The notes under the pieces: model-generated | The model's input: the letters and a program-made list of their open reading frames with translations, nothing else | Told to the model about the DNA's origin: nothing | Database searches by the model: none | Shown here: in pieces, positions 1 through 64,000 of the stretch | Layout: the number at the start of each line of letters is the position of its first letter | Numbering within the stretch: position 1 is the first letter of the stretch | Made by a program: the position numbers and the translations under genes | Source of the DNA: Membranipora membranacea | Taxonomy: Eukaryota > Bryozoa > Gymnolaemata > Cheilostomatida > Membraniporidae | NCBI GenBank assembly: GCA_914767715.1 | Contig: OU612069.1 | Location: 28,641,387-28,705,386, forward strand | DNA length: 64,000 nt | Direction of reading: 5' to 3'

Positions 1-10
1 TAACTCAAAA

Positions 11-751
11 TTGAAGTTTGAGATGATGGCTGATGATGAGTTGAACTGGGTCAAGATCAACAAAGTTTTAAGGGCAAGACTAGCTGCGCAAGAGTCTTTG
101 AATGCCTTAAATAGATCAGACCCGACTTATGCGCTGTCAGAGAGTAAACAGGTCCCTGCTAAGATACCTGTTAAAATTGAAGTACACGCTGAGTCTAGTG
201 TAGTTTGTGATCCAATCAATGTTGTACCAAATGTTACTGTTATACAGGCGCATGTTGGTGAAGTGAAGTGTCGTCCTCACCGAGAGAGAAGTGATGAGAG
301 TAGTGTAAGTAATACTTATCATGATGCTTATAACCATTCTAATCGAGGTTCTGACAACAAGAGATTTTGTAGTGACAACCATCGTTATAATGGTGATGGT
401 GGGAGTGATCATGATGACCCTTCACTTGACCGTGAAAGGAGGTATGTAAGTCATAGTAGTAGTCAGCATTCTGGCTGTTATGTATGTCATGAAAATGATC
501 ATATTGCGCGTTACTGTCCTGAAGGCGGGTGTTTCAGATGTCAAAGGATGTCACATCACCAGCAGGATTGTACTGATGTTTATAGATGTAGGTTTTGTTT
601 GCGTGAAGGCCTCTCAGCAAGAGATTGCAGTTGTAGAGTAAATGGGAGCTCAGACCAGAGGTACAAAGAGCGAACTAAAAGAAAGTCATGTGATGATCGC
701 TCTCCACCTAGGCAGAGCTCAGGTAGTAGTGATAGTAATTGGCGGAGATAA
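11..751 (+). CDS. Gag-like zinc-knuckle protein, retroelement-type
   Basis: An uninterrupted frame enters from the left edge with no in-frame stop upstream; the first ATG codons are at 23 and 26. The C-terminal half holds three CCHC-type zinc knuckles in a row (CX2CX4HX4C). The first two are complete (CYVCHENDHIARYC and CFRCQRMSHHQQDC). The third has Leu where the His should be (CRFCLREGLSARDC). The middle is rich in Ser, Asp, His and Arg and the tail is basic. Such knuckles bind single-stranded nucleic acid and are typical of retroelement Gag proteins, and also of cellular CNBP-like proteins. No protease or reverse transcriptase follows in the next kilobase, so this is either an isolated gag remnant, a domesticated copy or a cellular nucleic-acid-binding protein. 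The Gag-like reading is inference; the knuckles are plain. Confidence 0.6.
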   Translation: MKFEMMADDELNWVKINKVLRARLAAQESLNALNRSDPTYALSESKQVPAKIPVKIEVHAESSVVCDPINVVPNVTVIQAHVGEVKCRPHRERSDESSVSNTYHDAYNHSNRGSDNKRFCSDNHRYNGDGGSDHDDPSLDRERRYVSHSSSQHSGCYVCHENDHIARYCPEGGCFRCQRMSHHQQDCTDVYRCRFCLREGLSARDCSCRVNGSSDQRYKERTKRKSCDDRSPPRQSSGSSDSNWRR

Positions 752-1806
752 CTTCCCTCTGTAAATTCTACCCTAGTGAAGAGCTGTTGTCACCTTGTAA
801 GTAAAAATACTTGTTTTAAGTTGACATCCTATCCGCTTTTCGTTATTGCTTGTGTGGTTGCTGACATTTGTCGGTAGTCCCCGTAGTTGTGTGCTAACCC
901 TGATCGTGGGCCACAGACTATGAGTAAACATCCCTTTCTCAAAGAAAGGGCATGTGAAGTCTCTCAACCCTGTTAGGGTTATTGAGTATGTGTCAAAAAA
1001 ACCCTTATAATAGTAAGGGCATGTGGAGTAGTCCTATCATAAGGTTTGTTGTCATGTTGTCACACATGTACTTTGTACATGTATCTTGGAGTTGTCCTCT
1101 CTGTACATACCAAAGAGTTATCATCAGCTGCCCTGACCTATATATGACAGAGACTGACTTGACCGTGACCTTGATTGAAGAGACACACATGAGCACTTGT
1201 CTACTGACTTTCATGGTGAATGGACTGCTTTATATCTTGCCATCCTGATAGAACCCAACTTCGCAACAGTTATAGTGCCTGTAGTTTTTGAGCCACAAAA
1301 ACCATTATGCACCGTTGGGCACCAAAAACTCATTAGCTCTATACCATAGCGTGGCAATTTACTCGCAGTCATACCTTCCTATGATGGGCCATAGTTCTCT
1401 CTGTATGAAACCTGAATACTGATTTCCATATTTTTAAAAATGTCCACCCAATTGAGTAGCCTTGTCGCGCAGCCGTTTTATTGAGAAGAGTGACAAGGGG
1501 ATCGATAATCAATGTAGGTGCTTTTTCTAAGAAAAACAGATAATGTCAAGGCTATTATACTGATTGACACTTTAAGCCAACTAAATAAGGAAATGTCCAG
1601 TGAAGTGTACTGACTGAAGATTTATCGACCATCACACATTACTCAATATGAAACAACCCAATAAGACACAGCCTAAAATTTTTGCGCTCTTACCTAATAG
1701 CTTATGCAGGATTCAATCCTCAAACTATTGAGAAGACCAAATAGGTAATAATCCCTATAATCTAATATACAAGATATCTTTACATCAACGATGACTATCA
1801 CTTTAC
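752..1806. other. No recognisable gene
   Basis: I see no convincing exon. Short frames on both strands lack domain signatures and good splice signals. If the - strand exon at 1807-2090 is real, its next exon should lie here or beyond the left edge, but I could not identify one. Confidence 0.4.
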
Positions 1807-2090
1807 CTTTTAACTGACTCCTCTTCTTGGTTATTGCAGGTCTTGACATCCTTTGCCTCAGGCAGTAAAGTCTGAGAAACCTCACCACTTTCTTGATCAA
1901 TCTGAGAATCAAGCTGGTTCTGGAAACCTGAGTCTGCGCTAGCTGTACTTTCTTTGCGTTTCAACTGGCTGATTTCACTTCTCTCTAGTTTACTTCTCTC
2001 ACCCTTTTCTTCCTTGTCGGCCCTGACATACGGTGCTGATTTAGTTCGTTTAAGATTTAAGAATCCCCATTTAGTTTTCTCCCGATCCAT
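1807..2090 (-). CDS. First exon of an unknown protein (partial gene)
   Basis: On the - strand an ATG at 2090 opens a 94-codon frame starting MDREKTKWGFLNLKRTKSAP. It ends at a good 5' splice site (AAAAG then GTAAAG) at 1806, in phase 2. The stretch is highly charged and rich in Lys, Glu, Ser and Gln. It contains basic-Ser motifs (RTKSAP, RKESTAS) of the kind recognised by basophilic kinases. There is no signal peptide or membrane segment. I do not recognise the family. The composition and donor site suggest a real coding exon of a cytosolic or nuclear protein, but without a second exon this stays tentative. Confidence 0.4.
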
Positions 2091-2782
2091 TTTTGACTAA
2101 CCAGTATGACATAAAGCCTGCCGCTCGCTTATTTTTGAAGCAGGGAAATGCAATGATCATTTTGCACTTTATTTGTTCAAAAATCAGACAACTGAATGAT
2201 TAACATAAATGGAAACCTGACACCTTCTTATGTATTATAATCTATAGATCATTGATCACAAGCATAATTTATTTTTTAAAAAAGTTTTTTTTGTGCTTGT
2301 GTACTGATCGATAATTTTCATAGAGCTAGTTACGTCATGGAAAGATCCATTATGCTGAGTTTATAATCAAATTTTTCTGTGATTTGAATTCGAGTTATCC
2401 TAAATTGAGTGCACATGTGTCGCATTCTAAGGACAAGGGGAGGGTTTTAGCGTACGCACACAGTACAGTGGTCCTCTGAAATTTTTACAGGCGTTCAATA
2501 ACAACCTGTAGTAATTAAAATGTTATTACACCCAACTAAGGCTTTAATTCTGCATTGATAGTTACTGAGTGATCATCATAATTACTGACTGTTATTCTCA
2601 ACTGTATTTATTCCATTAATTATCTCCTCCAGCCAGCACACTATTTAAGTTAAAACTTGGAAAAGGTGGCTTGCAAACATTGGTGCGTTCCGGGCTGTCG
2701 CTGACACATAGTTGGAAAAACCTGACTAGCGTTCTGGGATGTCGCCGGCTTAGCCGGAAAACATATAACCGGTGGTATTCCA

Positions 2783-2968
2783 CTACTTATATCGAGCACA
2801 CTTACAGATGGTTTACAGGCCATTACCATTAAATTGCTCACTGATCTGACCTAACAAGGTTACTCACTCGCCTCTCACGGTACTTATATCCAGCTCACAT
2901 AGATGGTTTACAGGCCATTACTTTTCACCAGCTCAATCTATCTGACTTAACAAGGTTACTCATCAATC
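2783..2968. repeat. Two-copy tandem repeat, period about 97 bp
   Basis: The block beginning ACTTATATC, followed by GATGGTTTACAGGCCATTAC and later AACAAGGTTACTCA, occurs twice head to tail (about 2784-2870 and 2881-2966) with scattered mismatches. No coding function is evident. Confidence 0.7.
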
Positions 2969-4030
2969 ACACACCATTGATATCCATTCCAATCACACTC
3001 TCACTCGGACATACTGACTGACAAACACGGCATATATCTCTCCGGTAATTATAATTTACATCTAAGTCTTATTTCAATCTGATTTAAACCTTAGCATTGG
3101 GCTAAATTGAACCACCTTGTTACTGCATTCAACTACTTATCACATAGATTATATTCAAATAGTGTGTCAATCCCCAATCTGTCAATTCTAGACTATTTAG
3201 CATCTTTCTCTTCTCAATACTGATTGTCCGTAGTATTGTCCATTAATCAGTTACTTAGCAGGTAGAACAAGTACAGCACAGGCAGCAAACATTAGAGTGT
3301 TAAACACAAAAATTTGAGCCCACCTCACCCTTATCTGGTTTTGTTTATTTACATGCTTGCACATGATCTACAGTTCCTAAATAATTATCACATTTATATC
3401 CTACATAGGCTCAGAACTGATAAATTATTTCTTTAAAGCATAAATCATAAATGCTTGTTTCTAGTCCCCAAACAAGAACTCAGACTATTGAAGTGACAGA
3501 CTTGACAACAACAATCATTGCTGTACCTTCCTACTGTACAGGGAAATCACGTACAGCTGTGCAAAGACATTCCACTGTAAGGTATCTAGTCAAACACATC
3601 ACATCAACTTGGGGGGTGCATATTGAAAGCTGTGTGTTGGCCATAATCTATATCTTTTAAGCTCGCAGCAAGCACGCCAATAATTGGTATATGAATATGT
3701 CCTGCACTAGTCTATGCACTTTGCAGGATTTGTTTGGATTTTTCCTCTCATTATAGATTTATAGGACACCTTTGATCCCCTCGATGGTTGAGTAAGTAAG
3801 TCTCAGCCAAAGACTTCACAATGCTTATTACTGTTTGCATTATGGCCCCAGGCAATATGTTTTTATTTGCAAATGATGTCATAGGTCATATATGCATTTT
3901 TGAGATCAACAGGAGTCCTTCTTTTCAGAGATTGGTGAGCAAAGGTTAAGTCTGCAGTGTGTCACTCTTAAATTTCATTTATACATAAATATTCTATGGA
4001 TTAGGGAAACATATCTGAAACTGAAAAAAA
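2969..4030. other. No recognisable gene
   Basis: AT-rich sequence without a supported exon. The frame at 3451-3660 has no domain or splice signals. Its last part (about 3870-3950) belongs to a dispersed repeat also present near 6.2 kb. Confidence 0.4.
3870..3950 (+). repeat. Dispersed repeat, copy 1
   Basis: This segment shares blocks such as GTCATAGGTCAT, GATCAACAGGAGT and CTTTTCAGAGAT in the same order with 6158-6242. It is a short degenerate dispersed repeat of unknown type. Confidence 0.6.
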
Positions 4031-4033
4031 CAT

Positions 4034-4136
4034 ATCTATGTATGTATGTATTTATGTATGTATTAATGTATGTATTTATGTATGTATTTATGTGTGTGTG
4101 GGTACGCGGGTGCGTGCATGCGCGCGTGCGTGTGTA
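4034..4136. repeat. TATG/TATT microsatellite running into alternating purine-pyrimidine DNA
   Basis: Tandem TATG and TATT tetranucleotides (about 4035-4095) pass into a GTGTGTG and GCGTGCATGCGCGCGTGCGTG tract (about 4096-4133). The latter is strictly alternating purine-pyrimidine and could adopt a left-handed form. Confidence 0.85.
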
Positions 4137-4879
4137 TTTATTGTATATTTTTTTGTTGCTGGAATATATTTCTCATATTTGATTGGTCCACAGATTCAGT
4201 GTTGTAATGCAGCTCTGACCACTTATAGATGTTTCTCAAACGGCGTTCGTGGGTTTTCAATCTGCCTTCAGCATAGCCTTGTGACATAGTCCATCTCCGC
4301 AGCAAGGTGATGGTGGCGCAGCCTTCAATCAAAAGAGGCAACTCCCTGAGTTAGAGGCTTTCAGATATGTCTTGTCTTTGAGAATGGGCTGGCCGAGGAA
4401 ACTAGTATCAACCTCAGGGACCCATAGAACTCAAGCATCCCTAAAACAAAGTTTAATCTAGCATCTTTGTTCAAAACGCCCCGAAATACGAATGAGCATC
4501 GAAGCAATCTGAAACCGTGTTCATGTTGGCTTTGTTGCCACCTTTAGAATGGGTTGACCAAAAGTTCTTTTATGGAATTGGGATGAGGTTACAAATTGAA
4601 GGGCTGTGTCTTGCCCTGACCACATTTTGGGCAGTCTATTTCATCTTGAGTTAGCTTGAGTTTTGGAAGGTGTACTTTGAATGGCCTGTGATTAGTTACA
4701 ACTGATATGAGGTTATAGGGATAGGGATAGAGTTTATTACAGTCTCTGAAAAAAGAAATATGGTGTTACAGATCTAAAAGTTATGTCAATGTAAAATTGC
4801 TGATGTTACATAGATATACATAAAAATAGAAAAATGAAAAATAATATTACTCATATCACAAAGTTCATAAACTTTATAG

Positions 4880-5465
4880 CCTAAGCTCAGTAGCAGTTGC
4901 TACGAAGGCTCACTCTTGTTTGTAATGTTCTGTATCGACCTGATGGTAGGCGGTCTAACGCGGAGAGGGTTGTCAGTTCCCGTCGCAAACATACGGAGGA
5001 TGCGTGATTTCATGCACTGATTATATATAGTGTCGATATCATACAGGTACAGTCCCCCAGTCTACCTGCTAGCTTAATAACATGATTGATGATTTTCATC
5101 CTGGTCTTAGACATTTGACCATGAATCTTGCTGAGATGGTACATAAAGCAGCATTCTATGAAGGTTACATAACACTTCTCTCGAATAGGTCAGATGATTC
5201 TCAAAAAGGACAACTGTTTCATGATAAAAGTTCTCTTCCTGGCTTTGCCAACAATATTCTCAGTGTTCAGTTTAAAATTCAGCTGACTATCAAGTATTGT
5301 ACCGAGATATCTAAAATGATCAACACTATCCACTACAGTATCGCTTACAATCAGATCATCAGATCATCACAAGAGGGGGTAAATCTCATATTACTAAAAA
5401 AAATTTCTTTGATTTTACCTACTTTTATAATGAGCTCATTATCAGTGCACCAGCCAATCTAATCA
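4880..5465 (-). pseudogene. Non-LTR retrotransposon (LINE) reverse transcriptase C-terminal remnant
   Basis: Translating the - strand through stops and frameshifts gives the conserved C-terminal end of a Jockey/CR1/L2-type reverse transcriptase. In order: a DW...LIIKVGKIKEI block (about 5465-5400), VDSVDHFRYLGTILDSQLNF (about 5355-5300), KARKRTFIMKQL, and the typical tail LSALDRLPSGRYRTLQTR (about 4960-4910). Several stop codons interrupt it, for example after FLRII. The palm domain with the YADD box is absent, so it is a 5'-truncated dead copy. Family assignment beyond 'LINE with a YLG-type thumb' is not possible by eye. Confidence 0.85.
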
Positions 5466-5694
5466 TCGATCACTGAACCATCAAAGTAGAGGAGCTCAGT
5501 TTCAAATCTGAGATTCAGTTTACTAATGAATGAATTTTTATGATTACCATATCCATACCATTTTCTCCAATAAATAATTTTTGAATCCATCACCAACTCT
5601 CTGACTCCCTGCTTTAAGCCTGATTGGGTTATAGGGTGTGCTGGCTCTGGACCATAAAAGTCATGGGCAGAACCAGCATTTTTAAGTGAGTCAG

Positions 5695-5890
5695 CTTGTA
5701 AACTGTCCCCCGCGGGAAAACAACCCCAGGACACTTTACAATATTTTAAACTGTCCCAGGGACACTTTACAATAGCAACATTCCTATTGTAATCTGTCCC
5801 CCCTCATATTGTGAACTGTCCCATCCTATCATAAACTGTCCAACACCCCTGTTGTTAAGCGTCCCCCATATTGCTGACTGTCCATTTTAA
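5695..5890. repeat. Degenerate CTGTCC-containing repeat
   Basis: Variants of 'AAACTGTCCC' or 'GAACTGTCCC' and 'GGACACTTTACAATA' recur about every 20-40 bp in this stretch. It is a loosely tandem, decayed satellite. Confidence 0.55.
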
Positions 5891-6157
5891 GGGCGGCAGC
5901 TATTCATGATCATTCTAAACGGTTCAGATCATCTAACTGGAGCATACTATGATGTGCTGGCTGCCACTATGATGGCCCAAGCTGTACCATGGGATGGTTG
6001 CGGTATCTCATTAACATTGTGATTGAGTGTATAAAGCCTCTTTTTTATGAAGTACCTGATAGATCTGTTTTTGCGAACACCAATTGTTACTTGAAGCTCC
6101 TATGATTTAGAGACCGATTGAGACATTGAAATATTTTGATGTCCTGCACAGGTTATA

Positions 6158-6242
6158 GTGTCATATGTCATAGGTCATTTATATAAATTTACAAGATCAA
6201 CAGGAGTTAAAAGTCTTTCTTTTCAGAGATCAGTGAGCAAAT
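6158..6242 (+). repeat. Dispersed repeat, copy 2
   Basis: Second copy of the repeat at 3870-3950, sharing GTCATAGGTCAT, GATCAACAGGAGT, TTTCTTTTCAGAGATC and GTGAGCAAA. Confidence 0.6.
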
Positions 6243-8317
6243 GTATGTTGAAAATTACAGGTCGAATCTTATGTTGTTTAACAGCCATAGTGTAAGTGTC
6301 GTAATGATACTAGCTACCAGTCATATTATGTTGAAGTTAATGGCATCTTACAAAATCTTTTTTTGTTATATCATCCTCTTCTCCATACCTTATGTTGAGT
6401 ATGTCGGATACATTATTGAACATCTCAATATGATGACTGTTGGCTACTAATTTTCTGAGGACCTGTCGTTACCCAGATTACTGACTCCAATCCTCTAATG
6501 TTGAATTGTTCCTCACAGCAGCACATAAATAACCTCTGATAGTCAGGATTGCCTTCTTGGTGAGGCCGTTTATGCCACCAATCCTGTGTATAACTACTTG
6601 CTATGAGATTGATTGGTGACAGTTTTGTTTGACTAATGTGTCCCATCAGTATATACAACAAACTTCTCTTACTTTTTTCTGTCATAGCCTTAATGAGAGC
6701 TGTCCCGATGCGTTTCTGGACATGGGCTGTACATCCTGTATATCTTTAAGTGTCTGTATTTGTATGGATGTTTGTTTTTCACTGTTAGATAAGCTTTACA
6801 CCGAGGCATTTGGTGTAATGGCACCCATAGCAGATCTCTGAAATATGTGGAGAGCATATATTACACTGCTTTTGAGAAATGTTTGATATAATTCACTGGA
6901 CCGGTTTATTCACGATAAGACTTAGCCTCTTTTGGAAGCTTGACCCTCCAAAAGTTTACTGTGGGCAGCATTTATGAGGCATCGAAGAAAGCTAAATTCC
7001 CGTCAGGGTTGTCCACCCACTTGGAATTCTGCAAAGCTGTTCTTAATATTAAATGAAATTAGAATAAAACTGGCGCCTGCCTATTTTCCAGAAAGGTTGT
7101 CATACTTTAATGGCCTCAGTGATGGTGTAACCATATGGAACTCCAGCTGCTGTACCATCGCTGTGAGGCTCAGCATCTGCGGCTTCAGAATGAAAATAGG
7201 CTCTATCAACAGCATGGCTTGCTATAAAAACATAATTAAAAAACAAGAGCAAGCATTTCCTTTTTTGCTATAAAATGACGGATTATGGGGCGATTTTGTT
7301 TTTGGTATCCTCACTCGTCATCACAATATACCATCACAATGTGTGCAGCTTTTAAATACAGTCTTCAAATGATTAATCATATTATGTGCATATATTTTTA
7401 TAGAACTAGTACCGTATATTTCTCAGCTTGACAAAACATTTATTTTCTTGCCACATGTGGCAGAGATACTATAAAATACAATACAATACATTTTTTTATA
7501 AGGTGAGTTATTACGAGTTTTTATTTTTTACAGACAAAGACTGAACTGAAACTGAAATCAGCTACTTGTAAAACACTGCTCTTAGTTCATGGTTGGCTTT
7601 CATATTTGAAATATGTTCAATTGAAAGAGCTGTATTCAATGAACAATACTTCATCAGTAGCAGATATTAAAAATCAAGTTATAGCAGAGTTCTTTCTCTT
7701 CAAAGTGGTCATCTCTGGACTGGGCATCGGTACAATCATATTATTACATTCAACAAAACGTCCCATTCATATGACATGAGCCGTAAAAAAACTCTATATT
7801 CAGGTATTCACCTACAGTAACTTGGTAGCTTTCATATGGCGTGTTTTATATTGATATTCCGATGTATGTAACCAGTTCAGCTGGTGCATGGTCTGATAAA
7901 AACTCCACAATATATCATCAAGTTTGTCAGTATTAATCATGGCCTCATCAATCACTGGCATTGATTTCTTCTTCAAAATTTAATTGTTTTCTTACAAAGC
8001 TTAATCGAGATGCTGATTACTAGCGATATGTACAATAACTGTCTTCTTATCCCCAGGCACCGATAGTGATTTGGTTTTCAGGATTCAATTGTTTTTTTAA
8101 AACTTCATTTGGATTCTAAAGGCTGGCTTTTAATAGCTTTTCTCTCATTCACCATCTGTTGTTTACCCATATTACTTAAGTATTGATTGAGGTGCACCAT
8201 ATTGTTCTAATAAATGACTTTGCTCTTAGCTCTGTCAAACAAACACCTGCATGACTGTGTGCCGAGTACCAGTGGATATCTTGATCCTAATGTATTAATA
8301 GAATCAACAAGAAAAAA
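6243..8317. other. Intergenic; no recognisable gene
   Basis: AT-rich DNA upstream of the PAN/WSC gene. Open frames here (for example 6425-6685 on - and 6974-7273 on +) show no domains. I see no clear TATA box close to the start codon at 8318. Confidence 0.4.
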
Positions 8318-11300
8318 ATGCCGAATATGAAACAGACTAAGTGTTTTTGGATGGCATTATTTATCTTCCTTATTATTAACTGTGTCGGTGAGTAATACAG
8401 AAAAATTAAATGTGATTTATGTGCAACATGATGAATTCTTATGTTCAGGATCGATACAAATGTATGGAAAGTAATGGGACTGCATGTGTCACATTACGTG
8501 TCTACATATGACTCGATCGTCTAAAATGACAAATATTTGAGGCTATTTTAAGACTCTCAATTCAAATTATTTGGATGAATCATTTTAGAATAAATTTGAA
8601 AATTATGTATTTCAGTTATTTTGTAGGATCATAGTCACCATCAGTTGTTTGCCCACTGCAACCAGTGATAGGCAGTTTTATTGAAATATGGATGGCCTTT
8701 TCATTTCAGCTGCCACAATACACCAGGAGGAAAATTTCATGAGCACTCATGTTGGCAATGGCCTCAGTGTGTATGATACTATGCCATTGAAATCATCCTT
8801 CAGATGTGCTATTATGTGTCAGAAATCTGATAGCTGTGCTGGATTTAGCTATGAAGGGAATATGTGTGCCCTGTATCGTCCTGCTTGCTCATCAGAGAGG
8901 GTTGACCATATCATGCAACTCAAGAGCTACAGTCATGACACTTCTGAGACTGGTATGTTATAGTTTCAACAAAACGACTGTCGATTTAGGAGAGGAATTG
9001 ACATAAAATGAAATCAATCAAATAATTAACTGGCAAAAGATCTGTTTGTTGTTATTACACTTGAACTCGATTAAATTGATCATACATTGCATTGTTATGT
9101 TTTACCACCAGATTTTAAGCGAGATGATGATTTGACAAAGAAGCAGTCGACATACCACCAAGGTGATCGATGCAATGCTGAATGCTCGGTGATAAGTCAG
9201 ATGAAAACTGAATACGAGACAAACCCCTGGACTGAAATCAACTTAAATTCTGTATACATGATGTGTCAAGTCACACTGCTTATCCCTTCATTACAATGTA
9301 TGTACTTTTCATGATGTTGCCATGAAATGCAAAAAAACCAATATCATCTCATAAATGCGAAAAATTGAGAGGCTTTTTCAGTTTCAGACAAACAATTGCT
9401 TTAGGAGTTTCTAAAAGATCTTAAGATTCATATTATTATATTGTTAAATCTGCAAAATATTGAAGTGAGATAGCTACAACAACCATTTTCACCACGATTC
9501 AAACCCGTTATAGTAGAATTATATTGTTTCCTGACACCTTACAACATTGCAATGTATCTAAAACGTGATTCACTAGGACTACCATCACTTCCCATCACTT
9601 AATTGTTTTGCCAGTGGCTTTTGCACTGGTTGATCCATCAAATCAGACAGCTTCGAATTATGGTCAAAAACTTTCTCGTTGGTTTTACGCAAACAAAAGT
9701 ACTTTTATTGATGTTAAATTCAATCAGTGGGACTTTCGAACAAATATTTACGAACACTGCATGCAAATTTAAAATTGAGGATATTGAGATATTTTCTTGG
9801 AAGAAAAAATATTCAAGCACTATTCAAACATTATTGTTATAAGCCGACCACTGAACTTACAGAGAAAAAGTAATTAGTATTCTAAACAATTTTCTTTCGC
9901 CGCTCAGAAACAGCGGAAATGAAAAAAAATCCAATTAATGTTCAAACAGATACCATAAATGAATCTTTACATTTGAGTATTGGATTAGTCATCTGAGCCA
10001 TTCCGCTATCATAACTAAAACTGTAAGTACAGTCCAAGCCATTTCAATAAGCAGTCAGATATGGGACATCAGTTATCGACATTCATGTGAGATGAAAGAA
10101 CTCCGAGTAAGAATTTTCAGTGTAATTTTTTTGCTTGTAGATGCACAACAACAAGAAAGCTATATTGGATGTTACCAAGATTTTATTTCTATTCGAGACC
10201 TGAGTGGATATAGTGTGCATGATGGCATCGGTATGACAATAGAGATGTGTCAATATGTCTGTGTAGTTGAAGGTAAGATTTCGACAATTGACAATATACA
10301 ACATTGATAGATAGATAGATAACCACCTTATTTTTACCGCTCGAAATAGTGCATGGCAGCATGGCTATCAAAATAAGAGCAAGTATTACATAAAAAGCAA
10401 AAACTAAAAATCAACATGGATTTATTGTGTTTCTCATGTTCTCTGTTCTGTGACCCTTTATTAAAGTGTCAGTCAACCTGGCAGAGTGTCAATGGTATGA
10501 GGTGCGGTAGGCAGTGGCTAGTCATGTATGTTTCTAGGGTGGGAAGCTTTGAGGAATTGAGCCTCTCAGAATAATGGTCTGGCTTAGGAAATATACCTTT
10601 TAGACATTGTTATTGTATGCCCTCCAACTTGTTTATATCATAGTCAGTGAGTGAGGGGAACCAAGCTTGACAGGTATGACTCAGCAACTTGCAGATAATA
10701 ATAGAGTTGTACTGGCACAGACTAGGGGTGGGACGGATCAGGGTTGGGCAACTTCTGATTGGATATCGGCTCGGTCTATAAATTCAACCTCGGATCGGAT
10801 CCGAACCCGGAGAACACGTAAAAACGCTAAATTTACCAGTCACAGCAGCTCTTCTTTTGCACCATAATATACAATTAAGGTCATTGAATACATGGATAAA
10901 CACCGTCAACAATCTCTTCCCTGAACCATTACCTTAATTTAAATGTGCACATATCAGCTCGGATATAATTTTATACAGGAGCAACTTATCACTCAAACAG
11001 CGCCAGGATCACACAAACAGATTATTTGAAAAGATCATTTAATGAGTGCTTAGATCTCTTGACAACGAGAATTTGTGCATAGGCACTCAATTTGCCAGGA
11101 TCACTCAAACCCCGATGATAAAAATCACTGAGTTTGAACAAACTCCCTGATCCTATATGTCCCAACAGGGAGGTATATCCCACCCTCCCTGGTCCCAAAC
11201 TCTCTGTTGTGATTAGGGATAGGAATTGCCCTCCTACTTTGAAAAAGCAGAAGAGGGTAATTACTTTGTTCATCAAACTAGACATTTTGTTACAAGGAAC

Positions 11301-12900
11301 ATCATTGGACAAAATTTTGTCTAATGCCACAACGGTCTGAGTAAAGATGCTTCTATCAATTTCAGCAGAAAAAACACATCCATCAATTTTAATCAGCAAC
11401 AATATATATAGCTATGAAAATAAGATAGGCCTACTGATCACCACTGAGTGCTTTCAGCCAAACTCAATTATATTACCTGAACTTCAAATTAATGACTATC
11501 ATACTTCTTCTCTTGTCATTTTCAGTGAGCTACATGATGCTAAGTAAGTGTTGATTAAAAATGCATCATCTCGGATCAGACATAACACATATCCGACCCG
11601 GTTTGTGGTTGGATCCGAGGTCAAATATCCGAAATTCAACTCCAACCTCAAGAGGTCGTTCCACCCCTAGCACAGACAATTAGTGTTTACACCATAGCGA
11701 TTCAGGATTTGTAATGCAGGATACTTGCTGTGTCTTCTATCAACGATCTCATAATATAATTTTTCTCATTATTAAATCAGTGTGTTTATGCTTATAGAAT
11801 GAATAATCACTGAAGCTTAACACAAAAGTTGCAACCAATAACAAAAAACTCATAATATTACAGGGTTTATATACATGGGGCTACAGGTTACTAGTGAGTG
11901 TTATTGTGGTAATGATTATGGTAGACACTGGATCATTGAAGAGACTGCCTGTAATATGAATTGTGCTGGAGACTCAAGCCAGACCTGCGGTGGTTTTATA
12001 ACAAATTCAATATGGAGACTTTATAGTAAGTTGCGCAATCATATATTCTAATGACATTACCAACTCTTATAGCTACATCCTTTGAAAAGAATATGTACCC
12101 CTTTTCTTTACTTTACCAAAAGCTGCCATATGAACTTGTAAATGTTACGATCAGGATGCATCCTGGTTCCATTTATTTTGAGGCACTAAATCCATTGGGT
12201 CCTTGCAGCAGTGTTTCAATGTTGAAAATACACTGAGCTCCTTGATAGGATCAAGCAGAAGTATTCAGATTATTGATTTTATCAAAGCCCATTCAGTGTC
12301 CTTGAATCTTTGAGAGATCAAGCATAGATTTTTAAAACATAGTCGTAGAGATTTTGAGACACCAGCTATGGCCTGGCTATTGATAGCTGTTAGTGTTTTA
12401 ATATAAACTTTATATATATATATACCAGATCAATATAGAATACTTGAGCATGCAGTGGTACAGAAGTTAACATGCTAATCCCCCTGTAGGAAGATTAGTT
12501 GTTTTGAGGGCTCCCATAAGCATATCTGAGGCTGAAATGCAAATGGAAACTATTATGACGGGCGAGATGTGCACATTGCTCAATATTGATTTACAGGAGG
12601 TTTTGATTGTCTCAATTGTGACCATTAGAGGCAATTTCATTAAGTTGCAGGTTTCTTTGTTTAGTTTGCTATCCATGTTTCCTGTATACATTAGGAGGAC
12701 CTGCAGTGAGCGTTATTCTGGAAGGTTCAACACATGATTGTACCTTTAAGACTGAGGTAGCAGAAGGATCAGGTATAAGGTACACCTACAGCTGCTTATA
12801 TGCTGCCGATACTCTCAGAATTGAATCTGAATTCTCTCCACCTAATTCTCAAGAACTAGAAATTGTCCACATCACAGGATTCAGAATGAGATCCCATTAA
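8318..12900 (+). CDS. Secreted PAN / F5/8-like / WSC domain protein, 6 exons
   Basis: Exons 8318-8387, 8710-8952, 9112-9297, 10141-10272, 11864-12025 and 12695-12900 join to 332 residues. Every intron is phase 1 with GT-AG ends, and the stop is TAA. Exon 1 encodes a signal peptide (about residues 1-23, core WMALFIFLIINCV). Exon 2 is a PAN/apple-like domain (FRCAIMCQKSDSCAGFSYEG). Exon 3 carries QSTY, NPW and EINLNSVYMMCQVTL, resembling the first half of an F5/8 or fucolectin-like fold. Exons 4-5 form a WSC domain (SYIGCYQD, SECYCGNDYG, CAGDSSQTCGG, WRLY). The last exon ends with LEIVHITGF, like the closing strand of a discoidin-type fold. PAN and WSC domains bind protein or carbohydrate outside the cell. 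No membrane anchor is seen, so it is probably a secreted adhesion or recognition protein. A possible extra exon near 9615 is uncertain. A hAT element lies in intron 4. Confidence 0.85.
10715..11677. mobile_element. hAT-type non-autonomous transposon with 8-bp target duplication
   Basis: The element runs from 10723 to 11669 (947 bp). Its ends are inverted repeats: TAGGGGTGGGACG on the left and the complement of TAGGGGTGGAACG on the right, 12 of 13 matching. It is flanked by perfect 8-bp direct repeats GCACAGAC at 10715-10722 and 11670-11677. An 8-bp duplication with TAGGGGTG-type ends is the signature of the hAT superfamily. Internal frames show no transposase, so it depended on another element for movement. 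It sits in the intron that splits the WSC domain. Subterminal CCGATCC/GGATCCGA-like motifs recur near both ends. Confidence 0.88.
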
Positions 12901-13853
12901 CCTGCATGTTGAAAATATTATCAAATGGTTTACCTCGTACTGCTGGGTAAAAGGCTTTATAATATTCATCCGAAATCCAGAATTCTGCTTGCTCCACTTT
13001 AAAAAAAATTTCTTCTCATGGTAGATTCGGTTTTTCGTGCACCTAATCTCTTGAATTATGAAATAACTTATTGATGACAACCTCGGAATTTCTACAAAAG
13101 TGTCCAGGTCTGCTAAAAGACGGGCTTAGTTACAATAACATCATTCATTTATAGGTAGAAGGTAGGCCAGAGCCAAAAACTTGCGTTTTTTTAACAAACT
13201 CACAATTCTTGCTCAGATGACTAACACAATCACCATCTCATGGTTCACTGGAAGTAACATGAGAAAATGTCTTTGTTCGCTTTAGTACACCTCAGTGGTA
13301 TTGAGCATAAAAAAGTGTGTAACAGTTTTTATCAGTATCATAATTTGTGAAACTAAATTTTTCGTAGTTGTTGATCGGTTTAATTATACAAATTAAGAAC
13401 CAAAGGAATTAATGAAACTTGTAATTTCTAAAAACTAATAACAAAGGCGTCTCTATTTGTCGATATTGTCCACAAACAAGTACGATCACCTGTCTTTTCA
13501 CTATTGTTAAAATTAGTCTTATACATTACGTTACCATACCATATCTCTAAACTATACACTTCTTAGCTGGTCTAGCATAATAACAACATTGATAACTGCC
13601 GTACCTTTGTGTTAGGTTATTTCTGCTGTTTAATGCCTATTGACAAAAGAATAAACACTATTCAATTTAATATTGCGTTTGACTCATTGCTACCACTACA
13701 CACAAGGGACAAAGTTGTTTTGGACGTAATGATTAAAATAGTTGAGACATAGCTATCGCTTCAAGAAACACTTTTCCCGCTTTTCCAGATTATGTATGGT
13801 GATCATGCAAGCTTCTCGAATTGCCTCCCTCAGAATTATTTTTGTGTATGCTT
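12901..13853. other. 3' flank of the PAN/WSC gene; no gene seen
   Basis: A canonical AATAAA lies at about 13650 but is 750 bp past the stop, so the polyadenylation site is not established. No exon is supported in this stretch. Confidence 0.4.
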
Positions 13854-14312
13854 GGAATCCGCAACAACTTGGCCCAAGCCAAACTTGGCCTGAGAAAACT
13901 TGGCCCAAGCCAAACTCGCCCCGAGCCAAACTTGGCCCGAGCCAAACTTGGCCCGAGCCACTTGGCCCGAGCCAAACTTGGCCCGAGCCAAACTTGGCTC
14001 GAGCCAAAATTGGTCCAAGCCAAAATTGGCCCGAGCCATACTTGGCCCGAGCCAAACTTGGCCTGAGCCAAACTTGGCCCCAATTAGTTAAACCTGGCCC
14101 CAAATACAAAAACTTGGCCCCGATTTGTAAAACATGGCCCCATGCAATGAGACTTGGCCCTATTAGTAAAACTTGGTCCGAAATACTTAAACTTGGCCCC
14201 GATTAGTAAAACATGGCCCAATGCAATGAAACTTGGCCCTATCAGTAAAACTTGGTCTCAAATACTTAAACTTGGCCCCATGCAATGAAACTTGGACCCA
14301 ATTAGTAAAACT
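13854..14312 (+). repeat. Left arm of a 4.7-kb foldback structure, made of tandem repeats
   Basis: The arm begins GGAATCCGCAACAACTTGG. The outer part is a 16-bp tandem repeat (CTTGGCCCGAGCCAAA and variants, about 13868-14085). The inner part is a looser 20-bp repeat (CTTGGCCCCAATTAGTAAAA and variants, to about 14312). The same two blocks occur in mirror order at 17957-18571, so the two stretches form long inverted repeats. Open frames through it (for example 13742-14206) are by-products of the repeat and are not genes. Confidence 0.85.
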
Positions 14313-14949
14313 TTTCACACAGTAAATAAGATCATTATTGTTGAAGAGTAAGATGATTGCTGTTTGAAGAACGAACAGTTCTGTTATTGAATATTGTCTC
14401 ATCGCAAGTGGACTTTATACCAGGCTGAGTAGGAGTTTCTTGTACAGATATTTAGCCGCCCAGTTCCTATCATGTAAAACTGCACTACAGTAAGACCTGG
14501 GGATGCAGCTAGTTGGTCATGTCATTGAAACTAAATCGTATAATTCTTGCTCAAAGGAGCTTTCATGTGGCATATATTAAGTATTACATAAAACCACCCT
14601 GAATGAAAAATCGAGAATATTAAGGGAACATGCTAATTTTTAACGCATTTCTGGTCTGCTTATTGTATGTTTATTTCTATTATCTGTGTTATGCATAAGA
14701 AATTTCTGAACTCAAACAACAGCGACAGTATTTTGGTTTGTGATAATTGCATCATACAAATTATTTTTAAAACCTGTGAACTTGCCATGCCAAAAAGGGT
14801 TCCATGTTGCTAATGTTTGCATTCCAAGTAGTTAGCTGTCCATCGTGGCCGATGATGACATCTTTCGTCTACAAATAAATTGTGTCCAATCATCTCTACT
14901 TCGGGATAAGCTCTGAGTTGTGAGTACAATATAAGCTTTGGTATTCTTG

Positions 14950-17560
14950 TGTTATCTAGTCTGTTGACATGACCGGTCCATCTGAGGCATCTGCTGATGA
15001 GAATGTCTTACTTGCCAGGCAAGTAAGATGTTTTCAGGATCCTTTCATTCGATATAAACTGCCACCACTTGATGTTGAGTATCTGTCTCAGGTGTCTCAT
15101 CATGAATGCATTAAGTTTATGAGCAGTCACATTGTACACAACCCAGTATTCGATACCATAGAGAAGAATTGCTAGGACAATGGCTCTGTACACAGCACTT
15201 TTAGTCTTGATGGTAAGATCCTTATTGTCACATACATGATCTCTGAGTCTCCCAAAAGCTTTTGAGGCATTGGACATGCGTATCTCAAGTTCAGTGCCAA
15301 GCTTGTTGTTGTTGGTGACAGCTGTACCAAGATACTTAAGCCTGCTAACAATAGCAAGGATTTCACCATCAATATGGTTGTCATCTCCTGCGTCAGATAA
15401 GCCCGGTGGAGGTTGGTACATCACCTCAGTATTTCTTATGCTAATCTTTAACCCAAACTGTTTGGCTGACTGACTGTTTGGCTGACTGACTGTTTGGCTG
15501 ACTGTCTGTTTGGCTGACTGACTGTTTGGCTGACTAATAATTTCCTGTGCATCTGCATGGTCTTGAGCAACAAATGCAGTATCATATGCAAATATAAGTT
15601 CACATACCAAAGCCCTTGTTGGGCTTCTTATAGATTTTAACTGACTGATATTGAAGAGATCTGCACCAGTGCTGGTTTTGATCCACACTCCTCGCTGGAA
15701 GTCTCTGAAGGCATGAGTAAGCACCGCTGACAACTAGATGGAAAAAAGTGCAGACAGCCCTGCTTCACTCCGCTCTCAACCCTGAACGGTTCTGATAGTT
15801 CACCTTTCACCTGCTGACTGATGCATCCAGGCGCATTTGGTGTAGGGCCGACACAAGATTGGCGAAATGGGCAGGACAACCAAGTTTCTTAAGAATAGCC
15901 CACAAGGCATCCCTCTTCAAGTGTTGAAAGCCTCGGTGAAATCCTCTCTTCTCCTCCTTCTCTTGAATTTGCTTCAGGGAGAATATCATATCTACAGAGA
16001 CTTGGCCTGCACAAATTCCAGTAGGTCATCTGCACAAGAGCTCAAGTGAAGTGAGATGCCACGATAGTGCCCACAGAGACGTCTATCACCTTTCTTAAAC
16101 AGAGTTATAAACTGAGCATCCTTCCAATCTTGTGGAGGCTCTCTGCTCTTCCAAAAGTCAACAATGATCTCATGAAGGTGCTGCACTAGTAGAGCCACTC
16201 CGAACCTGATAATTTCAGGGTGTATTCTATCTGCACCAGGTGACTTCCCATTGCTGAGCATATACATAGCATTGTTCACTTCCAAGTCATGAGCATCATC
16301 CATCCAGATTTATTGGGTGTTGCAGTAGGTTGTTGGTTTCTCTGTGTTTGACCTCGTTGCTTTCATCGAGAAGAGTGTTGAAATGTTCTGTCCAACACGA
16401 GCTATCAGTTCACACAGTTCTTTATCGTTCTCCTCAGTCTGCATGCTTTCTCTCCACATATTTCAAGGTCTTTGGACACCTCATACACCATCGACTAATT
16501 CACTTCTGATGGTATCAGACCACATATTATTAACATTGAGCTTTCTAGGACACAGAGACTAGATTTACACATGAGCTTCCGCACTCTGAGCCTGGTCTAA
16601 GACCTGACCATGATGTGATCAGTGCTGCAGTTGGCACTAGTCCTAGTATCACGGATGTCACACAAATCGGCGGGTGATAATGAAGTCAATCAGGTGCCAG
16701 TCTTTAGACCTCGGGCGCATCCATGAGTTTTTATTGCTAGCTTTGTGCTTAAAGCTCGTATTTGTTATTTAAACCTCACCATTGGAATTAGATCGTCCAG
16801 TTCAAACTTTTCCAAACACACTATTCCAGATCTCATTATCTTGGCCAACTCTCGCATTAAACTCACCTAGGAGCATGATTTTATATTCTTCAGGTACTGT
16901 CCTGAAGGTGGAATCCAGCTGCTGATAAAAATGCGCGATGTTGCCTGGTGCATACACTGCAGTGATAGTACAATATCTGTTCTTGTTTAGAGGAAGTCTT
17001 AGGGTGATCATGCTTTCCTCTACAGGCTTCGGGGTCTTCAGTCATATTGGCAATGACAGCATTGCCCACAACCAAGGCAACTCTTGATTCACTCTTCATT
17101 CCTGGGATCTTACCACTCCAGTAGATTGAGTAGCCTGCTTGTTCTCTGATGCTACCAGTATCACAAAAACAAACCTCACTTTGTGCTCCAAGATCAATTC
17201 TTCTTTAGCTCTCGTGCAATGATGCAACTGTGCCTTTCTGTTCTATCTGCTCTATCACGATCAAGCATTGTTTTAATGTTCAACAAAGCAAAATTCAGAT
17301 CATAAGTTGTTTGGACTTTTTTATCCTTGGCGACGTCCTGCCAGTATGCATTTCTTTTCATGTGAGACTTCATGATCCGAATCGGAATATAGCTTGCAAA
17401 CGATTTGTAAGGAGTTTTGCAGGTTGTCAGAGCAGCCCTCTCCACAGGCTGAGAAAATACTGTACTGGTAAGGTGAAACTCAGACGAGTGCAGATCCTCA
17501 GCTGTCGCAGTGACTGGCCAGATGTGCTGTAAGCTTACATACACATTGCCCTAACAGGAT
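14950..17560 (-). pseudogene. Non-LTR retrotransposon with endonuclease and reverse transcriptase, decayed
   Basis: Reading the - strand from 17560 down gives an almost full-length LINE broken by frameshifts. First comes the start of an AP-type endonuclease (LNIKTMLDRDRADRTERHSC, about 17290). Then TAVYAP and the catalytic-region block MLLGEFNARVG (about 16870), and WHLIDFIITRR near 16690. The reverse transcriptase follows: [18 protein letters not shown] (about 16250), [25 protein letters not shown] (about 15770), a damaged YADD box reading FAYDTAFVAQDHA (about 15590), then RLKYLGTAV, SKAFGRLRDHV, VLAILLYGIEYW and RQILNIKWW (to about 15040). A 12-16-bp repeat at 15466-15536 inserts SQPNSQSAKQ-type repeats between palm and thumb. 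It lies inside the 13854-18571 foldback. The stops, frameshifts and altered YADD show it is inactive. Confidence 0.9.
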
Positions 17561-17956
17561 GTCACGCTCCTGGCTTATTTCCATGGTTTGTCCTCCGAAT
17601 AATGGAGTCTTGGTATGCAGAGTCTGTATATTACATCCTCATCACATGCATGGTGGTAGCTCCTGGTTTCTTACATCATCATTCGCTCAACCACCACCAT
17701 GCTTCATACTCAGGAATTAAAGCTAAATGTGTTCTTACTAAGACTTCTATGGTCAATGGTGAAATGTAAACTTCATGTGTCCTAAAATAAATGATCATTG
17801 TAATTTGTAAACAACCTGAGCAAAGATGAAAGTAATTTGCAGCTTAAAGTTTGGTTATTCATAGAATAGCACATTTTGATTGTAATGTTAAATATCACTT
17901 CACCTTAATTATACATGAAAAGTTGGCTGGACTTCATATCTTTTAGTGCGTAGATG

Positions 17957-18571
17957 CAAGTTTTAGTAGTACATTTGGCCAAGTCTTGTATTTGGGGCAA
18001 GGTTTTACTAATTCGGGTCCAAGTTTTACTAATGGGGGCTAAGATTTACTGATCAAAGTTTTATATTTGGGGCCAAGTTTTAGTTATTTGGGCGAAGTTT
18101 CATTACCTGGGGACAAGTTTTGCATATGGGGCCAAGTTTTACTAATTGTAGCCAAATTTAATTGCATGGGGCCAAGTTTTATATTTGGGGCCAAGTTTTA
18201 CTAATTGGGGCCAAGTTTCATTGTATAGGGCCAAGCTTTAAGTTTGAGGCCAAGTTTTAGTTATTGGGGCCAAGTTTCATTACCTGGGGCCAGGTTTTCT
18301 ATATGGGGCCAAGTTTTACTAATTGGGGCCAAGTTTTACTAATTGGGGCCAAGCTTTATTGCATTGGGCCAAGTTTTATATCTTGAGCCGAGTTATATAT
18401 TTTGAGCTAAGTTTATAAATTCGGGCCAAGTTTTATTTCATTACAAGTTTGGCTCGGGCTAAGTTTGGCTCGGGCCAAGTTTGGCTAGGGCCAAGTTTGG
18501 CAGGGGCCAAGTTTGGCAGGGGCCAAGTTTGGCTCGGCCAAGTTTGGCTCAGGCCGAGTTGTCGCGCTTCC
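17957..18571 (-). repeat. Right arm of the 4.7-kb foldback structure
   Basis: Tandem 20-bp units (GGGGCCAAGTTTTACTAATT and variants, about 17957-18425) are followed by 16-bp units (GGCTCGGGCCAAGTTT and variants, to about 18560) and end AACTCGGCC-type then GTTGTCGCGCTTCC. Its reverse complement begins GGAAGCGCGACAACT, matching the left arm start GGAATCCGCAACAACT. Block order is mirrored relative to the left arm, which supports one foldback element rather than two unrelated satellites. Confidence 0.85.
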
Positions 18572-20010
18572 TAATTGATTAGCTGTACTCGGACCAGGTC
18601 AGGAATGATTATCAGCAACCGAACAATAGAATGCTTTTCTTTTGTTGTTAAGATTCTTATTGTTGAAATCGTGCTCTGTGAATAACAAAACAATGCATTA
18701 GTCATGCCAGCTACATGTTATGAGAATTATAGTGAACATTACATAAAACGCATAAGCCTGACATTAAAATACGTGAAGAAATATACATGACAAAAATGAT
18801 CATCAATTTAAACTTACAATTAATTTCCCGATCCGTCTTGAACCGAGATTAAAGTTTAAAAGTATTAAATTTGTCTGATCGGCATCGTCTATAATATTGG
18901 ACAGAAACTATCACTATCATTATAATAGAGTTATATCAAACAGAACGTAATTAATTAGTAATTACATCAAATACAGTTTCTCATTCATACATTGTAATAC
19001 GTCAAGGTTTTGTTCACAAGAAAAAATGGAAATGCACTTACAACTTAAATGTGTCTATTACACATCTCGGTGCCGGGACTTTAGAATATAGTCGAGCTGG
19101 GCAGACGGATATAACGAATCCCTATAAAAGTATTACTCTAGTAACTGACATTCCAAACTGACAATGCATACGTGTGAACAATGTGTCAAAAAAGGAAAAG
19201 AAAATATTTAGCCAGTAGCCTAATTGTCAATTAATATAAAATTGCCAAGTTATACAAGTAGCAAGGTCAGATCGAGCAATGCGACATTAACATAATAGAT
19301 TACTTTACTTATTAAAATAACTTACGCCGTGTGATGCTATTACAGAAACGATCAGGTGTGAAGACCAGACTAGTGTAGTGTAGATATGGTAAAAGATTGG
19401 AGTATAATTATAAAATCTCCATCTTCACAATAAGAATAATAGCATGACTTGCCACTCTCGTTCACAAAAGCAAAGTGATTGATGAAAAATAGCTACGTGA
19501 CAAGAGAGATAACTTTGTCATTAAAGTGCAAACAACTCCGAATACATTAGCTTACCAGGAAATTGTTTTGTATCAAACTATGTAAATACTCTAGTCGAAA
19601 GACGATAAAATAGTATAGTCCAGTATAGTTTTTGGTTTTTCAGCTTTTGCTACCCTTCCTAGTCACATTCCAACCTGGGTGGATAAAAATCATGATAATC
19701 TGTAATGTTGCAAGTTACCCTTAACTGGTGTACTTCTATGAGCTTGTTGATAGTGGGAGATAATTAATAATTTGTCCTCTCTGCCTGCTGGGCTTGAGCC
19801 TCTCCACCAAAATGTCGCATTGATATGTCTAATAAAAATGGCATAATCTTGCAAGACATGATCGAACACTACATGATTGTCTACTGCCATCTTCTGGGAG
19901 CCATTGGCTTATAATCTGTACTGTTGACATCCTAAAACTATATAAACCCACGTTCACTAGTATCTCTTCATATCAGAAAGAGACACAGTGTTGGTACTCA
20001 TTAGATTCTG
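18572..20010. other. No recognisable gene
   Basis: AT-rich DNA. The - strand frame at 19690-19890 has no domain signature. I see no repeats strong enough to call. Confidence 0.35.
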
Positions 20011-20015
20011 ATTGC

Positions 20016-21010
20016 ATGTTCTCGCTGGGCTCACATGTCTCGCATGTCATCACTCACAGGCAAATGCTTGATGGAGGTAGATTTTATGATGAATGGAAGA
20101 GGTGGTTGTTACGCAGTCCCCTCATAACATTAACACTAAGACTGCAAAATTATAGTTCATTCTGCGTGAGACTTTTTTTGCAGAAAAACTTTAAAAGACA
20201 GCGGTCAGGGTGTGTTTTTCGCGCGGCTTTAGCAATCTTTTACAGTGCAATACAAGGGGGCACAGTATGATAAGCTCAAAAGTTATTATTTCTCCCTGTC
20301 ACACTTGTGACTGACTGTCATCACTCACAGGCAAGTGCATTTTTCGCGCCGCTCATGAACCTGCAAAGAATGACACATAGCCCATTGTTTCCTTAAGTTC
20401 TAATCGATCGATCTAAAATTTGCTGCACAGTCCCCTTATGACTATCACATTACAGCTGCAAAATCATAATTCATTCAGTTTAAAACTTGTTGACAGATAA
20501 TCTTTATAGGACAGCTTAGGGGTGGTTGTTTTCGCTCGGCTTAAGCAATGGGTCAATATGTAGGATGGCAGTGTTTGGTGCGATAAATAATGAGGTAGAA
20601 ACTTTTCAGGACTCACACTAACAACGACTGAAAAGCAGCGTATTTTCAGATAGATGTTGGGGGGGGGAGGTTGTTTTCGCCCGGGACATAGAGCTACTAT
20701 GAATGCAAATAACCTGTCACTTTCATTAAGTTGCAATTCGTCAATCTGAAAATCAACAAGTAGCATCGTTATGACATTGATGCTATGGCAGTTAATTAAC
20801 ACAAAATTCCAATAGCAATTTTTGAGCTCATATACGGGGTTTACAGCGCAATACCAGGGCTCACAATAATGTGGTCAGCTCAAAATTTATCATGTCTCTG
20901 TGTCACACTTGTGACTGACTGTCATCACTCACAGGCAAATGCTCGGCACATGCAGTTTGTAAAAGTTACTCTAGGGGCTTGACTGTTTTCTCATTGCTTC
21001 AGCAAAGCTG
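20016..21010. repeat. Cluster of degenerate direct repeats
   Basis: The motif GTCATCACTCACAGGCAA recurs at about 20046, 20318 and 20918, twice preceded by TGTCACACTTGTGACTGACT. The motif TTTTCGC(N)CGGCTT with a following AGCAAT recurs near 20215, 20528 and, weakly, 20671. Segments around 20230-20340 and 20840-20945 are related along about 100 bp. It is a decayed tandem or clustered repeat family of unknown type; frames across it are not supported as genes. Confidence 0.6.
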
Positions 21011-21076
21011 TTTTAAGGTGTAGCAAATTTTGCGGTCTCAGCTCAATACAAAAAATCAACAATAGTACACATTGTT

Positions 21077-22281
21077 CTATTTGGTTTGTTCAGCCATCAC
21101 TGCATGAGAGAGTGTAACATCATTAAAGCGCCAAAGTATCACTCTGAAAATTGTTATTACCTCAACAATGGTAGCTGTAGGCAAGGCACTGCGAGGAAAG
21201 TGTGTTCTATGATTTGGTGACCACACAAACGTTCGTTTGGCAGTACAGGTCTTCAGCCAGTCCGTGGCAGATGCACTAACCACCCTTTCCACAATGACTG
21301 CATACCCGCAGTTCAGCGATGCAAAAGGCAGAGCCGAGTTTTTGAGGTTAAGGTGGGTCTGTGAAATAATCGGTGTTCGTTTGATAGCCTGTTTCGGGGA
21401 CAATGGTAACTGATGAAAATCCTTAAGAGCAAGATGAGGCTCCACCTATGGAACTCTGGGAGGTCAGTAGCCTGGGATATATAGCTGGGTAAGTGAATAA
21501 ACAATCATCAGCCTGATATTCAATATTGTAGGCTTATGTTTAACTGGTGTTGGTTTGTATTAGAGTCCATCGATATGTAGAAATAAATAATTTACCTTTA
21601 TTTCCAAGTTTGCTACCAAATGGGATTATAAATAATAATGTGTAAAGTAAACAGATAAAGTATAGTACCTTAGAGAAATGATGTGTTTACAGGAGTATAA
21701 GTTCGCCATTTGGCAGATATTTACATAGCTAGATTTGAGGCTAGCGATCAGTTACTCATCCTCCCTATTCCATGTTTCACTCTTTCTCAGCTAGCTAAAA
21801 AACTAGAGGAAGCTAAATTAATTAAGTGAACTAAACTCTAGCCTACATATTCTCCTCCAGGGTACTAAAGTGTTTGGAAGTAATGCTGTCTAAAACATGT
21901 ATCTATACAACGATTTTCTTCTACTGTTGCCAGGTTTATCACAAATACTCTTAATGTGTCTTGTCACAGCTGAGTAAACTTTCTCACTGAACCAGCAGAG
22001 TGGAGGCAGGTTATCCAGGACAAGAATGATCTGCACCACCGACTCATCATTAATAAGGAAAAAGGTGGGATAAGATACCAACTCCATTCATGATGGAGGT
22101 ACTACAGGCGGCAGAAAAAGTAGTCTGGCTGTCAACTGCGTCTAATAGCACCAACTCGTTGACCATTAATAAATTAAAAGCAGAAGTTTTATCTAAAGTT
22201 GGACAACCACCTAAACATTTCTTGAAGAAACCCAGGATGGGTGTGACAATCATTACTATAAAATCATCAGAAAGGTGCTAG
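21077..22281 (-). other. Possible decayed coding sequence, unrecognised
   Basis: The - strand has a 122-codon frame (21077-21445) and two overlapping frames (21890-22087 and 22050-22253). The latter two read as one protein-like stretch only if a frameshift near 22060-22090 is assumed. None shows a domain I recognise, and no full exon pair with matching phases could be built. It could be an old pseudogene or chance. Nothing else is seen in this stretch. Confidence 0.2.
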
Positions 22282-23068
22282 AGAGATATTTAAAACTAGA
22301 CAAAATCACATAAATAAGAGAAAGAACTTAGATCTGCATCCTAATTAAAACGTAACCAATTAACTAGACTGGTGACTTTAAGCAATGAGTAAATCTGTAG
22401 GCCTAAATCTATAACCGACATGTATATGTATTTTTGTGCAGTGCCATCCTCAATGTGACATGACACAAGATAGATCACTTGCTACCCTACATATTATTTC
22501 TACCCATTCCCGACAGCTATATTATCATTTTTCTGCATAACATCTTCTACATACTTAATCACCATCTTTACCTTGCATATTTTCTCATGTTGTTAATCTA
22601 GTTTTCTATGTTACCTAATATGAGCTGTTAGGCTATAAGAACCTCATATCAGTCATTCATGATTAAATCTCCAGATCTATGTTTATCCAATATGCTATGC
22701 CTGCTTTGATCAGTGGTAGGCATAATCTTTTTTCAACTTTAGTTTCCTGTTTGTACCTCTTCTCTTCATGTTTCTTGAATCTTAATTAAAATGCAAACAG
22801 GCATTGAATATATTAAACATCACTTGTGTTGAGCATGATGCCAGCTTTGGCCACTTTCAAGTTAGGCTTTGCAATACTAGAAAAGAGGTTATGATCCAAC
22901 AATCCATGAACATATTGGTACCAAGTACATAGTAAATTAAATTAATTGTTGAGTGTTTTTGACTGATTCATTTCATCGTAACCTTCCTTAACTGGCAACT
23001 CCTATAACTGGCTAACAAATAAGGAAATGTCAATGGGTGAGTTCAAGATCGATGAAAAAAGTCAGCGA

Positions 23069-23187
23069 TGACTGTCACACAGTCACACTGTCACACTGCC
23101 ACACTGCCACACTGCCACACTGCCACACTGCCACACTGTCACGCTGTCACACTGTCACACTGTCACACTGTCACACTGTCACACTGT
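23069..23187. repeat. CACACTGCCA / CACACTGTCA minisatellite
   Basis: About eleven head-to-tail copies of a 10-bp unit, CACACTGTCA or CACACTGCCA. The T and C variants are grouped in runs, as expected from slippage or unequal exchange. Confidence 0.9.
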
Positions 23188-24055
23188 CTGCGAGTGAGAT
23201 CCGACAGCAACTGAGATGATGTTGATGTGAATAAAATATTCTAATAGCAATTAATTCACAGTGCAACCTTGGCTGGACTTGTACTTGTTATTATACTTAC
23301 AAAATATATCTGTAGCCTAGGCTGTAAATTCAACAAACATAATAATAACCACATGGTGTTGACGGTAGTATGAATCTGAATATCCCTGAAACAAATACAC
23401 CTAACGCTGCTAAGTGGTGATAACAAGCACAAGTGATCAGCTTTTGTTTGTTGTGATGTCAGAGTTGCTTTGAAGAATTTTAGAAGAGAAGATGCGAGGC
23501 TTCCATTTCAAATCTCAAAGCAAGGAGAGTCATGTGAGACAGGGAACAATCCTTGTATTTGTGTCTCGTCAAGGCTGATCACTCTTGCTTGTTTCCTCGT
23601 GTATAATGATGAAATTTATTACCTAGTTTAGTTGAGCGTGTAGACAGTCTCCGAGCTTCAATTTTTACTACCAGCCACCAGTATAACTTTGCCAGATAAT
23701 CTGTGCTTTGGTAGGAGGCCGGGCCACAGTATGACGTAGCAGACCCCATTTGTATCTAGAAGAGAAAGCTGCATGGCCTTAGACAGTCACCAGGTGCGTT
23801 TAGATATGAGATTGCGGTTAAAGGTGCGGTTAGATATAAGATTTTTACACATTATTACGAAACACTAGAACAAAAGAAGATGGTTATGGTCTTGTTTTGT
23901 GTAAAAAAATAATATGCAGTTTGTCAAGATACAGGTGTTGGGTTCGACACCCATAGTCGTTTGAGGAGTCCAACATCATGTACCTGACTCATTTTTTACC
24001 TTTACTGCTGTTCTAATTTCTCATCCATAGTTTACTTATGTAACAATGGTATTGA

Positions 24056-24830
24056 TTAATTATTCTTACAAATCATTGACCAGTGATAATATGGTTGGTA
24101 TATGATCATTCTTTGCATACAGGTCAGAAATCGAATTATAGCTTCCCCATATATATGCTTATAATAGTCTTTATCGGTGTTGCTTAGGAACGGAAACCAG
24201 CTGGGCGCTGAATATGACAATATAGATAGTTTACACGCTTTGTAAAACAAAGCGAGGCTGCTGGTGCATACTCCTGACTTACGTAATTTGGTTATGGCAT
24301 GTACAGCAGGTCTGGTCCGTTTAATTATTTGGTCGGCATGGTGGGACGTTGAGATGTTGATCAAAGTGGATTCCCAGAAGTTTCACATTTTCGTTTTCAG
24401 CTATTAGAGAATCTCTGATTTTCAATGTTGGAGTTGCGATCTCCTTTAGAACGCTGAAAGTGATGATATTTGATTAGTGGGTGTTGAGTAACATTTAATT
24501 AATGTCACATCAACTGGCAGTATATGTGGCAACAGAGTGAAGAGGGTTTTTCGAGAAACTGATGGTAGCTCTTCTAGTAGTAGCATCCGAGATAATGACA
24601 TCAGAGTTGGTGATGGTATTGTATAATGGTGTTGTCATCTGCGTATTTAATATGTCCCAGTTCAGGTTTTAGATTGTTTATGAATATATTCCACAGTATC
24701 AGCCCCATGATTGTGCCTTGGGAAACTCCGATACGACAGCGATTATATTCAGAAATAATATTTTGGAACTTCACTTGTTCCATGAAGAAGCTGAGCACTG
24801 CTTTGGCGATACCAGGTTTATGGTGTTTTT
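24056..24830 (-). pseudogene. LINE reverse transcriptase remnant
   Basis: The - strand reads the central palm of a reverse transcriptase: RIGVSQGTIMGLILWNIFIN (about 24745-24690) followed by the intact catalytic box IKYADDNTIIQYHH (about 24655-24615). After frameshifts come the thumb blocks LIAENENVKLLGIHFD (about 24400), AVHAITKLRKSGV and LFYKACKLSILSYSAPSWFP (about 24250-24190). This is a Jockey/CR1-like element by its YADD and LLG-type thumb. It is truncated at both ends and broken in the middle, so it is inactive. Confidence 0.85.
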
Positions 24831-25521
24831 TTTATTTTAAATACTTATCATTCACATTTAAATTAAGAACAACTTAATGAGGTCACATATTATACAAAGC
24901 ATTAACTTACTTCCACCGTAGTTTTGAAAATATCTGTACCAGCTTGGTCTGAATAAGAAATTAGAGAACAAAAATAATCATAAAGTTTAAAGTCTCAAGA
25001 GAAGCTGAGCATAACAGTCTAAACACCAACGTTCAGTGGGCCTAGCCTGTGATAACAGGCTTGACAAGATAGGTTACAATAGGCGATGATGGTCGAGCTT
25101 GGTAATATGAATCTAAGTATATCTATTCAGAGTTTAATTTGTTGCATCAGAAGTTAAAAAAAACGAGTAATACTTGCACTATGAAAAAAAAACAGAAATA
25201 GATTCAGATTGAACAAAAATTACCGAAACAGTTTAGATAGATTCATTAAAAATAACCAATAGTGTTTTCTTCTACTGATTCATGAGCAGACAATCTCGAT
25301 CACCTTCAAACTCTGGTAGTTCCATCAGGGAAGATGGGTTTGATGCTGCTACAAGGTTGTCTTGGACAAAGTTTGTCCCAAACTCCCCTCTGCTACTGGC
25401 TTGAATATTGACGATTCTCTCTTTATTTTGGCACCATATTATTATGACGACCCGGTTTACAGCAGCCAAACAGATCAGAGCCAACACATTGGCTATGTTT
25501 ACAGTAGTAGATTTTAAATCA

Positions 25522-28414
25522 TCAGTCAACCCTAGTCATACCAACTCTGTGTACCTTACTGGCCAATCTCTGTGTGATGTCAGTTACTTTTCTCTTCTCT
25601 CTGCAGCTTCTATAGATCCTCAGGATGATGAACTCAATAAATTCATAAAACGTCAGGAAACTTGCTCCAACACATAAACCCAACGAACCTCCAAGGCTGG
25701 CTGAAATGAAATTATTCAAAGCACATTTCAACAATACTTTTTTATAGGGCTGCACATTATTCGCGTTATTTACCGCGATTAACCCAATCACTGTGTTCTA
25801 AAGATTAACGGCGATTATGGCATTTTAGTTGTGGGTTTTCAAGATCAAACAGTTCCCAGTATAATAGCCCATTCAACATGCTGTTAGGCATTGTTGCGGT
25901 TAATAAAGCCAACTTCACAGCCACAATTGTATGCATCTTATACATTACACTAATTTACCAGTTCATTGCCTGACGTTTGTTTACTTAACTGCATTTTATC
26001 AAGTGACTTTTGAGAAACAGGTCCACTCAGTACAATAGACTACTAGATAAGTTACAGCAGTTTTCTTTGTTGACACCCATGTTAGTATAATTCGAGTTGA
26101 AATGCCTTTAAATTGACACGTTTTACTACTGGAGAGTTTTCAGCCAATCAAATCCAGGGATCTAATGTGAGAAAGAAGAACAAAAAATAGTAGGAGTTGC
26201 ATATCTCTATTGATAGGGAAGATATGAGAAAACTATTGAGTGCTATCTCCTATAGCAGGCTACACTAAAGTAATGGACAATGGTAAAATTGATTGCAACC
26301 ATAGCTAGAGAAGTGGAAAGAAATTTCAGTAGTGTGTGAATTTACATGTATATATAGCTGTTCTGTGTTTTAGTTTTTAATATGAAGTTTAAATGTTTTT
26401 TAAACAACATACATGTAGTACAATGTAAATGAATAAATATACCAAATTAATAATAACAGTAATTACGGCTTATGATCCAGTTAAACCTTAGCGTATTATA
26501 CGAATTGACAGTCCCATACCCAAGATTAACTGACAAGATTAATCGAAGATTAACTGGAGAACTTGAAAAGATTAATCGAGATCAAAAATTTTAGTTGTGT
26601 GCAGCCCTACTTTTTTATATCATATATGGACCTTTGTTAAATTTTTGAAACAGAATTGAAACCAAATGAGCGCATTGAAGTTAAATGACATGTGTTTCAT
26701 GTTGGTTCCTTCTCTGTATATGAGTGTGACTTACATCTGAGTGTGACTTACATCTGAGTGTGACTTACATCTGAGTGTGACTTACATCTGAGTGTGACTT
26801 ACAAATGAGGGTGACTTACATATGAGAGTGACTAACTTATGAGAGTGACTAACTTATGAGAGTGACTTACATATGAGAGTGACTTATATATGAGGTTGAC
26901 TTACATATGAAGATGACTAACATATGAGGTTGACTTGCCTAATTTGATGATGACTAACATATGAATATTGATTACATATGAGAGTGACTTCATCGATGGC
27001 AGGCTCCTCCTCTATTCTCTGGTAGGACATCTTAGTATAATACAGATCTAGAACCACCATGTTCTTCTCCATGTAATCTAGAGATGCTGGTAAGATGGAG
27101 AAAGGTTTTAAAACAGTGTAAGAAGGGGCTGTTACATTAGAAGCTTAGAGAACAAAACTTAATACATGGTAAAAGTGATTTAAGACACACTTAAATACTT
27201 GTGGTAGTTTCACCTATCGCAACTAGCCAGAAGTCATATATATTTGGAGGATTACTCAAGTGTACTAGAAGTTAAAACACTGAAACCATAACTAGTGCCA
27301 AAATCTCAATTTTCTCTGAGAGATTTGGAGGTATTTAACACAATATATATGGAAAGTTGTTGATAACAGTGTTGTGAAGCGAAAGCTTTGCATATGCCAT
27401 ATGATTTAGTTCAATACAATAAAAACTGCTGCAATGGGCTTTTGGCCACTTCTCTGGACTTACCCAGGTTGGAGATATTTTGATACTTGATTACATTTTT
27501 ACTGGGAAACTTGTAGTTTGTTACAGACGCACTATACTGGGATTCAATACACGGATCAGCACATTGGCACTTTGCCAAACCTTCAGGATCGCTGAGAAAT
27601 ATCTCTATTGAATGAGTAAAAACACGGGAGTGAAGGCTACCCAAGGACCTAACTCCCATTCTATGCATTGTGATGTCACAGTCTGCCGGATGTGCAAAAC
27701 AATACGCAATCATTTCCGGGAGACTGTGTCAACACATCGCAGAGAAATGGAGTTACAGGTATCTAAATATTTTCAGAATTTTGCATGTGGTTTAGGCCAA
27801 TAAAATCACATCAATCACAATAATAAGGTTTATTAAAGACACAAGCTACGTTTTTTAATTGATTGTACAACTAAACGAATGCAGGGCTTCAAGCATATTT
27901 AACTTTACAGCATGAACAATTTCAGTGAAGATTCCTAAAAAGATAAATTCCACTGATCAACTGATTTTGGCTTATTTCTGAAACACAGCCTATTCGTAGT
28001 GTAATTTCAAAAACTAAATTTGTTTGAAACCAACATTAGTTGCCGGTTGCAAAAAAATGTCAACCTGTTGGGTAACATTACATAGTCCAATGCTATAAAG
28101 TATCACCATGATAATTGGCCATATAGCACACAATTTCCATAATATTTGATCAAATACAATATGATGATCATTGACTATAATCTCTGGATGACTTCTGTAG
28201 TTTTGTATACTTGGTGAAACTTACTCAAGGCAGGATGTGAGCAGCTGAGCATATCAGGTATCAGACAAAGATCTGTGTCATGTAAAGCTAAAGAAAAAAA
28301 TAATCTCATCAGTATATATATAAATATATATATATGTACACACATTTGTGCAATAAAGTGTCATATATTATATATCCCACTATTGTACCCATAAAAACCC
28401 TGGACAATGAGTCA

Positions 28415-28449
<35 letters not shown>

Positions 28450-31400
28450 GCTATCAGTGTGTAGGGCATATCTTTGCATTGGAGTTGTCCGACTATGTCA
28501 GGCTATTTTATCTACCATTAATTACTATTGGGTTAAGGATGCCCAGCATGAATATTTAAGAGGATTTAGGACATGATTTTTTTGTGGGTCATATAAAATG
28601 ACTCCTTACTTTTGAGTGACACTTAGTTGGGGCCAAATACACACAGATGACACTTAAAAGCACAGATTTAAACCTATATATATATATATAATGTATACAG
28701 ATAATGCCACAATTTATCCTTGAAGGCAGCTTTAAATAGATGAATAATTATATTTATCTACCATTAGATAGATGATATCAGTGGTAATCAAGAACACTAT
28801 TGAGCCAAGATGAGATTAAAGCATTTAAAGGTATAAACAATGTGTTGATGTGACACTGCACTAAGTAGGGACACAATGTAAACCCAGCATCAATAATACG
28901 CTGCAAAACCAATGTAGACTTGGCAACAAATTTGTGTGGCCTTGTGATGATCCTTATCCCGCTGCCTCAAAACTAATACGTTTTTGGACTTATGATGTGT
29001 ATATTCATCGAGACGGGGTTTGGTGAGGTAAAGAGTTTGGGGGCTCCGACTACTAGTATATAATCGTACCTGGCTGTAGCATCTCTCTACATCCACACTT
29101 GTTGATGACATAAGCAGTTTTACACTCCACTATACAGGCTGAGTGAGAGTAATTATCATAATAATAAAGAGGATTCTCCAGAACTTCAGTATCGAAACAG
29201 TTTGACATTCCTTCATCAGCAGGTGGAAGGTAGTGGTAAAACTGACAACATATAAAAAAGTTCAATGAAGATTTAGTTTGAATGATTGAGGTATATGTCC
29301 TGAATGGTTCTGGTCTCAGTGTTAGCCTGATCTGGTGTCGGTCTGATCTAGGCCCAACCATTGGCTCAGTTTCCTAATCAAAACCAAGAAATAAATACGG
29401 GTGACATCAACATTTTCATGGTTTTTGAGCAGACAAGTTCAGGTGTCAGTTCTGAGCAAAATATCTGAATGTGTGGGGCTTTCGAATAAAGGAGTGAAAT
29501 ACTGGACCTATGTTATTGAAGTACTTTGTTGTGGTGCACATGCAATCTACTCACTTTTAATAGATGTTTTTGATATGTCAACGAGACAAATTTGATGCAG
29601 GTATCTAGTTCTGGAGTTTTTACGATGTGTGTATCTCCCACTGGAATCACGCTTTCTTGTTCCAGGAATGATCAACTCAAAGTGTTTTCAGTGTCTTCTC
29701 ACAATTTTGGTTTGGTTTGGCCGAGGTTTGTTGGTTTGGCCCAATCGTGTTGCTTACAAAAAATGGAACAGCTTGCAAACAAAAAGTAAATTTAAACATA
29801 CAAACCTCTGATTTGCTTATTGCAAGACTGGTTTCGAATCCAGGAGCCACACCATAAGACAGTTCTGTGACTAAGGGTACCTCATGTGCTTCATGTAAAG
29901 CAATCTGTGGTGAGAAAAATCAATGATAGAATTACAGATCAATCAGCATTTGGTCACTTTTCGGAGTAATAACTATGCACATCAAACACATATAATACAT
30001 TATTATGAATGGGTGGCGTAATTAAAGATATTGTTGTAATGCAGAAGAGCTATATGTAAAAGAATTTTTTGACATTTTCATTTAAGCTATCATGATTTGC
30101 ATTTTATTTGCATGTACAATAATTTTGCTCAACACAAGAGAAGAATTAAAGTTCATCATCCTTAGCAGTCAGTGTATTGCAGTGTCGAGTTGCTCCGAAA
30201 ATTACCATTTTTGAATTAGAACAGATCTACTTACAGCGAACCCCTCAGATAGCGAGTAGGGGCCTGCCGTATACTCGTCAGCTTGCACATCCAGAATAAA
30301 CTGTATTCCTCCGCTCTTTCCTGGTGACTTAGCCTTAATATCACCATCGGAATTGAATTGGAAACAAAACCCTGCAGAGAGAAAAGTATTGTTATTATGT
30401 CATTTGACCTCGAACTGACTAAAAGGGAGTCACAAAATAATATATATGTATATATATATGTAAATAAAATGGTACCGAAAATAGGAAATCTGCCAATGAA
30501 GACTTTCCGCAGTCACTGCATGTATATGGCAGATCTTTCAGTAAGGTTTCTGTGAGATCTTTTATCAGATCTCTCTGTTATATGAGGTATCATTGGAACA
30601 AACATTGGTATTTTGTGAAATTGTCACAAAATTAAAATTTTGGTTGCTATCTTAAGGAAAATTCTTTTGGAAAAGTCAGCAGTGTAAATGCACCTTGAGC
30701 AATCACTATCAAATATATAATGGATTTATTGTTAATGGTCAGCGCAGGTATTCTTCCAAGTTCCAAGCAAGTCTCAAATTTTTCCAAGGTCAAGTTTTGA
30801 TCATGTGATCACTAGGTCTTTCCCTCAACCAGTGTTTTACAAAGTAGATAGGCATGTGATGGACAATAATAAAACCAAGGGCTATACTCTCGTCAAACAT
30901 GAGGCGATTACTACGAGTGTAGCTTGTATATAGCGCAATGTCGATATCAAGTTTTTTAAAACTGAACACTGTTGACTCAGACTACATTGAAAATTGACTT
31001 CTCACTAAATTAATAAAAATATCCTGTCTCCTTAACTACCTAGAAACCTGATCTACAAAAGCGTCAAACAAATATTACTTGAGTCAACTGAAAAAGCAGA
31101 CACCCCTCTGTGCATCTCCAAACTAAACACTTGGTCCCTTTAGTGTACTGAACTTCACTGTGGGGGGAAAAAGGTAACGGGGTAAAGAGGTTTGCATTTG
31201 AATCTATGGCTAAGGTAAGTCTTAGATTTGCGATGCCTCCTAGATTATCGAGCACTTTCAACATCTTGGGTGGGAAAGTGGTAGATAAAGGAATACTAAA
31301 ACCAGCACGATTTGTGAACTCAAACTAAGTGAGATCCCATGTCCATAGTAGTCACTTGCATTACCTTGATCAGTTGACACAACACTTATTATATCAATAC

Positions 31401-34400
31401 AGTTGACAGAGTGGTTCTCTATAAAACATCTGACAAATGTATCCTCTAGTTTATGAGCAGCGTCATGAAGGAAGATATCTGTGTCTTTATGCTCCATAGC
31501 AGCAATGGTAGCCAAATTAGGGTCAGATGTCCAATTGTATCTGCAGCGATAAAGAAGAGAATAAATCTATTTTCAAAATGCCAACATTTGAATGCATTCA
31601 GATACTGTCTGCTGAGAATTGGTCATAAAACGATATTCGTTGGGAATAGGTCATAATAACTATGTGGTTTGCAAATTCTGACTTGCTTAAACCATTAAAA
31701 GCACAAAACTTGACAGGGTTTATGATTTTAATTAGTATTTATAGTTTGATAGAAAAGTGAAAGCCACAATTAAAACACACGAGACTTTGTGTAACTCATT
31801 GTTTTGGAGCAATCATTAAGGAGTCAGATAGAGCCGATGCACGTGTCAGCGTCAGCACAATGTTACATACTATTGTGATATATAAGATGTTTACCTATTA
31901 AGGTAGCAATGTAATGCATTTCAGCTCCCAGTTATTGAGTTTCATGGCTTTGAACTATTAAAGAATACATAGGGCTGTTGATAGCGCTTGAAAACATTCA
32001 GGACATTGCATAACTTGCATAATCAATATCTAATTGAGAATTCTCTGAATGAGTCTTCATTTTCCATGTTGCAGAACAATTATACTGTCATTAAAATTTG
32101 CAGGATGTCTAGCCGAAACCTTATAACCTAAACGACATCCGGGAAGCAAAAACCGATTTAAGCAAGGAAAGATATCTCCTTGCCACAGATTTTCTATTAG
32201 CTATGATCTTCAGCCACCAGCACATTTATTATCTTACAAACCAAACTTGTTGTATGATTTTCAACAACAACAACATTATATTATGCAGCAATAAGCTGAG
32301 ATGACATAGATCACCTACTTTCCTTGTGGTGGAGAGAGGTCACCATTGAGTCCGTACAGGTCTTCGAATATGTCAAACAGTGCTCTGGTACCTAGTCTAT
32401 TACTTGTAGAGTTCATCTGACTGTATGTCCACATATTCTCATTGCACATAGTCACTGTTGGGAACTGAAATTAACACGTCCAGAGCAGCTAAAGAGATTG
32501 TTCAAACTAAGAGATGCTCAAGATCTTAAGATACGAAAATCTTGTTTGGAGTTTTGAGCTGTATTTTTTAATTGTTTGGCTCAGTGTTCTCTACAAGCCA
32601 TGTTTTATGTAATTAATAATAAGTATAGATACATTAAACATTGAAATTTCTTTATAATTAACTATTTTATTTTCCTGATTTCGATTTCAAGGTCATGAGA
32701 TTTCACAGCATGTAAAGCCTGGGGTGCTATATCTGGTGTGAAAGTCTCAGGTAGTGTATCCCTACACAGTGCTAACTTACCGGTAGTTCTGCAGCTCTCT
32801 TCACCTTAATCTTTGTAATGAGTTTTTTACCTGCATAGTGTTTGATCAGACCATATGACACAGAGCCAAAAAATATCAAAACTCCAAATATGAAGATGAA
32901 CCACAAAACTCTGTAACAGAGAAATGTCAAAATTATGAATTATGAGAAATGCCAAAATTATGAGAAATGTCAAAATTTTGAATACAATCCATGCTAATGA
33001 TTGCTTTTTTCAGTTCTCAAAATAATTAGTCTTTCCGACAAAAAACCATGTAACACAAATCATCTGAACAGGACAGAACAGAACTGGATAGTCAAACATA
33101 GAAATTTGATTTGATTACTGTTTGAGTTAAAGTTTACATATATCTGTTCTATATTCATTTTGTTGACCGCTATTTTAACTCACATTGACATCATAAATTA
33201 AAAGCTGTTGTGACATGAGACACAAAGACATTTTATCCAACACTCATGCTGCTTAAGGAAAGCGTTTCCGCTTCACGTTCATTCCATTTAGACAAGACTG
33301 TTATCAGCTCAGTTTATATTTATATCATTGGTTGTGAGTGCAATACAGGACAGTATAATTGTATATACACACCAATAAAGCTAGAGAAATTTACATGGAT
33401 ATGTTCAGGAAGGTGTAATAACTGTTGATAGCAAGCAGTTGCAACGGCATATAATAAAAATGTAACAGAATACAATGGAATAAAAAGATTTACATTGATC
33501 GAAGACCCCTTGCCTGCTTTTCTGAGTAAGAATTTTTTAATTCATTAGCTATTGGTTGTTTTCGTTGAAAGTCAAGCTAAATCATCATTTCAGTAAGGCG
33601 TTCAGATCAAGTTTAGTACAATTTATTTTGGGTCTTCAAAGTTCAAACAAAAGTTTCCATACACTTAATTTAGTTTTTTCCCCAAAGGGATTTCTAATAA
33701 AATACATTTTAAACATTTTGCCCAGGTACTAAGGCTTTTATAATCCGCTTTGAGGGGATGAGAGAGAACAAGTTTTAGATTTGAAAAATAATGGCTATAA
33801 AATATCTTTCGAAAGTGTTATTTGTCATGGCCTCTACTGCTGCCCTTCCCTTCATAAAAACCCCCAAAACAAGAACAGTATATGAACCTGGTAAACTTGG
33901 CATTGATTGGAGTTGGATGGGCCAACCCACATAGGGCTCAGCTGCCGTATAAGTTGTGTGAAGAGCCTATAAACATTTTTTTTGCATGTTTCGCAAAACT
34001 CGATAGTTCCAGCTCTTGTGTGAGACAGGCGTGGATTATTTTCAGTCAAGGATTGTAAAGTTACTATTGACCATTGATACCCAAGCCTAACAGGGAGCCT
34101 GTTTTGGCTAGATGCCCTCTCTGAAACATAAGCGATAACCCATAACCTTTCGAAATATATAGTGAGAATTCAACCCATCTAGTTCACACAATGACATATA
34201 CCCTAGTAATAGTTTGCTTTTTTGAACTTGGTCTGACATTTCGATGGTTGCAGTGACAAACAAATTTTCAAAGTAGGGCAGTGTCTAACAAGAGATTCAC
34301 TTGCATATTTTTCCACAGGCGCCATAATCCCGAGACCTGCTGGTGTGATTCAACTGAAATCAGGCTCCAACAGCGTAATTTATGCTACATGATGTAGTCA

Positions 34401-34557
34401 ATTGACAATGAAGATCATTTCTTAGTGAACAGACACTTACTAGAACTACTCACCTTCGAAGGACAGAGATAGTCTTGACATGCATGTAACGTACTCCATG
34501 CATCGTTGTTTCGTTGGCAAAGTCATCCCAATCAGCGGGCCCATTCAATGCTGCCAT
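25522..34557 (-). CDS. DEG/ENaC family sodium channel subunit, 11 exons
   Basis: Exons from the start: 34557-34454, 32910-32781, 32464-32319, 31540-31365, 30371-30235, 29904-29806, 29241-29070, 28287-28225, 27604-27464, 27086-26976 and 25700-25522. All junctions are GT-AG with matching phases, giving 485 residues. The N-terminus has the gating His-Gly motif (ETTMHGVRYM, about residues 17-26). TM1 follows (WFIFIFGVLIFFGSVSYGLI, about 38-57), then the post-TM1 motif FPTVTMCN (79-86). The cysteine-rich extracellular domain shows GFCFQFN (about 186-192), the PG...T block of exon 6, SACIVECKTAYVINKCGCRE (298-317) and KCQCADPC (354-361). TM2 contains GGSLGLCVGASFLTFYEF with the selectivity filter Gly-Ala-Ser at 438-440. 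These channels are trimeric, amiloride-type, cation channels opened by acid, peptides, force or constitutively; ligand cannot be told from sequence here. The last intron holds a hAT element and a splice-donor minisatellite. Confidence 0.95.
25737..26617. mobile_element. hAT-type non-autonomous transposon with 8-bp target duplication
   Basis: The element spans 25745-26609 (865 bp). It starts TAGGGCTGCACA and ends with the exact complement TGTGCAGCCCTA. It is flanked by perfect 8-bp direct repeats CTTTTTTA (25737-25744 and 26610-26617). End type and duplication length mark it as hAT. Motifs related to GATTAAC/GATTAATCG occur near both ends, as subterminal transposase sites would. No transposase frame is present. 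It lies in the final intron of the DEG/ENaC gene, 37 bp from the last exon. Confidence 0.9.
26720..26985 (-). repeat. 17-bp minisatellite built from the exon 10 splice donor
   Basis: About fourteen tandem copies of a 17-bp unit, on the - strand AGTCACTCTCATATGTA and variants. The genuine exon 10 end of the DEG/ENaC gene reads AAGTCACTCTCATAT followed by the donor GTAATC at 26975. The array therefore repeats the exon-intron junction itself into the intron. About eight copies carry GTAAGT, a closer match to the donor consensus than the real GTAATC. Reading on from the exon meets an in-frame TAG within the first few units. Confidence 0.85.
28418..28446. repeat. TA dinucleotide microsatellite
   Basis: An uninterrupted TA run in intron 7 of the DEG/ENaC gene. 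Shorter TA runs occur at about 28313-28335 and 28675-28690. Confidence 0.9.
31127..31324 (-). pseudogene. Relic of a duplicated DEG/ENaC exon inside intron 4
   Basis: The - strand reads FEFTNRAGF, then LDNLGGIANLRLTLAIDSNA and LFTPL. This parallels the real exon 5 (30371-30235): CFQFNSDG, then SGGIQFILDVQADEYTAGP. The glycine pair followed by an Ile/Leu-rich strand is the typical position after the CYxFN box in this family. It starts 40 nt after the exon 4 donor, after a possible acceptor CACTTAG. It is in the wrong phase for exon 4, lacks the Cys and is followed by a stop. It is probably a decayed alternative or duplicated exon. Confidence 0.5.
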
Positions 34558-35756
34558 AACTTACTACCTTTATTGCTAAACAAATCGAAATCCTAAATTC
34601 AAAAATGGATTATTCTGTAATGTAATACCTTATGTGCAGAGGTTCTTTAGTGTTAAGTGTGTGAAGCATTAAATTTAACTGGCTGAGCTTGTACAACTCA
34701 AGTTTAAATCATATTGATCAGAACTTGGTTTCGATGGCATTGTCCTACAACTAATTTGTATGTACAGAGAGTTTCTCCTGATACTTTTCGTTGTGAAGGT
34801 GCAACGACATATCATATGACACAGATAATTTCCATTCTATGATTTGAAAGTGGAGATGAAAGATTTAAAATTCACTAGCCTTGATTAGAGATTTCTGCAA
34901 AAATTTTGATAGTGACAATAATATTTCCTCTTTCTATAAATGTGTGCTATGATTTATGTGGTGGATAAACGGCTATACACGACAATAAATTGGAAAACAA
35001 ACTTTTGTCTCATAAAACAATAGCAGTAATGGCATATCATTTCATAATTCAATTTGTATGTTCTCCATTTAATAACAATAACACAAATTTCAAATGTTTA
35101 TATATGCTTAAAAATGTTTGTTATTAATGTTTGATGTCAAGAATCCTGTTCTGTAAAGTAAACTAATACAGTGGGCAGTTGTCTTATCGAACTAGATAGG
35201 CAATCACATATTAGTTCATCATTCGTTGCGTACTGTTGGTAATTCAAATTACAATGAATATGTTTCTATTTTATTTTGTCACATGTACAACGCTTAGAAA
35301 TCATTGTTTTTAAACAATTTTATTAAGCGCTTCATAAATAAACTTTATTATTATTATTATTACATGACAATGGAAATAAGCAGAAGAGTCATTACTAATT
35401 GATCCCTGTATTAAACTAATTGCACTCTTAGTCAACATAAATTAAACTCGCACGTCAAGCCAAATGTGGTAAATTTGATACAAATACCATAAAACACTGA
35501 TGGAAAAAAAACACATTTGAAATATTATGGAATCAACTGCCTTTTTAACTAACAAACCCAATAAAAAAGACATATCTTATGTCAAATTTTGGAGACTAGT
35601 TTACTTGGTTTTTCACAGTTTGATGCGACTTCCACAGAAAGCTGTCAAAGAGATTTCATCTAGAGAAACTCGAAAAAGACCAAAAACTTGCTGCCTGCGG
35701 ATTATTAATCAAGGCACGAAAGACTATGACAAGAGACTGACCAGTCTAAGCCTAAC
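34558..35756. other. 5' flank of the DEG/ENaC gene; no other gene seen
   Basis: AT-rich intergenic DNA with a short ATT microsatellite at about 35347-35363. I see no clear TATA box just upstream of the channel start codon. The + frame at 35527-35769 has no domain. Confidence 0.4.
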
Positions 35757-35884
35757 AGAGCTCTGTTAGAACAAGTTTAATCCAATTGCCTGCATTCCTT
35801 TTGCTCCCTTCTACTGCAGCGTGACCAGTGGATAGGGAGCGACTTGGAATGCAGGCAAATGGACCAAACTTGGTCTAGAGCTCT
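35757..35884. repeat. Small foldback, about 50-bp arms
   Basis: Arms begin AGAGCTCT at 35757-35764 and end AGAGCTCT at 35877-35884. They share CAAGTTT, TTGCCTGCATTCC and GCTCCC in inverted order with some mismatches, around a loop of roughly 25 bp. It is a hairpin-forming MITE-like or foldback sequence; no target duplication is obvious. Confidence 0.7.
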
Positions 35885-36429
35885 GTGGACACCTTGACTT
35901 ATTACAACTGTGGATCTTGAGCCATGGCAAAGATTATGGATAATATTAATATATCATGTAAAACAAAATGAAATTGTAGAGAACTAAGCAAAAGCAGACT
36001 GAGTGAGATGGAAAAGTAAATAGCTCCACGAGTGACCCAATATTTTCTGAACAGTGCAACGTATCGCAGAACTAAAAAATCTATACTTCCTTAGACCCCT
36101 GGTGGTCACATCGCGAGAATTGTATGATCAGTCATCAATGAGATAGGATATTCAGTGCTGATCGAGTGATTTTTCTTGATATGTCAAAGGAGCATCTCTG
36201 ACTGACAACTGGATTAATTGGGTCCAACATTACTTACTTTACACCCTATCTGACCTTTCTATTTCTATGGTTATTGTGTGAACAAAAGGCACAAAAATCA
36301 GTACTCAGTTCTCACAAGTTCCACTCACTTCTAACACTAGTCACAATAAACTAGTTAATAGTACTAAAAGTCCTCCCTGTTAGAAATTGATTGCAAAATC
36401 TATAGCATTGAAACCCTTTAATCATAATA

Positions 36430-36920
36430 CCTCAGCAAGAGCACCTACTTTGTTCTCACTTAGAAATCCTGGACTAACAGGCCCCTCGGTCCACTCATCC
36501 AGACCACCTCCACCACCAATTGCTGCTCCCACAACTACCACTACGAAAATGAGCCTAGTGCGGAGCTTTAGAGAAGACTCTGGCCTTCTTCTGGTAATCA
36601 ATTACACTATCTGACTTCTTCATATAATCCTTTACTCTGTCAGACTGAGATTGAGAGACGTGACAAACATCAAAGACTCTGACTCTGAATTGTGTGACTC
36701 TAACTTTGACTCTGACTGAGATTCGATAGACTTGACAGACATGTTTCTGACCTGCACTCTAACTCTGATACAGACATTGGATGCTCTGTTTCTGACCTGC
36801 ACTCTAACTCTGATACAGACATTGGATGCTCTGTTTCTGACCTGCACTCTAACTCTGATACAGACATTGGATGCTCTGTTTCTGACCTGCACTCTAACTC
36901 TGATACAGACAGTGGATGTG
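36430..36920 (-). pseudogene. Decayed relative of the TMEM272-like gene, with 45-bp in-frame repeat
   Basis: On the - strand an acceptor (TTATTAG) at 36921 opens a frame starting HPLSVSELECRSETEHPM. A 45-bp unit (15 residues, SVSELECRSETEHPM) is repeated about 3.5 times (36750-36911). After a frameshift come SVKSIESQSESKLESH and SESESLMFV. After another comes SQSDRVKDYMKKSDSVIDYQ and, in a third frame, a hydrophobic segment LIFVVVVVGAAIGG. The order matches exon 2 of the gene at 62550 (SVSELEYQSES, SGSIMYV, KSQSDEVKDHMKNSDRVMDYQ, KLTRLIIADVVMV). Three frame breaks indicate a pseudogene or an unfinished duplicate. Confidence 0.6.
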
Positions 36921-37207
36921 CTAATAAATATCAAGGTCGAGTAGTGATTAATACAATGTTACGGCTATGAGTGAGTCATGCTCAACTTTGAGAAAAAAAT
37001 AACTCAATCCTAGATCTAGATCCTGTATCCTGCTGTGCTAAAAGCATGACCAAATGGTCTGAAACGCTTGTTCTTTTTTATGGGGAGTTGCGGTAACCTT
37101 TGGGAAGAGTAGACAACTCCTAAAACACAGGGTTCATGTCACTATTATGGTAAATGCCTACCTCTAATTAGCCAAACAATCGCAAACAAGCTGAAACCTA
37201 TAGGAAC

Positions 37208-38121
37208 GTCTAGTCCAGCTGTGGGCAACCTGCGGCCTTTTTGCCAGTGCGGCCTAATGGGTAATATTTTGCGGCCTAATTGTGGCCTTATGCCTGTAAA
37301 ACTTTTTATACATTAATTTTGATTCCCCTTTTTTTATGTGGAGAACCAAGAATGCATAGCGCTCTATAAGCTCAAGATATTTCTAAATAGTGGCCATTCT
37401 GTATTATGCATGTAGCTAAGCTTCCCAGCCACTCTTACTACTTTAACAAGTTGTTTGTCCTTTTGAAATAACACAAAACAGTGACCTTTGGACGTTAAAA
37501 TTACAAGTTTCATTATAGTAATTTATTTTTTTTGCAAAACAGTCTCTGTGGACAAAAATAACCTTTGTGACGAGTGCTCCTGCATTATGGCTGAAATTTT
37601 CCTTATTGAATTCTTCATTTCACAATCATTGCGAAAAATTCCCTCCTTTGAGAGAAGGCGGGAGCTGTAAGGTGAAAACTTTGACAGGACACAAAAAATA
37701 TCAAAAATTTTTTTTTTCCCTCCGCGAAAATACTTCCTTCTTAATCAAAATAGTCCTCTATGAACTTTATTTACACTATAACCCCTGGAAGGGCGCAACA
37801 GCACCCCTCCCGCACCCACCCTGCACTTTGTCATACACATGAAACATGGGGATACAGACATGTATACGATCAAATCATGAGGTGAAATGGCATCACAAAA
37901 CTCAAGAAGATTAGATAAACCAGTATTTCTGCTGAGTTGATGGTTTTTGCAACATACTGCAGTTTTTAGACGTAAATCTGTTTTGGTTTTTACATAAGAA
38001 GTGCCAAAATTGCTACTCCAGTTCCAATTTTATCCCTAAAAGATATGTTGCTGCCTTTTGAGTTGAGCCGGCGTAAAATGTGGCCTTTTTCAAGAAAAGG
38101 TTGCCCACCCATGGTCTAGTC
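37208..38121. mobile_element. hAT-type non-autonomous transposon with 8-bp target duplication
   Basis: The element spans 37216-38113 (898 bp). Left end CAGCTGTGGGCAACC; right end is the complement of CATGGGTGGGCAACC. Matching GTGGGCAACC ends follow a CA start. Flanks are perfect 8-bp direct repeats GTCTAGTC (37208-37215 and 38114-38121). The GTGGGCAACCTGCGGCC end resembles known hAT-Charlie-type termini. Short frames inside (37488-37842) show no intact transposase. It lies between the TMEM272-like pseudogene and the collagen-C4-like gene. Confidence 0.9.
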
Positions 38122-38691
38122 GATTAAAACTAAAACTTCAGTAGTCTAATCACTGAGCATATTGAAGATTGAGCCCACAATAGTTAAATTACAATGTAGT
38201 GGTAGGCATATGGGCAACTGCAGAAAAATAGCTCGACCCCCCCCCCCTTCATATAACAAACTTTAAAATAAGCTTACTATCAAGAAACTGAGCATTTAGA
38301 GTGGCCTCTCATCCATAATGGATGGAATGAAGTCCCCTGCTATGCGCCAAGCAACTCTCTAGCTGTGAAAGGAAGGCTGTAGTCAGATTGGCTGATTTCT
38401 TTCTAAATTTATTACTCACATTATAAATATAAAAAGATGAACAATAAAATTATCACCTCAAAATCAAAATGATCTTATGCGTTCAAAAAACTAATATAAT
38501 ATCAAATATCATTCCTTTGTTGAACTAGTCTCATTATTCTTCCTGCAAAACCTGCAGTGTTGACAGCAAGAGAAACAATCTCCATCTCTGTGGATATTTT
38601 ATATATTTCATTGAGCCACATGAGTGTAGGCAGTTTTCATCTTATTTTGTTGATAGACAAGAATACCCATTCAAGTTAGCAAGTGTAATAC

Positions 38692-38693
<2 letters not shown>

Positions 38694-38722
<29 letters not shown>

Positions 38723-38723
38723 A
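38694..38723. repeat. GAT trinucleotide microsatellite
   Basis: About ten uninterrupted TGA/GAT units, 83 bp beyond the stop of the collagen-C4-like gene on its 3' side. Confidence 0.9.
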
Positions 38724-38805
38724 AAAGTTTTCGTTGGTCAAACAGGCACCTGCTGGTCACTGCTGTACATACACATGCTATCAGATGTCAGATTACTGAG
38801 CTTAT

Positions 38806-41800
38806 CTACTTGGTGCAGACGACACAGGTGATCTCCCTGGCGTTGTAGAAACCCTGACAGAAGTCCAGATCTTTAGGTTTATTTCCTTCTCCATCTTCAC
38901 ACATCACAGATACAAAGACCATACTACCGTGACTTGATGAGTCATACTGATCAGGGCCTAGAACCGCTAGAAATATCACAGGAGAAAGCATTCATCAAAT
39001 GGTATTTATCCTCATATGAAATGGCTAAGCGTCCCTCCCTTCTATGTTATGTTCTTTTTATCCACCTCAGGATGGTCTGATCATGAGTATCTCCCCATTT
39101 CTGTTTCATCCTTGGGCAGCCAGTCTCAGGTTCTCTGGGGTAACCAGGTTGCTCTTTAGGGCACAACCATTAAGCTCGGTCAGGGCACAGCAGACAATAA
39201 AAAAATCTAAACTTGCAGTGAAGATAATCATCAAGTGGTACCAGATTTGTCGATATTCTATATGGATCCAGCTCTACAGGCACACCTGGCTAGCCAACAC
39301 AAAATGTACATTGATTCAACTGGTTAATCTTTATTTCCATGTGTAATCTGCATCACAAGATAAAACCCTCTTGTGAGCAGTTAGCAATATTTCAATTATA
39401 AGTTGTTTAAATTTTTCTTCTCATACATAATCTTCAAATACAGTTACAGCTCTAAATGTGAAGGTTATACTAACACACAGTGAGATCTGGATACTCGTCT
39501 ACACATTCAAATGTGTGTCTGCTCATAGCCTCACTATTTCCACTCATTAAATAACCTTCATACTCTAATGTCCAGCCTTCTGGACACTCCTGGCGGGCGG
39601 GTATCATTATCTGTAATAGACAACATACATGGAGTTATCACAGTGCGGAATAACATGACAAAAGTATATGACTGTAAGCAGGATTAACAGAAGGACAGAC
39701 AGATGTACCGACAGCAAAGGTACCTGGTATACCTTCTGTATTCGAATGGTCTGGAGATCTTGTTATGATCATTACTCTGTTCAAGGGAAGTATTTTTACC
39801 CAATCTTATAGACACCATATACTCTCTGTAAGTCTGTAAATGGTAAGATGTACTCTGAGGGAAGAAGTGAAGTTATCATTACTTTCCTGCAGGCATGACA
39901 AGAATTACCTGAGCATTAGCAGATGTAGATTAAAGTATTCTTACCTGAGAAGGGCGGGGAGTGTGACAAAGACTGCAGACTACCTGTGTATTGTGAGCTT
40001 CATCGGGAAATATTCCCTTCTCAAAACTTCTAAACAGCACTGCAAACACCTGCAAGATGAATTAAAATCAACCAATTATTGAAAGCAAAAAGAAGACTGA
40101 AATAAATATTAAGTTACTCCAAGAAAGATAACACATAATCAATATAATAGCGTATATAATCACGTATATAATCACATATATAATCACAAATATAAAATAT
40201 TTTTTTCCAGGCATCACCAAAGTGGTGGGTATTATTATCTCAACTGCAGAGATTAATACGGGGAGAGCTCGGCGATCATCAGAAGGAGGCTAATTTTACC
40301 ACCGGCCCAGGTATTACAACAACTATCATACCAATCAACCATCTATCATACCATCTTATCATGCTGTTGCCCTCTGCAGTTCTAACAAGTTTAGTAAGTT
40401 GCAGGCCCTTTTCACTTACACAACAAGCACCATTCATCCTGTCTACTATACATTGTAAGGAAAGCCTAAGATTTGTACCTTATTGTTATAACTAAGAAGA
40501 GATAACTCTGTCCACTTCTTAGTGATACACTTACCCAGGCAAAAGCGGTGGTATCACCTGGTGTAGTATCGTATTTATTCCACTGCATATTAGGGGGCAT
40601 ACAGAGATACTGAGCTCCCCCTCCAGTCAGATATCCGTCACCGTTAGAGTAATAAATCTCCTCGCTCTCAGATAATAGTATGCTAGTAATACTACTACCT
40701 GCATGACCTACAAACAGGGACAGGGATGTAAAACGCATAAAAACTCAGGTCTGATGAGAGTTTCTCCCCAATCTTTGGGAGAGGATAACTCTGTTCACTT
40801 CAGATTGAAATCTAAAATTGGTAACTTTGCCATCTCCAGCACCACCCCCTCACCCTGCCAAATACAGAACAATTCAACACAACTAAATCACGCCACATTA
40901 GAATGTTATACGACAAAACTTATCCCACAGGTAAACTTGGAAGGGTAACACAATACGGGCACACTCAGATCATACTCACCAGAGTATAACAGAGTTGTGT
41001 TCTCAGGACAGCTGTTCTTCCCCCACCTGATATAAGTAGATCCTCCTCTGTCACCGTTTTCTGAGTTGTCCCCCCTCGCCTTTGTCAGGGCCACAGATAA
41101 GTCTACTATATCCTTCTGTAGCTGATATATTTCGTCTCTTAGATCTCGTACCAATGTAGTGTTCTGCTCATCCTTCATAGTACTCCTATATAGTAAAGTA
41201 TACCCTTTAGTGTCGATAAAGCAGCCAGAGCATACAACCCCTATGTCAAGCTATAAGTAGTCGTTCCAAGCTGTATAGAAATAGTAATACCATATAATAC
41301 CTAGCGATAAATGTAGTAATACCTAGTGTAATAATACCCATGTTGAGTAATACTTAGTCATACATAGCTGTACCGAGTTAATGAGTGATACCTAGCATGA
41401 TCCTGAGCAATGTGAAAGACAAACAACACAGGTATATTATATTCAAAATAGGTTACTGGCCAATCATAATAGAGAAAAATAAATAAACCTTCTACCAGAG
41501 GCCAATAAACTTTCCTGCATGTACTAATTTCAAACGGTACAATAGGCAGTAAAGGCTAGTCTTCTCACCCAGGCTGCTGTGATGTACCAGACAATTCTTG
41601 TAGTTTAAGTTGCTCGATTTCTGCGGCAAGTTTGTCCAGCATCACAAACACTGTGGGTACAGCGAAGACTAACACAACTAATCCGGTCACAGCTCCTGCC
41701 ACAGTCAAGTATGTCTGCACTCTGGCTCTGATAAATATGTGAATATACATTTAGAAAGATTTCTTAGCATAGTTAGTGTAGAGCTGGGGGTGTATCTAAT

Positions 41801-43828
41801 ATACCCCTAATATTTGCCTGATGTAATATTCAGCCTGATTAATTGGTCGAGTTGGCCGCTCTGAGAAGGCATATTTACTTTTCAAGGATAGAATAGAAGC
41901 TATAAATTAATTACAGTTACAATGATGACCTTTTATCAAATTTATTATTCAAATGTATTTAAGACGCAACTTATTACGACTTATTTAAGAATTCAAATTG
42001 TGATATATTAAATCAAATTCATGTGCACAAAATGTGAACCAATCACACGGCTAAAACCCCATTCCCTATTGCATATCGTGTTAATGAGGTGGATTATTAG
42101 GGGGCATGGCGGCGAAGAGACAAACTACCATTTTGGGGTAGTTGTCTGCTCCCAGGTGGACATAAAGTGGATGTTTGATTTTTTTATCCCGAGATGTGTT
42201 ACATACCAGCAGACAATATGGAAAAAGTATGAGGATTCCAAATACGGAATCATTTTTCCAAAATGTGCCCTACAAGCTTAGGAATCTAGTAAAATGCGTA
42301 ACCTTCCTCACGATACCCATACACAGCTTTCGAATTTGTCTCCATTTGTCTATAACACAACTTTCTTTACCTCTCAAATTGACTGAGATAAATTGATCAA
42401 CAATTAGAAACAGCCATTTAAAATTTTTAAAATAAGTACATATGTCCGATACGGCATCAGACATGGTGTTTTCTGATTACTGTATTGCCACCGTCGACAC
42501 TTTAGTGTATAAGAGGTTCAATTTGTTGTCATGGGCAATCAAGACAATCCCAATGATCGGTAGTTAATTCTTGAAGAGAGCAACTGCAATGCAGGCAATG
42601 AGATCCAACTTGATCTAGGAGGCATCCCACAATGCAATATAAGGGGTATATGTCCTCATCTATCAAGTATGCGACGTGATGAAGGTGAGCTAACTTACGA
42701 TGAGATACATGATTTAGATCCACTTCTGGTAGATGTTGAGTCTTCACTAGTAGTCCCATTACCACTACTACAGTCTGAGTCAGCTCCCCTACAACCAGAA
42801 TACATTACAACTATTATATAATACTAACTGTGAGACCTGATGTATTACATAACTTGTTAAATTACCTGATTTAATACAGCAGATATAATATATAATATTC
42901 TGCAGTTTGCTATGGTATCCCGCCACAGGGTTACAGGCTGATTTCCGAGATCTCAAAATTAGAATGAGCAATAGTTTTTGACCACAGTGATCACTTTTAT
43001 TTCACAAACTGTTGCTTGTTTGGTCTTTCAATGAGAGAAATACATTCCCAGATTGTTCACTCAGAGTGTATATCAGTCCCATAAATGAGTTTCTTGAATG
43101 GTCTCGTTCGCTCAGCTAGGAGCGATCTGATAGTGATTTTAGCAATTTCATATCGTGAAAGGCCCCTACCCCCCTCCCTCTGCCATCCGAGTGAATATCC
43201 ATCCATTGGGTTCTTGGGATTATTCTTACTCTTATCACCATAGCACTTTTATGACTGATAAGTAACATGGGTCAACGGTCAATTTTAACCTCTTTATCGT
43301 AAACACCAGAGGCATAAAAATGATCGTAACAGTTCTCCCTTCTTGGTCAAAGTTATGGCGACACGTTGTAATCAAGCTGCACCCTATACTCTTCTCTGTC
43401 AGAAATAGAAATACAAAGGCAAACAGACAGTTTACCTCAGCTAGTGCAAGGACCTTGCTGCCAGTACCAAATCAAATCTGTCTGCAAATGGACATCTCAA
43501 AAATACAATACAGCTTCATAGCTGTAACGGCATCTGCTGCCTTGCTTGGATATAATGCCCTCTGAGGAAATAGAATGATACCATGTTTTGTCAGGTACCA
43601 TAACAAGATGAGGCAATTATCATGCTAGAATCACGGACCATCTGAGATATATTATTTGGGACTGATTGATGGGAGTTTATATACTTTATCATATTATAAT
43701 ATACATGCTTGCTTGTGCCCGAATTTATCTCTCAAATGAACTAAAACAGCCATGCCCTTCCATGTAACTTTGCTCCAAACTTACCTTTTCTCAGAATCTT
43801 TCAGCTCCACTGTCTGATTTTTATCCAT
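38806..43828 (-). CDS. Type II membrane protein with short-chain-collagen-C4-like C-terminal domain, 8 exons
   Basis: Exons from the start: 43828-43785, 42788-42699, 41727-41569, 41185-40980, 40707-40535, 40049-39945, 39610-39475 and 38966-38806. They join with matching phases to 357 residues. The N-terminus (1-45) is cytosolic and Ser/Thr-rich. A single membrane segment follows (YLTVAGAVTGLVVLVFAVPT, about 51-70) without a signal peptide. Next come heptad-like stretches (AAEIEQLKLQEL; LRDEIYQLQKDIVDL) that suggest a trimeric or dimeric stalk. The C-terminal domain reads STYIRWGKNSCPENTTLLYS, GGGAQYLCMP, QVVCSLCH, MIPARQECPEGWTLEYEGYL and REITCVVCTK. This is the cysteine-rich domain known from proteins annotated as short-chain collagen C4-like in sponges and other marine invertebrates. 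No Gly-X-Y collagen helix is present. Probably a cell-surface extracellular-matrix or recognition protein; the exact function is unknown. Confidence 0.9.
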
Positions 43829-44139
43829 ATTGATGAGCCTGTCAGCAGAAGAAGACGAATATCCCACACAGAGTGATAACAGCTCTATCTACAGAGTGAT
43901 CACGGCTCTAACCCTACACTCAACTCACAACAGTGACCGATCATCAGACAAGATATTTATAATGTGCCACAAAAATATGACATTTCATGTGGTGGTATTT
44001 TTCCAGGTAAGTTAATTGTTTATCTATGGGCAAAGAACATCAAATCACCATATCCTGGATAACACAAGGTAATTAACAAGCAGGGTGTCAATGAAGTACC
44101 CATAAAAAGTTGATTACACCACTAGGAAATAAGGCTATG

Positions 44140-44295
44140 TTACTAATTGATATTATAATATTATTAGAAAGCACTTGCTACCTGTTGTCACCTGTATGTT
44201 TTACGTAGGTGTCAGGGTGTAGAGGTCAGTGTGAGGGTGTAGAGGTCGGTGTGATAGATATTAGTTACCAGGATATATCAGCTCACAGCTCTTTT
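44140..44295 (+). repeat. Dispersed inverted repeat, copy 1
   Basis: This block shares TTGATATTATAATATTATTA, GTGTCA, GGGTGTAGAGGTCA and TTAGTTACCAGGATATATCA with the reverse complement of 60420-60590 over about 155 bp. It also has an internal 22-24-bp duplication (GTGTAGAGGTC twice). Confidence 0.85.
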
Positions 44296-45178
44296 ATCTC
44301 CAGTATATATTATATTCATGTCAGCCTGACTAAAGTATCTCATTATCAAAATGTGATATGACGATCCCAACAAACAAGTAGTAAACATCATAACAAAGGT
44401 TCTCGTTATTGACAGTTTAATCCGTTTGGCATAATCTAGTTTGAAAGATATCAAAGTACTCTTGGCCTTGGACAATGAATCACTTGTTTGTCCTTTTGAG
44501 GTTGTAAAATTCATTAATTACCTTAATGAAAGTTAATACTGCCATAAAATGTAACATTTTTTGTTAGGAGCTAATTCAGATATGCTCATTATTCGGAATT
44601 GTTCCAAAGACCGATTATAATAAATTCATTCTCCCTCTAATTAGGCAAAAAAAACCTTTGCCTTTTCTTAGAAATGTCTCATGATGAATTTCTCTTCTAC
44701 CTCCGAATCTTACTTCCTGTTCTAATGAAGCGTATTCGGTGAAAAACATTTTATTTTTAAATTCTGGTGTGCCATAAGGTGGCAATAAAAGACAAACTTG
44801 TCAGAATTATCTCACATCTCAATTATATCATTGCAATTATGTATTAGCCAGGCATGCATGGAGGTATTTGGCGCAGAGATACCATATGATCCTGCATGGG
44901 GCTACTTGAGAAGTCAGCTTGTGCAGCAAGGCAAGCCGAACATGTGGGCATCTATTTTCTGAAGTGGACTTGCGGTTTTCTGGTCTACCTTCTTTTTGTT
45001 CTAATTTTTAACCTTTTTATTTTTCAGAATTTGGTTTTGAGATTTCCTTGATGAAACACAAGCTCAAAACTGTAAATAATAGAAAATTTCTGTTCACTTG
45101 ATTACCTCTCAATATTCAAATGGATTACTTTAGATGGCTGAAATTTTGTGAAACTTGTTCAGCATTGATATTTGAAAA

Positions 45179-45208
45179 ATCCACATAACAGTGACCTGTT
45201 ATGTGGAT
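45179..45208. repeat. Perfect 13-bp-arm palindrome
   Basis: ATCCACATAACAG and its complement CTGTTATGTGGAT are separated by TGAC. It could be a hairpin or a dimer-binding site; no gene start is close. Confidence 0.8.
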
Positions 45209-46867
45209 TTACTAAAGGCAGTTCCTACTAAAAGCATAACTGCACTGCCTTTCACTCTACCTGACTACTCTAAAGAAGTTGCTAGCTTGTTTTCTCAATC
45301 AACTTCAGATTATTTAACAAAGTTTGAAGTTGTCTTCTGTCTAACAGTAAGTGGGCAACTCCTAAAATGAGCGGACTTGTCATTTTATGGCTCACTTAAT
45401 TCAATTATTTATGTAACACTGAATGTCTGTTGATGCCGATCTCCAGGAGGACATGTTAGCTGGTGCAGGGCTAGTAGTGAGCTCGTACATGTTTACATAA
45501 GAACATTACATCGACATGTTTCCCGAACACTACGAGTAATTTCTGCTGGTTTTCCAGAAAAGAGGATAATGGGAAGGATATGTATTTAGCGCTGCAGACA
45601 AATGCAGTCATAGCTTCATGAAGCTACTCATGGACTAAATAATACATGTACTATCACGCAATCTCAGTATGCTATAAATAAGCTTATCTCAATATGCATC
45701 CAGTGATGATGATGAGCCATTATGTGAATTATTGAGAAGGCACTGAGCACTGAGAACGATTATAAGAGGTCAGCCATTATGAATGGAACAGTGAAAAAGT
45801 TCAGTGAACTGTAGATTTTAAATCCGATATCATCAGAGGGCCTCTTATTGTTGGTCATGGATTTTGGAGACGCTCCATTCAAATATCTGTCGCACTATGA
45901 ATTTCATTTGTATAGAGACACACCCATCTATGGCAGGCTTTTAAACTGCTGCAATCATCTAAACTTCAATCTGTTTAAAATTATCAAAACTATGTGTCAA
46001 TCTCAGTTGTATTAGGATTTTGATTGTTGATAGCTACTGTATATCCCCAACAGAAGTATACAAGCTTCTTTGACCTCATACATTATTCTTGAATATTTAG
46101 GTGATATTTGAGGTGATTCAGATCTCAGTAAGATTAAAAAGAATACCAGATTACCATATACCAGGTAATTCTGGGATAGAAATATGTCTGATTGCCGATG
46201 ACTATTACAATAAATGAACCAATGTGCATTTTTTGGGGAACATACAGTCATTTTGGACTGCTAATACTGCTGCCAATAAACTGCCTATATTATCCGCCAT
46301 CGTGAGTCTCGATGGGCAAAAAATATTCCATTAGCAGATTTGATTTCACACATGTTGCTTAATTCTTCGTAACCTCTAAGATTAGATCTCACACCCCTAG
46401 CACTTTAACTGCTGCATATCTCGTTATCAGTGAGAGTAGGGGGCTGTCAGTGTGATGGACACTCCTACAAATCACTTCTCATATCACGATAACAAAAGTA
46501 TCAGCTGACCAGCCGCCTGTGAGTGAGACATATTAGGGAGGGACGTATTAGTAAGCGACAGGCGATGGATGGCACTACAGTCGACAGCTTCCCATCATAC
46601 ACAGTCTACATTACAATAACTAACCTCTCATTGACAACAAAATACATCCGCAGCCTTCACTCAGAACTTTTATTCTTGTGAAGTGGATTAGTGAATACAT
46701 AGAGGGGAATCCATACAGCTCCACAGCGGATAACGACTGTGTATATTACAGTAGCAGTGTAATATACTCCTGAGTACTCTACTGTCTCACCTAGTAGTAC
46801 AGTACCTGTTACTGAAGAGCAGCGGACGTCACAACTGTCTCATCTAATCTAATCCCTTTCTGCGACT

Positions 46868-46875
46868 TATATAAG
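46868..46875 (+). promoter_or_regulatory. TATA box of the SLC16-like gene
   Basis: TATATAAG lies 62 bp upstream of the start codon at 46930, in a locally GC-richer context (GCGAGGCGG follows). Transcription would begin near 46900, giving a 5' leader of about 30 nt. This is position- and motif-based inference. Confidence 0.6.
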
Positions 46876-46929
46876 CGAGGCGGTCCGATACCATTAGAGC
46901 TTTCAAATCGAAAATAGAGAAAGATCATC

Positions 46930-49900
46930 ATGAATGCGCCGATGGAAGATAGAAAGTTTCTTGAAGATGAAGAAAAAACGTTCGACAACTCAAATGAAGA
47001 GACACCTACTAACTCAGGTATTGGTTAGTATAGTGGTGTAATATGGATGAGCTCGGCCAGTAATCTCTGATGGAAATATCAAGTTAAAAAAAGAACTCTC
47101 TTACTGGTCAGCCTACTGATTTTATGCCTGGATTTAAGCGACTGCTCAGTCTTAGCCTTGCTGAGCTCAGAAGGTCAAAGCTTACTGATTACCTTCAATA
47201 CAGTCATGAGGGGGGGGGGGCACACCACTTAATCTTATTAATAGAATAAATTGTCCTTCCTAATACTACTGCTAACATTCACAAAATTGCAATTGATCCT
47301 TCACTGGTGACAATATTGTCCACTGCGGTGTTCATAACGACTCGGGGAGATATGAGATATATCCCGTCATAACGACTCGGGGAGAATATGAGATTTATTC
47401 CGTCATAACGACTCGGGGAGAATATGAGATTTATCTCGGATACTCACACTATGTTTATGTTTACGTTTATTACTTAATGCTTAAAATACTTTAATTTCTA
47501 GAAAAACTAAAAACTCATTTATATTCTCTATATTTTCTTACTCAGATTATAGTACTGTGGAGACAGTCAGCTTGAAGAGAGGATCAAATAAAGATAGAGG
47601 ATACGCCTGGGTGGTGCTTACAGCTAGCTTCTTATGTCAGGTAAGATACCGCCCACCTGCTGACACCTGCTGACACCTGTCCGTTATCATTCACGCGATA
47701 CTATTAATAGCACTAACAGTAAGTTATGTCTCCTATCTGCTCATGGGAGGTTCCCATGGTCTTCTTGTGACTTAACTTGTATGTGTGGATCCTGGATAAA
47801 AGCAATTTCCACCTGACACGAGGGAGAAAAAGTCCTTGGGGAGGGGGATTCGCCGTTCACTTTCCCACAAACATCAAAAAGCAAAAAATCAATGGAGTTT
47901 AATACTAAACCAGACTGAGCGACAGATTTGTATCAACATGTTTGGGTGGACGGCGAAGTTTTGTTTATAGTATTCAACTCACAGGTGTTTTAATTCGAAT
48001 TTTGCTCATACGTAGAGTGCATTTAAATTCCAGTGACATAACAGAAGATAATAATTGAGAAAACTATAAACATACTACAAATACAAGCGTAAACACTGCA
48101 GACCCTCAAAAGTTCACGCGACCTTCATCAGTAGATTTAGGGGATTTAGCGGATTGATGTGGATTGCCTCACACTGTTGCTGTAATACAGTGACAGGTTA
48201 TGTTGATGGGTGGTATGGCCCATGTCAGAATTTTGCACAAAAGGTTAACAACATTATTTCCAAAAAGTCTGTTTTTGGAATCAATAACTACCATCATGTT
48301 CTAAGAGGAACTTTGCTTATATGAGAATAACAGCCGCCATTACTCTCTGCTCACACGTACCAACAGGCTATCTGTCTAGAGTTGTCTAACTTGTGTAAAG
48401 TAAAAGACAACTCCCAAAGGCGAAGTAGGTGATAATGTAATATCAGGGAGTTTAGGACATTTATATCCCAGACTCCTGATAATATTCACTGCTACATGAT
48501 ATGTAAAACTATTAAATATATACTGTGTAATGCATTCACGATGTATTATCTCTCACTACTGAGGCTTTTATTTAAAGGTGATTCATAACTAAAGCTCAGT
48601 ACTACCATTCTCCCTGGTACTACTGTAATGGTTCCTACAAGCCTTTGACCCACCAGATTACTCATTGAGGGGTTCGGTGACCCCTAGTGACCTGCTGTTG
48701 CTGACTATGATAACAATAGATATCAAGCAGCAGCAGCTGTGACCGATTCAGTCTGAGGAGATTACGCTTTCACACCTCCACGCTACTGTACTTGTCCAAC
48801 ATTCAGAAATGTCGCTGATCGATCAGTCACTGACCGACATCAGAATAAGGATCAGTGACTGCCTGTTATGTAAATCAATTATACAATTTAATAATTTCAA
48901 AATGGCAAGCGTACATTGAAATGTAAGGCAAACTCATGATTTCTTAAGTTAGTAATAAATCAGTAAACAGAATATTCACATCCCTCAGGACACTGACCTC
49001 TCCATGAGTTCAGATCACTGACCTCTCTAAAAGTCTTAGTCACCTGTTTGATATAATCTTAGCTAATATCTATTAAACTGACCTCAAGTAGGCTGGTCAC
49101 GCAGCTATTTTTTTATTTAGGGACCCTGGTATTGACCCTTGGTATTAAATTGACCTGATCTGTCGGGCAATTCCTCAAACAGATAATAGTATGGTTGATG
49201 GAGCATTCCAAACAAAAGTTGCATTGTGCGACTTTTATGCCTTCAGCTGTTATTTAAAGTCTGAGCTCCTATTTGTAGTCTGAACTCCTATTTATAGCCC
49301 GAGCTCCTATTTACAGTCTGTTTACTGAATGGTAACACAAATTTATTGCATTTTATTGCATGAGAAAACCGCGTTATCTCCCACGTCCAACAATAAGGTC
49401 AGTGTGGCAGCCTCATAGAGAAGATTTAATTTCCAAATTGCCGATGTGCATCTGATCATATCAGGTTTGGTTTTTAACAATTGAAACTGACCTATCCTTG
49501 ATGAAATAAGGTTTGCTTCTGAAGGCGAAATGTGAATAGGGCGTTTTCCTTTTTTGTGGCACTATAACTGCAGTGTAGAGACAATAGCATCGTATCGAGT
49601 GATTTTACATGTAGTGTGCTCGGATTTTTTAAACAGCTCCCTCACCTATGCATGACCTTGTACTGTTGATGAGTGCAGATAATTGGACCAAGACATTCCC
49701 AAAACTAACACAAAACAAGATAATGAAGGACATCGCTTAACGTAATGAGGTCGTAATTAAAGCTGAAATTAGTTTGATTTCTCCATTATTGAAAAAGAGA
49801 TGGCCTCAATTAGGAACTAAGTTGCTTCATGACCAACTCAAGCAGTTTATATCTAACTTGGAAGTTTTATGATGAAAAGTCAGTATAACTATTGGAATTG

Positions 49901-52900
49901 TCTGTTCCTTCGTTTGAGGCCTGGTTTACCATCTAGAATACAGACCCAAAACACCAACCGACTAAAACTTTGCCCTACCCTTGCTGGATAACTAACATAG
50001 CAATGCCGACATGACTGTAGATATATAGTCTGAAAATACAAACAGCACACAACAAAAAATGTTGTTATTATTATACATCACATTTTTATTCCGATTGTTT
50101 TTTTGTTTTTATTCCTTTGCACATCAGGGACAACATCTTCGGATGATGGTTGTTGCAATAAAAGTTTATATATATATATATATACAGGGTGCAGTCTGTG
50201 ACATTGCACACTTTTCAATTTCTATTTCATCACTTTAGTGACTGCAGTTTTTTGAACTTCTAATCACTTCAGTTATGTCTAGAGATTGTAAACGCTGTCG
50301 GCAAATGCAGTCGACTTTATTGGTCAGTTTAATTGGCCAATTTTATTGGTCATTTTTACTGCCGAACATTAGCAAGTTTACTATTATCGGTCATCAAATT
50401 TTTTAATATCGGTCATTAGAGGAAATTTCAGACAGTGTTGCATAACAGTTTGACTTTGTGACATGATATTACCTTGAATTATTCTTGGTGGTTTCTTGCA
50501 GAGCTATCATAAATGCTCATCACTCAGTACAGCAATGTTTAGTCTGAGTCTTGCTGATGTAGGTTAACCGGCCAGAGTTTCATCCCATTTATTGGCCACC
50601 TCCCCATGAGATTCAGCAATAAGAATTTGCGGGTGATAATAAAATGTACCACCAGGTAGACTTTTATTAACTTTAGACCGGTCCTGGTGGGAAATTTATG
50701 ATGATAAGTTCTGAAATGGAATGATATTTTATAATCAAAATGGGTGGCCAGATCCTTTGGTCCTGGAGTGCAGATGAAAACTCAGACTCTGCGGAAATAC
50801 TTTTAACTATAAACGCAGCATCCAAACCTCGTAACTCTCTAGTTTTATTGATTTATATTCCAGTTGAGTATCTCTCTGTGTTGGGTGACAGCTGGCCCAA
50901 CACTAAAACTTGTTGCAATACAACTTAACATATCAATGATCAATATGAGCTGTTAGGGGCGCTAATCTCATGTGTGGTCCCATTTCTAAACACTGTAAGC
51001 TCAGGGGTCATCTCCTCTGATACAAAGGGAAGATAATTCTCATCACTATGTGCTCTGTTTAGCTACGAGCTCATGGTTCTCACTCACCTGGTCCTTAGTG
51101 TGATGAGGATAGTGGTATGGGACTTAAGTCAGAACAGGTGGTTGAGAACACGAACCACTTGTCAAATTAGATCAATGATTGCACTGGGAAGACTTTTAGT
51201 TTAGGATTTTGGGGTGATTGAAATAAGACGCTCTTATTTATAATTTATTTTGTATTTTTTTGGCATCACAGACCAAAACAACAATGAATTTTATCAAGTA
51301 TTGATAACAATACAATATACATACATACATACATTGTTTTGGTATGATTGTATTGAGTTGCCAGGGTGAATCCCTCTTGATGAGAAGAGGAATCTGACCA
51401 ATGACCTTGCAAATGATAATCACAGCTGTGATAGATTGAAGATTGAGATTAATATTATTCTTGGGCTGGCTTTTTTTTTCAATTGTGTCAATGTCATTTA
51501 CTTTCTGATCCAAGCTGTAATTCATGACTGATCTAACTTTAGGACCTGGTATTAATTCTTTTCAAAGAACCAAACTAAAGAAAACACTTATTTTTGTTTG
51601 TAGGTGGTGGGTGTTGGCTCTGCACTATCTAATGGAGCGTTTACTCCGACTCTACTTCGGAAGTATGGAGGTGATCGGGAGGCTGTCGCTTGGATCGGAT
51701 CCATCCACGCTGGTACTGTTTTCATGGCAGGTCGGTAATCAGTCAATCCTCTTTGGTGGGTCCTCAAATTATGCTCCAATACTCTAAATCAAAACTTTTA
51801 TGTTTTTGCTAAGGTGTTGTCAATGGGTTGTCTACGATAGATTTGCAGTTGCAGTTGGAGGCAACATTTATTGGCTAGGAGTGGTTTCAATAAGAATACA
51901 AATAAGTTGCGTAAAAACTAATAGTAAGCTGCTTCTTGTCAAGTTTTTAGCCAGCTCTAATCCAAGTTTCACTAGCTCGGGCCAGCTTGCAGACAAGGTA
52001 GATTAATATTCTTTGTAAAAAACTGGCAGATCTATGCATAGAAATTAACCAGAGCTCTCTTTTAGCAGATAGGTATCTAATTGAACCTATAAATGTATAT
52101 CACCATTTAATAGTTTGTATATTACTCTAGGACCTGTAGCTGGCATGCTCACAGACAGATTCGGACATAGAGTAGTGATTATGTGTGGAGCTTTACTAGC
52201 TAGTAGTGGAGTTCTACTCAGTGCCTTCGCTACTAAAATATGGATCCTTTACATCACCTACGGAATCATGGGAGGTGAGCTCTTATATCATAGTGCTGAT
52301 TCCTTGAGGGTTCTATAACAGCACCCAGTAATATGTGGTATGAGACTTTGTTGTGCTAACAATAATTATAGAACAGTTGCTAGTGCTCCAGTTGCTATGA
52401 AGCCTATTAGGAATGATGTAAAAATATCGCCAAACAATTCAGATGGAAGCACTGGTAGTAGTTGTAACAGCAAGACATTTACACTTAATCTTCTCATCGG
52501 CCATGCTGGTACTTTGTAAAACTGCTAATAATCAGGTTGATCGTCACTTCCATTTACAGGTGTAGGGATATGTTTCACCTACATACCATCTGTGACCGTG
52601 TTAGCTAACTACTTTGATCGATGGAGGCATGTAGCCTTTGCTGCTAGCGCTGCTGGTACAGGGATTGGTACGCTGCTGATGCCTCAATTTGTACAAGTAC
52701 TACTCAACCATTACGGACTACAGAGCGCCTACATCCTCACAGCAGGTTAGTACTACTCAATCATTACGGGCTACAGAGCGCCTACATGCTAACTGCAGGT
52801 TAGTACTACTCAACCATTACGGGCTACAAAGCGCGTACATCCTCACAGCAGGTTAGTACTACTCAATCATTACGGGCTACAGAGCGCCTACATCCTCAAG

Positions 52901-55885
52901 GCAGGTTAGTACTACTCAATCATTACGGGCTACAGAGCACCTACATCCTCACGGCAGGTTAGTACTACTCAATCATTACGGGCTACAGAGCGCCTACATC
53001 CTCACGGCAGGTTGGTACTACTCAATCATCACGGACTACAGAGCGCCTACATCCTTACGGCAGGTTAGTACTACTCAATCATTACGGGCTACAGAACGCC
53101 TACATCCTTACGGCAGGTTAGTACTACTCAATCATTACGGGCTTCAGAGCGCGTACATCCTCATGGCAGGTTAGTACTACTCAATCATTACGGGCTACAG
53201 AGCGCGTACATCCCCACGGCAGGTTAGTACTACTCAATCATTACGGGCTACAGAGCACCTACATCCTCACGGCAGGTTAGTACTACTCAATCATTACGGG
53301 CTACAGAGCGCCTACATCCTCACAGCAGGTTAGTACTACTCAATCATTACGGGCTACAGAGCGCGTACATCCTCATGGCAGGTTAGTACTACTCAATCAT
53401 TACGGGCTACAGAGCGCGTACATCCCCACGGCAGGTTAGTACTACTCAATCATTACGGGCTACAGAGCACCTACATCCTCACGGCAGGTTAGTACTACTC
53501 AATCATTACGGGCTACAGAGCACCTACATCCTTACGGCAGGTTAGTACTACTCAATCATTACGGGCTACAGAGCGCGTACATCCTCATGGCAGGTTAGTA
53601 CTACTCAATCATTACGGGCTACAGAGCACCTACATCCTCACGGCAGGTTAGTACTACTCAATCATTACGGGCTACAGAGTGCGTGCATCCTCATGGCAGG
53701 TTAGTACTACTCAATCATTACGGGCTACAGAGCGCGTACATCCCCACGGCAGGTTAGTACTACTCAATCATTACGGGCTACAGAGCACCTACATCCTCAC
53801 GGCAGGTTAGTACTACTCAATCATTACGGGCTACATAGCACCTACATCCTTACGGCAGGTTAGTACTACTCAATCATTACGGGCTACAGAGCGCCTACAT
53901 CCTTACCGCAGGTTAGTACTACTCAATCATTACGGGCTACAGAGCGCCTACATCCTTACCGCAGGTTAGTGCTACTCAATCATTACGGGCTACAGAGCGC
54001 CTACATCCTTACCGCAGGTTAGTACTACTCAATCATTACGGGCTACAGAGCGCCTACATCCTTACCGCAGGTTAGTACTACTCAATCATTACGGGCTTCA
54101 GAGCGCCTACATCCTTACGGCAGGTTAGTACTACTCAATCACTATGGGCTAATTGCAATAAGATTGAGCAACACATTAATGATAAAATCCAAAAATCTTG
54201 TTACTGGGAGTAAAGAAGTTGTCCTGCCTTGTACCATGGTAGGATAACTCAGGTAAAAATACCATCATTACAAATTGTACATGAAAGAGCTTACCTTTCA
54301 TTAGTGCGATTCCTATATAATGAGAATTTTGTCATTTTAGTCATATATATGTATAGTTCAAGAATAATCGCGACCCGGTATCAAGTTATGACTGCACCTT
54401 CGTTCGATGTTAGTGTTTATATCAAAACAAGAACAAAGGGTGAGAATCAACATCTTCTACCAACTATTAACAGCTAATTTTCATATTTTTACAGCTGTTT
54501 TGCTGCAGATGGTAGTATATGGAGCTTTGATCCGGCCTCAAACCACACAACATACAGAAACAGGCGAGCCAACCCACAAAATATCCCTCAAACAAGAGCT
54601 ATCCATTCTCACTGACTGGAGATTTGACCTTTTTGTTATGAACAATTATCTGTTTAACTTTGGTAGTCTCATCATATTTGTGTTTATCTCAGACTATGCC
54701 GTGGTCCGAGGTACAACTAGTGGACAGGGAATGTCCCTTATCTCAATCGTTGGGATAAGTAATGCCGTCGGTAGAGTCTTCAATACTCTGCTCTCACTAT
54801 GCAAGATAGTTAACCGCACCCCCATATACATCATATCCTGTACTCTGAGTGGTGTATCTATCTGTCTGCTCACTGTCAGTCCCGCCCATTCCCCCTTTCC
54901 TCTCCTTGTGACGTTCTGTGCTCTGTATGGGGTTCTGTTCGGGGTACAGCTCGGTAATCTAGCCATAGTCACTAACAGACTCGCCGGTGTAGAGAGACTG
55001 AACACAGCTTACGGACTGGTGATGCTTCTAAACGGAGCTGGAGCAGCTACTGGACCTCCCTGTGCAGGTAAATATCACTCAGACTATTTATAACTGTGCA
55101 GGTAAATATCACTCAGACTATATATAAATGTGTAGGTAAATAGTACTCAGACTATATATAAATGTGTAGGTAAATAGTACTCAGACTATATATAAATGTG
55201 TAGGTAAATAGTACTCAGACTATTTATAACTGTGCAGGTAAATATCAATCATACTTTTTATGAGCTGCCTTTTAATCCGGTCATCACTGTAAGTTTAAGC
55301 TCTCCAGTAATGGGTGGGACGTTGTTGAATACAAGGACTAGCAATGTGATGGATGTTTTTGATAATTAGAATGCCACCCGCAGCAACCCAGGCGGAGTTC
55401 TGGCTTTTAATCTACATTGTCGTAAAATAAGAAGTAGTTGATGGTAGCTCAAAATTATAACGATGCCATGCAAAGCTCTTGAAGTTAGCTCAGACTGACT
55501 GAAGTAGGAATAGCGAGTACAAATTTCATTCTATGGCTTTGAATATTGTTTGTATAGCTTATATTCCCGTAACATTGTTGTGATTGCAGGTTTCCTGTAC
55601 AAGATATCCGGGAGTTACGAGCTCGCATTCTACGTGGGAGGCGGGGCTACTATACTGGCCGGTCTGATTATGATTCCAATTATGTTTATCAAGAAAAAAC
55701 CACTGCAGCCCCTAAACCAATCTATAGTCGCTGCCCAGCCTTCTGTGGACGGTAACATCGGAGGATTGACTGTTCCTGATATACAAAACATGGGAAGTCG
55801 AATAATAGCGTCATTGTCTCGATTGAATGAAACAGACTCGGAATATGATAAACGTGAAATGAAAGAGTTATGTAGCGATGCATAG
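46930..55885 (+). CDS. SLC16/monocarboxylate-transporter-like MFS protein, 7 exons
   Basis: Exons 46930-47017, 47546-47640, 51604-51730, 52131-52274, 52560-52745, 54495-55067 and 55590-55885 join with consistent phases to 502 residues ending in TAG. The first SLC16 signature appears before TM1 as DRGYAWVV (46-53). GPVAGMLTDRFGHRVVIMCG gives the TM2-TM3 loop. The second signature is NYFDRWRHVAFAASAAGTGI (168-187) in TM5. A hydrophilic loop separates the two six-helix halves (about 222-255), followed by TM7-TM12 with VGISNAVGRV and YGLVMLLNGAGAATGPPCAG. Both termini are cytosolic. The family moves monocarboxylates, thyroid hormones, aromatic amino acids or related organic acids across the plasma membrane, often with a proton; the substrate is not predictable. 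Intron 5 and intron 6 each start with a tandem array of the splice donor. A decayed partial copy lies at 57.3-60.0 kb. Confidence 0.95.
47332..47440. repeat. Three-copy 43-bp tandem repeat in intron 1
   Basis: Three copies of a unit beginning CATAACGACTCGGGGAGA and containing ATATGAGATTTAT. A run of ten or so G residues precedes at about 47211-47220. Confidence 0.8.
48810..51560 (+). repeat. Duplicated segment, copy 1 (intron 2 of the SLC16-like gene)
   Basis: Most of this 2.7-kb stretch of intron 2 has a diverged, direct-orientation counterpart at 57335-59760. Shared landmarks in the same order: GATCAGTCACTGACCGACAT, TAATAAATCAGTAAACAGAA, GAGAAAACCGC, ATTGCCGATGTGCA, GATGAGTGCAGATAATT and CAACTTAACATATC. 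No coding exon lies inside. Confidence 0.85.
52746..54150 (+). repeat. 53-bp minisatellite copying the exon 5 end with its splice donor
   Basis: About 26 head-to-tail units of 53 bp starting at the first base of intron 5. Each unit is GTTA followed by a near copy of the last 49 nt of exon 5 (GTACTACTCAA...GCGCCTACATCC...GCAG), so each again ends at a GCAG/GTTAGT donor. Units are very similar (mostly C/T and G/A variants such as GCGCC/GCACC/GCGCG), pointing to recent expansion or homogenisation. Reading through the first junction gives an immediate in-frame TAG, so downstream donors would truncate the transporter. Confidence 0.92.
55068..55250 (+). repeat. 34-bp minisatellite starting at the exon 6 splice donor
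   Basis: Five and a half units of 34 bp. Each starts GTAAATA and ends TGTGCAG or TGTGTAG. The final seven bases copy the end of exon 6 (TGTGCAG), so each unit recreates an exon end plus donor. Confidence 0.9.
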
Positions 55886-56025
55886 TTGTTGACTTTTTCT
55901 ACTCTTCCTAATGTGCAATTTCATCATCGGAAATCACGCATACCATTTGTGACACTAACTGTAACTAAATTCTATCATGTAAATACTTGCAGACAGTAAT
56001 TTTTTGATACGCAGCGATCCACATA

Positions 56026-56135
56026 GTCTTAGTGCTCAGACTCCAAGGCACAGGGAGTTACTTGCGCCAGCTATCAGAGGAGTTTGATAGCTGGCGAAAG
56101 TAACTCCCTGCGCCTTGGAGTCTGAGCACTTAGAC
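56026..56135 (+). repeat. Near-perfect long hairpin 3' of the SLC16-like gene
   Basis: Two 51-nt arms (56026-56076 and 56085-56135) are inverted copies with three mismatches around an 8-nt loop GAGGAGTT. Arm landmarks: GTGCTCAGACTCCAAGGC, CAGGGAGTTACTT and CGCCAGCTATCA. It begins 140 nt after the stop codon and may lie in the 3' untranslated region, where it would form a long double-stranded stem. It could also be a tiny foldback transposon; no target duplication is clear. Confidence 0.9.
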
Positions 56136-57334
56136 CACAATCCACATTATCTTTTTATATTATCTGTGTTTCAGCAGCCGAGAATACTGCCTACAAACAT
56201 ATTTATTAGTAGTATTAGACCTGGGATTATCCAAGACTTTATACTTTTACAACAATCGTAAAATCAATTAATATATTATTGAACTCGTTAATATGCCATA
56301 GCTATCTATATCCAGCGGTTCATCCTAAAAGACAATTCCTGTCAAATGTGATCTTTTGTCTACTTATATTTCCATGACGACTGAAAGGCAACAATCCAGT
56401 TTGCAATGATTGATTGTGCAGCACGATATTGATATTCTAACCCCAATATCAGAAATTAATATGAGTAAGTGCAACAACTCCTTTGTTTGTTTTTTCAGTC
56501 CATTGATTTTCCTGCTGTGACGTCTGATAATGTAAATAGTAAAATAGGTGCTTCGGGCCATTATAAATAAGAAAGAAATGATGTCCAGCTGTATAACAGA
56601 ATAAAGCTTAGACACAACAATGTATTGATTGTTTGCAAAACTGTCCAAAATACAAAATAACAGGAGCGGTCTTCTTTCCTAGAATGAAAAGGTAACTCCC
56701 TGATCAACCGCAAAATGGTATACAATCCCTAACAAATTTTACAAATAATGACCTGGCATCTGGGAATCTCTTGTTACCATCGCACCAGACACTGAGGTTA
56801 TGTATACACACTTGAGCCAGTACAGGATGTGCTGTTCGGATATGTTACAATGGTCTGTTCTGTGCATATGTAAATGACCTTCCTGGAGTGAATGCAAATC
56901 TTTATAGGTCTACATCTTCTCTATAGCGGGTATGCCACTAACATAGTAGTGATGTGCTGTTGTCTGTATTTTCTAATACTCATACCTCAGCTTGCTGTGA
57001 GGTTTATACTGGACACCTTATAGTACAGCCGAGCCATATTTACTTAATTATTGACTTGTGCACAGTCAGTTTTCCCAGCCCTCCACCCAACTTTTTATAA
57101 AGTGGACAGTACAGAAAATTATCATGAGGACAAAACTTTAAAGCTTAAAAGGTCGACAGACACGAACTGATGAGTCTGCCCCAATCTATATTTGTCTCAA
57201 CTAATTCAAAACTCAAATTAAAAAAATCTCATTTAAAGCTAACTATGCTGTCTCTGATTATATTAACACTAGATAGATATCAATCAGTCCAAGGAGATTA
57301 TGTTCCCACATGTCGAGCTACGTGCTAGCTAAAC
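56136..57334. other. No recognisable gene
   Basis: AT-rich 3' flank of the transporter gene. The - strand frame at 56364-56648 has no domain I recognise. Confidence 0.4.
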
Positions 57335-59760
57335 AGTGAGTAATGTCGTGATTGATCAGTCACTGACCGACATTAGAATATTGCTAGATGACTGCCCATT
57401 ATGTAAATCTATCAAACAATTAAATAATTTTAAAATGACAGGACAAGCGTCCAATGAAATCAGATGTTAGACAAATTCACAATAAGTTAGTAATAAATCA
57501 GTAAACAGAATATTCACATCCCTCAGGTCTCTGACCTCTCCATGAGATCAGATCATTGTCCTCTCTATAAGTCTTAGTCAGCTGTTAGATATAATCTTAG
57601 CCGATCTCTATTAAACTGACCTGGATTGTGCATCCCCGCTCAAAACTTGAATGGTTACACTTATTTTTGTGCCCTGGATGAAAACATGAATGAACAGGTA
57701 TTGCATGAGAAAACCGCATTATATCCCACGTCCAACAATGAGGTCTTTAGTGTGTCACTCTCATAGAGAGGATTCGAGTTCCAAATTGCCGATGTGCAAC
57801 CAATCATGTCAGCTTTGGTTTTTAACAATCGGAACTGTCCCATCCTTGATTGAATGAGATTTGCTTTGAAAGGCAAAATGTGAATTGGGAATTTTTTCTT
57901 ATTTGTGGCACTTGCAATGCAGAGATACTCGCATTATTTCAAGTTCTGCAAATAGTATGCTCAGATTTTTCCAACAGCTCGCTTGGCCTATGGCTGACCT
58001 TGTATTGTAGATGAGTGCAGATAATTCGACAAATCCATTCATAAAATCAACATAAAACAAGATAATGTAATTAAAGCTGAAATCAGTTTAATTTCTTCAT
58101 TATTCAAAAAGAGATGGTCTCAATTAGCAGCTACAATACTCCATGGCCAATTTAAGCAGTGTATATCTAACTTATATGCTTCATTTTGCAGAGGCAGTAT
58201 AACTTTTGGAACTGTCTGTACCTTCTCTAAAGCCCTACTTTACTATCTAGAATACAAAGCTACCTGAAGCAACAGCTAACTTCGATTCGATTCATTATTT
58301 CTAATTTCTCATTGGTGACCCAAGTTTTTAACTGCTAATTACTTCAGTGCTATGTCCAGAAACAATAAACTTCCAACAAAGTGGTCAATTTTATTGGTTT
58401 GTTTTATTGCTGAACTTAGGCGATTATTGTCACTGGACTGGAGGAAATTGTTGACAGGTGCATAACAGTTCAACTTTATGACTTGATAATACCTTGAAGT
58501 TCTTTGTTTACTCTTGGTGGTTTCCTGATAAGACATAATAAACTCTGTTACTCAGTGGCAGTGTTTAGTCTGAAACTTGCAAATGTCGGTCAATTGGTCA
58601 GAGTTTCAGCCCCATTTGTTGGTCACATCTACATGAGATTTGACAATAAAATATTGCAGGTGATAATACAACTACAGCACCAGGTAGAATTTTAATTGCA
58701 TGCTGGTCCTGGAGGAGAATATAAAATGATAAGCTTTCTTTGAAATGATATTGGATATTTAAAAACGTTGATATGATTCTTCATTCCTCAAGGCGACATG
58801 TGTGCAAACTCTCCATTTTGCTCTCAAATGCACAACAAAAATCTGGGAGCCTTAGCAGAATTATAAAGTTTAAACTCAGCTTTGCACCTCCGAATGTTGG
58901 TAACTTTCTATTTTTATTGTTTCTGGTTGTTTTGCTCTGGATGACAGGTTAATGTACCCAGTTCGACAAACATCATTATATCTTGCGTTAATACAACTTA
59001 ACATATCGATTTGTTGTTATGATGTGTAATGCAAAATTTAAAATTACCAATAATGAAATAATGAAGAAGATGAATAGACATTGATCTTTATGAGATGCGA
59101 GAGGATCTAATCCTGTAGTCTCATTTATTGAATCACAGTAAGCTCAAGATTTATCTCCTCTTTTACAAAGGGGAGATAACTCTGATCATTCTATATACAG
59201 TGATACAGTGTGATATGCTGTTCACTAATCTGACCCTCAGTGTGGGGAGGATGGTGGTATGGAATCACACTCTCAGGATAGCTTTGTGGTGGAACCAAAG
59301 GCGCAGGTCAATTTTTTTTTTAAATTGTTTTTCTGGCACTGAGTGCAAAACATATCGAATGAGATGACTTTGGTTGCCAATAAAAGTATATATAATTGCT
59401 GATTGAAGACATTGTTGATGTCAATTGGGATATGACTTTTAGTTCAGATATTTGCTCAGTTGAAGTATGCAGCTGTTAAAGTGTATGCACATATGGAAAA
59501 TTCAGGGTAAATGGAAACAAAAGTGGGAATCCATTCCACGACCTCTCACATATTATTCATAGCTGTGATTGATTGATCTATCCAAATTCCAAACTTAAGG
59601 GATAGAAGATAGAAAGGTCTTCTGCTGATTATGTCAATCTCATTTACCTTCTGTCCAATTTACCCTATCATTATTACCCTATCATTATTCAAGAATGAGA
59701 TATAACCCTCTTAAAGAACCAAACTAAAGGAAACCCTTATTTTTTCTTTTTTATAATCTA
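57335..59760 (+). repeat. Duplicated segment, copy 2 (downstream of the SLC16-like gene)
   Basis: Diverged direct copy of intron 2 sequence at 48810-51560, with many small deletions. The right end continues past the point where exon 3 should be, but the exon is missing. A short match to 51868-51885 (CTAGGAGTGGTTTCAAT) follows at about 59857. Confidence 0.85.
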
Positions 59761-59892
59761 AGTGATAATTGGAAAACATATGGGTGGGCTTTACGCATTT
59801 CAGATCGTAAGTGACAATCAATGCCAATGTAACACATTGTTAAGCAATATATTTGCTAGGAGTGGTTTCAATTTGAACGCGGATGTGTGGTT

Positions 59893-60043
59893 TGTGTATC
59901 TGTCTGCTCACCGTTAGCTCCGCCCATCCCCCCTCCTCTCCTCGTGACGTTCTGTGCTCTGTAAGGGGTTCTATTCAGTGTCCAGGTTGGTAATCTAGCC
60001 ATCGTCACTAAAGACTAAGCAGGATGGTGAGACTTAACACAGG
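59893..60043 (+). pseudogene. Fragment of SLC16-like exon 6
   Basis: About 150 bp match exon 6 of the transporter (54851-55003): GTGTATCTGTCTGCTCACCG, GACGTTCTGTGCTCTGTA, GGTAATCTAGCCAT and CACTAA are shared. The Tyr codon of ALYGV has become TAA, and small indels follow. It directly continues the duplicated intron block, so gene and intron were copied together and the rest was deleted. Confidence 0.85.
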
Positions 60044-60419
60044 TAAGTGGGAAATGCATCATGGGATATTTATACGTGGAGGCAAAACCTTTTTCTGCCT
60101 AATTAGTAGGACAGTGCATTTAATTATAGCATTGAGCTTTGAGTCGATTCAAAGTAGCTATATTTTATAGCAGTATAAACTTTTTTTAAGATAATTAGTG
60201 AATTTCAGAACCTGAAGGCCAAACACGTGTTTCATTGTCCAAAGCCAAGTGAACCTTCATGTACGCCAAACTAGAGTACGCCAAACAGATCAAACCGCCA
60301 CTACACAAACTTTGTTATTTTGACTATCATACTATTTTATTGGAAGCTTCATATCAAACTTTGATAGTGATAGTGAGATACTTTAACAAGGCTGACATGT
60401 ATATAACATATACTGTAAT

Positions 60420-60590
60420 TGGTTTGCTGTGAGCTGATATATCCTGGTAACTAATATCCATAACATTGACCTCTACACCCTCACAATGACCTCTACACCC
60501 TGCTGACACCTACATAATACATACAGATGACAACAGATAGAAAGTGCTTTCTAATAATAATATTATAATATCAATTACTAGGGAGATCAC
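60420..60590 (-). repeat. Dispersed inverted repeat, copy 2
   Basis: Reverse-oriented counterpart of 44140-44295, 16 kb away, with TGATATATCCTGGTAACTAA, two copies of GACCTCTACACCCT and TAATATTATAATATCAATTA. Confidence 0.85.
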
Positions 60591-61493
60591 CTGTGTTGTC
60601 TGCACCAAGGAGATCAGCAATTTGTACAATAGTGACCACAGCAGCAGCAATCCTTATCAGTCAGCTACTAGCTAACATTGATATAGGTTTTCTTGGTAGT
60701 CAACTAAATAAGATGAAAACTGCCTGCACACATGTGGCACAATGAAATAAAATAAAATATCCACAAAGATTGAGATCGTATTACATTGTTGAGCAGAAAG
60801 AATGATTAGACAAGTTAAGTAGATTAGTTTTAGATTAGAATTAGTTTTTAGCCCAAATGTACAATGATGTACAATGATAGAATTCAACTATTGCAGGTTT
60901 AAATTATCTTTAATAGTCTGAGTGATTAGAGTACTTAACTTTTAATTTCAGTCCAATACATATTCCTACAGTTTCTAGCTCATTGGCAATTGTTTGTCAA
61001 CATTTAGAGGTAGACAGTTCACCAAATAGTTAGATGATCCCTGTGTTTACAGGAATTGTCTGCTCTTTTCCCATGTTTACGCAACTCATAATAAACCCAT
61101 AATAAAAAAGAGGGTTTGCAGACTGTTCGGTAATGGTTTGGATCACAGCAGGATTTGATGTGTGCACAGTCACAGATCTAGATCTCAGGTTGAATTGATT
61201 GTTTCCCAAAGCTGAGCAACTTATTCAAAGCCGTATTATTGTGATAATCACTCCTCTACCCTTAATAACTGTATCCATGCCTTCATGCATCAGACTACAT
61301 CAGATATATATTTATATATATATATATATATATGGTGCAGGCTGATTCCCTGGTGTTAGTAACAGTAGGTGTTTGTTCGGTATTCCTATACTTTCAGTTA
61401 AGGTCAGCTGATACAGGCTCATGGTTAACAGTTTTCATACTGCCAGAAAAAGCTTGAATATTAACACAATCATTGACACCAGAATATTTAAAT
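60591..61493. other. No recognisable gene
   Basis: AT-rich DNA with a TA microsatellite at 61304-61334. No exon is supported. Confidence 0.4.
61304..61334. repeat. TA dinucleotide microsatellite
   Basis: Nearly uninterrupted TA repeats with one TT interruption. Confidence 0.9.
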
Positions 61494-62195
61494 GATTTTT
61501 TTTACTTTATTGGCAAAATTTTCATTCGATGAGAATGTTTTACAAAATCAACCTTCCAAGAAAACAAAATAAGGGAAAAAAAACCAAAAACTTTCAATCA
61601 AGATGACAAAAAATATAATCAGAAAAATTGAGTTTGGATGATTTATAATAGATTATTGAACATAAAATATATGGAACATTGTTAAAAGTAGATGCTATGA
61701 TATTATCTAAAAGGTTATTTGAAGTTGGGTGTAGCTTGAACCTGTCTCTCATATTGAAATTGCTCAAAAAACTAAAATGTTCTAATAAAAGTGGTGGACA
61801 TTTCTTGTTCATCAATTGATGTCCAGTAATGCTGGTAAAATAATATATGTTGAGGACTGGCATAAAGTTGTAACGACCTTGATAATTTGTTAGTTGGTAC
61901 CAGGTGATTAGGGATCTTTTGCATATTACATATCAACCTGAAGGCTCTCTTCTGGAGTATAAGTCCTTTAGCATATAGTTTTGTGATAGATTGTAGTAAA
62001 AATGGATACCACTTATGATGTGGCAAAAAATGAAATGATGGTAAAATATAATAGCTGTGGTGTTGTCAAGAAAAGGCCTACAAAGTTGTAGTAGTGCAAC
62101 AGCCTTTGCAACCTTTTTACCGATATAGGAAACATGGTCATGCCATGTTAGCCTGTCATCTATAATGAAACCTAACAGCTTTGTTTCACATTTAC
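61494..62195 (-). pseudogene. LINE reverse transcriptase 3' remnant
   Basis: On the - strand the frame reads ETKLLGFIIDDRLTWHDHVS then KKVAKAVALLQL (about 62185-62090), the reverse transcriptase thumb. After a frameshift it reads LQKRAFRLICNMQKIP (about 61945) and a C-terminal tail with repeated PxxLP-type residues. Near the low end AATAAA and an A-rich tail (AGTAAAAAAAA on the - strand, about 61512-61494) mark the element's 3' end. It is a 5'-truncated Jockey/CR1-like insertion just upstream of the TMEM272-like gene. Confidence 0.85.
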
Positions 62196-62372
62196 GCGAC
62201 TCGTAGCCTTAGAATTAAACAAATTCAATGGGCGTATGAATAAAGTTCCTATAAACACTTAAACAGAGTCTAAGATATAAGTCTCTGAGAATTAGTCCAC
62301 TGCGCAAACATCTACCAGTTACCTTCTCAGAGACTGTCAGAGGATGAGGCATAACAACTGCAACAAGAGTAA

Positions 62373-64000
62373 TATGGACGTCGAAGGTTAGATTTAACAG
62401 CTATTTATAATTTCAAAAAGATTTACTATCTTTAGTGTCTTCTGTAAATAAATTCCAGTTTTTTGATAACATCTGTGCTGTTATGATGCATTCAGCTAAT
62501 ATGTCTTCTAAGGTTATACCAAATAAACTGTGATGATAATATTTTTTAGCACCTCTGCTGTCTGTATCAGAGTTAGAGTACCAGTCTGAGTCAGATTATC
62601 AAAAGTCCCTCAAGTCTCTCAAGTCACAGTCTGATGAAGTTTTCAAGTCACAGTCAGAGTCAGGGTCTATAATGTATGTCAAGTTTACCAAATCACAGTC
62701 TGACGAAGTAAAGGATCATATGAAGAACTCAGATAGAGTTATGGATTACCAGAAAAAGGCCACTATCACGTACAGCTCTGAAGAAGCCGGAGACTTCACA
62801 AAGCTCACTAGGCTAATTATCGCAGATGTAGTTATGGTCTGTTACAGTGGTGGAGTGGCAGCGCTCTTATGAAATAGGCAGTGATCTGGGTGAGTGTAAT
62901 GAAATGTCTGTTGGTCCTGATAATGGAATAGTTCCATGTGAAAAGGTACGAGGGCTTTAGCTCTTTGTGAGATGTATTATTTAAGGGTTTAAAGGCTCAA
63001 AAATAGGCAATCAGTTTCTACCAGTCTTCCGCATCCGATTTATACACTTTTATTATACTGTTTATTAAAACTCCAAACAAGGTTTCTTTTAACCATTGCG
63101 GGTAGATAATTATCATTTCATGTACACTTCTTTGGTTGGGTAGGTAAGTCAACAGAGTTAAAACTTAAATAATAGTCATACATCTCTGTTACAGCTCTTT
63201 GGCGAGTAAAGGACTGCCCTTCTCAAAGCTATCTGCCTATCTATCTTATTGTGATGGTAATGGCTGTCATTGTGTTTGGAGTATTTGGTGCTTTGTTGAG
63301 ATGTCGTAGGGACAAAAATAAGTATAAAAGGTTTTTGATACACATACTTTACAGTAATAAGGTTGCAATTTCTGGCTGGAACTTTTAACTGAAAATGAGA
63401 TACAACCATTCCTTGGTGCATGAAACGATCCGGTTCAAAGTTTGACTAGGACGAGCGCAGAGTGTAAAATGTGCCAAACAATGTGGAGACAATTATAGGA
63501 TTTTGCAAAAAGTCTAATGCTACTTCTCACTAATACCCTTGAAGAGATTTGTCCACCTCTTTCCAATACAATCTTTTTTGAGTGTGTGTGAATCTAGAAG
63601 TTAGTAGTACTTGATGCGCCATCTGTAACTTCAAATATTTTGTCGTGATTTCAGGGGATCAAGCCTCTTTCAAGTCTAAAGAGTCCACTTTCAGCGCCTG
63701 GGGTTGAAGGATACTAGGAGTTTTTCTATTAGTCTGGACTATTTTAGGTGAGTAAAAATGTGAGTCATAATGGTTTGAATTTGAATCAGTTTAATATTGA
63801 GATATATTGAATTCAAAGTAAGTGGAGAATATTAAGCTAACCCAGACTGCTTTTACTACTTTTAGTGCCTAAAGTTTCAATACCACTACTAAAGAATCAC
63901 TTATTTGTTCAGGTACCATCTGGTTGTCTGGGATGAAGGAATGCAGAGACCCTAGAATCAATCCACTGAACACAACATCAGACTGCACCTTCACTAGGAG
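62373..64000 (+). pseudogene. TMEM272-like membrane protein gene, apparently disabled, runs off the right edge
   Basis: A possible first exon encodes MDVE (62373-62385, donor GTTAGA). Exon 2 starts at 62550 after TATTTTTTAG and reads PLLSVSELEYQSESDYQKSL, a Ser/Lys-rich region with repeated KSQSDEV, then KLTRLIIADVVMV. The frame stops at 62870, before a strong donor GTGAGTG at 62890. Exon 3 (from 63195) encodes KDCPSQSYLPIYLIVMVMAV, with the CP...PIYLIV signature of TMEM272-like four-helix proteins, and ends near RCRRDKNKYKR. Exon 4 (63655-63747) reads SKESTFSAWG, an in-frame TGA at 63705, then RILGVFLLVWTILG. Exon 5 starts at 63913 with TIWLSGMKECRDPRINPL. The stop in exon 2 and the TGA in exon 4 point to a pseudogene, unless the assembly has errors. 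The function of the family is poorly known. Confidence 0.65.

Follow-up and report, generated by a model that had tools for sequence, protein, structure and literature searches.

Minisatellites whose unit joins the end of a coding exon to the first bases of the following intron, so that the 5' splice site is repeated with every copy, occur in the bryozoan Membranipora membranacea. We think it likely that they are minisatellites of the type called 'mirages' in amphioxus: the donor is duplicated in tandem, the first donor is used, the copies exchange sequence with the exon, and arrays of this kind are in excess at donors. Three of them, A1, A2 and A3, lie in the window, by which we mean the whole 64-kb stretch analysed here (chromosome 5, 28,641,387-28,705,386, in the 339.3-Mb assembly).

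Homology and Pfam confirmed that the three arrays sit in two unrelated genes on opposite strands, a DEG/ENaC gene (minus) and an MFS/SLC16-like transporter gene (plus). Gene structures were built by hand and comprise 10 DEG/ENaC exons and 5 SLC16-like exons; the DEG/ENaC model possibly lacks its start, and the SLC16-like model lacks the first exons. The best protein match came from Watersipora subatra, which is a bryozoan too. The alignment of the SLC16-like gene with a Watersipora MCT3-like protein (55% identity) was gapless over both array junctions of this gene, and that of the DEG/ENaC gene with its single database match (42% identity) was gapless over the A1 junction. Because the protein alignments run without gaps over all three junctions, the exon ends in our models (26976, minus; 52745 and 55067, plus) are fixed, and the exon ends claimed in the earlier note are consistent with this homology.

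Table. Arrays and flanking exons in the window (window positions), and exon-anchored arrays elsewhere in the genome. A slash marks the exon-intron junction.
Feature	Position	Strand	Basis
Array A1, 17-bp unit, 15.9 copies; copy 1 formed by the final 15-17 exon bases	26718..26990	minus	TRF, sequence
DEG/ENaC exon; its 3' end (26976) forms copy 1 of A1; donor GT 26975-26974	26976..27086	minus	Exon model, gapless protein alignment, Pfam ASC weak (E=0.032)
Next DEG/ENaC exon; acceptor 25701, ~1 kb past A1	25522..25700	minus	Exon model, Pfam ASC
Array A2, 53-bp unit (50 exon bases + GTT), 27.5 copies	52696..54151	plus	TRF, unit list
SLC16-like exon; its final 50 bases form copy 1 of A2; donor CAG/GTTAGT at 52746	52561..52745	plus	Gapless alignment, Watersipora MCT3-like
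Next SLC16-like exon; ordinary acceptor ~340 bp past A2; its final 7-8 bases form copy 1 of A3; donor CAG/GTAAAT at 55068	54495..55067	plus	Exon model, homology
Array A3, 34-bp unit (7-8 exon + 26-27 intron bases), 5.7 copies	55061..55255	plus	TRF, sequence
Last SLC16-like exon; acceptor outside A3	55590..55885	plus	Exon model, homology
Exon-anchored arrays, AGGTAAGT set (8 of 17): L030, L032, L034, L035, L038 (two arrays), L040, L041			
Exon-anchored arrays, AGGTGAGT set: L047, L048, L050			

All three arrays, with the unit lengths first given for them, were recovered by TRF. The first intron base had been taken as their start, but copy 1 is exonic: it begins 15-17 bases before the donor in A1, 50 in A2 and 7-8 in A3. 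Each unit spans the donor, and in A2 the intronic part is 3 of 53 bases. The statement that every unit recreates a donor was correct for A2, where 27/27 complete units end in CAGGTT, and for A3, where 6/6 carry AGGTAAAT, but in A1 it applies to 13/15 units, those that begin with GT after the exonic copy (by eye). The first donor of A1, CATAT/GTAATC, is also the weakest among the 13 window donors by our own weight matrix. The acceptors of all three array introns are ordinary, pyrimidine-rich and at least 196 bp past the arrays. No gradient of exon likeness was seen along A2, where copies other than the exon-adjacent one resemble the exon most; A2 thus shows no sign of simple outgrowth from the edge of the exon. 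Units and exon shares differ among the three arrays, which lie in two different genes; this supports the proposal that they originated independently.

To count such arrays genome-wide, we searched for the donor word AGGTAAGT three times over, with copies 8-38 bases apart. This returned 424 matches in the whole genome versus 79 for the same word backwards. Triple matches pile up inside arrays, and distinct families were therefore counted instead, on chromosomes C1-C3 (AGGTAAGT covered to C3:34.6 of 35.0 Mb). There were 17 families for AGGTAAGT, with a dispersed 31-bp satellite taken once, and 7 for a second donor word, AGGTGAGT, with a dispersed 17-bp family taken once. The control words TGAATGGA and ATGAGAGT had 0 and 3 families on C1-C3 (5 and 7 genome-wide, A1 itself being among the 7), and the acceptor control TTTTGCAG had 1 (3 genome-wide). 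Word frequencies were taken from both strands of 200 kb of random sequence, in which AGGTAAGT occurred 12 times, AGGTGAGT 9, TGAATGGA 10, ATGAGAGT 13 and TTTTGCAG 20. Per occurrence, the 24 families of the two donor words against 4 for the three controls represent a ~12-fold excess (24/28, P=1.1e-8), the P values of this comparison taking as exact frequencies that rest on 9-20 occurrences per word. The excess was 10-fold without dispersed and very short-period donor families (20/24), and 5.6-fold when the donor count was limited to arrays with a demonstrated coding exon end at their start (11/15, P=0.0016). Against the two neutral words alone the excess was ~9-fold, and against the acceptor word 23-fold, with only three control words in all counted as families. 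Backward words gave match totals, not array counts, of 197 for TGAGAGTA, 76 for GACGTTTT (these two being the backward words of two control words) and 16 for TGAGTGGA; such totals alone are misleading as a measure of arrays. These results support, with few control words, the view that donor-containing arrays are commoner in this genome than tolerance alone predicts; by extrapolation, the genome perhaps holds hundreds.

Two satellites stood out during the search. One is a long, nearly uniform 44-bp satellite of ~70 units (G000:C9:24093577-24096708). The other is the AGGTAAGT-containing 31-bp satellite, which is found at nine places within 0.8 Mb (G000:C1:33.57-34.38 Mb); its inspected copy (L033) is not at an exon.

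We inspected 23 arrays by sequence. From the first places listed for each word, these comprised all 17 AGGTAAGT families, at 16 loci of which two were extended, and 6 out of 8 AGGTGAGT families; two AGGTGAGT families on C2 (periods 9 and 11) and all control arrays were left out. In 11 of the 23, a coding exon end is copy 1. L038 has two arrays, after two exons ~1.1 kb apart. L032 and L047 are IP3-receptor exons on the same strand, 10.6 kb apart, and PDB alignments reach the last codon before each donor. The exon calls at L034 (Csf1/BLTP1), L040 (DUF4149), L041 (EGF) and L048 (PHD) are supported by Pfam matches that were weak and all below curated cut-offs. Exon calls at L030, L035, L038 and L050 were made from open frames and our own reading, and a PDB search with the L035 exon gave no match.

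Nine arrays were not at a visible exon end (L029, L031, L033, L036, L037, L043/L045, L049, L051, L052). Three more were not counted as exon-anchored: L039, where a possible micro-exon precedes the array, L042, where the array begins 17 bp inside the intron, and L044/L046, where the array start was not reached. On the other strand, the 45-bp array at L045:1419-1801 (C3:33.776 Mb) ends ~35 bp before a sequence that, by eye, resembles the acceptor of an exon with ankyrin repeats.

All 14 exon-anchored arrays (A1-A3 and the 11 inspected ones) span the boundary with several copies of a 14-53 bp unit. The exon share of the unit ranges from 4/28 to 50/53; breakpoints therefore vary with the donor always inside, which for the two word searches is partly by design. 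The 14 arrays lie in ~11 genes, with two each in the SLC16-like gene, the IP3 receptor and the L038 gene if paired exons share a gene. At least three two-array genes among 11 would have p=0.004-0.08, assuming that 0.3-1% of donors have an array; with these rates assumed and the window picked post hoc, the clustering of arrays in certain genes is a hint only.

Junctions were also compared directly, a junction repeat being a junction-spanning 16-mer that recurs with at least 13/16 matches within 120 bp. In the window introns, junction repeats were present at 3/13 donors and 0/13 acceptors. Random positions in those 13 introns, about one fifth of which is array, scored in 10% of cases. In 200 kb of random genome sequence with 131 predicted (noisy) exons, one donor and one acceptor matched, neither of them an array, and 37/4000 random positions scored. 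From these exon counts, donor-spanning arrays are rare per exon, and the window is a local extreme that was picked post hoc.

An automated search for arrays starting at donors in the 200 kb and the window found A2, A3 and L010:7702-8083, and missed A1. L010:7702-8083 was rejected, as it is inside a long open frame. L009:3700-3834 (position 3771) was not counted because the donor is absent from the unit; there, the last 9 bases of an exon that by eye resembles a voltage-gated sodium channel reappear in an array of 10-bp units, ~10 bp downstream of the exon end.

These counts bear on the strongest rival, in which ordinary minisatellites combine with tolerance: duplications would arise anywhere, and those at donors would be harmless since the first donor works, with no donor-specific process. 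The earlier note had left the choice between a process that duplicates donor sites and such tolerance. Tolerance would fit the rarity of arrays per exon in random sequence. It would also fit the anchored half of the AGGTAAGT arrays: by eye, ~5-7 of the 12 AGGTAAGT words in random sequence resemble real donors, and since about half of these words are donor-like anyway, 8/17 is not itself an excess and the argument is carried by the excess over control words. Those control words are few, and the word frequencies are imprecise. However, tolerance alone predicts no excess, yet one was found over both the neutral words and the acceptor word, and the two arrays in 3 of ~11 genes, at the rates assumed above, are a hint against it. 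An excess over neutral DNA is left without a reason if tolerance acts alone, and the idea of a process therefore gains support, from few control words. We regard tolerance alone as a doubtful account of the whole.

The intronic copies were then compared with the exons that they repeat. The synonymous test covered 10 of the 14 arrays (all except L041, L047, L048 and L050), with distinct variants of the exonic part taken as independent. In the exon frame, 30/62 variants in intronic copies were synonymous versus 18.6 expected (p=0.0017). After removal of variants identical to the present exon, 24/55 were synonymous versus 15.4 expected (p=0.009). No synonymous excess was seen in the shifted frames (15/65, 16.5 expected; 10/67, 18.3 expected). 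The main contributors were A2 (12/21) and L038b (8/14). When seven arrays had been analysed before, under a stricter threshold for copies, the count was 24/43 versus 12.5 (p=0.0001), and all differences between exon and intronic consensus in that run (6/6) were synonymous. Given the synonymous excess, sequence probably passes between the array and the coding copy. Intronic copies may have derived over time from the coding copy, or may sometimes have moved into it by unequal exchange; by either route they would have been filtered by selection on the protein.

We propose that the founding event was a short tandem duplication covering the exon end and the 5' splice site, and that the unit then multiplied via slippage or unequal exchange. 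Splicing would stay on the first, original donor, so that the array would be handled as intron and leave the mRNA as it was, and the acceptor would be ordinary sequence outside the array. Since the coding copy would be copy 1 and would exchange with the others, the intronic copies would be stamped by selection on the exon. The likeliest causes of the donor excess would be that duplications are commoner at donors or that the conserved exon copy keeps arrays recognisable for longer. A bolder reading, which we offer only tentatively, is that active 5' splice sites are germline hot spots of tandem duplication, mainly in certain genes and caused, for instance, by transcription- or splicing-linked breaks, with the coding exon end as the lasting, selected source of an intronic array that turns over. 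If so, the arrays would be a fossil record of the exon's past synonymous states and a standing supply of alternative donors.

The use of the first donor was considered from the reading frames. In 10 of the 14 exon-anchored arrays, a stop-free in-frame extension is possible from no later donor. In A1, use of a single later donor (+54) would lengthen the protein in frame by 18 residues (by eye); reading through the first donor leads to TAG immediately in A2 and to TAA after 23 bases in A3. A later donor would permit in-frame extension in L047, L048 and L050 (units 24, 18 and 39 bp). Unit length is divisible by three in 3/14 arrays, which is unremarkable. The idea that only the first donor is productive thus appears compatible with most arrays. 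At L047:772-890 (IP3-receptor exon) and L048:821-948 (PHD-like exon), later donors would yield in-frame protein repeats.

Alternatively, the extra donors might be used or bound, as AG/GT mini-introns, in stepwise recursive splicing, or as U1 sites aiding exon definition or regulation. GT is kept in nearly all units, and AG directly precedes every GT in A2 (CAG/GTTAGT) and A3 (YAG/GTAAAT), so that whatever a later donor keeps in the transcript could still be removed by a further splice. However, A1 has AT/GT instead of AG/GT, at 14-53 nt the units would make short introns (those measured here are 286-1749 nt), and the conservation of the donor bases in A2 is not significantly above that of the other unit positions (rank 9/53). 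We therefore consider such use improbable.

It is more improbable still that the duplications created the introns, by tandem genomic duplication with AG/GT at both ends. The AG/GT in A2 and A3 units would suit this, and mirages have been proposed as a route of intron gain (PMC3087553), but the distant, ordinary acceptors of all three introns speak against it. An assembly artefact, with repeats collapsed or expanded, is hardly credible: tandem arrays are error-prone and copy numbers may be wrong, but long PacBio reads underlie the assembly (PMC10290214), units differ by point changes, and the same build recurs at many separate loci.

The arrays had been thought to belong to no named class, which is wrong. 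Mirages are described as minisatellite-like tandem repeats across exon-intron boundaries in amphioxus Adh3 and the globins BflGb6 and BflGb9, many units having AG/GT splice signals and those of Adh3 being 10-72 bp long (PMC3087553). According to the same account, both 5' and 3' boundaries are affected, RT-PCR suggests regular splicing despite the arrays, length and somatic instability occur, and the origin is termed unclear. With boundary-spanning, minisatellite-sized units, the bryozoan arrays are of the mirage kind by anatomy. They differ in that amphioxus mirages affect both boundary types in few genes, as described there, whereas here they have so far been seen only at donor junctions, the acceptor evidence being 0/13 in the window and the three families genome-wide of one acceptor word. 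The human CBS 31-bp VNTR, c.1444_1467+7(16_21), also has the same build: by its name, the unit has 24 bases of exon and 7 of intron and is present in 16-21 copies (PMC2630376), and it is listed under exon 13-intron 13 (PMC1395315). Its unit likewise consists of an exon end and the first intron bases, but it concerns one gene, is polymorphic in people and is linked to enzyme activity.

Two other systems are similar in part. In intron gain by tandem genomic duplication, AGGT-containing exon ends are duplicated in tandem (PMC3443670), but the duplicate supplies both donor and acceptor of the new intron, whereas the bryozoan acceptors are outside the arrays. Boundary repeats in human segmental duplications are minisatellites with a mean unit of ~30 bp and can alter splicing at boundaries; unlike the arrays here, they are in recent paralogues, with half in coding exons and variable in mRNA (PMC2812944). 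Our literature search, which did not include the original mirage papers, found no report from bryozoans, of a genome-wide donor excess or of a coding imprint. The phylum, the donor excess and the coding imprint are new here.

Until now, mirages were a curiosity of a few amphioxus genes. A genome rich in donor-spanning arrays makes their cause testable, that is, whether donors attract duplication, whether acceptors are spared, and how exon and array exchange sequence. It also provides a natural test of how a spliceosome settles on the first donor when up to 27 nearly identical ones follow each other, and the arrays bear on early steps of intron growth and gain.

Other repeats were noticed in the window. 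An 18-bp x 2.4 duplication (32938-32981) lies in the pyrimidine tract just 5' of the acceptor of the first recovered DEG/ENaC exon, and an RVT_1-like fragment (24601-24831, minus; E=0.0086, under the cut-off) lies in or near the 3' side of this gene. At 13860-18566, two subrepeat-rich ends ~4 kb apart form an inverted pair with 16-, 20- and 59/79-bp subrepeats; the arms are up to 87% complementary and resemble DNA transposon ends. Inverted ~140-bp copies at 44151-44289 and 60426-60567 are 89-94% complementary, with a 20-bp unit duplicated within each. Elsewhere, at L025, two 52-bp duplications (5849-5948 and 6068-6175) are mutual reverse complements in a large hairpin-like element.
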